A stretch of DNA of 64,000 nucleotides, taken from positions 19,025,863 to 19,089,862 of the forward strand of contig NC_089280.1 of assembly GCF_963678975.1 (NCBI RefSeq), written 5' to 3'. The notes beneath the pieces were generated by a model. That model saw only the letters and a list, made by a program, of their open reading frames with translations, searched no databases and was not told the DNA's origin. The DNA comes from Dysidea avara. Taxonomy: Eukaryota; Porifera; Demospongiae; Dictyoceratida; Dysideidae. Shown here in pieces: positions 1 to 64,000 of the stretch. The position numbers and the translations under genes are program-made. Position 1 is the stretch's first letter, and each line of letters starts with the position of its first letter.

Positions 1-310
1 CTAGGTCTGTTGTTATTTATCTGTGTTAACTATCCTACTGTCAATATATTATATGCTGGTGATATATGAAAGTTGTGACTAGAACAGATTCTTTAATGCG
101 CCATTGCACAGCTTTTCATCTGGCTAGATGCCAGCAAATCGTAATAAAGTGTACCAAAGTTTACATGTACTTATTGGGTCTTGACAATCCACCTATAGCT
201 ATGGTAGGAAACTGTGCTTACCATTTGATAGTATTGTATTGAGACAAGTTTCTACTGTATAATATCTGGGAGTGTCTGACCAGCATTTAACCTGGTAATG
301 TCTTATGGAG
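1..310 (+). mobile_element. decayed LINE reverse-transcriptase fragment
   Basis: Conceptual translation starts with an LGLLLFICVN-like stretch and soon after YAGDI, which match the GxLLGPLLF and YADD blocks of non-LTR reverse transcriptases. Stops are frequent, so it is a dead remnant cut by the window edge. A diverged relative lies at 17620-18300, which shares the stretch around 'gctttttatgtggctag'. No open frame survives, so assignment rests on motif spacing only. Confidence 0.5.
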
Positions 311-485
311 AGCTTCTACATTTGTTGCAAACACAGTTAGGGTAACTATATTACTTTTGTAACTAAGTTATGTAATAGACTGCTTTTAAAGTAACTAGTA
401 ACACAGCCTTAGCAACTTGTAACTAGGAATAACTGTCTGAAAAGTACGTACGTACCTCTACGTTGCAATATTAAATAGTTACAAT

Positions 486-886
486 TAGGGCTGGGCGGCA
501 TTGGAGTTTCGCTTCACGATATATCGTGCAGAAATATATCACGATATTACTATTTATCGCGGTTATTAAAGATGACTGCTATATTAGAGTAGCTGACTGC
601 TTTATTAGGGTATCTCGATCCTAGCTGACTGTTCTATTAGAGTATCTCGATCTTTGCAAAAAAAAATTGACTAGCTAGTACTAGGTCCTTGTTTGCAGTA
701 GTATCACGTGATTATTTGAGGTGTATTATAACAACCTTAAGGGCTTAATAAGCTGTCACAAACACTAAAAATCGTAATAATATCGATATCGTGATATTAT
801 CGTTTCACCGAAATCTACGCGATACAGATATCGTTTCATTGCAATACCGCGGTATTACTATAATACCGAGAAACCGCCCAGCCCTA
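486..886. mobile_element. hAT-type MITE, 401 bp, perfect 8-bp target duplication
   Basis: The ends are inverted (TAGGGCTGGGCGG and CCGCCCAGCCCTA) and are flanked on both sides by GTTACAAT (478-485 and 887-894). An 8-bp target duplication with short terminal inverted repeats is the hAT superfamily pattern. There is no coding capacity. The interior is full of ATATCG/CGATAT palindromic runs. It carries three copies of the dyad module CTCTATTAGAG or its variants (573-653). Confidence 0.85.
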
Positions 887-894
887 GTTACAAT

Positions 895-1694
895 TATAGT
901 TACATAGTAACTACTAATCACACTTTAAAAGCAAGAACACTCTTCAATTTGGGCTTCAGTGTTTGTACCAGACATGCTACAGCGACATTAAGTAGACACA
1001 TTCTGTGTATTCAGCTTGAGTAATAGATAGACTAATAGCAATAATTGAAACCTCGATAGTAACTGAGCTGAAATGGCCATAGAATTATTTTCAAGAACTA
1101 TAGGAATACAAAGGAATATCTGAGCAAAATGATCATGAAAATGTTAGCAAACAAGCCTACGAAAGTAATTAAAGTGCTAGCAATGTAAATGAAAGTGATT
1201 AGTAACTACCCCATGGCAAGATTACTTGCCTTGAACCACTGGGATGGAGATACCATATCAGAAACACATTTTTGCCACTAAAAAAGTTCAATATTCTATA
1301 AGCCACTGGAAATACCATCTTATATCCCTCTTTTCACAGTGATTCTATACACAATCAAGATACTCTAATAGAGCAGTCAGTTAAATACTCTAATAGAACA
1401 GTCGCTGTATGTAAAACTATTAAGAATCCTCCTCTGAGTATAAGAGAACGTGCATCTGCAACACTAACCCATAGGCACACTTAGCTATGTAGCCTGCCAG
1501 TCGAACTTTAAATTAAGTGGGCCTTTTTATTTCATTCTTATAATATGACAATTTACTTAAGTTCATAGCTGAACTCATGTCTGTCACTGATCCCTGCATG
1601 CAGTTCTTGTAGACCACTCAGAAAGTATGATTTATTACTATGAGTTAGATATTACATCAAAAAATTCAGTCCTAAGACATGGAAAATACCTATA
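895..1694. other. non-coding stretch with one dyad-module pair
   Basis: No gene or credible open frame seen. 1353-1413 holds two minus-oriented copies of the dispersed module (TACTCTAATAGAGCAGTCA and a variant 27 bp on). The 1230-1300 part shows short inverted similarity to 18000-18060. Confidence 0.5.
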
Positions 1695-2422
1695 GCAGCT
1701 GTGGAGGCATCTCCCTGCTTTATGTAGCTACCTATACTACCCTGGTCATGGTGCATCCCTTTGTCAAGCTCTGGATCTTCTCCTGGTTCACTTACATTTT
1801 ACCTTAGCTGAGCATTTCAGATTCCATACTGCTGTTCAATTTTACCAAAGACATTACCATCTTATTTACATAACTGCATACTTTGTCTGTGATAGGCCAT
1901 GCTGGGCACAATTCTCATCATTTATAAGTATATTTGCTGAACGTTAGAGAAGCCTGCTCATAAAACAACAAATGATCATAAATAAATAGTGACCCCTAAT
2001 GATCCGTGATTAAGAATAGGATACTACAAGCACCTGATGAGACAAACATTGACTTGTATAAATTTTCCTTTTTTCCCTCTGTGATTAAACTTTGGAACCT
2101 CCCTACATAGTTAATTCCCCTAATTTTTGTAATAACATATGTAATTATATCTGTGTGTTATGTGATTTCTACACAGTAAAAACAAATAATAATAATACTG
2201 GCTGAGAAGTTGGAAGATGAAAAAAGTGTATTGTTCCGCTATAGACTACCATCAATTCATTTTGTTTCTCTTTTTTTGGTAACACACCATTTTAATATCC
2301 CGAACAAGATCCAAGATCCCATTTAACATTCTATCCTTATCTACTCGGGATGCTTTTCGTCATGCTGTTAAGAATTTTTTTTGGTGCCATGTAATATTTT
2401 GTGTGTACTCTGTTTTCATGTG
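1695..2422 (+). mobile_element. LINE 3' portion, interrupted by the LTR element
   Basis: Translation gives decayed C-terminal LINE ORF2 blocks, including a DLYKFSFFPSVIKLWN-like stretch that corresponds to the conserved SFFPRTIRLWNSLP tail of CR1-like elements. A close second copy is at 30985-31725. The LTR retrotransposon 2423-7427 splits this LINE; its 3' tail resumes at 7428. Stops and gaps make it a fossil LINE. The same unit is the left end of the larger duplicated block. Confidence 0.65.
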
Positions 2423-2673
2423 TGTAACAGCACGCCAGCCGCCAGAGGAATCAGGGCAAGAAGAATCCAAGGAAGAATCGCAGCTTAACAGTTCACTTTA
2501 TTGAGGGCTAATTTGGAAGGCAACAATATACATTTAAATGCCCTATTTATACAACAAAACATGTAGTGACCTCAATGACGTGTCATGTAGTGATACAAAT
2601 AACAAAATAAAAAATCAGGTGATAACAGTCAGTCAGTCAAGTGAGTGTCACTCCATTCAGCTTCTCTATCACA
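2423..2673 (-). repeat. downstream (3') LTR, 251 bp
   Basis: Direct repeat of 7177-7427 with about two mismatches, bounded by TG...CA. The pol frame ends inside it. Confidence 0.95.
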
Positions 2674-5600
2674 CTCCTCCCTCCTTCTTCAGTATCACAC
2701 AGCTCTGTTGAGACATCTTCCCAGTATGGTAATCTGGAGAGAGCATCTGCGTTAGCATTATCAGTACCCTTCCTATGTTGCACTTGGAAGATATACGGCT
2801 GTAATGCCAGACTCCACCTCATCAGTCTACTATTGTGATTCTTGAATTTTGTGAGCCACTGTAAGGCTCTATGATCTGTCTGAATCACAAACTCTCTGCC
2901 CAGCAAGTAAACTTCAAAAGCTTCGATACCCAATTTAACAGCCAAACACTCCTTCTCAACTGTCGAGAACCGCTGCTCTCTAGGTAGAAGCTTCTTGCTA
3001 AAGAAGGATACTGGGTGATCATGTCCCTGATCATCCTGCTGGCTCAGGACAGCTCCAACCCCTACTTCGGAGGCATCTGTCTGCAAAATAAAAGATTTAG
3101 TGAAGTCTGCATTTTTCAAAACAGCAGATGACAACATTATTTCCTTTAGCTTACTAAAGGCCTTGCTACCTTCATCATCTAAACTCACATGTTCCGGAAC
3201 TGACTTTCTGGTGAGGTTGGTGAGAGGTGTAGCAATAGTGGCATAGTGAGGAATAAAACGTCTATAGTAGCCAGTTAATCCAAGGAAGGATCGCACTTGC
3301 TTCTTGGTTGTCAGAAGCGGAAACTGGGCTATTGCTTGAAGCTTGCCCCTCTCTGGCTTCACCACTCCATTCCCCACCACATGCCCTAAATACTTACACT
3401 CTGTCATAGCCAACTGGCACTTAGAAGGTTTAGCTGTCAAACCCAATGACTGAAGACGCTTCAACACTGCCTGGAGGTGTTCCAGGTGATCTTCCCAAGA
3501 ACTGCTAAACACAATGAGGTCGTCGAGGTAGGCACTGGCAAACTTGTTCATTCCTCTAATAACATGATCCATCATGCGTTGGAATGTAGCCGGTGCCCCA
3601 CACAGACCGAATGGCATCATACGGAACTGATATAACCCCTGGGGTGTGATAAAAGCAGTCTTGGGACGATCCTCTACAGCAACTGGCACCTGCCAATATC
3701 CCTTCGCCAGATCTAGAGTGGATATGTATCTAGCCTGACCCACCTGGTCCAGGATATCATCCCCCCGTGGCATCGGGTAAGCATCAACCCGTGTCACAGC
3801 ATTAAGTCTTCTGTAATCCACGCACAGCCGGATGGTGTTGTCCTTCTTCTTAACAACCACAACTGGTGAGGCCCATTCACTGCTGCAGGGCTCAATAATG
3901 CCCTCAGCCAGCATCGTCTCTACTTCCTTTTCTACAGCTTCTCTATACACATGTGGCAACCGGTATGGCTGCTGACGGACTGGAGTATCTCCTCTAATGT
4001 GAATGTGGTGTTGACAGACTGAAGTCCGTCCACATTTACCACTCATCACCGTCTTAAACTTCGCCAGCAAGTCATACAACTGCCTCAACTGTTGCTTAGA
4101 CAGCTGGTCACTTACAATAGGAGCATCACTACCCTCACACTTCCATGTGGGCATGAACTCCTCTTCCATGTCCATTTGTTCAATTGACCAAAAACTTGTA
4201 GCTACTGGTGGATACCACTTCTTCAGCATATTTACATGAAATACATTCTTCCTCTTCCTCTTATTTGGCATCAACACCTCATAATTCACCTTACCTACCC
4301 TGCGTAGTATGCGATATGGCCCTTGCCACTGAGCTAACAACTTATTACTACTAGTAGGTAACAACACAAGTACCTCCTCATCTGGCTGTAGCTCTCTCTG
4401 CCTAGCTGTCTGATCATACCACTTCTTCTGCTGTCCCTGTGCTGCTCTAACATTCTCTTCCACCAGCTCAGTCATCTCCTCCAACCGTTCACGTACTAAG
4501 AGAATATGTGACACAACACTCTCATCACTCTTCTTGTCGGCTTCCCACACTTCTTTAAGCACATCGAGTGGACCTCTAACTTCTCTTCCATATAGAAGCT
4601 CAAATGGGGAGAATCCTGTTGTGTCCTGGGGAACCTCACGATAAGCGAACAAAATGTAAGGAAGCAGCCTGTCCCAGTCTCGTCCCTCCTTATTAACAAG
4701 CTTCCTCAAGAGCGACTTCAGGGTCTTATTGAACCTCTCTACCAATCCATCAGTCTGCGGATGGTAAGGAGATGTACGGATCTGGTGTATCCGCAAGAGG
4801 TTGTACAACTCCTTAAGAAGTTGCGACATGAAGTTAGTGCCTTGATCCGACAGAATCTCTCTTGGAATGCCCACACAAGCAAATAACTGGATCAGGTGCT
4901 CTGCCACTGTACCTGCATCAATGGAACGAAGAGGCATGGCCTCTGGATACCTAGTAGCATAGTCGCACACTACCAATATATACTGGTTACCTCTTCTACC
5001 GCGGGGCAGAGGACCAACAATGTCCAAAGCTATACGCTCAAAAGGCTCCTTCATTATTGGTAGAGGTATTAGAGGTACTCTCCGATGGCTTCCCTTTGCA
5101 GTACGGTGACATTCAGGGCATCGGCGACGGTAGTCTGCCACATCATGGAATAGAGCTGGCCAAAAGAACCGTCTACTGATTCTCTTAACAGTCTTGTCTC
5201 TACCAAGGTGACCTGCTAGTGGGATAGTGTGAGCCAACTTACACACTATCTGGTGGAACTGCTCTGGTAAAACCAGTTGTTCTACAGCTTCCCCTGATTT
5301 TTTCTTCGGGGTCCACACATGATACAGCAGACCATCTTGCTCAACAAACTGCTTAGGGCTTCTCCCCCTCATATCCCGAATGCCCGGAACCTCATCCTGC
5401 AGCTTACGCAGCTCCTGTTTAGACTGATTCACATTGGGGATATCTTCTTGAAGCCTCTTAAGACATGCCCATTCATACCGGTCCTTCCTCTTGTCTGATC
5501 GTGACTTCTTTGATCTTACAGCCCTATCATCAACAAACATGTCATCACCAAAATCAAACTCACCTGACAACACAAACTGCTCGTTGCTATCCGCACTAGG

Positions 5601-5939
5601 AGAAACACTCATTTGCTCCTCCGGTTGTCCCGTGGCTACCTCAGGTTCCTGTACAGGCTCTACACTACTGGAAGAATCAGTTGATTCCCCTTGCTCTAAC
5701 TGGGCTGCCTGTGCTAGGGCCTGACGCCTAGTAACCACCATGAGGGCCTGTCCACCATCATTGGCTCTCAACAAATTCAACAGCTCAGGAACATCTGTCC
5801 CCAACAACACGGACTGTGGTAAAGTCTCGTGATACCGCAGCCTCCACTGACACAGCCTGTCCATGCACTTCCAACTCCACATTGGCAAGAGGATACACCA
5901 CAGTATCCCCGTGAGCACACTGGACTGTAACAGCCTCAC
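2637..5939 (-). CDS. retrotransposon Pol: integrase - reverse transcriptase - RNase H
   Basis: 1100-residue frame. In order: a zinc-binding HHCC domain (about residues 237-277); an integrase core with D307, D365 (SDQGTNF) and E401 (VERFNK); a GPY-type integrase tail near 540-575; reverse transcriptase (about 650-870) with CVDYRRLN, PFGLCGAPATFQRMM and catalytic YLDD at 804-807; the connection segment FLGLTGYYRRFIP; then RNase H with TDAS (954-957) and TDHRALQWL. Ordinary Ty3/gypsy Pol has integrase last; here it is first, the defining feature of Gmr1-like elements. The frame overlaps the gag-protease frame in another register, an arrangement the family commonly handles by recoding. It is the element's own gene, not a host gene. 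Confidence 0.95.
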   Translation of the reverse strand: MRLLQSSVLTGILWCILLPMWSWKCMDRLCQWRLRYHETLPQSVLLGTDVPELLNLLRANDGGQALMVVTRRQALAQAAQLEQGESTDSSSSVEPVQEPEVATGQPEEQMSVSPSADSNEQFVLSGEFDFGDDMFVDDRAVRSKKSRSDKRKDRYEWACLKRLQEDIPNVNQSKQELRKLQDEVPGIRDMRGRSPKQFVEQDGLLYHVWTPKKKSGEAVEQLVLPEQFHQIVCKLAHTIPLAGHLGRDKTVKRISRRFFWPALFHDVADYRRRCPECHRTAKGSHRRVPLIPLPIMKEPFERIALDIVGPLPRGRRGNQYILVVCDYATRYPEAMPLRSIDAGTVAEHLIQLFACVGIPREILSDQGTNFMSQLLKELYNLLRIHQIRTSPYHPQTDGLVERFNKTLKSLLRKLVNKEGRDWDRLLPYILFAYREVPQDTTGFSPFELLYGREVRGPLDVLKEVWEADKKSDESVVSHILLVRERLEEMTELVEENVRAAQGQQKKWYDQTARQRELQPDEEVLVLLPTSSNKLLAQWQGPYRILRRVGKVNYEVLMPNKRKRKNVFHVNMLKKWYPPVATSFWSIEQMDMEEEFMPTWKCEGSDAPIVSDQLSKQQLRQLYDLLAKFKTVMSGKCGRTSVCQHHIHIRGDTPVRQQPYRLPHVYREAVEKEVETMLAEGIIEPCSSEWASPVVVVKKKDNTIRLCVDYRRLNAVTRVDAYPMPRGDDILDQVGQARYISTLDLAKGYWQVPVAVEDRPKTAFITPQGLYQFRMMPFGLCGAPATFQRMMDHVIRGMNKFASAYLDDLIVFSSSWEDHLEHLQAVLKRLQSLGLTAKPSKCQLAMTECKYLGHVVGNGVVKPERGKLQAIAQFPLLTTKKQVRSFLGLTGYYRRFIPHYATIATPLTNLTRKSVPEHVSLDDEGSKAFSKLKEIMLSSAVLKNADFTKSFILQTDASEVGVGAVLSQQDDQGHDHPVSFFSKKLLPREQRFSTVEKECLAVKLGIEAFEVYLLGREFVIQTDHRALQWLTKFKNHNSRLMRWSLALQPYIFQVQHRKGTDNANADALSRLPYWEDVSTELCDTEEGGRSVIEKLNGVTLT

Positions 5940-7134
5940 CCTGTCTCAGCTTCTCGTCACTGACAAGGTCACTATGGACTAAGGTCCTAGAACAACCAGT
6001 ATCTAATACAATATCAGATACCAACTGACCTTCCACCATACCCTCACACCTACTCAAAAACTTACTCTTAGAGGATTTGTAAGGACTCCTTGCCCCACAA
6101 TAAAATGAGCCACTTGGGCATTGCCTTGACGTATGCCCCCTACCTCCACAATTGTAACATACTAAGGGCTTGTCCTCCCGTTTCTTCCTCTCTCCCTTTA
6201 CAGCAGTCTCTCCCTTCGTAGCATCCTCCCCTTTTGAGGACACTCCTGTTGCCACTTTCGTAGGGCAGTCTCTCGCCAGATGACCAGGTTGCTTACAGGT
6301 AAAACATGTCCTTTGGCTGCTTTTCTTTGGCTCCATACCAGGAACCCAAAGATCCCGCTTCCTGGCTTGTCTGTAGTCCTCAGCCAGTCGACCAGCTTCC
6401 TCACTAGTCCGCGGTTTCCTCTCCTTGACCCATACTTTAATCTCCTCAGGCAGGACCTCCACAAATTGCTCCTTCACCAACTCATCGACCACTGCCTGGC
6501 GATCTGCACGTCCCTTCAGCCACTTTTCTGCCAGATCCTGGATACGGATAACAAGCTCCACAGGAGTTTCATTCTCCTTTGGCCTCACATCACGGAATCG
6601 TCGTCGGTAGGTCTCTTCATTGATGTCGTAACGACGAAAAATGGCTGCTTTCACTCTGTCATAGTCCTTTGCGTCGTGGTCGCTCATTGCAGCATAAGCC
6701 AATCGTGCCTTCCCAGTAAGTTGAGGGGCTAGAATTGCTGCCCGCTTGTCTCTGTCCACGCCATGGGCTTCCACAGCTCTCTCGAAGGTGGTGAGAAAAG
6801 CTTCGATGTTATCATTCTCAGCCAGTTTCGTAAGCTTTAGCGACTCTGGTACCACCTCTACACGACGCGGCCTTCCCTCGGTTAGCCCTCGAACTAATTC
6901 TTCATAGTGCCTCCTGCTGGTTTCCCGTTCAAGGCGTCTCTCTTCGTCATATTGGCAACGTTCCTCTAGTCGTGCCTTCTCGAAGAGTTCGTCTCGTTCT
7001 TCTCTACGGTTCTCCTCTTGTCTGCGGGATTCCTCCATCCAGGCCTTCAGTAGCTCTGCTACTTCTGACATTGCTGGTTCTGTCTCAGGTTGGTAGCTCC
7101 TCCCCGAGCGCAGCATACGCGAGCTAGCTAGCAA
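5785..7134 (-). CDS. retrotransposon Gag with SCAN-like capsid, zinc knuckles and protease
   Basis: 449-residue frame. A charged, Glu/Arg-rich coiled-coil-like stretch spans residues 33-80. Residues about 172-256 hold a SCAN-like capsid block (RRRFRDVRPKENETPVEL, then EQFVEVLP and WVKERKP), which has the typical SCAN signature. Two CCHC zinc knuckles follow (C277-C290, C326-C339) and then an aspartic protease start with DTGCS (378-382). SCAN domains of vertebrate zinc-finger proteins are known to derive from Gmr1-like Gag, which agrees with the integrase-first Pol downstream. The ATG lies about 40 bp after the upstream LTR. Gag would form particles packing the element RNA. Confidence 0.9.
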   Translation of the reverse strand: MLASSRMLRSGRSYQPETEPAMSEVAELLKAWMEESRRQEENRREERDELFEKARLEERCQYDEERRLERETSRRHYEELVRGLTEGRPRRVEVVPESLKLTKLAENDNIEAFLTTFERAVEAHGVDRDKRAAILAPQLTGKARLAYAAMSDHDAKDYDRVKAAIFRRYDINEETYRRRFRDVRPKENETPVELVIRIQDLAEKWLKGRADRQAVVDELVKEQFVEVLPEEIKVWVKERKPRTSEEAGRLAEDYRQARKRDLWVPGMEPKKSSQRTCFTCKQPGHLARDCPTKVATGVSSKGEDATKGETAVKGERKKREDKPLVCYNCGGRGHTSRQCPSGSFYCGARSPYKSSKSKFLSRCEGMVEGQLVSDIVLDTGCSRTLVHSDLVSDEKLRQGEAVTVQCAHGDTVVYPLANVELEVHGQAVSVEAAVSRDFTTVRVVGDRCS

Positions 7135-7176
7135 GCTTAGTAGCTGTAGAACGAATCGACCACTCCTGTCACCAGG

Positions 7177-7427
7177 TGTAACAGCACGCCAGCCGCCAGA
7201 GGAATCAGGGCAAGAAGAATCCGAGGAAGAATCGCAGCTTAACAGTTCACTTTATTGAGGGCTAATTTGGAAGGCAACAATATACATTTAAATGCCCTAT
7301 TTATACAACAAAACATGTAGTGACCTCAATGACGTGTCATGTAGTGATACAAATAACAAAATAAAAAATCAGGTGATAACAGTCAGTCAGTCAAGTGAGC
7401 GTCACTCCATTCAGCTTCTCTATCACA
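7177..7427 (-). repeat. upstream (5') LTR, 251 bp
   Basis: Direct repeat of 2423-2673, bounded by TG...CA and followed by the target duplication ATGTG at 7428-7432. It presumably holds the element's promoter; I cannot single out a start site. Confidence 0.95.
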
Positions 7428-7610
7428 ATGTGATTTTTTGTAAATAGCTTTATTTTTCTGTGTATTGTTTGAGTGTTTTTGTATGTAGTAGGTAGTTTTG
7501 TGTGTGTATATAATTATGTAAAGTTTGTGGGGAAGCACCTTTGTGCAGGCATCGCCTTTTGGTGCCACCCCTTCCTCTTTGGATAAAATAGATAATAAAT
7601 AAATAAAATA
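7428..7610 (+). mobile_element. 3' tail of the LINE split by the LTR element
   Basis: Continues the LINE of 1695-2422 and matches 31722-31910. It ends in an AATAAATAAATAAA-type tail near 7590-7610, typical of CR1/L2-like LINE 3' ends. ATGTG at 7428-7432 is the duplicated target. Confidence 0.65.
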
Positions 7611-7854
7611 GCTACAATCTCTCACTACGTGTGGTAAGCATGCAATCCATTCACACTCATTAAACCATGTTCAGTTAAAAGATCAATGCCTAAGCATTGT
7701 ACTCTTTCTAAAATTGATAAGCTATATAGTTAAGACTCAAGACACCATTGTATTTCTGCCGTGCATTGCAGAAGTTCCAAGAAACACTCAGAAAGTGATG
7801 GCATGATATGATACTGAGTAGTGAGGATCAGTAGACAAAAACTAATGTGTATAG

Positions 7855-9489
7855 TAGTGTTGTTTTAGTTAACTAAAACTAAAAGTGGTTTTAGTTAGGG
7901 CTTTTACTTTTAGTTATCTGAAACTAAAACTTAAGTTTTTCTAATTTGTCAAAAGACTAAAACTAAAAGTGCCTCAATTTTTACATGGAAACTTGTACTA
8001 AAACTAAAAATATCATTTAATATTTTGCAAAAAACTGAAACTAAAACTAAAAGTACTTGCCAAGTATACAAATAATTAAAATTAAAACTAAAAGTACTTA
8101 CCACCTACAATTGTAAAAGTTGTTGATTGTTTAAAACTAAAACTAAAAGTACCTTGCTATATTGTAGTAACACATGTAGCTAAGTATTCACTATACACAT
8201 CCTATCTGCCAGTGTATATAAAAGTAACTAAAAGTGTTTTGCTATAAAGATATTTAATAATCATCACAAGGGTTTAATGCTAAAAAGTTGGAATTGTAAC
8301 ATTGTCTCATTTCAGGTTCGCCTCATGTAGTTTACAGGAAATTTCCCATTATCACGATAATGCGATAATGAAACTTTTCTCGATAATAATGATAATCAAT
8401 TATTCACGATTATCACACAGCACTACTTAATACAATCACACAAACACTGTTTGCCATGTGGCACTTGTCCACCACTGTCTAGTGATGGTGGTCGTTTTGG
8501 TAACTTGTGCAGGGTTCCACAGTTCTCCTATATTTGACACCACAGGAATTTCTAACGTCATCCTACCAATCCTAACGAAACCCTGCATGCACTATCATGC
8601 CTCAAGCTAACCTTTGAGTTGGAGGCAACTCATGGAATTCTACCCCTTGAGTCTCGCATGTGGGTGCATATCCTCCCCCAGCCTGACATGTATCTTATTT
8701 ATTATTGATCAATTTTTGTTTGTTTCATTATTATTCATACACTGCTTATATTATTCACAATATATACACATATTTTGGGTGTAGTCTCCTAGATCTAGGG
8801 GTGGGCTTTGGGAGAGACAAACTTTTTCCTACTTTCCGTGTGGCTATCTGTGCACTCTTTTCTGACACATACTTTTTGAGAGTTATCCTGATTATAATGT
8901 TCATTGTTTCCTTCCTACTTTGCATTGTGGAACCCATTTACCCTATTGCATCTACCTGGTCATCAACTACAAGCTGTCAGTAAGTAACATACCGCATACC
9001 TCTAACATTAACATTGTTTAATTAAACTCCATTAAATACATCAGTGCAACTAGCATACGTATTTGCATCTAAATCCAAAAGCCATGTGGTTATATGTGAT
9101 ATTTTTGGCCAGAAAATACCTAATGATCATATTTAGTACTATGGTATTGTTTTGAATGGCACGTACAGTATACCGTATGGATAACTGAAACTATAAAACC
9201 CTTGAAATCTAAGATCTAAAACTATAACTAAAATGTATTGAAGATGGCAACTAAAACTTTAACTGAAACTATAAAAATCTAGCATCTAAAACTGTAACTA
9301 TAACTAAAATGTATTGAAGATGGTAACTAAAACTGAAACTTTAACTAAAACTATAAATTTCTAACATCTTAAACTATAACTAAAATATATTAATGATGGT
9401 AACTAAAGCTAAAAACTTTAACTAAAACTCTTTTCTATCTACAGCTATAACTAAAACTAAAAGTCAAATGCCTTACTAAAACAACACTA
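7855..9489. mobile_element. non-coding hAT-like element, 1635 bp
   Basis: Terminal inverted repeats TAGTGTTGTTTTAGT and ACTAAAACAACACTA are flanked by 8-bp near-identical direct repeats (GTGTATAG at 7847-7854, GTATATAG at 9490-9497). The paralogous block near 32147-32155 lacks the element, which confirms an insertion. Both ends carry many copies of AACTAAAACTAAAAGT-like subterminal repeats (7860-8260 and 9180-9480). No transposase frame is present, so it would be non-autonomous. The middle (8270-9170), including an AT-rich GATAAT palindromic patch at 8340-8430, may be a further insertion. Confidence 0.8.
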
Positions 9490-11040
9490 GTATATAGTGG
9501 TTTTAAACATCAAGTTTTAAGCATTATACAATTAAAACCTTGCCAGCGTCTGGGGGTTGTGCCCCCAAACCCTAGCATCTGAGTCCTACTACCACTAGAA
9601 ACCCCCCGTTAGAAATCCTAGACCCGCCAATGGCTTGTAAACCTTCACCATAATGTAGTCAAAAACATATTCTTCGTTTGCATACTTTCTGTACACAGGT
9701 CTCTACTCAATAAGATAGTTCTGTACAACTAACTAGAGTGATCAGTGCACTATGGGATGCCATTTGTGCCAAAATTAGGCATAAAAGTTTGTTCTATAAT
9801 ATCTATGATTTACGCTAATTTACTACAATATACTAAATCTATAGAATGATTTACTGTAGATATGAGCCATAACCAGCTTATCACAACTGACACAGAACCA
9901 GTGGATATATACTTATGATGCCAGCCATCAATTTTACATAACACATCTTCTGACAATGCAACTTTACATAACACATCTTCCGACAATGCAACTCACTGCA
10001 TGCAGTGCAAAACCATGACATGCAATGTTCACATTGTATCATGTACCAAGATGCTTCACTACATAATCACAATTGTGTTGATCAGAATCTTCTAGTTTGA
10101 CTCATACATGGTAATGCATGGAGCAAGTGCTAAGAGTATACTGTAACAATGTCTTAACACACTGTTTCTAGTCAAGTACAGCAGGTGTAGATGCTTTAAG
10201 CTATTAAAATGAAACTTCATGCTTCCCACAAGTCAAAGGTATATAACACTGGCAAACATAAATACTAAATCCTTTGTAAGGCTGCTCTCCAGGCCAGTAG
10301 TGACAGCAACAAAGATAATTATAAGACCCATCACATAGTGAATTGCACAACAACCCTTACCACATTATATTATCCAATTCATTGATGCACTTTTATTGCA
10401 CTCACTGACAAACATAGCTATAAATATAAATGAATAAGATAATACAGAAAGCTCAAGATTACTTGCCTCACACTAAGGCATTCGGCAAGTACCTGCATTA
10501 AATTAAAATTTTCACACGGTTAAAAGTTATTCACTGCAACTCAAAAACTACAATATAGTATACCTATTTCTACGTGTATGGGTAGTACTCTAGATGCCAA
10601 ATCAGGGTAATGGAGTATCACTTCTCTCCTTACCTATCACCCAGATGGGAACAGCAGATTGCTTTACCTTTCATAAAATTTATGCATGCTGTTGTTCTGG
10701 TTCACCAGGTCAAATGTGTTATTCTTGTGTCAGTGTGTCCTGTGATATACACCACCATTCCAAGCAGTTTGTTTGATTTAAAATATTGTGTAGGCGTGCA
10801 TTCAAGCCATTCATGTTTGGGAGTAAGATTGAGAATTTTAGCCATAATATAATATGTAGTCATCTGCATGTGTGACATCATTTCTGTTAAATATGGGTTC
10901 TCATGTGTCAGTGTGCATCCTATGGTATATACCCACCATTATGTAATCAACAAGCATGCAGTTTATAAACATTGTGTAGGCATGTATCCATGCATGTTTG
11001 TGTCAATTGTGTGGGAGTAAGATTCCTTATCTTATAAGTA
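9490..11040. repeat. duplicated block, partner at about 32150-33620
   Basis: Runs in the same direction as 32150-33620 with roughly 90 percent identity by eye and small indels; for example the stretch from 10594 matches from 33198. With 7611-7854 and the LINE part it forms one long segmental duplication whose copies are 29 kb (left ends) to about 23 kb (right ends) apart. No credible gene; the 60-80 codon frames near 10600 are not conserved in frame in the partner. Confidence 0.8.
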
Positions 11041-11709
11041 TCGATCACTGCACTGTAGTCAATAGTTTTATTATTGAAACACTCATCAAGTACATTGTTT
11101 ATTGTAACAAATGCACCATTCTAGCTTATCATGCATGGCAGTCTGGTTAGACTATTGTCAGCATTAGTGAATATGTCAGTGACTATGATATGTAGTATAC
11201 ATGCTATGATAAATAATAATCTGTTTTATATATAAATACAAAGCTGTGATTTAATGTTATTGCCTAGTGCTATGCAGTTCATGATCAGTGGGCAGAGAGG
11301 TGCAGTCTCTACAGAAAAGTTTTTGATCATGTGAGATGTAAGAATTCACCATTTCCCAAAACTCAAATGGCAGTTATTTTTAGCACAATAAGCAGCATCA
11401 TGCAAACATGTAACCCTCAATTATTATGGGCTCTATCTTTGTACTTGATCTATCCAAAACTTTATCAGACCGCAAACCATGCATCTAGTTTGGATAACCT
11501 GAATGTCCCAAACAGTGCGGGCTAAATACAGGAGTTTCACTAATGCAATTGAATGTATGCTGAATTAGTTGATAAACAGTGTACAGTAGATATATGTATA
11601 TGCAATACACAAAATGTAAGTACACATATTTTCATCAATGATCAAAGATTCAAAATGTCCTAGAATCTAACACAATTATATGTTCCAGTCACTATGTATT
11701 AGGACATTA
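11041..11709. other. no feature seen
   Basis: AT-rich sequence downstream of the minus-strand gene at 11710. It may contain that gene's 3' UTR; no coding signal, repeat partner or terminal repeat was found. Confidence 0.4.
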
Positions 11710-12537
11710 CTAATTCAGTTCAATGTCAACCTTGATATACTTGATGCGATATCTTTCACCAGGATCAGCACGGTACATCTCAAGATACAATCCCTGACTG
11801 AGGTCCAGCTTACGTTGATAATTAGCAATGTTAGTATATCCCTCATCATGCTCTGTGTGGCAGGAACCCCACCTCTCCTTTGGCCTGATTTGTAACCTGA
11901 CCTCACTAGAATACTTCCGTGAAGCTACTAAAGAACCTGCACCAGATTTCAGATTTGTAAATAGTTTGTTATTTATGTCAGCTTCATTCCCAAAACATGG
12001 AGAAAGTGCAGGGTAGTTTCCTTTGTCATGCATCTGAAAGCCTATAAATTATTTTCCATCACTTATTCCAAACCGTGGATCATGGTCTCCTTGAGCCACT
12101 CCAGTATCCATTGCAACAGTGATGGTTACAGTAATACTGTCAGTAGTGGATAGGATGCCAGGAGCCACCAGTTGGAGCTGTAGGGTCTGCTGATGAGCTA
12201 CAGTACCAGCAGGAATCTCATAATACTGAGGGTAGAGTGTAAATGGTCCAGTGATAGTGAAGTAAGAGTGTATCCAATCAGGTGTCATCAGTTGATGGTA
12301 GGGCAAAATGGTCTCTACAACCTGAATCTATTTTAATAAAGATAATAAACTAGTTAATGTGCATATATATACACACACATTTATACCAATGCGTACAGTA
12401 TAATTATAGTACTCAGCTTAACAAGCCACAGGATTGAGGATTCATAATGTACTTACCTGCTTGTCAGCATTCACTGCAGGAGAAAAGCAGATTGCTCCAA
12501 TAAGCATAAGAAAAGCAAATGAGACTGGAACTGACAT
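11710..12537 (-). pseudogene. secreted two-cysteine SDG family gene, copy A, one in-frame stop
   Basis: Two exons on the minus strand. Exon 1 (12457-12537, 27 codons) encodes a signal peptide, MSVPVSFAFLMLIGAICFSP, and ends in a good donor (CAG/gtaagtac). Exon 2 runs from about 12327 to 11710 and holds QLMTPDWIHSYF, DPRFGISDG, the two family cysteines (SPCFG and WGSCHTEH) and the ending KYIKVDIELN. A TAA falls right after the SDGK motif; copy D at 48450 has TCA (Ser) there, so a single C-to-A change explains it. Otherwise the frame is open on both sides. It closely resembles copy D (same subfamily). Function is unknown; the product would be secreted. It could be a recent pseudogene, a null allele or a sequence error. 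Confidence 0.75.
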
Positions 12538-12621
12538 ACTGGCAGTTCAGAGGAAACACTATTAACTAACCAAACTGGCAGTACACTTTGCAGTATGAAG
12601 TTGGTGTACAAGAAACTTCTC

Positions 12622-12629
12622 CTTTTATA
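12622..12629 (-). promoter_or_regulatory. TATA box of copy A
   Basis: TATAAAAG on the minus strand, 85 bp before the ATG. Copy D has the same octamer before its ATG (49263-49270). Confidence 0.5.
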
Positions 12630-12809
12630 GTGACTGCTACCAGATACAGCAGATGTTGTTGACGAATGACGATGCTATTATGTCATGCTACACTTTGCTG
12701 ATGCAGCTAGTTAGCTACATGATCCAAAATTAATTATTGTATTGAATTAAAATTTCCCCATTGAGTTATGTCACACGATTTATCATACAATTATAAAAAT
12801 TGTACATAA

Positions 12810-13320
12810 CTGTCTATAGTACTACTACATCAAAGGAATTCAATACACAAGGTGCTGCTTGTGACTATACATGATATTATCTAGGATATATTGATTTACA
12901 TTGATTTAATGTTGACCACTTGACTATATATAACCTTCAACACATACCTTTGCCTCTTGGATGCTGGCCGATGGTACACATTGTCCACCGCTAATTGTGG
13001 TGCATCTGCGCAATTGCAAGTATTCTTATTAAAGCACACTATTCCTATTATTGTCCACCGCGATCAAATGCCTGATGCTGCTATCGTGTTCAACATTAAA
13101 CTTAGTTTAAACTCCATCATGCCTATACAGCTTTGTATCAGTAGCTATACCACCATGGCAGGAACCACAGTATGACGTATATTGTAGTTACACAATAGGA
13201 CCCATCTCACAGTAGTGCAATACAGTAGCACACGCATACTGTACAATTGCAAACTGCTATACAAGACAATGTGTGTAGTCTTCAGAACAGCGGTGAAAAC
13301 ATTGTTTATATATATACACT
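12810..13320. repeat. duplicated flank P, partner at 47780-48080
   Basis: Shares 'catcaaaggaattcaa', a 'taccaccatggca' stretch and a 'gtgtagtcttca...ggtgaaaacattgtttata' stretch with 47780-48080, in the same order with indels. In the partner it lies just downstream (3') of copy D; here it lies upstream (5') of copy A. No gene seen. Confidence 0.65.
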
Positions 13321-14799
13321 AGTGGAAAATGTTGTCATCATTCAGATTGTTCTACACAACACAGATAATGTATAGCTATACCGATATGTATCATCATTTG
13401 AATTTTTGTAATGTGTATGCATACACAACACAACACATATAGAGTATAGGAAGGTGGATGCAAACATGATAAAGTGGAAGAATCTAACTAGATATAGCTA
13501 TACCATCAGGATGTAAATCGTTAGCTATTGCAGTAAAGGTGTTAGGTGACTTACATGCTGTAGCAGCATCAGCATTTACAACACAGTCTAACACGTGTGA
13601 TTTATGCCCACATATCTTGGTTCACAATGTATTATTATGTCACATTAGTTGTCCTGCATGTAAAGCAGGTACCAATGCTTTTGTTTGTTCTTTACAGCAC
13701 GTTGAAGGCACTGGTAGGGAAGACTCACTTGGAGTCACTCCTGTCCCACAACCAGGTAGGCATATTATGATATCACGTAGTTGTTTGCTGGTATTGCATG
13801 TTATGACTGTATAGGGAAAGTATTATCTATAGCAACAGGACATAGGTAAGACTAATTGTTCAGACATTAAAAAATATTTTTCTGAACATACAACCTTCTA
13901 ATATTATAGTGGACAGTATAACATATAACATTGCTATGGTTTTGTAGCTGCATAGATATAGCAAAGCTTCAAAAAAAGAAGAAAATCATATGCTACGATT
14001 CCTTAGCATCTTCAAATGTTGAAGGACTTGGAGAAGTCATTCGTTGAGCATGCTGACAGTTGCAATAAACATGCATTTCAAATTTATTCAGTTTAGGCAA
14101 GAGTTCATAATATTATGAACTCTTGGTTTAGGTAATACTATAGGCATAGGTAATACCAAGAGTTCAACTGGTGGTTTTGAAGCCATACATGAAGCCATAT
14201 ACTTATATGATAGCTGTGTTGGGACCTATATTGAGGCAGTCTCATTAACAAATGGCTATAACCTTTTTACAGCTTGGCTGTTTTTGCCTTTTGCATGGAT
14301 AGATAAGTATGAAATATATTATAACTCACACCTTACTAAGGTTCAGATAGTAGTGGAGAGGCCTGCAGGGAAACAGTATAGCGAGTCAGTATAATAGCAG
14401 CCCAATAGTTAGAGAAGGCTCCAGGTTCGATACCAAGATATGGCAATTGCTGTTGCTGTTTCAAGGACTTTTACTTAACCACGTGTGGCCAGCTGTAGTA
14501 CTGGAAATACGTAGTTGTGCAATAAGATCTAAGGATACAGCTGAAGAACAGACTGTGGCTGATGTTGTCTTTTTCTGACAAAACAACACGAATAATTAAA
14601 ATCTCAATGCAGAATAAATTCTCATGATTATGAGTCTCTGAGACATATTGTTTGGGATATATATGTATACAGTCCACTTTTATACTGCATGGGTATTACG
14701 GCTGAAATGTATGCATTCATGCCAACAAGTTAAGCAAAATTTGAGAGATCTGTAAAACTGTATCTATAGCTTATCAAAAGGCTTCATCCAGGGATTCTA
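13321..14799. other. no gene; fragment of a fold-back end
   Basis: By the order in the second block, a family gene would be expected between flank P and flank Q, but none is present. 14262-14300 carries TTTTTACAGCTTGGCTGTTTTT, the outer end of the fold-back family seen at 22.3 and 45.1 kb. A 90-codon frame at 13539-13814 has no recognisable features. Confidence 0.45.
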
Positions 14800-15180
14800 G
14801 CCCACACATATACATACTAGCAATCCAGTAAAAATACTTTTTTTATTTTCAAAATTATAATTATGCTTTAACTAGCTATGTATGCATTGTAGGCATAATC
14901 TGTTAAGCATAATATTATTGTATCAAAAGCACAGATAAACTCACTGGTATGGCAAGTAGGCTAATAACGTAATTTTCAAAATGATGCTATTGTTAGATGA
15001 CGATGATGATGATGATGGTAGCACTTCATTGTAACTGTTGATGATCCTATCTTAGCAGGAAACCAAGCCATGACAGCCACAGTCAGAATAAAATTTATAT
15101 GCAGTAGTTCACGTCGTGAGAATTACAATAATTAAACCTTTAATACATATTATAAGAGGTTCTACTTTGAGGTATGCTGA
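14800..15180. repeat. duplicated flank Q, partner at 49350-49740
   Basis: Matches 49350-49740 over 'caatccagtaaaaa', 'tgcattgtagg', 'tagcacttcattgtaactg' and 'gatcctatcttagcagg' in order. A short GAT microsatellite (15000-15016) is expanded here. Non-coding. Confidence 0.7.
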
Positions 15181-16139
15181 GTAATATTATCTATAAATAC
15201 CAAACATGAGTAACAAAATGTGTAGTGCAGTTTTATAAAATAGTTTGAATTATTGCTTGTTAGCTGCATGTTGCTAGAAGGTAAAGTCACCACTAGCTGG
15301 GTCTGAGATTTCTTGTGTATTTCACAGTTTAGTTTCAAGATTCTGATTTCCTATATTTAGTGCAGGTTTTAGCCTTCTCACAAGTCCCTAGTAGAATAGC
15401 TAGCACTTTAAGATACAGAGAGACTAGAGGTCTGTGCTTATGGCAGCTATCAGCTATTCATATAGTCACTCATACACATAGTGTATTCATGGTCATTTCT
15501 ATTTTTTAATTTCTATCTCCTAGCATCCAAAGGATAATGCTTTTTTAGTAACTGCCAAGCTCAAAACTTTAGTTCCTTGTTTGTACTTTGTGTCGACAAC
15601 TTGTATGGCTTATGGTAAAGTGTATGTAAACTGCAAAGTTCATGGTATGTATGTAGGTGATAGGTAGCACACATTATGCTCTCCTACCAGCATTGAAAAC
15701 AGACAGAGCAACACATTATACTTATCTATTGAACATCACAATTAATAAAAGTGCACAGAATCTGTTTCACAAAGACGCTAAATTTTGATAAGGCTTTAAA
15801 TTTTGAGTGTAGATTTGACTCCCTGTATTGGCAGGTCTTTCCTTCTTACAGCAGTGTCAGATCCAGGAAGACAATTACTTGGAATTCTCTTTTTGGCTGG
15901 CAAAAGCTCTATCACTTTTATTGACAAAAAATATTTTGATGAGTAAAACTTTTAATACACTAAATGGATTACAGGGAAATGATCAAATTCATGATTCATT
16001 CCTGTTAAACAGACTGTCACTTAAAGATTTTAAGTTCAGTAGCATTAAACAATATAATTGCCTTTGCTTGTGGCACAACTATACGACTTCAAATTATTTT
16101 TAACGGGAGTATGTATCATTGATAAAATTAATGTCACTT
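15181..16139. other. no feature seen
   Basis: Lies between flanks Q and R. A 91-codon frame (15828-16103) shows no signal peptide, motif or paralogue and is probably chance. Confidence 0.4.
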
Positions 16140-16400
16140 TATTCCTTGTGCAGCGCAGTCATGCAGTTTTCCAGACTGACACGATGAGCTACAATGGTAG
16201 CATATAGGCCAATTAAGCAACAGAGCAAAGGTAACCTACATAAGTAATCAATGAGATTTATAGTGGCAGACAAGCAGCAAGGTGATAAATTAGATCACCA
16301 TGATTGTGCTGTTGATGACTGATGAATGATATAGACAAGTAACTGTGAGTGTATGTATGTACATAAGGAATTCCCTATTGTTGTATATACCACTATACAA
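16140..16400. repeat. duplicated flank R, partner at 50375-50645
   Basis: Shares 'gcagtcatgcagttttc', 'aattagatcac.atgattgtgctg' and 'ttgttgtatata' stretches with the region downstream of copy D's flank Q. Non-coding. Confidence 0.65.
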
Positions 16401-16602
16401 CATGATCTCTGGTGTCTATAATCTCCACCACATGGTCAGGGATGAAGCAGTTGCATTCCAGGTGGATGTTTGAGGTAGGTAGGATCTAATGGCAAGCACT
16501 ATGGATTATGTACTGCCACCTCCTTTGTGTGTGGTGAGATCCACCAAATCTCCCTGCATACAAAAGTTTTGCTTCAGTTCTTGGACAAGAATCATGACCC
16601 CA

Positions 16603-16857
16603 TCAAACATAGACTAGTAAGGTTCTCCTTGGTCCTGTTAATCTTTGATCTCCTTTATCACCACGAGCTAGAGGACCAACATCTTCCTTGGCATCCTGTA
16701 CCTCATCACGACCATCTCTACATCCTGGTAAACCTTGATCTCCCTTTGATCCTTGGTTTCCCTTTGGTCCATGAGGACTAACATCTCCTTTCACGCCTGG
16801 TACTCCATTGCAACCATCTTGGCCATCTTTAGGTGCCTTGTGCACCATCTCTACCAT
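16603..16857 (-). pseudogene. decayed collagen-like triple-helix segment
   Basis: Translation on the minus strand gives regular Gly-X-Y triplets (GQDGCNGVPGVKGDV, then GPKGNQGSKGDQGLPG), after which the register slips and Gly is lost at several positions. Short Gly-X-Y stretches with many Lys/Asp fit an invertebrate short-chain or fibril-associated collagen. There is no signal peptide, C-terminal NC1 domain or flanking Gly-X-Y exon nearby. The triplet register breaks suggest a dead exon or retained fragment. It is too short for a subfamily call. Confidence 0.6.
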
Positions 16858-17619
16858 GTAACAGTTTAATAATTGTGCTATCTGCTTTAATTACCTTACT
16901 CACAACATGAGTTTATCAAGTCATGCCAATTGGAAAGGTTATAAGACTGGTTTTGTCAGACTGGATTACATTTGTGTTTATATGCTTGTAGAAACACTAC
17001 AGTGGTTGCATATGTATGCCATGTGAATATCAAAGGAAAAGAGAGCAGTGCAGTACTTTTAACAAACTAAACCATGCAGTATTCTAATCTAGATGAATAT
17101 AAAGTCATGCTAAAGAGTCACAGTGATGATTGCTGCTGGCATGGATCTCCATAACACACACATAGGCACTGACATCAGTCCTTAAATAAATAAGGTTTAT
17201 TGAGGCAGCTTCATAATAGTTTCAAATACTGTATATGCATACATGTAGTTTAACCAGAGTTTTTGACAACCAATTAAGGTTTTTGAATACCAGGATTTTT
17301 GACTCACGTGGCCAGGGCTAACTGTACTCTACAATGAATGAATGGCTGGCTAAAGAGACATATCTATATATAGGAACAGCATATCAAATGATTTCCACCT
17401 CAAAAAGAGATGTGCATGAAACATGCATGCTACACCCTATCACGAATGTATACTGTTTGATATATCCACTAATTGCCTGCACTAACCTACTGTATAAAAT
17501 GAAATTTTGGTCAGCTTAATACTTTACTAACAATAGAAAACTGTTGATTGGTTTAAAAGGTCAAGCCACTTGAGGTGCTATTATAGTGTGATACTGTGTT
17601 AAGTAACTGAACCCCAATC
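16858..17619. other. no feature seen
   Basis: AT-rich; no coding signal, terminal repeats or partner copies recognised. Confidence 0.4.
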
Positions 17620-18300
17620 ATCAGGCCTAGGGCTCTGTTCTAGGCCTGTTGCTATTTCAATCTATTTTAACTATGATCCTCCTATTGCCATTACTGATGT
17701 TAATGTCAGGATAATATGCTACTGTATCTTGATGATATAGAATTGCATTATTGTCATCATGACATTAGCATATCTGAACTAACTTTTGTACTTGCATTCC
17801 CTTTGTTTCTCACCTTTGTACGTTATTCTAATAATATTAATGATAATAACTAGACAACTATAGCAGACAATATAGTGTGCCATTGTACAGCTTTTTATGT
17901 GGCTAGCTGCCTAAAACTAAGTGCCCCAAAATTCTCAGAGATATTTAATATCAGGTCTCAACAATCCACCCAAGGTAATCTACGCAACATCACTTATTGG
18001 AAAAATGTGTGCCTGTCTGCCTGATATAGTATCTCCATCACAGTGGTTCAAAGTGATTAATTTTGCCACAAATTAGGATCTCTCCGTAAGACATTGCCAG
18101 GTTGTCAGTATACACTCCTAGGTATCGTACACACAATCGAATGATAAATGCAGTTTTCTACCAAATATCAGTCACCTCAAAAACTAGAGAGTTCACTTAC
18201 ATTTTGTCTCATCAATTGACTTGTAGTTCTTCTGTGTTTAATCTTATACCTTTGCTGGACATTGCAGATTCCATACTATATACCATTCAAATTCACAAGA
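17620..18300 (+). mobile_element. decayed LINE reverse-transcriptase region
   Basis: Contains a GSVLGLLLF-like block at about 17633-17660 followed by scattered RT-like residues and many stops. It is related to 1-310 and its end resembles 1800-1840 ('attgcagattccatactat'). It lies directly before the composite repeat head at 18320. Confidence 0.45.
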
Positions 18301-18319
18301 TTTTAACAAAAAATCACTA

Positions 18320-19090
18320 TCAAGACACACGGTAGTGTGTCGTGCGGCCCAAGATTCCGGCGCTCCACACCGTGAGTATATTTACAGGAAGAAAGTAAAC
18401 GCAATTTTCACACCTTTGTAGCTCTGTGATGCTTTAATCAGCTTTATCCGATTGAAACCAAAGTTGCTACAGAAGTGCCGGGTAGGTAGGGGAGTCCACA
18501 TCCCAAATTTGAAGAAAATCGCTCAAGCCATTTCCGAGATACGAGTTGCCAAAGATTGGGTTTTTTTTCTTCGTTTTTTTCTTCTACTTCTTTTCGCACA
18601 CTTTGCAAAATCCGCCATAAAACACGAATGCGTGCTCCAATTGGGCTGAAATTTTTCACACTTAAAGGGCTCATTAAGGCGAATCTCAGTACCAAGTTTG
18701 GTAGGAATCCGATGAACATTCACGGAATTATGACCGATTATTTGCGTACAATAAGGTCGAAGGTCTGTCACGCCCACAGGGTAAACCGCTTGAAGGAATG
18801 AGCTGAAAATTGCTATGTAGATGGAGTAACTATCGTAGGAGTGCCTTTTTGTGTTTGAAAGGAATCCAGTTAAAAGCCATCGAGATATGACACAAAACCC
18901 AACCTATGTCACAATTACGCGATTGATTTTTATGAACAATAAACTATTAGTTTTCACGCCTACCAGGCAAACCGCTTAGAGCAGTGAGCTGAAAATCGGT
19001 GTGTAGCTGGAATAATTATCATAGAAAGTCCTTGCAGTAGTACAGAAGAATCGGTGTACAAACCACTGAGTTATGAACCAACTACGTGTA
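18320..19090 (+). repeat. composite repeat 1, unique head
   Basis: About 770 bp closely matching 38893-39665 in the same orientation. Both start at the same base, TCAAGACACACGGTAG, preceded by A, and both open with a GC-rich imperfect hairpin (CACGGT...ACCGTG over about 47 bp). The interior is not convincingly coding: open frames here do not hold in copy 2. At its right edge the dyad module (19091-19140) leads into the 31-bp minisatellite. The A/TC start is compatible with a Helitron 5' end, but no CTRR 3' end was found. Confidence 0.75.
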
Positions 19091-19149
19091 GCATATGCGA
19101 GATCGAGATACTCTAATAGAACAGTCACCCTAATAGAGCATTCAACTAC

Positions 19150-21400
19150 GTTTATAACTTACTCCATAATAGAATTATATTGCGTTGCAAGTTATTCTGT
19201 AGGGAGTTCAGCTACAAACAGTTAATCTCATAGACAATTCAGCTACAAGCAAGTCACCCTGTAGAGAGTTCAGCTACAAATATGTCGCTGTAGAGATTCA
19301 GAACATTATAAGTCACACTGAAGAAAATTCAGTTATAAACAAGTCATCCTGTAGAGACTTCAGCTACAAACAAGTCACTGCGTAGAGGGTTCAGCTACAA
19401 AAAAGCTACCCAGTAGAGAGTTCATCTAGATCAGCTACAAACAAGTTACTTTATACAATGTTCAGCTACAAGTAAGTCACTCTGTAGAGAGTTCAGCTAC
19501 AAAGAAACCACCATGTAAAGAGTTCAACTGCAAACAAATCACCCTGTAGAGAGTTCAGCTATGAACATATCACCCTATAGAGTTCAGCTAGAAAAAGTCA
19601 TCCTGTAGAGAGATCAGCTAGAAGGATCACCTTGTAGAGAGTTCAACTGCAAATAAATCACCCTGCAGATAGTTCAGCTACAAACAAGTCACCCTGTAGA
19701 GAGATCAGCTAGAAGAAGTTACCTTGTAGAGAGTGCGGCTACAAAGAAACCACCATGTAGAGAGTTCAGCTGCAAATAAATCATCTGTAAAGAGTTCAGA
19801 CAGAAACAAGTTTACCCTGTAGAGAGATCAGCTAGAAACAAGTCACCCTGTAGATAGATCAGCTACAAAGAAACCATCCTGTAGAGAGTTCAATTACAAA
19901 CAGATAACACTATAGAGAGTTCAGCTAGAAACAAGTCACCGTGTAGAGAGATCAGCTAGAAACAAGTCATCCAGAGATCAGCTAGAAACAAGTCACCGTG
20001 TAGAGAGATCAGCTAGAAACAAGTCATCCAGAGATCAGCTAGAAATAAGTCACCCTGCAGAGAGATCAGCTAGAAACAAGTCACCCTGTAGAGAGATCAG
20101 CTACAAAGAAACCATCCTGTAGAGAGTTTAGCTACAATCAAGTTACACTATAGAGAGATCTGCTAGAAGCAAATCATCTTGTAGAGAGTTCAGTTGCAAA
20201 AAAATCATCCTGTAGAGAGTTCAGCCACCCTGTAGAGAGTTCAGCTAGAACAAGTCACCTTGTAGAGAGTTCAGCTACAAAGAAACCACCATGTAGAGAG
20301 TTTAGCTACAAACAAATCATCTGTAGAGAGTTCAGCCAGAAACGAGTTCACCCTGTAGAGAGATCAGCTAGAAATAAGTCACCCTGTAGAGAGATCAGCT
20401 ACAAAGAAACCATCCTGTAGAGAGTTCAATTACAAACAGATCACCCTATCAGCTAGAAACAAGTCACCGTGTAGAGAGATCAGCTAGAAACAAGTCACCC
20501 TGTAGAGAGATCAGCTAGAAACAAGTCACCCTGTAGAGAGATCAGCTAGAAACAAGTCACCCTGTAGAGTGATCAGCTACAAAGAAACCATCCTGTAGAG
20601 AGTTCAATTACAAACAGATAACCTTATAAAGAGTTCAGCTAGAAACAAGTCACCGCGTAGAGAGATCAGCTAGAAACAAGTCACCCTGTAGAGAGATCAG
20701 CTAGAAACTAGTCACCTTGTAGAGAGATCAGCTACAAAGAAACCATCCTGTAGATATTTCAGCTACAATCAAGTTACACTATAGAGAGATCAGCTAGAAA
20801 CAAATCATCTTGTAGAGAGTTCAGTTGCAAACAAATCACCCTGTAGAGAGTTCAGCCACCCTGTAGAGAGTTCAGCTAGAATAAGTCACCTTGTAGAGAG
20901 TTCAGCTACAAAGAAACCACCAAGTAGAGAATTCAGCTGCAAACAAATCACCCTGTAGATAGTCCAGCTAGAAACAAATCATCCTGTAGAGAGTTCAGCA
21001 AGAAATAAATCAACCTGAAAAGAGTTCAGCTACAAACAACAGGGGCGGATCCAGAGTTTGGAAAGAGGGGGGGGCACCTTTCTGAAAAACAGTTTCAGAC
21101 CAAAAAAAAAAAAAAAAAAGGTCACGACAATAATAGCTAGTTATACTTACCAACTATATCACGTCTGTTATGTAAAATAAAATCCTATTTATAGCTTCAT
21201 AGGTAAGCTACACTGCCTCATGAACATTGTGACTGCTTTATTAGAGTAATTGACTGCTCTATTAGAGTATCTCGATCTTGTATGCAATTTCTTGAAGGGG
21301 GGGGGGGGGGGCATTTGCCCCAAATGCCCCATCCTGGATCCGCCACTGAACAATGAGAGTTTCAACTACAGTTCAGTTATGTAAGAAGTCACCTTATTAA
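19150..21400 (+). repeat. minisatellite array 1, unit about 31 bp
   Basis: Tandem units of the type GTAGAGAGATCAGCTAGAAA plus CAAGTCACCCT, diverged at a few positions per unit. The period of 31 bp is not a multiple of three and no long frame crosses it. Variants alternate (AAAGAAACCATCC and GAAACAAGTCACC types), giving local higher-order order around 19800-20800. A MITE (21040-21348) is inserted near its right end and the array resumes after it. Confidence 0.9.
21040..21348 (-). mobile_element. MITE with CAGKGGCGGATCC ends, in minisatellite 1
   Basis: Ends CAGGGGCGGATCC and GGATCCGCCACTG; 5-bp direct repeat AACAA on both sides (21035-21039, 21349-21353). It is an inverted-orientation relative of 27520-27869, sharing the poly-A/poly-G tracts and the 'ttatagcttcataggtaagc' interior. 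It includes a pair of dyad modules at 21229-21290. Non-coding. Confidence 0.8.
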
Positions 21401-21558
21401 CTACAGTATGTGATAATCATCATTCAATGTTAAATATACAAATATTTCATCAGACAAAAGCTATACACACTCCTTTGATCCACAATTCCTGCAGTAAAGA
21501 AAAAAACAAGTTAAAACGAAGCATCAAAGCCACATGGCCAGCTTTGTGGCTTGCCATA

Positions 21559-21981
21559 AGGCCAGGCCAAGTTGATTGACAGTTTATCGTCCGGGATATT
21601 TGAAAAAATCATGCGGGCGGGAGGTCATTTTTCATATTTCATAATTTTTTTAACATGGAAAAACATTTAAAAAATAGCTTCACACAGTTGCTAGCTACTT
21701 TAACAATGATTTCAGAGCTTATTTGATTACGTCACGGTTAATACTTAGCTATTCGTTTATGCAATCTCCCTTTAGAAATCCATTTATTGAAGGTACTAAC
21801 AAGACCAGGCTGGGAATAATCGTCACGTTTGTTGCACACACCATGTTTTATATACAAAACGAGTTCAGAAGCGTAAGCAATGATTATCACGTGAGAAATA
21901 ATGAATTATGAAATTATTGCTCTATTCCTAAAAACCCATGCGGGCGGTGACGATAAACTGTGAATTAATTTGGCCTGGCCT
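21559..21981. mobile_element. MITE with AGGCCAGGCCAA ends, nested in a fold-back
   Basis: Inverted ends of about 32 bp: AGGCCAGGCCAAGTTGATT on the left and its near complement before 21981, each leading into a TTTATCGTC/GACGATAAA block and a GCGGGCGG patch. It separates the outermost part of the fold-back element (21515-21558) from the rest (21982 on), as judged from the uninterrupted copy at 44765. Confidence 0.65.
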
Positions 21982-22345
21982 AAAAAAGAAGTGATATCTA
22001 AACCAAAACAGCCAAGCTGTAAAAAAAGAGTGCGGCCCCAAAAAAGGCCAAGGTGAAAAAAGATGTGAAATCCAAGGTGGCGGCCAAAACATGGCTGTGA
22101 TGGTAGGTTAATTGCAAAAATTTTTATTACGACAATTCAGGTGAATTTGGTGCTGAATCCTAGTGGAGGCAACGCAAATTCACCTGAATTGTCGTAATTA
22201 AATTTTTTGCCATTAACCTACCATCACAGCCATTTCTTGGCCGCCACCTTGGATTTCACATCTTTTTTCACCTTGGCCTTTTTGGGGGCCACATTCTTTT
22301 TTTACAGCTTGGCTGTTTTGGTTTAGATCTTATTTACATATCACT
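21982..22345. mobile_element. fold-back element, about 170-bp arms
   Basis: Nearly perfect inverted arms around a centre near 22155. The outer part reads AAACAGCCAAGCTGTAAAAA on the left and its complement on the right; the inner part reads ATTCACCTGAATTGTCGTAA. It shares its whole plan with 44765-45175. No frame crosses it. Confidence 0.85.
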
Positions 22346-22800
22346 TTTAAAACTGCTTTGTCTATGACAAATCATTGTCTGTAGTGCATTTAAACTACAG
22401 AAAGAGAAGCCTGTATTATTGTGGCACTATATACCATTCGAACAGCTTTCCCAACTCATTGAAGCAGGATCGTAAAAATAATTTTAAGATGAATTATTTA
22501 GCTATGTAAATATTAATTTGTTCAGGGAATAGCTGAAAAACAGCTTGGCTGATGCTGGCTCCTTGTTGACATAACTATTGTTTTAAAGTAGTTTCTAAAT
22601 GGAACTATCTAACAACATGTAACAACTAAAATTTTGCATTAGCATTTACCCCTTTAATATGGCTTGCTAATTAAATATATCAAAAATCAATGACTGCACA
22701 CATTGTTTAAATTGTATACAATAGCAGAACCCTAAAATCACAGCTTATCATTTCTTAAGCCTAGTGATGTTAGCTGTAACCAAACCTAAGAATACTGGTG
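22346..22800. other. no feature seen
   Basis: Non-coding AT-rich stretch that would include the 3' flank of the broken family gene at 22801. Confidence 0.4.
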
Positions 22801-23147
22801 TTAGTTCTCATGAATCTCCACCTTGATGTCATTAAAAATATATTGTTCATCTGTATTCTCCCTGTACACTTCTAACCACAGGCCTTGATCTGGATAGATG
22901 CTTTGAGTAAAACTAACTGGTGAAATTACTCCACTATCACTAGCAATGAAGCATGATCCCCAACGTTGAGATGGTTTGAATGTCATGAGTTGTTCAGGTT
23001 CAGTTGATGATTCAGGTCTATTATAGGAAAATCGTGTCCTAGAATCAAGAACATCCTCCATGGTTGCTTGTATTCCTCGACAATATGGAGAATCTCTTAG
23101 CTCAAATCCTATTCCATATATTCCATCAGATAGGAAGAACTCAGGAT
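22801..23147 (-). pseudogene. secreted two-cysteine SDG family gene, copy B1, 5' half lost
   Basis: The remaining C-terminal half starts at PEFFLSDG and holds YGIGFELRDS, both family cysteines (PYCRGIQAT, RWGSCFIAS), SPVSFTQSIYPDQGLWLEVY and the ending DIKVEIHEN. It is closest to copy B2 at 25778. A LINE 3' tail of TAA repeats abuts the PEFF codon, so the LINE at 23148-24205 took the place of the N-terminal half. No signal-peptide exon or 5' half is found beyond the LINE, so sequence was lost as well as interrupted. The remaining frame is open. Confidence 0.85.
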
Positions 23148-24205
23148 TATTATTATTATTTATTGTATTGTGCAAACCTCAAGAAGAGTGTGGTGCACAA
23201 AAGAAACAATAGTACAATTATAATCATAAATAATTACTAATTAATTAATTAAATAGTGTTTAGACCAGCTAGGTTGTGCTTGAATTGTTCAATCTCTGTC
23301 AAATTAATCACATGTTTGGGTAAGGAATTCCAAATTTTAATAGCAGACGGAAAGAAGAAAATTTGTAAGAGCCAATCTTTGTCATCGGTATCATAAATCT
23401 TTTATTGTGTCCTCTGGTGTGGTAGATGTCAGGGTTAGGAATAAGAAGATGGTCAGCATTTATGTCAACTTGGCAGTTTATGATCTTGTATAACATTGTA
23501 GCCTTTTGTTCATTTCTACATCTGGTTAGCGTGGGCCAGCTCAGGTTAGATAACATTTCAGTCACACTTACATATCAGGAATAATTGTAGTTACAAATCT
23601 TGCTGCACGCCTTTGAACATTTTCGATGGTATCAATATCTCTGTGTGTGTGGGGTGACCAGAAAGTGCTTGTGTATTCTAATATAGGTTTAACAAGAGCC
23701 TTGTAACAATTACTTTTGGTTTGGGGGGGGGGGGGGCACCTGCTTATATTACGTTGTAAAAAGCATTTTACATTATTGGCTTTCTTAGTTATTTAATTGA
23801 TATGCTCTGACCAGGATAAATTCTTATCAATAGTCACCCCTAAATATTTGGCATGAGTTACTTCCTGTATAGTTTGGTTTTGCAGAGTGTATTGAGCTAA
23901 TATTGGGCTTTTTGTTGTTGGTAATTCTGAGAAATTTGCATTTTTGTAGATTAAAAGACATTTTCCAATCTAGTGCCCACTGTTCTACTAAAGTGTCGAG
24001 GTCTTGCTGTAGTCTGTGGCAGTCATCTTGTGAGTGAATAGTAGTATACAACAGTACATCATCTGCATATAATTTTATTTTGGATGTGATTCTATTAGGC
24101 AAGTCATTAATAAAACAAAGAAACAGTAGTGGAGCAAGCACCGTCCCCTGAGGAATGCCAGATGAGAAGTTGCAATATTTACTCAACACGAATCGAACGC
24201 TCAAA
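23148..24205 (-). mobile_element. 5'-truncated LINE, same family as 28710-30282
   Basis: Minus strand. The frame at 23827-24204 includes SSGIPQGTVLAPLLFLCFIN and KLYADDVLLY (the RT active site). Later parts are frameshifted but keep CR1/Jockey-like C-terminal blocks. The 3' end shares the 'ctcttcttgaggtttgcaca' and TAA-repeat tail with the plus-strand copy at 30225-30282. It is truncated at the 5' side and is non-autonomous. A poly-G run at 23726-23737 lies in it. Confidence 0.85.
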
Positions 24206-24446
24206 ACGTAGTCTCGCTCGCTCGCTCGAGACTAGCCGAAACATAGCTCTTATCACACGCCTCGGCTTTGATTAATCTGGGTCAGTGGGTCATCCGGGTC
24301 AGCAGTAGTGACCCAGTTTCAACGCTGTCCCATAATGCCTTCCATTATATATGTAAATTGAAGCAATGTCATTTTATAGGATTATGATATCAGTGGGTGA
24401 GGTGATATTTTTGTGATTAATGCAGTTCTGTGATCCCTACTCAGAA

Positions 24447-24482
<36 letters not shown>
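24206..24482. other. unassigned; hairpin and TA microsatellite
   Basis: 24208-24235 is a GCTCGCTCGCTCGAG-type palindromic patch. 24448-24482 is a TA dinucleotide run of about 17 units. No gene seen. Confidence 0.6.
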
Positions 24483-24487
<5 letters not shown>

Positions 24488-25777
24488 CTCATTACACTTG
24501 TCATAATATGTATTACTAAGTTACATTCTATACACTGCAAATTGAAGCTGCATGGTTTATTATTGTTATTATTAACACTTTACAGTGACCAGCACTGAAG
24601 GTCTGACAGCAACATGTGCTGTAGCCTTCTTAAGATTACCTAACCTAACAATGATTACAAGGGCTGAGACTTAAATGACTTATAGCTAATAAGGTGAAAC
24701 AGAAAAGGGGCCAAAGTAAGGGGAAAAAAATCCCTCCAGCCACAGGATTCGAACTACAGGTCACCCAATGTCTAGTCGAGGCACACTCAGTCTTCCTCCA
24801 GGAGGGATGGATTTTCTTCCTTAAACCTAAGTATTTATTATGTTTGTAGTTTCTGGCCTTGCAATTGGTAATTAAATTTGTAGGCAGCTTTGACTGTAGC
24901 CATCCTGAGACTTCGGTATTTGCTGTGTAATAAGTTTTGGTACATGATGGCCAGCAGAACTAGTACATAGCTATACAGTTGTTATAAAAATGTATGTTTT
25001 TCATCAAAAGTGCTTATTCTTAATTTTTATGCTGGAGCAGAAATCTCACCTACCAAACCATCATCCGATCATTAGACTAGGTACTAACATCCACCTATGA
25101 TAATATCCACCAGAAACTGCTCAGTATCCATGCATGCACTGACAGCACTGTGGTAAAAGAAAGATTAAAGCAAGGAGCATTTTCTATCTAAAATAAGCTG
25201 GAGAAAACAAGTGTGTCACAACAGCTGTATGGTTTCCAGTATCATTTCAGTCTATACAGGCTGCATGAGTCACCTGTATGTACATTATAGCCACTATCTT
25301 GAATTTTATCCTTTCTAGGTAGGGTATAATGAGTATATATAACTACCTGTTGCTAACTGTTTAGAGGGTATGAATTATAACATACAGACACATGTCTTTG
25401 TTGCTGTGCAGTTGGTAGGTTGCTATTGTTATTTTTCCAATCACCACCTTAAATTAAAAATAATAAATTGTGTGGGTGCTGCATGACTGCACCACGCTTC
25501 CAGGTGGAGTATGTTTTCTACTAAAGATAGCTGTCCTAACTGCTAGAATAATCAAATCATAACCACCATCACACCATGTATGCAGACACTAATCTAACTT
25601 GTAGTTACGTATAATATTACTGTATGGCACAACTCCACAAAAAATATTGTATGTATATACTTAAGTACAGAAACAAACTATACGTTCACAGTGTGTAATA
25701 AGTTTTCATTGCAGAGTGGTGAATGTCAGCAAAAGCTTGATAAAATAATGTACAGTCAAGTTAGTCCCACACAATAA
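24483..25777. other. no gene seen
   Basis: Intergenic between two minus-strand family genes. 24731-24807 has tRNA-like ends but does not fold as a tRNA (see rejected). The part near 25778 should contain the 3' UTR of copy B2. Confidence 0.4.
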
Positions 25778-26566
25778 TTAGTTCTCATGAATTTCTATCT
25801 TGATGTAAATAAATGTATAGCGTTCACCGCTATCCTCCCTGTATACTTCTAACCAGAGGCCTTGATCAGGGTGGATGCTACGAGTATATTTAACTGGAGA
25901 AATCACTCCACTATTAGCTGCAATGAAGCATGATCCCCAACGTTGAGATGGCTTTAAAGTTAGGACTATTTCCTCTGGTAGAATAGAATACTGATGAGGA
26001 GAGCCAGAAAAACTGGCTACTGAACTAAGTGTCTCTCCCATTGTGGCTTGCATTCCATTACAAATAGCCCTGTTATCAAGTTCATCTCGCACATCAAATC
26101 CTATACCAGTTCTCCCATCAGATAGAAGAAACTTAGGATCACTGTCATAATACTTTTGAGCATTATCTCGCTTTTCATTGTCTAATCCTACTGTTACAAC
26201 TACTGTGATGTCAGAATAGCTGTAGAGTATACCATTGGGTATTAGTGGTAGCTTGAAGATCCGCTTTCCAGGAGTAGTATCTCCATCAAATTTTAATGCT
26301 GTTGACGTGTACTGACTGTACTCAGTAGTAAACTCTGCATTCCCTAATATGTCATATGGAGTATAGAGCTTGTAGAAAGGTATGATCACATTCTTTGCAT
26401 CATTGGTCCTTACCACCTAAGAAAAGGAAAGCCGTTACTATAGCATTGGACACTCATACATTAATTTTTATTTCTTCAACTACACCTTACTCTATACCTC
26501 AGAACTGGTCCCCCAAAAAAGGCAAACTATAAGTACAGCCTCTTGCAGCATTCTTGTACTACTCAT
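25778..26566 (-). CDS. secreted two-cysteine SDG family protein, copy B2 (intact)
   Basis: Two exons joined 26566-26498 and 26416-25778. Exon 1 (23 codons, MSSTRMLQEAVLIVCLFWGT...) is a signal peptide; the donor is GAG/gtatag, the 81-bp intron ends cttag/GTG, phase 0. The whole protein is 235 residues. The mature part starts VVRTNDAKN and continues IPFYKLYTPYDI, a beta-strand-rich stretch (SDITVVVTVGLDN), DPKFLLSDGRTGIGFDVRDE, C142 (AICNGMQATMGE), LTLKPSQRWGSCFIAA (C186), DQGLWLEVYRED and IKIEIHEN. The two cysteines are the only ones in the mature chain and are kept in all five copies, so a disulfide is likely. No catalytic motif is recognised; a secreted beta-sandwich binding protein is a guess. 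No membrane anchor. Confidence 0.85.
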
Positions 26567-26591
26567 TAGATCAGCAACTGTATGCCAGCCC

Positions 26592-26598
26592 TTATATA
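26592..26598 (-). promoter_or_regulatory. TATA-like box of copy B2
   Basis: TATATAAG on the minus strand about 25-30 bp before the ATG. That would put transcription start close to the ATG, so either the leader is very short or the true start is elsewhere. Confidence 0.3.
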
Positions 26599-26802
26599 CA
26601 CCATCAATTGCAACTGCAGTAGTGTGGCATCTGATAATTGAATAATACACACAAACTACAAGTGGTTCTGCCAAGGTGTGTCTCAACCCATGTAAGTAGA
26701 TGTACCAAACCAAATTATATAAAGGCTGCAACTAATGATGCATGCTTGCCATGTCTACAGTGCAGTAATGCCATTCAATGTGCTGTTAGCTATATATGTG
26801 GT

Positions 26803-27149
26803 CAGGGTCCCAGAGAAATTAAGGGGCCCAGGGCAAAGAGTTAAAGTGGGGCCCTTGACCCAAGTTGGAAGGTGAAGACCAAAAAAAAAAAAAAAGGTCA
26901 CAACCTGCTGGCAATGACAATAATTACCCATCACCAACCATATCTCCTTATCTATAAGCTTGCTACACTGCTCCTCTGAAGAATACTGTGACTGCTCTAT
27001 TAGAGTATTTAGATCTGACTGCTCTATTAGAGTATATCGATCTTTTAAACAGGTATTCAGGGGGCCCTTCATGGGGTCTCCTGGGGCCCCTTTCAGGCTG
27101 GGGCCCGGGGCAAAATGCCCCAGTTACCCCCCCCCTGTGGGCGGCCCTG
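26803..27149. mobile_element. hAT-type MITE, 347 bp, perfect 8-bp target duplication
   Basis: Ends CAGGGTCCCAGAG and GGGCGGCCCTG; flanked by TATGTGGT at 26795-26802 and 27150-27157. Non-coding, with a poly-A run, GGGGCCC-rich ends and two dyad modules (26990-27050). Confidence 0.85.
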
Positions 27150-27519
27150 TATGTGGTAGACTATATGCAGGTCATAGATATTGCAGTACATGCATGCATA
27201 TATAGATTATCAGTCTGGAAATACAGCTCTACCAAGCGTCTATGAATGTGTCTTTCTCATCATGCATGTATAATGTGTATAATAAGCATCCATGGAGTTT
27301 AGCTTCAATCAAGGGTGGCCCCAGGAATTTAGTGACTGATTTTCAATCTATTGCTATATGCAAATGTAAATTTAGGGGAGTATGAAGGCAAGATTTTCCA
27401 GAAAATTGTGCAATTTGAAATTGAATCTGGTAGCAATATTGACACTTCAAAAATATAACAATTATTATCACTGCTTGAAGTATCTTAGTTTACTACAGTG
27501 GTATATCCCCAGTACATGG
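27150..27519. other. no feature seen
   Basis: Short gap between two MITEs; no coding signal. Confidence 0.4.
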
Positions 27520-27869
27520 CAGTGGCGGATCCAGGATGGGGCATTTGGGGCAAATGCCCCCCCCCCCCCCCCCCCCCCCCCTTCAAGAAATTGCATACAA
27601 GATCGAGATACTCTAATAGAGCAGTCAATTACTCTAATAAAGCAGTCACAATGTTCATGAGGCAGTGTAGCTTACCTATGAAGCTATAAATAGGATTTTA
27701 TTTTACATAACAGACGTGATATAGTAGGTAAGGATAACTAGCTATTATTGTCGTGACCTTTTTTTTTTTTTTTTTGGTCTTCAACTGGTTTTCAGTAAGT
27801 TTTTTTGGTCTTCAACTGTTTTTCAGAAAGGTGCCCCCCCCCTCTTTCCAAACTCTGGATCCGCCCCTG
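27520..27869 (+). mobile_element. MITE with CAGTGGCGGATCC ends, 350 bp
   Basis: Ends CAGTGGCGGATCC and GGATCCGCCCCTG; 5-bp target duplication CATGG (27515-27519, 27870-27874). Reverse-orientation relative of 21040-21348, with poly-C, poly-T and a pair of minus-oriented dyad modules (27600-27650). Non-coding. Confidence 0.85.
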
Positions 27870-28309
27870 CATGGAACAGTTAATTGTTTGTTATTTTAGT
27901 AGTTTTTCAGTAAACCCGCATTCACTGATGTTTTACTGAGAGTTTAAAACTTAGTAAAATAATTATGTTCCATATACTTAAGTTTACTGACACTTTACTA
28001 TCAGTATATCTACAGTAAGGCATCTTAACAAATTAGTAAACTAAGAACCTTCAAGCAGTGTATGTTAGGTATAATGTAGGCTGCTTAATTGTGCTTGCTT
28101 CTGGTGCAGTATCAGGTGCAGACTAAAGAGTTAAGGGACAGAGCAAATTTGACATTTGAAGCATACAACAGACATGGATGTTGTTCTGGGGGTCTTGGGG
28201 CATGCCCCCAGGAAGATTTTCAGACTTTAATACTTTGTTATAAGATTTTGGACTATTTTTTACTGTGTTGGCACAGGTGAATAAAGTAGCTAGCTAGCTA
28301 CTTACAGTT
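27870..28309. other. no gene seen
   Basis: AT-rich. 28180-28215 has a GGGGGTCTTGGGGCATGCCC patch that may be the degraded left end of the next MITE. Confidence 0.4.
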
Positions 28310-28482
28310 CTTCAGAGAAATACAAAATGTGGCTGTTCTATTAGAGTGGTTGACTGCTCTATTAGAGTATTTCGATCTGAACTTTTGTACCATTGCAAAT
28401 CACTGTAAAATATAATTTTAATTACCTGAATACACTTGACCAGTTTCTGGAAACCTCAGAAACCCCCCTAGATCCGCCCCTG
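28310..28482. mobile_element. MITE fragment ending in GATCCGCCCCTG
   Basis: The right end AGATCCGCCCCTG matches the termini of 27520-27869. The inner part (ACCTCAGAAACCCCCC) is the complement of the start of 45184-45260, so the two belong to one subfamily. It contains a dyad-module pair (28332-28378). Left end unclear. Confidence 0.55.
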
Positions 28483-28589
28483 AATTCTTAATAGGGATAT
28501 AAGATTATATTCAACTAAACTACATGTTTACAAGACAGAGTGTTTTATTACACTACAAGTATAGCTACAAGGAAAAATTAAGAATTTTA

Positions 28590-30340
28590 AGTTTGATTAT
28601 AGGGAGCAAAGAAATAAAAGGTATAGTGAAACAAGGGAGGTCACCTACACCTGAAGATATAGTGGACATTTAATTCCTATAAGATTAAATGTTCACTACT
28701 TCAGGTAGGTACTGGACCAGATATTATTCCAGCATATTTCTTAAAAGAGCTATCAGAGGAACTAGCACCAATTTTAACTCTAATTTTTCAATCATCCTTA
28801 CACTAAGGGTTTCTACCGGATGACTGGAAGGTTGCAAACATAATTCCCATCTTCAAGAAGGGCAGCCGTACTCAGACTTGCAATTATCGTCCTGTCTCCT
28901 TAACGTCAATTTGTAGTAAAATTCTTGAACATATTGTTTACAGCTGTATCTTTTCACATTTAACTAACTGTAACATTCTGGCTGAAGAACAACATGGCTT
29001 TCAAGCAGGCAAATCATGTGAAACTCAACTGATAACAACCATAGATGATTTAGTCAACTGCCTCAATGATAATGCACAAATGGACTGCATTTTTCTGGAC
29101 TTTTCAAAAGCTTTTGATAGAGTTCCACACTCCAGACTATGCAATAAACTATCACATTATGGGATCAGAGGCCCCCTCTTGTCATGGATCAAGCACTATC
29201 TTTATAATAGAAGTCAAAAAGTAACAATAGATGGCACAAGTAGCAATTCTTCCATAGTAACATCTGGTGTACCCCAAGGAACTGTTTTAGCCCCCCTCCT
29301 TTTTTTATGCTTTGTAAACGATATTCCCCTAAATATAGCCTCCAAAATCAAACTATATGCTGATGATATCTTATTATATTACAAAATCAAAACCAGAGAT
29401 GATCAAAACGTTCTCCAGGATGACATCAACAGACTGGTCAAATGGTCCAAGGATTGGAAACTTCTGTTTAACTTTAACAAGTGCGAATTTCTTTGCATCA
29501 CAAACAAACATTCACCATTAACCATAACCTATAGAATGGATGGTACAGCTATAAAACAAGTTTCATCAGTTAGATACCTAGGAATTACCATTAATGAGAG
29601 ACTGAACTGGTCAGAGCACATCTCCAATATTTCCAAAAAGGCAAGCTCTGTCTTGGGATTTTTGCATAGAAATTTAAAATCCTGTCCACCCCACATCAAG
29701 GAATCCTGTTACAAATCCTTAGTTATACCAATTCTAGAATATTCGTGCACAGTTTGGGATCCCCATACTCAAAAAGATATCCTAATGTTGGAAAAGATTC
29801 AAAGGCGTGCAAGTAGATTTGTTACGAACAGTTACTCTTGGTCTGTTAGTGTAACTAACCTTATTAACAACCTTGGATGGAAAAGTCTACAAAATAGAAG
29901 AGCATGCATAAAAGCTACAATGATGTATAAGATATCTAATAACTTGATAAATATGCCTTGCAACCAATCTCTTATCCCTTGCACCTCCCACACTCGCCAT
30001 CATCGACTCTGCTATCAGCTCCCTTACTCAAGAATTAACACTCACTTATATTCCTTTTTCCCGTCAGCCATCAGATTGTGGAACAGCCTTAGCCAGCAAA
30101 TCATTAACTCTCCAACTCTAGATCACTTCAAAAGAACACTTATAATAACATGACTGTATGTACGAACTGTTTTGTAATAAGTCACACCCCCCTTCCCCAC
30201 AACTCACCCACTTGTAATGTTGTGCCACACACTCTTTTTGAGGTTCTGCACATTATAATATAATAATAATAATATAATAGGTGACCTCCTTATTTCAATA
30301 CTTTTATTCTTACAATATTTTTAGTGTGAAAATACAAACT
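28590..30340. mobile_element. palindromic MITE split by a LINE
   Basis: The left arm (about 28590-28709: AAACAAGGGAGGTCACCTAC, CACCTGAAGATATAGTGG, then its fold-back ending TTCAGGTAGGT) is completed by TAGGTGACCTCCTTATTTC after 30282. Between them lies the LINE 28710-30282; TAGGT occurs on both sides, a possible target duplication. The related uninterrupted copy at 61385-61560 supports the reading. Confidence 0.65.
28710..30282 (+). mobile_element. LINE (CR1/Jockey-like), reverse-transcriptase part, 5'-truncated
   Basis: Translation runs through RT blocks: PAYFLKEL, DWKVANIIPIFKKG, YRPVSLTSICSKILEHI, EEQHGFQAGKSCETQL, CIFLDFSKAFDRVPH, SGVPQGTVLAPLLFLC and KLYADDILLY. It then reaches the thumb and a C-terminal QRRASRFV and SFFPSAIRLWNSLS. 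From 29080 a 357-codon frame is open to 30153; one stop (TAA near 28805) lies upstream in the same frame. The endonuclease part is absent, so the copy is truncated at its 5' end. The 3' tail is TAATAATAATATAATA. It encodes reverse transcriptase but cannot move alone. The family also broke gene B1. Confidence 0.9.
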
Positions 30341-30373
30341 TTAATATACAACACTACCATATACTGTATGATG

Positions 30374-30930
30374 TAGGGATGTCATGACATATGTCATAGG
30401 CATTATGTCACGACATACGTAACTTGTTCTAGTTAAAAACATGTCTCCCTTTGGTGAATTTCCACAATAATTTCAAGAGTAAAGCTACATGTAGTTTTTG
30501 ATCACAATATTCATTAAAGTAGACCAAATTTGAGTACTATTTCAATTGTTGTCATCAGAAGAAAGAATGGTGCCAGACTTGTCAAGTTCTTTTCTTCTGA
30601 ATGTACATCCCAACTATGAATTAATGAAGTGACTTATTATACATTGTTTTCAGCCTGTTAGCAAACAAAGAGTACTATGAGAAGCGCCTCTGCAATCAAT
30701 CTAGTCACTACAGAGATCTCAGACAATTTCCATTACAAGTCAGTCGATCCATCAGTCTGTAGAAAATTCCACTGAATAACATTTTTGTAGTAACCTATTG
30801 GGCTCTACCAAGGCACTATGTAGGTATTGTGAAGCTGATTTCTGGTTGACATAAATGGGCCACTACATACCATGTCATGATTTTATGTCACAATATTATA
30901 TCGTATCTCATGACTATTGCAGCATCCCTA
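30374..30930. mobile_element. hAT-type MITE, 557 bp, perfect 8-bp target duplication
   Basis: Ends TAGGGATGTCAT and ATTGCAGCATCCCTA; GTATGATG on both sides (30366-30373, 30931-30938). Subterminal TATGTCATGACATA palindromes occur at both ends. Non-coding. Confidence 0.85.
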
Positions 30931-30984
30931 GTATGATGATGGATGGAGAATTTATATGGCAACTCAGAATTTTACATACCTAGA

Positions 30985-31910
30985 TTATAGGCAACCTCAA
31001 CTTTATGTAACTACCTATACTACCCTGGTCATGGCGTACCCCCTTGTTAAGCCTTGAATCTTCTCCTGGTTCACTTATATTTTGATCAATTTTACCTTAG
31101 CTGAGTGTTTCAGATTCCATACTGCTATTCAATTTTAACAAAGACATTACCATCTTATTTACATAACTGCATACTTTGTCTGTGATAGGCCATGCTAGGC
31201 ACAATGCTCATCATTTGTAAGTATACTTGCTGAACATTAGAGAAGCCTGTACAACTAATGCTCATATAACAACAAATGATCATAAATAGTAATTACCCCT
31301 AATGATCCAAAGGATACTACAAGCAACTGATGACAAACATTGACTAGTATAAATTTTCCTTTCCCCCTCTGTGATTAAACTTTGGAACCCCCTCCCCCTA
31401 CATAGTTAATTCCCCTAATTTTGTAATAACTTATGTAATTATACCTATGCATTATGTGATTTCTGCACAGTGAAAACAAATAATAATAATAATAATAATA
31501 GTGGCTGAGAAGTTGGAAGATGAAAAAAGTGTATGGTTCTGCTATAGACTACCATCAATTCATTTCGTTTCTCTTTTTTTGGTAACACACCATTTTAATT
31601 AATATCTGGAACAAGATCCCATTTAATATTCTATTCTTATCTAATTGTGATGCCTTTCATCATGCAGTTAAGAATTATTTTTGTACCATGTAATATTTTG
31701 TGTGTACTCTGTTTTCATGTTGTTTTTTTTTGTTTTTTTTTGTAAATAGCTATGTTTTCTGTGTATTGTGTGTGTTTTTGTATGTAGTAGTTTTCTGTGT
31801 GTATATATGTAAAGTTTGTGGAGAAACACCCTTGTGCAGGCATAGCCTTTTGGTGCCACCCCTTCCTCTTTGGATAAATTAGATAATAAATAAATAAATA
31901 ATAAAAGATA
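30985..31910 (+). mobile_element. LINE 3' end, uninterrupted copy of 1695-2422 plus 7428-7610
   Basis: Same LINE tail as on the left of the window, with the LTR insertion point empty at about 31719-31724 ('tgttttcatgttgttttt'). It ends in an AATAAATAAATAAT tail near 31886-31905. Decayed C-terminal ORF2 residues are visible at 31340-31400. Confidence 0.7.
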
Positions 31911-33620
31911 AAATAGCTACACTCTCTCTCACTACGTGTGGTAAGCATGCAATTCATTCACACTCATTACACCATGTTCAGTTAAAAGATCAATGCCTAA
32001 TCATTGTATCCTTTCTAAGACTGATAAGCTATAGTCAATTAAGACACCATTGTATTTCTGCCGTGCATTGCAGAAGTTTCAAGAAACACTCAGAAAGTGA
32101 TGGCATGAGATGATACTGAGTAGCGAGGATCAGTAAGTAATGTGTATAGTAGTTTTTAAACATTTAAGCATTATACAATTAAAACCTTGCCAGCATCTGG
32201 GGGTTGTGCCCCCAGCATCTGAGTCCTACTATCATTGGAACCCCCCTGTTAGAAATCCTAGAACCGCCAATGGCTTGTAAATCTTCACCAAAATGTAGTC
32301 AAAAACATATTCTTCATTTGCATATATATACTTTCTGTACACAGGCCTCTACTCAATAAGATGCAACTACCTTGGGATGCCATTTGTGCCAAAGTTAGGC
32401 ATAAAATTTTGTTCTATAATATCTATGATTTATGTTAATTTATTACGATATACTAAATCTATAGAATGATTTACTTTAGATAAGAGCCGTAACCAGTTCA
32501 TTGCAACTGACACAGAACCAGTGAACATACTTATGATCCCGGCCATCAATTTTACATAACTGATCTTCTGACAATACAACTTTACATAACACATCTTCCA
32601 ACAATGCAACTTACTGCATGCAGTGCAAAACGATGACATACAATGTTCACATTGTATTGTACACCGAGATACTCACTACATATAATAATCACATTGATCA
32701 GAATATTCTAGTTTGACCCATACATGGTAATGCATGGAGCAAGTGCTAAGAGTATACTGTATATAACAATGTATAAACACACTGTTTTTAGTCAAGTACA
32801 GCAGGTGTAGATGCGTTAAGCTATTAAAATGAAACTTCATGCTTCCCACAAGTCAAAGGTATATAACACTGGCAAACATAAAATTAATACTAAATCCTTT
32901 GTAAGGCTGCTCTCAGTGACAACAACAAAGATAATTACAAGACCCATCACATAGTGGATTGCACAACAACTCTTGCCACATTATATCATCCAATTCATTG
33001 ATGCACTTCTATTGCAGACAAACATAGCTATAAATATAAATGAATAAGATAATACAGAAAGCTCAAGGTTGCTTGCCTCACACTAAGGCATTCGGCAAGT
33101 ATCTTACGTTAAATTAAAATTTTCACGCAGTAAAAGTTATTCACTGCAACTCAAAAAACTAGTATACGCATGTCTACGTGTATGGGTAGTACTCTAGATA
33201 CCAAATCAGGGTAATGGAGTTTCATTTCTCTCCTTACCTATCACCCAGATGGAAACAGCAGATTGCTTTATCTTTTATAAAATTCATGCATGCTGTTGCT
33301 CTGGTTCACCAGTTAGGTCAAATGTGTTTTCTTGTGTCAGTGTGTCCTGTGGTATACACCACCATACCAAGCAGTTTGTTTGGTTTAAAATATTGTGTAG
33401 GCGTGCATCCATGTTTGTGTGGGAGTATGATTGAGAATTTTAACCATAATATAGTCATCTGTATGACATCATTTCTGAACTACTTAATTAATATGGGTTC
33501 TCATGTGTCAGTGTGTCCTGTGGTATACCCACCATTATGTAAACAACAAACAGTTTGTTTGATTTAAAATATCGTGTAGGTGCATGTACATGCATGTGTG
33601 TGTGGGAGTAAGATATAGCC
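31911..33620. repeat. duplicated block, partner at 7611-7854 plus 9490-11040
   Basis: Continues the match beyond the LINE tail ('ctcactacgtgtggtaagc' onward), which shows a true segmental duplication and not two independent LINE copies. It lacks the hAT-like element of 7855-9489. Non-coding. Confidence 0.8.
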
Positions 33621-33739
33621 ACACTGTTAAAGTTGGGTGTTCTCATATCATGTTGCTGTGTTACCTAAACACCCACACCTGTTATGGTGTAGTAGGAACA
33701 CCCCTGAGTACTGCACTAATTCAATTTTGAACACTTCTT

Positions 33740-34400
33740 GGTGTTTGTCAACACCCTTTGGGCGTCTGGATTCAGTGGAATGGAATGGTGGAATGGACTG
33801 GAATGGAATGGTGGAATGGACTGGAATGGAATGGTGGAATGGATTGGATCGGTACTTTGGTCATTTCAATTAATGGTCACTTCTTTAAAAGACCACCTCT
33901 TTACAAAGACTGTTTTACTTTGATATCTGAATTGTTGTTTTAGAGCCATATAAGACAGTCTTATTGATGAATGGTGTGCCACATGATATGTTTAAAAAGC
34001 CAGTGATATCTGATTTATGATACAATACAGTAATAGCTATTTACCCCATACAAAAACAGCTTGGCTATACAAAAAAGGTGTGTCCACGAAACTAAAAGCA
34101 ACTGGCAACTAAAGGAACTAATATCTGGTGAGGCCAAGAAATGAATGTTGCAACTGATCAATAAGACCATTCTATGGGGATACACTCTAAGACAACAAGA
34201 TAGCAGCAATTTAAACATTAAAGCAAAACGGTTTTTATAAAGAGGTGATCTTTGTTAGAAGGTGGAGGTGACCACTAATTGAATTTACCAAAGTACTGTT
34301 CCATTCCACCATTCTATTCCAGTCCACCATTCCATTCCACTGAATCCATGCAGACACCCACACCCTTTGGTGTTTATGTACACCTGGTTTAGTTAATAAA
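33740..34400. mobile_element. fold-back with GGAAT-type minisatellite arms
   Basis: The left arm (33740-33930) has 'ggattcagtggaatggaatgg', three ~27-bp GGAATGGTGGAATGGACT units, then 'aaagaccacctctttac'. The right arm (34220-34390) holds their complement in inverted order ('gtaccaaag' to 'ccattccactgaatcc'), with fewer minisatellite units. 34020-34160 in the loop matches the end of the larger fold-back family (CAGCTTGGCTATACAAAAAA). Short frames through the minisatellite are trivial. Confidence 0.65.
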
Positions 34401-35544
34401 ATTAACACAATTGTGACCTGATTTAGCAAAATCAACCATATGGGTGCAAAAGGCAAAAGTGAGATAACACCAGCATGAAGTATGTTGCTGCACTCACAGG
34501 CTAACAATTTCCATTATGGGGATATCAAACTTGCCTTCAACTTGTCAGGTCTGCTTTTGGTGGACCATTCTCTGGCGGCCTGTATAACTACACCAGGCGT
34601 CTGTACAGGTCTGTGAACAACAGTGAAGTGTTTTGGGGGATTCATGCACTCTGGACAGACGAGCAGGTGTGATGTATGTCTGTTTTGTGAGATTTCTATC
34701 TGTTCCCTGCCTCTGACAGGCTGTTTTGTGGTCTGGTGCCTCTTTTTACCATTCTCATCCATTGTGTAGTCTATCTCTTGCCCACCCTGCCACCCCCAAC
34801 CCTCCACCCCTTTTTGAGGACTCGTGATACAGCAACACTGGTGAAAAAAGTTTATCTAAAATGGCGGGAAACTCTACAGGGATCACCTTAGTTGTTCTTA
34901 AAGGTTGTGAATTGCTCCATCTTTGCTGAAAAATCCAAACGTGTAGCTGCCAAGGCTGGTGAGTAACGTGAAGTTTTACTAAAATATGCTTTTCTCTGAA
35001 TCAACAATGCACCCATAAGGGTGATTTTCCAAAATCCAGTCACAATTTATTTTGTTTGCTTGCATTGTGTGTATATCAAATATAGCTAGCTATTAGTAGC
35101 TTTACCAGATCTAACAATAAAGTGAATTATTTCAGTGTTGCACATCAGTGACTTCTGTTCAAACATACTTATGACCTTTATGTTGTAGATCAAGCATTTA
35201 GCACCCTAGATGAATACAACTTGTTGCATCATCAATCACTTGACTCAGCATATTCCACTATGGCATTGTCTTGTGCCTAACTGTGTAATGGAAAACAAGA
35301 CAGCAACATAATTTGTCCAGCTACATGCATGGAGGAAGAACTACAAAGAGGCTACATATGTAGAACATAACAAAAAAGCACATAATTATGATCAAAGAAA
35401 TAGAACCCAAAGTCAAAATGACCACTCCACATTATATATTCATTAATAAAATGTAATTATTGCATTTAATTTAATAGTATGGTTCACAATCAGATATACT
35501 TTAATATTATTTTGGCTTGTACCATCAGCCAAAGTAATATCTTG
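34401..35544. other. no gene confirmed
   Basis: A possible exon at 34891-34959 is open between an acceptor-like 'ccttag' and a donor-like 'gtgagtaa', preceded by AAAATGGCGGG at 34858, but nothing joins it. The 97-codon minus frame at 34514-34807 shows no domain. Confidence 0.35.
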
Positions 35545-35900
35545 CTTTTATCATAGACTTGTGCAGTCTGACTGTATTCCTACTTAATTCCCTGTAAATC
35601 TAATAGGCTAGTAAATTGGTACCTTTCTAAATAGTGCGGCGTTGTAGAGGAGAAAAAAGGCGGCTAAATTACTAGCCAATTAGAGTTACAGGGAATTAGC
35701 TAGGAATGCAACAAGACTGTACGAGTCAATGATAAAGGATCAAATTTTTATAAATTATAATGATTTATTTGCCAGTATTTCTTGGCCTCACCCAGATATT
35801 AGCTCCTTTAGTTGTCGTGTTACTTTTAATTTGATGGGGACACCATTTTTGTACAGCCAAACTGTTTTTGCATGGGGTATTATTGCTATAATATTATTAC
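35545..35900. mobile_element. partial fold-back element
   Basis: Inverted arms around 35640: 'attccctgtaaatctaatagg' on the left versus 'ccaattagagttacagggaat' on the right, with AAAAAAGGCGGCTAAATTAC at the turn. The right arm goes on to ACAGCCAAACTGTTTTTGCA. It shares its centre with 46861-47755. Confidence 0.65.
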
Positions 35901-36006
35901 AAATCAGATATCACTCTGACTTTTCTAGGCATGTGGTACACACAACCTGGACTCTTTCCTTTTATTTCCTCACTTGGAGATAAATATTCAACTTTCCCTA
36001 CTACAT

Positions 36007-36445
36007 TTACATGTTGCCAAGATCTATCAGTTCTTCAATTGTTCCTAAATCACAAATGTTCACTTTTGCAATCTTATCGGTGCCCTCATCATTAACCTTA
36101 AACTTTTTAGGCGAATTAGTGATGGATGATTTACTATGTGCTAAGATTTCAAATTCATCTTCTCGGTTTCTCTTAATGCAACAATTTGTGACTGCCACTT
36201 CCGTCTATTTTTGTAGGCATCTCCACCTCCTTGCACAACTTCGGCTCAAACGAAACCATATGAACAGTTTTTCCACCATCGCTAATGTTCACCTCAAAAT
36301 ATTGAACATTATTCCTCTTCTGACTTTTCTTGATGGGTGAAACTCCGCCAACAAAAATCCCATGAACTGTTCCAGACTTACATTCTACTACTTCTGAAAT
36401 ATTCATATCAGTATCTCCCTCCATTCTTAGCTGGGCACTGACCAA
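36007..36445 (-). pseudogene. possible OB-fold-like protein, frame shifted once
   Basis: Minus strand. The first frame starts at an ATG at 36424 (MEGDTDMN) and reads GTVHGIFVGGVSPIKKS, NVQYFEVNISDGGKTVHMVSF and PKLCKEVEM. It then becomes a poor sequence while the next frame continues with TNCCIKRNREDEFEILAHSK, SPKKFKV and IEELIDLGNM. The pattern (short strand, SDG turn, strand, basic loop, EILA strand) resembles a single-strand nucleic-acid-binding OB fold. I recall similar anonymous proteins in cnidarians and sponges but cannot confirm. A one-base slip near 36200 would make it dead or point to sequence error. Confidence 0.4.
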
Positions 36446-36540
36446 GCAGCACGTGCAATTCTACCAATTTATTTTATTTTTTTGAGTCTACGCACATGTT
36501 GCTCTCATGCTTTCATTGTGTGCAGTATAAATAATAGCTA

Positions 36541-37110
36541 CTTTTTCCATTTTAGTTACACCTCTTTCATATGACATGAACTATGTCACTCCATCTCCCC
36601 CAGACCAGTCAAACTGGGAACACAGAGATACATGTGTGTGTGAAGCATAAATAGTAGCTACTTTTTTTCTGTTTTAGTTACACCTCTTCTTTCCTATGAA
36701 ATGGACCAGGCCACTTCATCTCCCCCAGACCAGTCAAACTGGGAACACAGAGATGGTTTGTCACCTCTGTGTGTGTGCAGCATAAAAGTAGCTACATTTT
36801 CTGTTTTAGTTACACCTTCTCTTTCCTATGAGATGGACCAGGCCACTCCATCTCCCCCAGACCAGTCAAACTGGGAAGACAGAAATGGTTTGTTACATGT
36901 GTGTGTGTGTGTGCAGTATAAATAATTATTGTTTCTATTTTAGTTATGCCTTCTCTTTCAAATGAGATGAACCACATCACTCCATCTACCCCAGACCATG
37001 AAGAGAGAAATCGTTTGTTATAATTTAGTCTAAATACCTACTACCCTCTACACTTTCTTGATGGATGGTCCAAACCATTCCATTTCCCCTCAAATTGGGA
37101 AGACAGATCA
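36541..37110 (+). repeat. tandem array of exon-like 78-nt units (about five)
   Basis: Period about 130 bp. Units 2 and 3 (36678-36755, 36810-36887) each follow a 'tctgttttag' acceptor and precede 'gtttgt', are exactly 78 nt and read SYEMDQATPSPPDQSNWEDR. Unit 4 (36944-37012) is 69 nt. Unit 1 (36556-36630) lacks a clear donor and unit 5 (37050-37110) is partial. All full units are multiples of three with 1-1 phase, so splicing any number keeps the frame. The spacers have a TG microsatellite and 'gcataaatagtagct'. They could be serially duplicated exons of an unseen plus-strand gene or just a tandem repeat. Confidence 0.55.
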
Positions 37111-37974
37111 CTTTTAATTTTTTCGTTTATAAGTTTATTGTGTTCTGGTTTTATCTTTGTAATGTTTGTGTGTTTTAAGCAGCAGTTGTGTTGGCAGGCA
37201 CTATTGCTGCATTATGTTAGCTATCACAATAGCCTACCATACGTGCTGACATATTTCCAAATGCAAACAATTGATCTAATGCTACATACATACATACTAG
37301 CTATAACAACATAGTCTCATAATCGCGGCATGCACTTTTGAATGGTCGCACTTATAATCTCTAATCAATATGCCAAGCCACAGACTATGGGTTTGCTAGA
37401 ACAACATTATATAGGTGATGATCACATATTATACCTTCTCGAATATTTGTTCAGGCTCGCCCCTCAATGCTGTTAGCATCTGTGTAGTATTTAATTTAAC
37501 TCACCTCACAGTTGGCTTGAACAAGCAACCACATCATCACAAATCCACTGACTAGTAGCTGCATCATTTTACCACACTTAATCTTAGAAACTACAGGTGT
37601 ATAACATATACATGCTGATAGCATGTTTTATATCGACATGTCGCCTTTGTTATTGCTTTCTCAAGGCATTTGCACTGATCTAAATGCATAGACACATTGT
37701 ATGTAGTCACAGATAACAAACAAGTGTTAAGGGCAAGTGAGCAAGCCCAGAAAGTCTTACAAGCCTCTGAAGAGTTTTGTAGTAATTTGATCAATGAATT
37801 GACACTTTAGCTTGGGGTGATGGTCTGGCATTTGTTTTTGCACAATTAGTAAAATTGATTATGAAATGCTGAGTAGTTGTTTACAACATGTATGCACCAG
37901 TTTATTTCAACTCCCAGCTCAGTGAGCTCATTTTTTACTTTTATTTATTATTTTTTTTTATTTTATTTATTTTA
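37111..37974. other. no feature seen
   Basis: AT-rich, no coding signal beyond chance frames of up to 67 codons. Confidence 0.4.
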
Positions 37975-38400
37975 TTTTCCAAAAATGTGCAGCCTCAGTT
38001 TGAGGATTAACGCACATATGAAACATGCATACAAAATGTTTTATAATATGATTGATTATGGGATTACTGATTGGTAGGGGAAAGTAATAATAATTTCAGT
38101 TGGTACTTAAAAATTTGTAATGATTGTTGTTGGATTAGGTCAGGTGGGAGTGAATTCCACAGTCTAATTGATCTAGGGAAGAATGAATTACTGTACTGAT
38201 TGGTCCTTGCATAGATATGATGAAATCTTTGATCATGTCCTCTGGTGTTAGAAGTGACAGGGATTAAATCAACTGGGGATATATCAATGAGATTGTGAAC
38301 AATTTTGTAGAGGAGGGTGATACTAGATACTTGTCTGCGGTGTTCTAAGCTGGGAATGTTAATCTTTATCAGGCTTTGATCAAATAATTATAGAAAAACA
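37975..38400 (-). mobile_element. LINE C-terminal fragment
   Basis: Complement reads decayed LINE ORF2 tail blocks: a FNSLPPDLIQ-like stretch from 38100-38160 and a QHRRQVSS-like block at 38325-38345. 'tgaggattaacgcacat' precedes its tail. Many stops. Confidence 0.5.
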
Positions 38401-38892
38401 TTCATTTCAGTGCTAAACCTTTGAAAGTATACACATGAATATCCAGTTTGTTTGTTAATAATACTGGGCATGGCTGAATGAAAACAGACTCACTTACAAA
38501 TAGCCCAACCTTTGACTCCATATAACTCTTGAGATTCACAATTACTGATGGACAACATAAGTTGCGAGATTCTCACAATAGCTATACCATTGCCTCATAC
38601 TAATAGGAATTCCACAGGGAATTTAATCAACCTTACATCAATACAGGGAAATTTGGACATCATGCAAAATACCAACATTGCTCCATACTTCCTGGTGGAA
38701 GTGAGTGAGATGTGGCATTAATGTCTGAATCTTTGTGCAATATCACAATTTTTCAATAGAGCATGTCAGTGAGTTTCTCACTACTGGTAAGTATCTTTTT
38801 GTTTATAAATTTGTCAAAGATATATCCCTAACTTTAACCCACACTTGGGTCTCGATACTTTCTTGTGTCTCCTGATGAGAGCAGCCGTATAA
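38401..38892. other. no feature seen
   Basis: No gene or partner repeat recognised between the LINE fragment and the second composite repeat. Confidence 0.4.
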
Positions 38893-39665
38893 TCAAGACA
38901 CACGGTAGTGTGTCGTGCGGCCCAAGAAGCCGGCGCGCCACACCGTGAGTATATTGACAGGAAGAACGAAAACGTCGTTTTCACACCTTTGTATCTCGGT
39001 GATCACTTATCTGATTGGAACCAAATTTGCTACACAGTTGCCCGCCAGCCAAGGGAGTCTACATTCCAAATTTGAAGGACATCGCTACAGTCATTTCCGA
39101 GATACGAGCTGCCAAAGTTTCGTTTTTTTTTTCTTCGTTTTTTTTTCTTCTTCGTCTTTTCGCACACTTGCAAAAATTGCTATAACAAGCAAACGCGTAC
39201 TCCGATCGCCTTGAAATTTGGCACACAGAAAGGGAGTCCCAAGGCGAATCCTAGCATCAAATTTGGTACAAATCCGATGAATGGTTCAGCAGTTATGACC
39301 GATTATTCGCGTAAAACAAGATCGATTTGTTGTCACGCCTACAGTGTAAACCGCTTCATGGAACGAGTTGAAAATTGCTATGTAGATGGAGTAACCATCG
39401 TAGGAGTGCCTTTTGGTGGTTTGAAAGGAATCGAGATAAAGACCACGGAGATATGACACAAAACCCAACCTGTGTCACAATTACGCGATCGATTTTTATG
39501 AATAAAAAAGTATTAGTTTTCACGCCTACTAGGCAAACCGCTTAGAGCAATGAGCTGAAAATCGGTGTATAGCTGGAATAATCTTCATAGAAAGTCCTTG
39601 CAGTAGTACAGAAGAATCGGATTACAAACCACTGAGTTATGATTCGAAAGCCAACTCCGTGTAGC
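38893..39665 (+). repeat. composite repeat 2, unique head
   Basis: Starts TCAAGACACACGGTAG after an A, as copy 1 does at 18320, and matches it to the dyad module (39670-39720). The opening hairpin is more GC-rich here (GCCGGCGCGCCACACCGTG). A 99-codon frame at 38915 is not kept in copy 1. Confidence 0.75.
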
Positions 39666-39724
39666 AAATGCGAGATCGAGATACTCTAATAGAACAGTCA
39701 CCCTAATAGAGCATTCGGCTAATT

Positions 39725-42700
39725 TATTTACTCCATTATAGAATTTTATTACATCACAAGTTATTCTGTAGGGAGTTCAGCTGCAAACAGTTAATCTTAT
39801 AGACAGTTTAGCAAGAAGACAGTCACCATGAGGAGAGTTAAGCAAATATATCACTATAGAGATTCAGAACATTACAAGTCACACTGAAGAAAGTTCAGCT
39901 ATAAACAAGTCATGCACTGTGTAGAAAATTCAGCTACAATTAAGTCACTCTCTAGAGAATTCAGTTACACAGAATTCAGCTACACACAAGTCACTGTGGA
40001 GAGAGTTCAGCTACAAACAAATTACCCGTTAGAGTGATCAGCTACAAACAAAACACTTTGCAGGGTGTTCAACTGCAACAAATCAACCTTTACAGCAATC
40101 AGCAATGAACAAATCAACACAAATCTACCTGTAGAGAGATCAGCTAGAAACAAATCACCCTGAAGAGAGTTCAGCTACAAAAAATCACCCTGTAGAGACA
40201 TCAGCTAGAAACTAGACACAATGTAAGGAGTTCAGCTACAAGCAATCACCCTGTAGAGAGTTCAGCTAAAACAAATCAACCTGCAGAGAGATCAGCTACA
40301 AACAAATCACCTTATAGAGAGTTCAACTACAAACAGATTACCTGTAGAGAGATTGGCTACAAACAAATCAACTTGCAGAGAGATCAGCTACACACAAATC
40401 AACTTGTAGAGAGATCAGCTACAAACAAATCACCCTGTAGAGAGATCAGCTAGAAACTAGACACAATGTAAGGAGTTCAGTACAAATAAATCACCCTGTA
40501 GAGAGTTCAGCTAAAACAAATCAACCTGCAGCGAGATCAGCTACAAATAAATCACCTTTTAGACAGTTCAGCTACAAATAAATTACCTTGTAGAGAGATC
40601 GGCTACAAAACAAATCAACCTGCAGAGAGATCAGCTACACACAATTCAACTTGTAGAGAGATCAGCTACAAACAAATCACCCTGTAGAGAGATCAGCTAG
40701 AAACTAGACACAATGTAAGGAGTTCAGCTACAAGCAAATCACCGTGTAGAGAGTTCAGCTACAAACAAACCAACCTGTAGAGCGATCAGCTAGAAACAAA
40801 TCACCCTGAAGAGAGGTCAGCTACAAAAATCACCCTGTAGAGATATCAGCTAGAAACAAATCACCCTGAAGAGAGGTCAGCTACAAAAAATCACCTTGTA
40901 GAGAGATCAACTACAAACAAAACATTTTGTAGAGAGTTCAGCTACAAACAAATCAACCTTTAGAGCGATCAGCAACAAACAAATCAACCTGTAGAGAGAT
41001 CATATAGAAACAAATCAACCTGCAGAGTGATCAGCTACAAACAAATCAGCTTGTAGAGAGATCAGTTACACACAAATCAACCTGTACAGAGATAAGCTAA
41101 AAACAAATCAGAGTTCAGCTAAAACAAATTAATCTACAGAGAGATTAGCTACATACAAATCACCTTATAGATAGTTCAGCTACAAACAAATTACCTTCTC
41201 CAGAGATCGGCTACAAACAAATCACCCTGCAGAGAGATCAGCTACACACAATCAACTTGTATAGAGATCAGCTACAAACAAATCACCCTGTAGAGAGATC
41301 AGCTAGAAACTACACACAATGTAAGGAGTTCAGCTACAAACAAATCACCCTGTAGAGAGATCAGCTACAAACTAGACACAAAGTAAGGAGTTCAGCTACA
41401 AGCAAGTTACCCTGTAGAGAGTTCATCTACAAGCAAATCAACCTGCAGAGCAATCAGCTAGAAACAAATCACCCTGAAGAGAGGTCAGCTACAAAAAATC
41501 ACCCTGTAGAGAGATCAGCTAGAAACAAATCACCCTGAAGAGAGATCAGCTACAAATAAATCACCCTGTAGAGAGATCAGCTACAAACAAATTGCCCTGT
41601 AGAGAGATCGGCTACAAACAAATCAACCTGCAGAGAGATCAGCTACACACAAATCAACTTGTAGAGAGTTCAGCTACAAACAAATTACCCTGTAGAGAGA
41701 TCGGCTACAAACAAATCAGCCTGTAGAGAGTTCAGCTAAAACAAATCAACCTGCAGAGAGATCAACTACAAACAAATTACCTTATAGAGAGTTCAGCTAC
41801 AAACAAATTACCCTATAGAGTGATCGGCTACAAACAAATCAACCTGCAGAGAGATCAGCTACACACAAATCAACTTGTAGAGAGATCAATTACAAACAAA
41901 TCACCCTGTAGAGAGATCAGCTAGAAACTACACACAATGTAAGGAGTTCAGCTACAAATAAATCACCCTGTAGAGAGTTCAGCTAAAACAAATCAACCTG
42001 CAGAGAGATCAGCTACAAACAAATCACCTTTTAGACAGTTCAGCTACAAATAAATTACCTTGTAGAGAGATTGGCTACAAACAAATCAACCTGCAGAGAG
42101 ATCAGCTACACACAATTCAACTTGTAGAGAGATCAGCTACAAACAAATCACCCTGTAGAGAGATCAGCTAGAAACTAGACACAATGTAAGGAGTTCAGCT
42201 ACAAGCAAATCACCATGTAGAGAGTTCAGCTACAAACAAACCAACCTGTAGAGCGATTAGCTAGAAACAAATCACCCTGAAGAGAGGTCAGCTACAAAAA
42301 ATCACCCTGTAGAGATATCAGCTAGAAACAAATCACCCTGAAGAGAGGTCAGCTACAAAAAATCACCTTGTAGAGAGATCAACTACAAACAAAACATTTT
42401 GCAGAGAGTTCAGCTACAAACAAATCAACCTTTAGAGCGATCAGCAACAAACAAATCAACCTGTAGAGAGATCATATAGAAACAAATCAACCTGCAGAGT
42501 GATCAGCTACAAACAAATCAGCTTGTAGAGAGATCAGTTACACACAAATCAACCTGTACAGAGATAAGCTAAAAACAAATCAGAGTTCAGCTAAAACAAA
42601 TCAATCTGCAGAGAGATTAGCTACATACAAATCACCTTATAGAGAGTTTAGCTACAAACAAATTACCCTATAGAGTGATCGGCTACAAACAAATCAACCT

Positions 42701-44640
42701 GCAGAGAGATCAGCTACACACAAATCAACTTGTAGAGAGATCAATTACAAACAAATCACCCTGTAGAGAGATCAGCTAGAAACTACACACAATGTAAGGA
42801 GTTCAGCTACAAATAAATCACCTTGTAGAGTGTTCAGCTAAAACAAATCAACCTGCAGAGAGATCAGCTACAAACAAATCACCTTTTAGACAGTTCAGCT
42901 ACAAATAAATTACCTTGTAGAGAGATCGGCTACAAACAAATCAACCTGCAGAGAGATCAGCTACACACAATTCAACTTGTAGAGAGATCAGCTACAAACA
43001 AATCACCCTGTAGAGAGATCAGCTACAAACTAGACACAAAGTAAGGAGTTCAGCTACAAGCAAGTTACCCTGTAGAGAGTTCATCTACAAGCAAATCAAC
43101 CTACAGAGCAAGCAGCTAGAAACAAATCACCCTGAAGAGAGGTCAGCTACAAAAAATCACCCTGTAGAGAGATCAGCTAGAAACAAATCACCCTGAAGAG
43201 AGGTCAGCTACAAAAAAATCACCCTGTAGAGAGATCAACTATAAACAATCACCCTGAAGAGAGGTCAGCTACAAACAAAACACTTTGCAGAGAATTCAGC
43301 TACAAACAAATCAGCTTGTAGAGAGATCAGTTACACACAAATCAACCTGTAGAGAGATAAGCTAGAAACAAATCACCCTGCAGAGAGTTCAGCTACAAGC
43401 AAAACACCCTGTAGAGAGTTCAGCAACAAAGAAACCACCATGTAGATAGTTCAGCTGCAAACAAATCACCTTACAGAGAGTTCAGCTACAAACAAATCAC
43501 TCTGTAGAGAGATCAGCTAGAAACTGGACACAATGTAAGGAGTTCAGCTACAAGCAAATCACCCTTTAGTAAGTTCAGCTACAAACAAATCAACCTGCAG
43601 TGAGATCACCTACAAAAAAGCACCTTGTACAGAGTTCAGCTACAAACAAATTACCCTGTAGAGAGATCGGCTACAAACAAATCAACCAGTTGAAAGATCA
43701 GCTACACACAAATCAACTTGTAGAGAGATCAGCTACAAACAAATCACCCTGTAGAGAGATCAGCTAGAAACTACACACAATGTAAGGAGTTCAGCTACAA
43801 GTATATCACCCTGTAGAGAGTTCAGCTAAAACAAATCAACCTGCAGAGAGGTCAGCTACAAATAATCACTTTATAGACAGTTCAGCTACAAACAAATTAC
43901 CTTGTAGAGAGATCGGCTGCAAATTAATCAACCTGCAGAGAGATCAGCTACACACAAATCAACTTGTAGAGAGATCAGCTACAAACAAATCACCCTGTAG
44001 AGAGATCAGCTAGAAACTAGATACAATGCAAGGAGTTCAGCTACAAGCAAAATCACCCTTTAGTGAGTTCAGCTACAAACAAATCAACCTGCAGTGAGAT
44101 CACCCACAAAAACGCACTTGTACAGAGTTCAGTTACAAACAAATCACCCTGTGGAGAGATCAGGTAGAAGAATTCACCTTGTAGAGAGTTCAGCAACAAA
44201 GAAACCACCATGTAGAGAGTTCAGCTGCAAACAAATCACCCAGTAGAAAGATCAGCTAGAAGAAGTTACCTTGTAGAGAGTTCAGTTACAAAGAAACCAT
44301 CATATAGAGAGTTCAGCTACAAAGAAATTACCCCGTAGAGAATTCAGCTAGAAGAAGTCACCTTGTAAAGAGTTTAGCTACAAAGAAACCATCATGTACA
44401 GAGTTCAGCTACAAAGAAACCATCATGTAGAGAGTTCGGCTACAAAGACACCACCATGTAGAGAGTTTAGCTGCAAACAAATCACCTGTAGAGAGTTCAG
44501 CTAGAAACAAAATACCCTGTAGAGAGACCAGCTAGAAGAGGTTACCTTGTAGAGAGTTCAGCTACAAAGAAACCATCCTGTATATAGTTCAGCTACATTT
44601 CAAGTCACCCAGTAGAGAGATCAGCTGCAAAAAAAATCCT
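39725..44640 (+). repeat. minisatellite array 2, unit about 31 bp, with higher-order repeats
   Basis: About 4.9 kb of units of the type GTAGAGAGATCAGCTACAAA plus CAAATCACCCT. A marker variant (ACACAATGTAAGGAGTTCAG) recurs at about 40211, 40453, 40695, then 41930, 42173 and 43525, 43768, 44012, a spacing of 242-244 bp (eight units, one shortened). A larger copy of about 1.47 kb links 40470-41160 to 41941-42640 almost base for base. No frame crosses it. The last 450 bp return to the AAGAAACCATC type seen in array 1. Confidence 0.9.
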
Positions 44641-44764
44641 GTGGGGAATAATGGGCATGTAATAAATATATGTATATAATTTGTATAATTACTAATAAAA
44701 TCAAAAATAATTGAAGTACTAAAATTCTTCTTTAAGTTCTTTTCTTCTTCCATGTGTTAAAGAA

Positions 44765-45175
44765 AAAAACACATGGGTTAAAAAAGCCCCAAAGCCAGCC
44801 ATAGGCCGGCTTTGCAGTATACAAATACAAAAAGAAGTGATATCTAATCAAAAACAGCCAAGCTGTAAAAAAAAGTGCGGCCCCCAAAAAGGCCATGGTG
44901 AAAAAAGATGTGAAATCCAAGGTGGCGGCCAAGAAATGGCTGTGATGGTAGGTTAATGGTTACATTTTAATAACGACAATTCAGGTGAATTTTGTGCCGC
45001 TTGGTCTTGGCACCAAATTCACCTGAATTGTTGTTATTAAAATGTAACCATTAACCTACCATCACAGCCATTTCTTGGCCGCCACCTTGGATTTCACATC
45101 TTTTTTCACCATGGCCTTTTTGGGGGCCGCACCTTTTTTTACAGCTTGGCTGTTTTTGATTAGATTGTTTTACCT
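44765..45175. mobile_element. fold-back element, about 185-bp arms
   Basis: Inverted arms meet near 45000; AAACAGCCAAGCTGTAAAAA outside and AATTCACCTGAATTGTCGTT inside. Sister of 21982-22345, lacking the nested MITE. The two 60-codon frames here, MAATLDFTSFFTMAFLGAA on both strands, are mirror images produced by the palindrome and not genes. Confidence 0.85.
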
Positions 45176-45183
45176 AGACACTT

Positions 45184-45260
45184 TAACAGTGGCGGATCTA
45201 GATGGGTTTCTGGGGTTTCAACAGAACCCCCCTTTTAAATTTAGCTCAGTGGCAGTATAA
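45184..45260 (+). mobile_element. MITE left-end fragment, CAGTGGCGGATC family
   Basis: Begins CAGTGGCGGATCTAG, then TTTCTGGGGTTTC and AACCCCCC; the complement of the end of 28310-28482. No right end found. Confidence 0.45.
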
Positions 45261-46860
45261 ATACATATACATTGTTGTACTGACAATTTGTCATATTAAA
45301 CAACTATATACACAGAGAGAATCATCATTATTAAATGAGGAAACATGTAAATAGTACATTACAGTATGATGAGACCTTGGTCTCATGCGACCACTCTTAG
45401 AAGAGATCTGTGTGGGCACGGCAAGGTTAAACAAACAAACAAAAAACCCTAAACCTACATGCAAAAATAGAAATTTGTTACATTATTACACATAAACTAT
45501 GCTGTCCACTCACTGCAATTCCTTGAAAAGAAAATTTTCTGTGAGCAGGATATGCACACCTTAGCAGCATCGTCAAAAGTCTGTCGAATAGAAGACTTGG
45601 TGGTGGTTGAAGGGTGGATGAAATCAACAAAACTCTTGCAATTCTGAATACAGCTGGGCTGATAGTGTCCTAGCATACTAATTTAAACTGTTTTGTAATA
45701 GTTATTGATCCTCAAACGATCAAATTCTGCAAGTAGCTGTAAGTACTCTGTCTTAATAATGACTATATGTATTTAGCTTTCAGGTTGCATATACAAGGTA
45801 TTCTTTCATCTGCATGCTGGTATAAATTGCTATTCCATGCACTATGAGGCCTGGGAAATGTAAGGCTCTAGCTCCACACTAAGAATCAAATTATATAATG
45901 TTCAACACAATGATAAGATAATTGTCAGAGCAGAGTTCATGGTTACTGTATCAGCAAAGAGTTTTGAATATTAATTGAGATGTTTATTTAAGTGCATTTT
46001 GACTGTTCCTCCTATAATTATTGTTCAATTATCTGATATCTTGTTGGTTTCCCTCCATCCTCTTTACTGATCCCTCTTTACTGATTTTATATGACTAGAA
46101 AATCTGTACACCTTGTCAATCCAGTTACAACAGTTGATCTAAATATGATGATGATACAGTTATTGAGACGAGGAGATACATAGTGTTTCCCTACAGTGCC
46201 ACAACACACAAACACTTGAAATGTAATCTGAGACTTACGTGTATAGCTGCAGTGAACTAAGTAAGATCACTATAGCTGCTGGTAAGCATTGCGTCGTATT
46301 ACCATCCATCAGTGCTTGTGCAATAAATTGTCTGTAGTATGAATTCAGTCAAAATTATGCATAGCTAGCTGTGTAGTAATTTATTACACACCCAGTTAAC
46401 ACTTAAGTTTGAGCATAAGATGCCCGAAGTATTTACCACATATATTTTGTAAATAATATTATAAAAAAGATTAATATGCTCTAATAGAACAGCCAATAGC
46501 CAGCTGTGTAGTAATTGTGAACTAATTAGGCACTTGCTAATTATGAGCATAATCTAAAGCATTTACCACAGATATGAGATGTTGTAAATAGTAAATGAAT
46601 GCCCCAGTAAACATAAATCTATAGAACAGTCTGTCTATTCTACACTGTAAATTCATACTTCCAAATTTACAGTGTGAACAGTCTGTAATGTGCATGCCTT
46701 TATCAAACAATATGACAGGTGCACATGTTTGACTCTCCAAGATAATAATATTATTGCTAATTTCAAAATATCAGTCATCTAAATGTTACCATTAAATTTT
46801 TAACAATTTTGTTGTTCCCCCAGTGAGACTATCAATCACTATAACAAAAATGATTAATAT
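45261..46860. other. no gene seen; one local direct repeat
   Basis: 46365-46455 and 46500-46590 are an imperfect direct repeat (agctgtgtagtaatt ... atttaccaca). 46466-46492 holds a single weak dyad module (GCTCTAATAGAACAG). Otherwise nothing recognised. Confidence 0.45.
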
Positions 46861-47755
46861 CCACCCAAAATCATTTTCGCTGTAAAAAAAAAGGTGCATC
46901 CAAGAAACTACAAGTACTTGTAATCCAATGTAATTAAAAACAGCTTAGTTGTAGGGAAAGACTTCATAAAAGTAAAAGTAACTGATAACTTAAAGAGCTG
47001 ATATCTGGAGCGGCCAAGAATCAATCTTCACCCAACTACTCATACTAAATTTTTTTAATCCATGCAAAAACACCTTGCATTGACTGTAAAAAAAGTGCAC
47101 CCATGAAAGTAGCTAACTGGCAACTGAAATAGCTGATATCTGAAGCGGCCAAGAATGAATGCTGATATACAACTAATTGGAATTAACAAAAAGTTTAACA
47201 TCAAACCTTTATCTTTCAGCTGTGTTCTACATTCACTCTTGCCGCATCATAAATTGATTTCTTTTAACTCTAATTGGCTGGTAATTTGGCCGCCTTTTTT
47301 TGCTCTATACACTGAATATTAAAAAAGGCGGCCAAATTACCAGCCAATTAGAGTTAAAAGAAATCAATTTATGATGCGGCAAGAGTGAATGTAGAACACA
47401 GCTGAAAGATAAAAGTTCAATGTTAAACTTTTTGTTAATTCCAATTAGTTGTATATCAGCATTCATTCTTGGCCGCTTCAGATATCAGCTATTTCAATTG
47501 CCAGTTACTTTCATTGGTGCACTTTGTTTACAATCAATGCAAGGTGTTCTTGCATGGATTAAAAAAAAATTAGTATGAGTAGTTGGATGAAGATTGATTC
47601 TTGGCCGCTCCAGACATCAGCTCTTTAAGTTACCAGTTATTTTTAGTTTTATGAAGTCTTTCCCTACAACTGAGCTGTTTTTAATTACATTGGATTACAA
47701 GTACTTGTAGTTTCTTGGACGTGCCTTTTTTACAGCAAAGGTGTTTTTGGGGTGG
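46861..47755. mobile_element. long fold-back, about 440-bp arms
   Basis: The centre is at about 47315 ('gctctatacactgaatatt'). The arms read outward through AAAAAGGCGGCCAAATTACC, 'gatgcggcaagagtgaatg', 'gcggccaagaatgaatgctg', 'gatatctgaagcggcc', and CTACAAGTACTTGTAATCC, ending CCACCCAAAA / TTTTTGGGGTGG. The arms are nearly identical, so it is young or kept alike by conversion. No frame. It would form a cruciform or a long double-stranded RNA if transcribed. Confidence 0.9.
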
Positions 47756-47779
47756 TTGTATATAACTGCTTATCTACTA

Positions 47780-48080
47780 CAGGTGTACTATGACTTATTG
47801 CATCAAAGGAATTCAACAGCCAACAATATACACATGGCGCTGTTTGTGGCTTGTACATAGCTAGGATTTACTTTTGATCATGTACCTAGTGTAATATTAG
47901 TATACCACCATGGCATATAATAAGTGATGTATATATTATTGTATAGTTACACAATGGTAGAACCCTTTGATCTGACACCTCACTGTAGTACATGTACACT
48001 GTACACCTGCTGTAAACGAAAATGTGTGTAGTCTTCAAGAGCAATGGTGAAAACATTGTTTATACATAGCTGCTTATGAT
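47780..48080. repeat. duplicated flank P', partner at 12810-13320
   Basis: Same ordered landmarks as 12810-13320, shorter through indels. It lies 3' of gene copy D. Confidence 0.65.
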
Positions 48081-48449
48081 CATATGCATTCCTTAACTTA
48101 TGCATATTAAAAAATATTCTTTGAATTAAAAATTGAAATAATATTATTAATACATTTGTAATACTAGTATTTGAGCATCATTATACTTTGTTAATGCATG
48201 TCATCTCGCTAAAGCACACAATATGTGTATATACAGCTGCTTTGTTTGCAAATTTTAATCATCAACTAGCAACACATGTACACAATCTATACCAGTCAGA
48301 TCTGTATTGTAGTATGTAGTAATTAGATAATTTAATAGTTTACTTAGCTGATAAAAAATATACAGCAAATATGCACACAGATACACATTTGTTCAGTGTA
48401 CATGTAATTAGCAAAATGTTCTAAGAGTCCTGAATTATATATTGACAAT

Positions 48450-49205
48450 TCAATCCAGCTCAATGTCTACTTTAATATACTTGATGCGATATCTTTCACC
48501 AGTATCAGCACGGTACATCTCAAGGTACAGACCTTGGCTTAGGTCAAGCTGACGTTGAAAATTAGCAGTGTTAGTATATCCCTCATCATGCTCCGTGTGG
48601 CAGGAACTCCACCTCTCCTTTGGCCTGATCTGTAACTTGATCTCAATAGAATAATTGCGTGAAGTAACTAAAGGACCTGAACTAGATTTTGAATTTGTAA
48701 ATATTTTGCTACTTATGTCAGCTTCAGTCCCAAAACATGGAGCAAGAGCATAGTAATTTCCTTTATCAGGCATAAAAAAAGCCTATAAATGACTTCCTAT
48801 CACTAATTCCAAACCGTGGATCATGGTCTGCTTGAGCCACTTCAGTATCCATCGCAATAGTGATGGCTACAGTAATACTGTCAGTAGTGGATAGGATGTC
48901 AGGAGCCACCAGTTGGAGCTGCAGTGTCTGCTGATGAGCTACAGTACCAGCAGGAATCTCATAATACTGAGGGTAGAGTGTAAATGGTCCAGTGATGGTG
49001 AAGTAAGAGTGTATCCAGTCAGGTGTCATCAGTTGATGGTAGGACAAAATGGTCTCCACAACCTGAACCTAATAAGCATTTTGAGACCCCAGCATATATC
49101 AACAACTCAAAATATTCTTACCTGCTTGTTAGCCTTTACTGCTGAAGACAGACAAGTTGCTCCAAACAGCAGAAGAACAAATGACACTTGCAGACTGTTC
49201 CACAT
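48450..49205 (-). pseudogene. secreted two-cysteine SDG family gene, copy D, one-base slip
   Basis: Two exons on the minus strand. Exon 1 (49122-49205, 28 codons) is a signal peptide starting MWNSLQVSFVLLLFGATCLS with donor CAG/gtaag. The intron is about 53 bp; exon 2 runs from 49068 to 48450. It is very like copy A (QLMTPDWIHSYFTITGPF, DPRFGIS, WSSCHTEHDEGYTN). The frame shifts at a run of seven T (48774-48780), where copy A has six bases. The conserved C-terminal half (PDKGNYYALAPC...IKYIKVDIELD) continues in the next frame. One extra base in a homopolymer could be real or a sequence error. Confidence 0.75.
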
Positions 49206-49262
49206 TTAGCTTGCACTTGCGTCTATCTATACTTTGTGGTTAGTACACAACACTCACTGCTA

Positions 49263-49270
49263 CTTTTATA
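49263..49270 (-). promoter_or_regulatory. TATA box of copy D
   Basis: TATAAAAG on the minus strand, about 58 bp before the ATG, the same octamer as in copy A. Confidence 0.5.
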
Positions 49271-49349
49271 CTGTAGATGCCAGATGTTTATATAATGTAA
49301 TTATGCATTTTTTAATTTCTGATATGCATATGTAAAGCATGTAGCCCAC

Positions 49350-50645
49350 ACACATCAAGAAAATTATAAGCAATCCAGTAAAAACACTTTTCCTTATCAA
49401 AATTATATGCTTTAACTACTTATGCATTGTAGGAATTTGTGTGCATAAATCTGTCAAGCATATCAAAGCATGGATGAACTCACTGGTATGACCACTAAAA
49501 ATATACTGTGCATTTTCGAAGCTAGCTTTAGGAACGATTAGGTGTATATGATAAAGATGATAGCACTTCATTGTAACTGATGACGATCCTATCTTAGCAG
49601 GCAACTAAGCCATGATAGTTGCAAAATTTATATGCAGTAATTCACATATCAAATACAGTGAGAATTACAATAATTAAACTTGTGCAGTAATGAATACATA
49701 CTATGAAATACTGGTATTATAAGAAGGTTCTACTTCAAGCAAGGCCGGAGGAGACGGTCCGATTGATCAGGCCTGAGCTGGACCAATAATCTGGAGTTGA
49801 ACCAACTAGCTGACCAGCTCGAACTACATTACTCTCATGCAATCTTTGGACGATCACATCTACATGTAGCTACGTACATTTTAGATGTTATTGAAAATAC
49901 ATGACACGAGTAGTTACCTAGTTTCTCAGCCTAACTAAAGCACAGAACTACACGTATAGTACCTCCAATTACTTTACAGTACAGCATAGCATTCGTATCG
50001 TTTCGTACAGAAATGATTGTGGGTTCTACTTACAGTATCACGTGTGGTAACAGTTGGCATTTATCACGTGTAAGACAGGTGACTTCTTTGATTCTAAACC
50101 AGCACACTTATATCACAATTCAATCTTCATAAAATAATCATTAGCATTTCTTGGCTTGTCTCTCTTGGCTTCTTTTACTGGGCGAAGGGCTGGCAGTGAC
50201 AAACCATATGACTCATTCCGCGGCAAGAAGCTGTACACCCATACATTACATGGTGGCCATCTGGATGAGATGTTGAGTAGAAATCACTCCCCACTCGTCC
50301 TGTCGAGATTGCCTCTACTTGTGGCACTACTAAAAGACTTCTAAATTTTAACAGAGTATGCAGTCATGCAGTTTTCAAGGCTTCATCAAGACTGACACAA
50401 TGAAATATAGTGGTGTAGAGAATAACATCATGATAAACATTTATGCCAAGCAACACAGCAAACTTAAGGTAAACTACATAAATAACTAAGACTTTGAAAT
50501 TTCAAAGGCATGGTCCAGCAGCACGGTAGTGAATTAGATCACTATGATTGTGCTGTGGATGACTGATGACTGATATAGACATGTACGTGTGAGTGCATGT
50601 GTGTGCATAAGGACTTCCTATTGTTATGTATACTATACAACACAA
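49350..50645. repeat. duplicated flanks Q' and R', partners at 14800-15180 and 16140-16400
   Basis: 49350-49740 matches flank Q and 50375-50645 matches flank R. The middle (49741-50374) has no recognised partner and no gene; 62-codon frames are chance. Confidence 0.65.
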
Positions 50646-50859
50646 TATCCAGGGCTTTTACCTAGTCTATATCTAGCAACGTTGTTTGAGCAGCAGCTTC
50701 TAGAGGGGTTGGGAAGATCTGACAGTTGGTTTTACAGTTCTACGTGTGCGTGTGTATGTGTGTGTTGTCAGTGTTGTGTAAGGGAGATTGTTGAGGTGGG
50801 TAATAATTAGCTTGACTATCAGCATCCCCAAAACTATGAGGCAGTGGGGACTGTGATAA

Positions 50860-51620
50860 GTGAGAGTGCATGATGTTTCTTCAGTAGAAGTGGAAGGTGG
50901 AATGATTGAGATGGTGAAGGTTCACTTATTTTGGTTCAAATGTGTCAGTGGATTGTGAAGCAACTCATAAAGTTAATCGTCAGGTTGCCAAGTCATCTAA
51001 GGTTTTGGCTCCTTAAGGATGCCAATTGTACCTTTTCTGTACATACTAAGAGAAGTGTATACAATGTGGTGGTAGTTTCTATTTTGTTGTATGGTGCTGA
51101 GATTTTGACACTGAAGGCCCCTATTGTAGGTAGATTGACTGCCTTTAATAATTGTTGTGTTTGTGCCATTCTGGGAGTAAATATATATGTCAAGATTTCT
51201 ACAGTGGAATGGGTAGTTTACTTATCAACAACTGTCTGTTCAGTTTGGCATGCCTTGGTCCATTGCTGGTAATGGAGGTCACGGCAGTTAGAAAATTTGG
51301 GCCATAAGAATGAGATCACACTCCTTAGTAACTTTTGTTTGGTGAACTGGTGAGAAAGTGGCCATTCCATGGGCCTAAGAAGAGATGACATGATGAAGTG
51401 GTGGGTCATTAGTGTGCCATTGGTGTTGAGAATGGGCTGAATCAGTTATGCCAGGATCATTAGTAGTGGTTAGAGCTATGTTTCACTGCTGTTGATGTTC
51501 TAGCACAAAACAGAGTGACAATCACCTGTGTTGCTAACCAATTACTTGAAGGACTATTTATTGTGTTTGTGGTCGTTATTTAACAAGACATCTCTGATTT
51601 TGTGGGGCTACCAAAACTTG
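50860..51620 (+). mobile_element. old LINE remnant with C-terminal zinc finger
   Basis: Translation shows KRSVYNVVVVSILLYGAE, RLTAFNNCCVCAILGV and later a FGELVRKWPFHGPKKR-like block, then CGRYLTRHL and FCG. These are the usual order of RT connection, 'LYGAETW', RH-like tail and terminal C2HC finger in RTE/Jockey-type LINEs. Many stops and shifts. Confidence 0.65.
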
Positions 51621-52703
51621 TCACTAGTTCAGGAGGAATTCTAGAATTCTGCACAACAAAGAGCAACTACCAAGTACCAAGTATCCAAGTGTGTGCATGT
51701 ATATGTATGTCTAAAGCTTTAGTTAAATCAATTGACTTTTGTAAACTTTTATTATGTAATTACATTGTTTGAACCATAGCCTTTCGTGGCGTTAAACTAT
51801 GGTCTTGAACTTTGTAGTGTATAGTGTAGATTATGATAAACCTTTTCCACAGCTTCATCTGCTTATATTGTAAGTTCAAAATCTACACTACAAAGTTCAT
51901 AGGTATAGTTGTACTGTGGGAGGTTAAGTCCATATAATAGTGCCAAGTCCAAGGTCATGGAAAATGTTTGTAATATAATTTTATAATTACTTTATTGCCA
52001 AGTCAGTTTTGTTTCGTATACTAAACCTAAAGAATCAGTACCATTCCACATGTGCAATAATGGGTTTTATTCATATATCCAATGTTAAAAAAGAGGCAGA
52101 TCTTATGACACAGCCACAGCAGGAAAATTTTGTTACAACTTTACTGGAAAAACATGCTCTTTTTCAGGGGATAATTAAAGTACCTTGAATATATTATGTA
52201 AGCCTTGTCAAAGACAATTTACACGGTGGGGGAAGGAGGGGCAAATAATTTTTAACTAAACCGCTGTGACTATTTTACCGTATACAAAATTTAATACCAT
52301 ATACAATGTGGGTATAGCTACATTGCCAATGTGAGAAATCCATACGAATAAGGGGATAAATATTTTATATATGGTAGGAGGTCCTAAAAAGGCCTTATAT
52401 TAAAAATTGGACCATAACCAGTAGGGGAACAAAAAATAGATGATCAAACCTTTTCATGACATCTGTAACTGTTATACTGCTTGTTATGCTCTGTATAACA
52501 GCTCTGTAGACATGATGTAATTGCATGTGATGAAAAGTATTACATACTATTGCTGACTGCTGAGAATAATCAGTTGTCAGTATCCATATAGTTATACACA
52601 AGTATCCATGAATATCATTCTCAATAATGATATTATATTATGACTTTAAGTTCACCAATCCATATTGTCAAGTTCAAGTGTATTCATATCATGACCGTTA
52701 GAC
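51621..52703. other. no gene; a loose hairpin at 51810-51900
   Basis: 'gaactttgtagtgta' (51811) and its complement 'tacactacaaagttc' (51884) form an inverted pair with a 55-bp loop. Nothing else recognised. Confidence 0.4.
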
Positions 52704-52710
52704 TATAAAG
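52704..52710 (+). promoter_or_regulatory. TATA-like box of copy C
   Basis: TATAAAG 98 bp before the ATG at 52802, a position comparable to copy A (85 bp). Confidence 0.4.
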
Positions 52711-52801
52711 TCAAAAGCTGCAGCATCGAAGGACAAGATTGCTCTTGAGTACACAGTATATTCAGACCTGTAAACTTCTGTGCTAGCTGATACTGATCAA
52801 G

Positions 52802-53548
52802 ATGTTGTGTTTAGCAGTTGGACTCCTGCTGTGCTGTTTCTTGCAGGCTAACTCTATGGTAAATAGCATCATAGTACATATGTTATGTGGTACAGTTATC
52901 AGCATATATTATGTTATTATACCTTAGGTGATAAGGACCAGTGAAACAAGGAGAGTATACATGCCTTTCTACCAACTGTATACTCCAACTGATATACAGA
53001 ACAAGGCTGAGTTCACTGAAATGTACGAGTCAGTTACAACAAGAGCAATGACCTTTGATGTTGGCAGCACCTTAAGTGGTCGACTATTTAAGTTACCTCT
53101 ACTGCCTCGTGATCTGCTGGATGCTAAGGCAGACATTGTAGTTGTGATTACTATTGGTCTTGATAATTCAATACGAAGTGGAGACAGTGATCCAAAGTTC
53201 TTTTTATCTGATGGAGAGAATGGGGTAGGATTTGAGATAAGAGAAGAACCAAGTGCACACCGTTGTAGAGGAATACAAGCAGCGATGGGAGAAAGGCTTA
53301 GCTCAATGAATTCATTTGTTGGATCTGCTCACAACTCAACCTTTTTGCCAGAGCAGTTTGTTCTTACATTAAAACCATCTCAAGGATACGGATCCTGTTA
53401 CAATGCAATTGACAGTGGACTGATTTCTCCAGTTGGTTTTAAAAGAGAGATGTCACTTGACAAAGGCCTGTCCCTAGAAGTTTACAGGGAAGATACACAT
53501 GAAAAATACATTTTCAACTACATCTTGGTAGAGATTCATGAGAACTAA
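52802..53548 (+). CDS. secreted two-cysteine SDG family protein, copy C (intact)
   Basis: Two exons, 52802-52858 and 52928-53548, with a 69-bp GT-AG intron (ATG/gtaaat ... ccttag/GTG), phase 0. Exon 1 is a 19-codon signal peptide, MLCLAVGLLLCCFLQANSM. The full protein is 225 residues. Mature landmarks: YMPFYQLYTPTDI, a hydrophobic strand (DIVVVITIGLDN), DPKFFLSDGENGVGFEIREE, C132 (RCRGIQAAMGE), one Asn-Ser-Thr glycosylation site, LTLKPSQGYGSC (C176), SLEVYREDT and ILVEIHEN. It has YGSC where the other copies have W-G/S-SC. It is the only member on the plus strand. Same subfamily as B1 and B2. Function unknown; secreted, probably one disulfide, no transmembrane segment or known catalytic motif. 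Confidence 0.85.
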
Positions 53549-54013
53549 GTACTAGTACTTAACACACTTGATTCTACATATCTACGTATACACATTGACA
53601 GTCAGTATAACACACAAACACACACAAACTAGCTACAGAGAGGTGATCCACTAATGCAACATTTGTATACACATTACATGTATATGATGTTACTGTATCC
53701 ATATATGCATATTGAATTTGATGACTGCAAAATTTTGCTGCAGAATATCATACTATGTATAGCTACTGTAACGAAAAATATGACAACAGTACATATTAAT
53801 TGGGATTGTAAATATATGTAATTTTTTGAAACCATCTCCGCAAAGAGAAACAACTTACTTTGTTTGGCATCTTCAAGACTTGTAGGCACTTTTATTCACC
53901 ATACCCCCAATGATATAAGCAGTATAGAACAAGCAGCAGATTGACTACACACTAAAAACAAAATAGTCTATATATACATAAATAAGTATATCATATATAT
54001 ATATTGGATTTGA
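53549..54013. other. no feature seen
   Basis: 3' flank of copy C, AT-rich with TATATA runs near 53995. Confidence 0.4.
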
Positions 54014-54227
54014 AAAAAGCAGTCTTCCACACAAATCTAATTTACCAATTAACTTTGATGACTCATATTTTCAGATTTGAAAAGGTTTTGACTTGAACTT
54101 TGGTCAGTAGCAAGTACCAACATAGCTTAGTAGATGGAAAAAATTTCAGGTTAATATGTTTTTAGCACTGAGTTATGGTCTTCTGAGTTCATAGAATTGG
54201 ATTTGTGTGGAAGACCCCTTTTCGCAA
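54014..54227. mobile_element. small inverted-end MITE
   Basis: GTCTTCCACACAAATC (54022-54037) is repeated in inverted form as GATTTGTGTGGAAGAC near 54199-54214. Non-coding; no clear target duplication. Confidence 0.55.
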
Positions 54228-55309
54228 AATCCAGTCACATATGTATAGAGTAGCTATTGTCCATAAAATCATCAGTATCCCAAAGATATAGCTATGAATA
54301 TCACAATTAAAATTAGTTCAATTTCACAACTGAACGTAACTACGTAACATATGGAAACTCATATTTCTATATGTTTAAATCCTTGCAGAAAAGACACTAC
54401 CAGGTGACAGGAAAGAAGTGTCATTAAACCACAACCCCATACAGAGGATAACCTAAGCAAAACCAAATTAATAAAATTTTCAATAATCAATAACTTTGAA
54501 ATTGTTTCAAGGCTCTATACATATCATCACTGCGTACAGTATATACCTTAAATGTAAAATTACCAAATGATTGTAAACTTCAGTATAATAGCCACATTTT
54601 AAACAGATGCATATCTTATACCTACAGAAAGAAACAATACTCCGATTAAAGATAATTCTTAAAAGTAATGCAGGAATAAATTTCTGATGGTAAAATGATT
54701 CGTAATAAACCAACTTTTCAGTGCTTTGCCGGACTGACTTGATCACAGACACTTCAGTGTTCAACTCAATAAATTTATGATAAAAAATTAATCCTCACTT
54801 GACTTTTGGGCCATTTTGGCTTAAACTTTGGCAGAAGAGTACAAGATACATTGGAGTGGTGTCTTTGTATGATAGTGGTGTTTGCGGTTGCATATCAAAG
54901 GTATACTAGTGATCCCCCTGAATATAATGATGCCCTAGAATAAGTACTATCAAACTTTGTACACAAACTCAGCCTCCGTTGAATCATTTTAGTGCATGTA
55001 TATATCTGACTAGTGATCATAAAAAGAAAACATTTGTAGAATCTAATAGGTTATGGGATAGTGAGCGACTATCAAACAAAAATTTTATTATGAAATTAAG
55101 GAGGGCTTTATTATACTTTATATTAATTAATGGGTAGGATCCTCAAAAATGCTCCCTTGTGCCCTTGTCCATGAGACTCAATGTGCTCCTGATATATTAG
55201 AAACCTATTTTTGCCTTTGGTTACTTGTATAAACTTTCATGGACTTTTTATGATGATGACTCCTGGTTTTTAGCTTCTATGTGGTTTATCTGGTAGGCGT
55301 GTAAATTAA
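54228..55309. other. no feature seen
   Basis: No gene, partner repeat or terminal structure recognised. Confidence 0.4.
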
Positions 55310-55970
55310 TAGTATTTTATTTACGAAACTGGATCAGGATCAGAGCTGTAAGGGAACTAGGCTGCAGGCCTTTGATTGAGCCCATATCCAGATCTCCCCC
55401 TAAGATTGCAGTGGTAGGTGCAGACACAACAAATTTCATTAAAAAATTCCACACACGATTCAAGAAAAATTTGAAGTTACACTGTAAATTGAGGTGGGAT
55501 TGAGATTTAAAAAGCTTAAGATGGTGGCCTCTGATGTTGAGTGTACTGCTCAAAGTAAACAATAGAGAAGGGTCCACATCATAGTAATCATTTAATAAGT
55601 TGAATGTTTCGATTAGATCACCTCTTTGGCATCAGCAATATAAAGAATATAAATTGGGAGCAGTTAAATGAGATGCATATGTGCGGCAAAAGGGTATAAC
55701 AGTTTTGTGGCACGTCTTTGAACTTTTTCAATAAGGTCAATATCTTTGGCCAGATAGGGATACCAGGCCTGCACACAGTATTCTAAGTGAGGTCCAACAT
55801 ATGTTTTGTATAAAATAAAAACATGTCTGTAGAAACAATATTGAAAGATCTTCTTATCCGGCCCAATACTTGCATTGCCAGCCTTTCAACATTGCTGCAG
55901 AGAAGGTTTCATATCAGCTGAGCACCACACACCTAGGTCTTTCTCCTCCTTAAGTGCACATAAATTAACA
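55310..55970 (-). mobile_element. LINE C-terminal fragment
   Basis: Complement shows [19 protein letters not shown]-like residues followed by the [11 protein letters not shown] signature (55700-55800) and a decayed tail. It lies antisense to copy C and in the same orientation as the ABL gene. Several stops. Confidence 0.65.
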
Positions 55971-57488
55971 CATGAGTTTGGTGTTGTTGTGTTGTGTAAC
56001 AGGCTTAAATTATTGTTGGGAGAATAATAGCATGCTGACTGGACAATTACAGGGTATACGTACAAGAAAACTATGTACTAGTACAGGAAAACAGCATGCT
56101 TAGCAACTGGCACACCTGTGAGCACTTTGCTCACTAGTGGCGATACTGTATTTTGATTTTCCTGGCCAAAAATCAGTACTGTCATACAAACTGTTTACAT
56201 TTTGCTTAAACAAACTACTAGTTTGGCTACTTGTCTAGGTCATGACAAAGCCATTTGTAGTTTCTAGTGCTTGTGATATGAATTAACAATTAATGATGGG
56301 GCCACAAAATCTTGTGCACGTGTTTAGGTCCTATTTCAGCAACTAGACACATATTATTCACAAATCCTCTTGTCAGTCCCTCACAAGTAATGTTCTTCAA
56401 ACTTTAGAATCGTTAGAGATTTCTCATGGTTCTTCATTAATCTGATTTTGGTTCATAGTTTTCACTATTTGGCATGAAGACAACTCATGTTTCTATAACA
56501 GCATTTAAATTCTATGTTAATATTATTAATGAGAAGTTAAGGATGCATGAATATTTGATAATAATGGTCAGGATTAAGAGAAATCAATACCCTAAAAATG
56601 ATTTATGGTGTGCACGTGGGTTTAAAATTGTAGCTACTTTTGGTCTGTTCTCACATTTTCCAGCCATGCCAATCTGCTAGCCTAGTTACAGTCAAAGCAC
56701 TAGAATATTCACAAATAAAACATTGCACAACCTTCACTTAGTTTCTAAATATTCCCAGGTGGAAGAAATGACACCTGAGAGCTTGCACAAAACACTTCCC
56801 AAACTATTTATGACTGACATATGCATGTTGTCAGGTATAGCTACTGTCACTGGTCATCATGCATTGAAGATGAACAGACAAGGCACAGCATGTACTCCTC
56901 AACACTAATTACTCCATACTTGAAGGGTAGTAATACAAGCTTATTGTTTAGGCATTATTCAAGTAACCCTGCTGTAACAGTACTTTATTTCAGGTTGAGT
57001 TCAGCAGTATGTATATTTAAAAGGGATGAGAGATCAATATTCAGACACCTGATGCAGCTTATCACCCTCCAAATCATATATGACAAATAATAGGATTGGT
57101 TTACAGGTAATGAAATGTATGTACTTATAAGGAAATACCAAAGCTAAAATTACACTCCAGTTCCAGTATTGGTATATACTATAATGCAAAATTTGAGCAA
57201 TAATTATGAAAGTATATATACAGCAAAAATACCATGCATCGCATCACTCATTTTAAGCTATGTTGAATATGTCAACTTCATATTATCATACAGTGTATTA
57301 TAACTATCAAGCATACTGTAGGTATACTGATAACTGAAAAGGTGTATGTAAATTCGAAGAATGATAAAGAGAAGATGTTGTGTTGTAATTAATAACTATA
57401 CATAATTTGCATAAGATTCTGCGTACATGTTAAAGTTTCTAAGAACAAAGTATCAATTCAGAAAAGTGCATGTACATACACTAAATGG
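55971..57488. other. no gene seen; 3' flank of the kinase gene
   Basis: The part just below 57489 should contain the 3' UTR of the minus-strand ABL gene. No other coding signal; 60-90-codon frames look random. Confidence 0.4.
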
Positions 57489-58138
57489 CTATTTCTTTGA
57501 GTACAGTTTACCATATAAATCTCTGCAGGATTTAGAAATACTATTCACAAATGTCTCTATTTGGCTGTTATAATCACAAGATAGACTGGAATTGATCTGT
57601 CTCAGTAGATTTCTGAAATTCTCTATCTTTTCTCTCAATTTTCCAATAGCAATCCTAGTGGAAACTAAATGGTTAGTGTTTTGAGCTTGTATTAATTGTA
57701 GCATCTTTTCTGACAGCTGGGCAAAGTAATCCAAGGATTTTTTGAATTCAGTAAAACCCTTCAAAGAAATGTCTAGTAAATTAGCTGTGATTCTGGCAAT
57801 TTCTTCCACAACATGGCTGGGGTCATCACTGATTGGCTTCAGAAAGTTGAAATCAGTCAAATCTTGTAAAGTACTACTCCCAGTGGAAGATGACGCTACA
57901 ACAGCGTTATGCCTAATTTGTCTTGGTTGGCTTGCAGGCAAATGCATATCGTTCTTTCGAATAGGTATAGTTTGTGGAGGAACCTTGTCTTTGTTTTGTG
58001 GCATCACTAAAGCTGATTTAGTTGGTTCTGGTTGGACAACTGTGGATTTGGGGGGAGCAGCACTGATGCTGGACAGCTGACATAGCTCCTGATAAAGTTC
58101 TTTAAATGATGGTCTATCATTCTCTTTCCAGCTCCAGC
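57489..58138 (-). CDS. ABL-like: ABL-family tyrosine kinase, last coding exon (end of kinase domain, linker, helical tail)
   Basis: The exon starts at 58138 after 'catcatttag' and joins in phase 1 to the exon at 62488-62640, restoring a TGC Cys codon and the kinase end CWSWKENDRPSFKELYQEL, the subdomain XI Trp/Arg motif. A proline- and lysine-rich linker follows (SAAPPKSTVVQPEP, PPQTIPIRKN), then about 115 residues of predicted helices (HVVEEIARITANLLDISLKG ... RIAIGKLREKIENFRNLLRQ ... CRDLYGKLYSKK) ending in TAG. Position and helix pattern fit the C-terminal F-actin-binding domain of ABL. The post-kinase tail is about 200 residues, far shorter than the roughly 600 of vertebrate ABL. ABL kinases phosphorylate tyrosines and couple receptor signals to the actin cytoskeleton. 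Confidence 0.8.
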
Positions 58139-58409
58139 CTAAATGATGAATAAAACAGTATAAATCACCACATTGACACATACTTGGGTACAAACAAAAT
58201 AGACGCTATCATAATTACACAAAGAAGACGATATATAGCACTTAAAAGAAAACATTAGGTTGTATCATGTAGGAATGAATACCTATCACATTAAAATGAC
58301 CGTAACAGCATTTCAGTGATAATCAAGTTTATACAATGGAGTGACCAATTCAAGTTTTGTAGAAATTATTGGGTATACCGACACTATTGCAAGTACTATA
58401 ATGTTTCGC

Positions 58410-59830
58410 GTGGTGACTCTAATAATGATGACTACTCATTCCTATAAACCGCTTGAATTCAGTTGACATAATAGAAGGTCCGTTGTCTACAGTAATTGGG
58501 AAATCATGAGTGGTAAACATGACTCAAGTTTGTCAATGGTTTGTTGTGCTGAGGTAAAATTCATTAAATGCACTTCTTGCAATTTTGAAAAAAGCATCTA
58601 TTGCAATAAATAATGTGTGCTTTCCCCAGCCAGCATGATGTATATGTATTCTCTTGCACAGTTGTTTGAGTATATAAAGAAGCCTTGGCTGGGTTGTCAG
58701 CTACCAAAGCACATTCATCACAATTACAAACCATCTCCCAAAGTGAGCATCAAGCCAAGACCACCAAATATAGTCTTAGACAGTGATTTCATTCTCGTTA
58801 TATTTCAACATGGTTAACAACTCAGCTAGCAACATCTTATGAAGGGACTCAGGTATGGTCACTCATCTGCTCCATATTAAGCACCCTTCTATCACTAATA
58901 CAGTAGTTCATTGGCCTTTCAACAATAAGGTAACTGATCTTCTGATATCTTTGATGGCCACTTTCCATGTTGCACCTGTAACAAGGTGTTTATTTTTGAC
59001 TCTTTAGTTACCTGAGCAGCTGTCGTTGATATTTCATCAGTTGTCATAATGACATGGACTTTCTCAGCACTATCACATTTACTGAAACTAGATAATTGTA
59101 GCATACAATCAATACAATTATTTGATTTATGTATACTAACACAATCTAGCACTAGTAAGCACTTAAAAGAAATGCTCATCACTACATTCTGGCTGCCGCT
59201 AAAGGTGGAACACCTTTTTCGGGGCCTAAGATTTGCAAAGAGGTCAGCGGTCAGTGACTAGCATAAATTCTTGGCCATACATGTATTGATGAAATCTCTT
59301 CACTGTAAAGACAATCACTAGGGCTTTACCCTCAATCTGAGCATATTTTTACTCTGCTGGCTGCAAGCTGTGAGAAGCATACATCACTGGCTACTCTGAG
59401 CCATCCTGCATAATATGTACAAGACAATCACCCAATCATTTTGGTAAGGTGTCACAATAAAAATAAAGCTTGATTGATTTCGGACATCATAATGAACTAG
59501 TGTTTCCTGTTTACAAAGTAACTGTTTCACTGCCTCAAAAGCCTTCTGCTGCTTAGACTTCCATGTCCATTTACTGTTTTCCTCAGTTGAAAATAGAGGG
59601 GGGTGAAGAATCTATGATAGGGAGGGGTGAAGAATCTATGATAGGGAGGGAAGGAACCTTGTCATCACTGACTGAAGTTTTCGTTTGTTCACTGGTGGGG
59701 AGCCTTTTGGATGTTCCTCAGTTGGTTTGATTCCATCATAGGAAATGCCCCAGAGATTCCAACTGCTTCCAGATAAATAGACATTTAGCTTTTTTTGACT
59801 TACAGACCATGATGACAAAGTCTGTCAAGT
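58410..59830 (-). mobile_element. decayed Ty3/gypsy fossil inside the ABL intron
   Basis: Fragments on the minus strand resemble, from high to low coordinates, an RT segment (ISYDGIKPTEEH, about 59700-59760), an RNase H-like segment (AFEAVKQLL, about 59500-59560) and an integrase segment (DNGPSIMSTEFKRF, about 58440-58490). RT before integrase is the usual gypsy order, so it is a different lineage from the element at 2423. Heavily broken (many interruptions), no LTRs recognised; old. Confidence 0.55.
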
Positions 59831-60564
59831 ATACCCTCTGCTAGTATAGTAGTTCTGCTCAGCTACTGACATTCCAAAAAAGTCCCATGTACTGAAAAAG
59901 GCCGATATGCATGAATTATATTGATCATTAACAAGTACTGACATTCTTTCTCCTCTGCAATCTGTTTGTAATCTTTTGGATTTTTCCATCCCCAGCATAC
60001 TGTACATCTCTTCTGGTACTGGCAGCTGATGCACTTGTGAGCAAATAACTGCATGGGTTTATCAAGACTTCAAAAAAGTCTCCACAAATACAAATGCCAC
60101 AGTTTTGTTTGTATACCACTACTCAATTCACTAGACTCAACAGGGACCAGCTCACCTTCAGTCACTTGAGACCTTAGTGCCTCCTCAACCTTGTCCTTAA
60201 TTGCAAAAGGTGTGGTGTGTAGCTGATTTGTGCACATGATCTGTTGTTACTGGTTTGCAACTAACAAGCAGCCGGTACTAATAGAAGGCTTCATCATTCA
60301 TACATTTATGTCAACAATGGCCGAAAGATTTTGGATTGAGTTAATATAAACTTCTAATAAAATAGTGTCTAATTCCATTGTATGTGTGGTGAATTCACTC
60401 TGTTGCAAATGTGTCAAAAAAGTGACTTTTGAAATCAACAAATTTGGAAATGGGGCAAACCCAATTGCAAAGGTAACAAATTCAGCCATGAAAATGTGGC
60501 GATAGGTTATGTTTACTAATGGCCCAAAGCAAATGTTAGAACGTGAACATATTAACATCATAAG

Positions 60565-61235
60565 CATACAGTACGGCAGTACTGTATATTAGGGATCATG
60601 CAGAACTGGGCTTTTCCAGCCAAAATATCACCCTAAAACTCACCTCAATTTCCCTTCATGACAAATTGGCAGTATTAGTTAGGCACAGTCAAGCCCAAAA
60701 ATGTCTTCAGACCAACTCTAAACCCTTCCAAAAAGTTTCTGTGAAAGTTAAAAAAAAATTATATTTAACAGAATTTTATTCTGACTAACTAACTAACTGA
60801 CTGATGCCTTCCACCGAGCATAGTTCAATAATGGATATAGCTACAGGCTTGAATCTTCACTATTCGATGTTGCTTCATCCCGAGACATGCCTTCTCGCCA
60901 ACCACAGTACGTACAATACACGCATCATGGACCTCCTTTGTGTTCCAGTTTTTTTCACTGACAACGCAAGGTGTCGATTTGTGATAGCGTGATGTGGCTT
61001 CCCTGTGGCTGTGCCTGTATTTTCCGTAGCAACTGGATTGATTGCAGAGATGCTTCTCATACATACTATTCTTCGTTTGTAACATTGTGTAATGGACTGA
61101 AGTAGGTGAAAGCAAAGTGTAATGGCCACTGTTAGTAGTTGCCAGCTCACGAATCATCCGTATTTTTCGTGGTTACTGGATTGATTGCAAAAGTGCTTTT
61201 CCTACTGTTCTTCATTTATAGTGCTGTATAACGGG
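60565..61235. repeat. dispersed repeat, copy 1, in the ABL intron
   Basis: Matches 63175-64000 in the same direction: 'cagtactgtatattagggatcatg' at the start, 'caagccca', a 'gatgttgcttcatcc' versus 'aacgtcgctttgtcc' stretch, and two successive copies of 'actggattgattgcaaa' (61033, 61178). Decayed, with no open frame of note. It may derive from a retroelement tail. Confidence 0.65.
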
Positions 61236-61384
61236 GTTGATATCAAAACGTAATGGCTACTTTACTTTTGAGTCAGAAATTGATACCTGGGGTGCACGTT
61301 CAGACAAAACATTAACTCTGGTGCCATCCTTTCTTTTGATACGTTATGCGTGGGTTCACCAGTCATATGAAAAAATAGGAACAT

Positions 61385-61560
61385 TGAGTTCGATTAAGGA
61401 TCACGAAATAAAAAGTAGGAAACAAGGGAGGTCGCCTACACCTGCAGATATACTAGTGGACATTTAATCCCTAATTCAGTGACTGAAGTAGGGATTAACA
61501 ATGTCTACTAGTATATCTGCAGGTAACTTAAAATTCCTAATTTTTCCTTATACTTGTCAT
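61385..61560. mobile_element. palindromic MITE, relative of 28590-30340
   Basis: AAACAAGGGAGGTCGCCTAC and CACCTGCAGATATACTAGTG fold back onto CACTAGTATATCTGCAGGT-type complement across a centre near 61480. Same family as the MITE split by the LINE at 28.7 kb. Confidence 0.6.
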
Positions 61561-61814
61561 TATAAACATGGCTGTGATATGAGTGATATGAGGTTCAGCC
61601 ATGCGTCATGATGTAGTCACCACTACATTATGTCTTTTAGTACTGTTCAATAGTATGTAAGAGAAAGAAAGGCTAGATATGAGGCTATTATAGTCCAAAA
61701 ATTGAGCATTGTGCATTCAGTGCTCCAAAAATTATCTATTGTGCTTTTGACTACATTCTGTAGCCAATAATTTCAGTTTATTGTTGTATTAGACTATTTT
61801 GTTATTTATTCTTT

Positions 61815-61925
61815 TAACTGGCTGCTGTATTAGAGCAGTTCATGTCTATTTCACTGTTTTATTAGAGTAGTAATATTGTGTGACTGTTCTGTGACTGCTC
61901 TATAGAGTATCAGAGTATCTTGATT
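61815..61925 (+). repeat. cluster of degenerate dyad modules
   Basis: Three or four weak copies of the TATTAGAG(T/C)A module in a row, ending in GAGTATCTTGATTTTT. No surrounding terminal repeat recognised. Confidence 0.5.
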
Positions 61926-62487
61926 TTTTGAATGAAGTTTTGAAATCTGCAGATATCCCTACTGCTAAAGCTTTATAATCATCTTAAAATGCTAGCGTAA
62001 TCCTTGATTCCCACACATCCATATTATTGCCCAAAAATATGGCAACATAATTTCCACACTCCTAAATGAGGCACACAGCAGCTAAAAAGGACTATCAGTG
62101 CATAGTTGGCTTACTGTGGCACTTGCAATGGTGCAGGTACATGGAACCACTGTCACTGGCAACACGATAGCAATAAACATCTGTCTTCTCTTTTACACAC
62201 ACATATTCAAAATTTTTCTCACCATACCTACCATTTTACATGTAAGTATACCAAGTTAGGCTGTTTGGTTATCAAATACATCATTCATAAACTAAACTTC
62301 TGTGACGTTTGATTTATAGGGACTTAGCTAAGTTCATGCACAAGACCAAATATACAGTCCTTAGTGCAAACAGGTCTTGATAATAGTTTCATCTTTAAAG
62401 GTACTTTTGTTAATTCTAATAATAATGCATGCATTCATAATGAAATAATGCATCTATTGTAAAGGGTGCTTGGGTTGATTTCCTCAC
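61926..62487. other. ABL intron, nothing further recognised
   Basis: Non-coding sequence between the dyad cluster and the kinase exon. Confidence 0.5.
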
Positions 62488-62640
62488 ATTTTCTCATCAT
62501 AGAGTAGACGTTTTCAGGACAGCCATCAGGACGTTCCAACCGATAACCATTGGCCAAGGCCTCATATATTTGTGCCAACTTCACAGCAGAATATGGTGAC
62601 ATACCATGTGTTGCTAGCTCCCACAGGAGTACTCCAAAAG
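62488..62640 (-). CDS. ABL-like: ABL-family tyrosine kinase, C-lobe exon
   Basis: 153-nt internal exon bounded by 'attgtttag' and 'gtgagg'. It encodes [20 protein letters not shown] and then a [20 protein letters not shown] stretch: kinase subdomains IX-XI. GMSPY-x(6)-YE and RPxGCPExVYxxMRxCW are ABL signatures and separate it from Src, Tec or Fer kinases. The partial first codon needs the preceding exon, which lies beyond or is not recognised in 62641-64000. The 4349-bp intron to the last exon (58139-62487) is long for a gene in this neighbourhood, where the other introns are 69-81 bp, and is stuffed with repeats. SH3, SH2 and the N-lobe are outside the window. Confidence 0.9.
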
Positions 62641-63174
62641 CTAAACAATGCAAATAAAATGATACCATATGTGCTGTGTTGGGTACATGCAGTCATACAT
62701 AACTGTGAGAGGGAGTAGATACAGTAGTACTACAGTAGGTCTACCACTTATACAATGTTTACCACACCTGAACCAATCAAAGCACAGTGATTTACAATCA
62801 GAGTGTGGTGCTTATTCCAACTGTTACTCAAGTTTTATAGGCACTTTAATACTGTGTATACATACAGTAAAAGCGTTTGTAAGAAGGAGTGCATTGTTCA
62901 GCCTCAATTGTGGTCAGGCATGCTGACAGGCTCGAAAATCACAGTTTGTTTGCTGCTGACTTTCGGTACTTTAAATATATAGGTTTTCTTATATTAAATG
63001 TTTAATTTGATGTCAGATAAACTTTTCTGTAAGGGCATTATTCATGTCAGTGGCAACATTTGTGTGGGTAATATCTTGTTTTGGAGAATCTCTACTACTA
63101 CCATAGTAAACAATACAACTAATAAGTGAGCCAGTAGCTACATACATAAGCACATACAATATCATACAGTACAG
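62641..63174. other. upstream ABL intron
   Basis: Sequence 5' of the kinase exon on the minus strand; the acceptor 'attgtttag' is at 62641-62649. No further kinase exon (for example the DFG or HRD region) was found up to 64000. Confidence 0.5.
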
Positions 63175-64000
63175 TAGTACTGTATATTAGGGATCATGTA
63201 GGTTTGGGTTTTTCTGGCTAAAAATATCACCCAAAAACCAGCTCATAATACCGTCCTGGCACCTTGGCAGTATTGGTTAGGTATAACCAAGCCCAAAGGT
63301 GCCTCAAGGATGACCCTAAATGTCTCCAGTAGATTAATTTGTTACAAAATTAAATAAAATATTCAATTTTTTGCAAGGAAACGAAAAAATATTATACACA
63401 GATACATATAACAAAGAAAGCTAGATAATTTACACAATTGGCAAGAGTTGGTTTCAGCTTGGATTAGATGATGGACCAAAGCATCCTTTAGAAGATTTAG
63501 ATCCTCATAAACATCTGCAGAAGGGAAAAAGATATGCAGCACCTCATACGGCTGCATAATCGATATGTGTATCCCACTTGTTGGAAAGGAGAGAGGCAAG
63601 GCGCTTATAAAATGCAGTTGCTTTGTCTGTCATTCCTCCTGTAGCTGAGAAAAACTGTTTCATAAAAATATTCAATGGAATTTTCTACTGATTAACTGAT
63701 TCCTTCAGGTAAGTGTAACTCGATAATGGCCAAGGCTATGGGCTTGATTTTTTCACTGTTCAACGTCGCTTTGTCCTGAGGCATGCCTTTTGGCATACCA
63801 CAGTATGTACAATGCATTCATCATAGACTTACCTTTGTCCTCCTTTGTGTCTCATTTCTTTTAGTTGATTCATGGTAGTGCAATGCATGGCTTCCCTACG
63901 TTGTGAATGGGAATCATCCGTATTTTACATGGTGACTGGATCGATTGCAAAGGTGCTTCTAATACTGTTCTTCATTTGTATAGCAGACTGAAAATAGGTG
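63175..64000. repeat. dispersed repeat, copy 2, with retroelement-like residues
   Basis: Partner of 60565-61235. On the complement, 63560-63650 reads ATGGMTDKATAFYKRLAS, which resembles the TGG-x-DKA-x-FYKRLA tail found at the C-terminus of reverse-transcriptase proteins of several invertebrate retroelements. The frame is broken. Cut by the window end. Confidence 0.45.

What the first reader, a model, noticed from the sequence alone, without database searches (positions are those of the whole stretch)
573..61925. A short dyad module recurs in at least ten unrelated repeats
The 11-mer CTCTATTAGAG is a perfect dyad around its central T (CTCTA-T-TAGAG). It is usually preceded by TGACTG, followed by TATCTCGATC, and comes in tandem pairs about 20-35 bp apart. 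I see it at 573-653, 1353-1413, 19091-19140, 21229-21290, 26990-27050, 27600-27650, 28332-28378, 39670-39720, 46466-46492 and 61815-61925. The hosts differ: two hAT-type MITEs with 8-bp duplications, MITEs with CAGKGGCGGATCC ends, the composite minisatellite repeat, and stretches with no element I can define. Shared descent of the hosts does not explain this. It may be a captured regulatory site, a transposase or host-factor binding site, a small-RNA target, or a preferred insertion cassette.
Basis: partly seen in the sequence, partly recalled or inferred. Interest (0 to 1): 0.75.

Follow-up and report, generated by a model that had tools for sequence, protein, structure and literature searches.

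The report
Folding repeat riding unrelated mobile elements
A short tandem DNA motif turns up inside several unrelated kinds of mobile repeat in this animal-like genome window, and its differences between copies are of the sort that would keep an RNA hairpin intact on one strand, so it looks like a captured cassette that may have a job rather than random debris.

Summary
The module is real. An unbiased ranking of dispersed 13-mers puts it first. "Ten unrelated repeats" is too many. D and F are one MITE; E shares inner sequence with them; G shares their end; C and H are one composite repeat; A is a separate hAT-type MITE; B, I and J have no definable element. That leaves about six host lineages, three of them defined repeats. 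New here: two units fold into a 14-pair RNA stem with a central U•U. In eight pairs the stem cells are 81 Watson-Crick, 29 G-U, 0 A-C, 2 other; four ordinary palindromes of the window give 10 G-U and 14 A-C. RNA energies favour the module strand at ten of ten loci; DNA parameters barely do. Against: no double compensatory changes, five variable pair-keeping sites only, no genome, no expression data. Best reading: a tandem stem-loop cassette captured by transposons, possibly selected as RNA; a new variant of tandem repeats riding MITEs.

The parts
486..886 (.). Host A: hAT-type MITE, ends TAGGGCTGGGCGG, 8-bp duplication GTTACAAT
573..652 (+). Module A: three units (573, 594, 626)
1352..1404 (-). 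Module B: two units, host not definable
18319..21039 (+). Host C: composite repeat (single-copy part, then 31-bp minisatellite), 79% identical to 38892-41683
19100..19144 (-). Module C: two units at the junction of single-copy part and minisatellite
19079..19151 (.). 9-bp direct repeat CAACTACGT (19079-19087 and 19143-19151) around module C; absent in H
21040..21348 (+). Host D: MITE, ends CAGKGGCGGATCC, 5-bp duplication AACAA
21230..21277 (+). Module D: two units
26803..27149 (+). Host E: hAT-type MITE, TATGTGGT on both sides (exact strings), ends alike only in CAGGG and nearby
   Evidence: not reported by the automatic end search
26989..27042 (+). Module E: two units in full 27-bp tandem
27520..27869 (-). 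Host F: second copy of the D MITE, 5-bp duplication CATGG
27601..27648 (-). Module F: two units, letters identical to module D
28330..28377 (+). Module G: two units, 105 bp inside a CAGGGGCGGATCT end at 28470-28482; other end not found
38892..44635 (+). Host H: second copy of the composite repeat with longer minisatellite
39673..39717 (-). Module H: two units, in a 49-nt run identical to C
46466..46495 (-). Module I: one unit, between two diverged direct repeats (46361-46458, 46496-46593)
61819..61930 (+). Module J: two units plus a degenerate third at 61892-61925

Best explanation
It is a short tandem cassette, about 45-80 bp in most arrays, made of 19-27 bp units. It entered several unrelated mobile repeats (at least one hAT-type MITE, the CAGKGGCGGATCC MITE lineage and a minisatellite-bearing composite) as internal cargo and is copied with them. 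Shown: recurrence, host types, array structure, and that two units on one strand can pair into a 14-pair stem with a central U-U mismatch while the linker (loop) varies in length. Inferred: capture during repair of transposon copies. Inferred with less confidence: the stem is kept because RNA read from the module strand must fold, for instance as a binding site for a double-stranded-RNA or processing factor that makes insertions in transcribed DNA less harmful or less silenced.
For: Recurrence. Different hosts. Strand-specific pairing: 81 WC, 29 G-U, 0 A-C, 2 other over 8 pairs (F and H dropped as second copies of D and C; unit A2 used in two pairs); without the fixed G-U positions 14 G-U to 0 A-C. 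Control: four other palindromes give 10 G-U and 14 A-C. 15 of 15 transitions counted per host lineage keep a pair (P 0.0002 if independent); per site 5 of 5, P 0.06. RNA energies: module strand lower at 10 of 10 loci; five loci by the fold tool, module strand -11.5 to -17.3, other strand -4.4 to -10; with DNA parameters the two strands of the same five differ by 0.2-0.5 kcal/mol. C against H: 49 identical columns at the module in an 84% alignment; 111 of 5000 column shuffles reach such a run anywhere. The covariance model scores the nine multi-unit loci at E 3e-9 or better, but all nine were in it; outside its rows it adds 61892-61925 (E 5e-4) and the single unit I (E 0.05).
Against: No pair keeps its pairing through changes on both sides, so there is no true covariation, and the tool's column shuffles reach the observed scores in 500 of 500. 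Only five kinds of pair-keeping change exist. The asymmetry was noticed before it was tested. Two transversions (units A1 and J1) break a pair. Array A folds no better than its shuffles (z -0.3) and not as this hairpin in context. For B and G the z-scores of the two strands against dinucleotide shuffles differ little (-1.91 and -1.66; -2.30 and -1.91). Of random 50-mers 21.6% show a strand difference of 4.3 kcal/mol or more. D against E shows no significant excess of conservation in the module by substitutions (p 0.12). No transcript evidence.
Confidence: 0.45

Rival explanations
1. A neutral leftover: one old element with a tandem-repeat core spread the module; hosts picked up or descend from pieces of it, and the module has no function.
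For: MITEs and Helentron-type elements that carry tandem repeats are known (passages of PMC7492417; titles in the reference list of PMC6947457). D, E, F and G share sequence beyond the module. B has weak links: z 5.9 with D upstream, and BLAST matches to D and G that run 20-30 bp past the module. A BLAST match of A to C also runs past it (83 bp, 72%), though one search gives no significant flank score for that pair.
Against: In the flank test A, C/H and J score with no other lineage above z 3.5, and I only with F (z 4.3). Neutral decay should give A-C as often as G-U mismatches (control).
Confidence: 0.3
2. A double-stranded DNA binding site: a dimeric host factor (in the manner of a CENP-B box) or a transposase binds the dyad, and unrelated repeats converge on or keep it.
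For: Perfect 11-nt dyad, tandem spacing, letters T10 to G15 of the unit invariant in 20 of 20 units.
Against: A symmetric DNA site should tolerate changes alike on both strands; the changes go one way. Orientation to the nearer end differs between A and D/E/F/G. Hosts with different ends would be expected to use different transposases.
Confidence: 0.18
3. The module is itself a small element that jumped into the hosts (nested insertion).
For: Unrelated hosts with a sharp border of similarity. Locus C has a 9-bp direct repeat, CAACTACGT, on both sides of a 55-bp stretch with the module (3 of 300 shuffles as long).
Against: The other nine loci have no direct repeat beyond chance, and H, the sister copy of C, lacks this one. 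E and G share 25 of 33 aligned letters just upstream of the module, so in that lineage the border is not an insertion point.
Confidence: 0.07

Closest known systems
Tandem repeats riding on MITEs (Xstir of Xenopus; GTCY microsatellite MITEs; BrickBuilt of Porphyromonas)
   Same: Short tandem units inside a MITE (titles and table lines in PMC6947457; abstract of PMC4596501).
   Different: In what I saw the repeat belongs to one element family. Here the same unit sits in several, in arrays of one to three clear units, with a one-strand folding signature.
Cg_HINE non-autonomous Helentrons of oyster
   Same: Modular elements that combine flanks with central tandem repeats, some arisen independently (passages of PMC7492417).
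   Different: Those lack target duplications (same passages). Hosts A, D, E and F have terminal motifs and target duplications of hAT type.
hAT5 transposons (5-bp duplications)
   Same: 5-bp duplications at D and F; hAT5 is defined by 5-bp duplications (passage of PMC12730594).
   Different: Concerns the host, not the module; I identified no transposase.
Conserved central domains shared by unrelated SINEs (V, Deu, Ceph types; recalled)
   Same: A short conserved core shared by otherwise unrelated non-autonomous elements.
   Different: SINEs are RNA-copied; the hosts here are DNA transposon derivatives and a minisatellite composite.
CENP-B box (recalled)
   Same: A short motif of similar length recurring in unrelated repeats.
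   Different: Different sequence; here the variation is strand-asymmetric.

Membership tests
hAT-type MITE (hosts A and E) | Short, terminal inverted repeats, 8-bp target duplication | tested here: met
   A: 401 bp, 13-nt ends without mismatch, GTTACAAT on both sides. E: 347 bp, TATGTGGT on both sides, ends alike only in about the first five letters; the automatic search did not report E, so E is the weaker case.
hAT5-type MITE (hosts D and F) | Terminal inverted repeats and 5-bp duplication | tested here: met
   AACAA and CATGG, 13-nt ends with one mismatch.
hAT5-type MITE (hosts D and F) | Mobilised by a hAT5 transposase | not testable with these tools
   No whole genome is held.
MITE-borne tandem repeat | Tandem units inside a MITE | tested here: met
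   A, D, E and F.
MITE-borne tandem repeat | Repeat confined to one element family (as in the examples seen) | tested here: not met
   Also in C/H, and in B, I and J without a definable element.
Known structured RNA family | Rfam match | tested here: not met
   None at gathering score in the window. Below the cut-offs: mir-558, 16.7 bits of 90, E 0.94, at module D, and mir-4423, 23.1 of 78, E 0.053, at 18407-18483 in host C away from the module; I take both as chance.
Conserved RNA stem-loop | Compensatory double changes | tested here: not met
   0 of 16 pairs, 0 of 14, 0 of 6.
Conserved RNA stem-loop | One-sided changes keep pairs on one strand | tested here: met
   control; few independent sites (site-level P 0.06).
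Transposase subterminal repeat | Fixed place and orientation near ends of elements with the same transposase | tested here: inconclusive
   In D, E, F and G the last unit faces the nearer known end, 71 to 107 bp away; in A the TGACTG side faces the nearer end, 87 bp away (read).

The most novel reading that the evidence does not exclude
An RNA stem-loop cassette is shared by, and selected in, unrelated DNA-transposon derivatives of one genome: a portable RNA signal that helps inserted MITEs coexist with genes they land in.
Probability: 0.22. Interest if true: 0.8.

Novelty: new variant of a known kind. Interest (0 to 1): 0.52.

Why it matters
DNA transposon relics such as MITEs do not need RNA of their own to move. 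If their shared cargo is selected as RNA, that points to a host-element bargain acting on transcripts, and it gives a short, testable motif. If it is neutral, it is still a clear case of one tandem unit present in unrelated mobile repeats.

Tried and rejected
Collections: the 20-mer TGACTGYTCTATTAGAGTAT has no exact match in viral contigs or genome contigs. Two shorter patterns gave 3 and 6 viral contigs; 30 bases on each side of each match show no second unit and no wider module, so I count all nine as chance. A minisatellite pattern gave none in viral contigs.

Module as part of the 31-bp minisatellite: not significant (0.102 and 0.054 of 500 shuffles in the better orientation). tRNA origin: no tRNA found, bacterial settings. 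Automatic search for inverted ends with duplications: none for C and E, only low-scoring candidates with 3 mismatches or 4-bp duplications for B, G, H, I, J. The G-like end at 45187 shows no module where G has one, but its other end is missing, so it does not prove an empty form. Nested insertion: see the rival; one locus of ten.

Literature: three spellings of the module returned 8 papers; I read only the listing, and the titles do not concern this subject. Searches (20 of 40 listed) gave nothing on this module in titles and abstract openings. The library is open-access papers only.

Full report
Observation. Module words are at the top with ten loci; the 60 rows printed, of 220, are all module words. 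The recurrence is therefore not a choice effect.

Array structure. Units come singly (I), in pairs (B, C, D, E, F, G, H), in threes (A), or as two clear units plus a degenerate third (J). Spacing is 17 to 32 bp. The last unit runs on into TATCTCGATC exactly in A, C, D, F and H and into close variants in B, E, G and J; linkers between units differ in length and letters. Ten of the 15 positions from T5 to A19 are invariant in 20 of 20 units: T5, G6, T8, T10 to G15 and G17.

Hosts. A is a 401-bp MITE, 486-886, with inverted ends TAGGGCTGGGCGG and the 8-bp duplication GTTACAAT. D (21040-21348) and F (27520-27869) are two copies of one MITE with CAGKGGCGGATCC ends and 5-bp duplications AACAA and CATGG; hAT families with 5-bp duplications are named hAT5 (passage of PMC12730594). 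E (26803-27149) has TATGTGGT on both sides and inner sequence related to D and F (z 8.3 and 11.1). G has one CAGGGGCGGATCT end at 28482, scores with D and F on that side (z 5.7 and 10.0), and just upstream of the module has 25 of 33 aligned letters in common with E (that side did not reach z 3.5). C and H are two copies of a composite repeat, 84% identical in the single-copy part, with the module at the border of a 31-bp minisatellite. B, I and J could not be assigned. Between lineages the flank test gives only B-D (z 5.9) and F-I (z 4.3), on which I do not rely. So ten loci make about six host lineages, three of them defined repeats.

Insertion marks. In a search for direct repeats within 40 bp on both sides of each block, nine loci show nothing beyond shuffles. 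C has CAACTACGT at 19079-19087 and 19143-19151 (3 of 300 shuffles as long); H does not. This could be the mark of an insertion that H has lost, or chance among ten loci.

Folding. The dyad extends to 15 nt, TGCTCTATTAGAGTA, in which G6 faces T18; on the module strand that is a G-U pair, on the other strand an A-C mismatch. Two units in tandem pair into a 14-pair stem with a central U-U and a loop of variable length. I counted stem cells in eight pairs, leaving out F and H as second copies of D and C and using unit A2 twice: 81 Watson-Crick, 29 G-U, no A-C, 2 other; leaving out the fixed G-U sites, 14 to 0. In four other palindromes of the window the count is 10 G-U and 14 A-C, so the window has no general bias of that kind. 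Counted per host lineage, 15 of 15 transitions keep a pair (P 0.0002 if independent); counted per site, 5 of 5 (P 0.06). The truth lies between, since copies may share ancestry. RNA folding of the module strand is lower in energy than of the other strand at 10 of 10 loci. With DNA parameters the difference is 0.2 to 0.5 kcal/mol in the five loci tested. RNA is therefore a more natural reading than single-stranded DNA.

Against the RNA reading. No pair is kept through changes on both sides. Shuffling letters within columns reaches the observed scores every time, because the variation is one-sided. Two transversions break a pair. Array A does not fold better than its shuffles, and for B and G the z-scores of the two strands are close. 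Single units can also fold on themselves with a three-base loop (97.2% of cells paired), so I cannot say which of the two stems would be the real one. Transcription-linked strand bias in mutation could give a similar pattern; it too would mean that the module strand is transcribed, but without selection. That last point is general knowledge, not tested.

Conservation. C and H share a run of 49 identical columns that covers the module; 111 of 5000 column shuffles reach such a run anywhere. D and E do not show a significant difference by substitutions between module and upstream flank (46 of 48 against 59 of 69, p 0.12), though the flank alignment has many gaps. Evidence for selection by conservation alone is moderate.

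Mechanism. I think most likely that the tandem unit was captured by several non-autonomous elements as internal cargo, as tandem repeats are in other MITEs and Helentrons, and was then copied with them. That capture is inferred; no empty form was found. Whether it is kept for a function is open. If it is, the substitutions point to RNA of one strand.

Known or new. Riding of tandem repeats on MITEs is known. The same unit in several families, with one-strand folding, I did not see in the listings, which cover an open-access library only. The organism is not given. I suspect a demosponge from recalled sequence style; no call tests this.

Noticed in passing
2422-7427: LTR element (LTRs 2422-2673 and 7176-7427, 99.2% identical) whose long pol ORF (2637-5945, minus) has integrase domains before reverse transcriptase and RNase H, the reverse of the usual Ty3/gypsy order; recalled as Gmr1-like.
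   Followed up: partly
21983-22347 and 44829-45184: Two copies of a palindrome of about 330 bp (91 and 95% self-complementary), each downstream of one of the two minisatellite composites; they may be the 3' part of the same composite.
   Followed up: partly
46861-47755: A 0.9-kb palindrome, about 92% self-complementary, some 370 bp from module I.
   Followed up: no
45187-45226: A lone CAGTGGCGGATCT end, 85% like the G end over 40 bp, with no module at the matching distance and no partner end found.
   Followed up: partly
1718-2425, 7434-7833 and 9516-11003 against 31001-31723, 31736-32135 and 32163-33603: A duplicated block, 85-87% identical; the LTR element lies between the first two pieces of one copy only.
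   Followed up: no
22801-23178, 25778-26416 and 52928-53548: Related ORFs (22801 region 84 and 76% identical to the other two over about 180 bp) without a Pfam match at 0.001.
   Followed up: no
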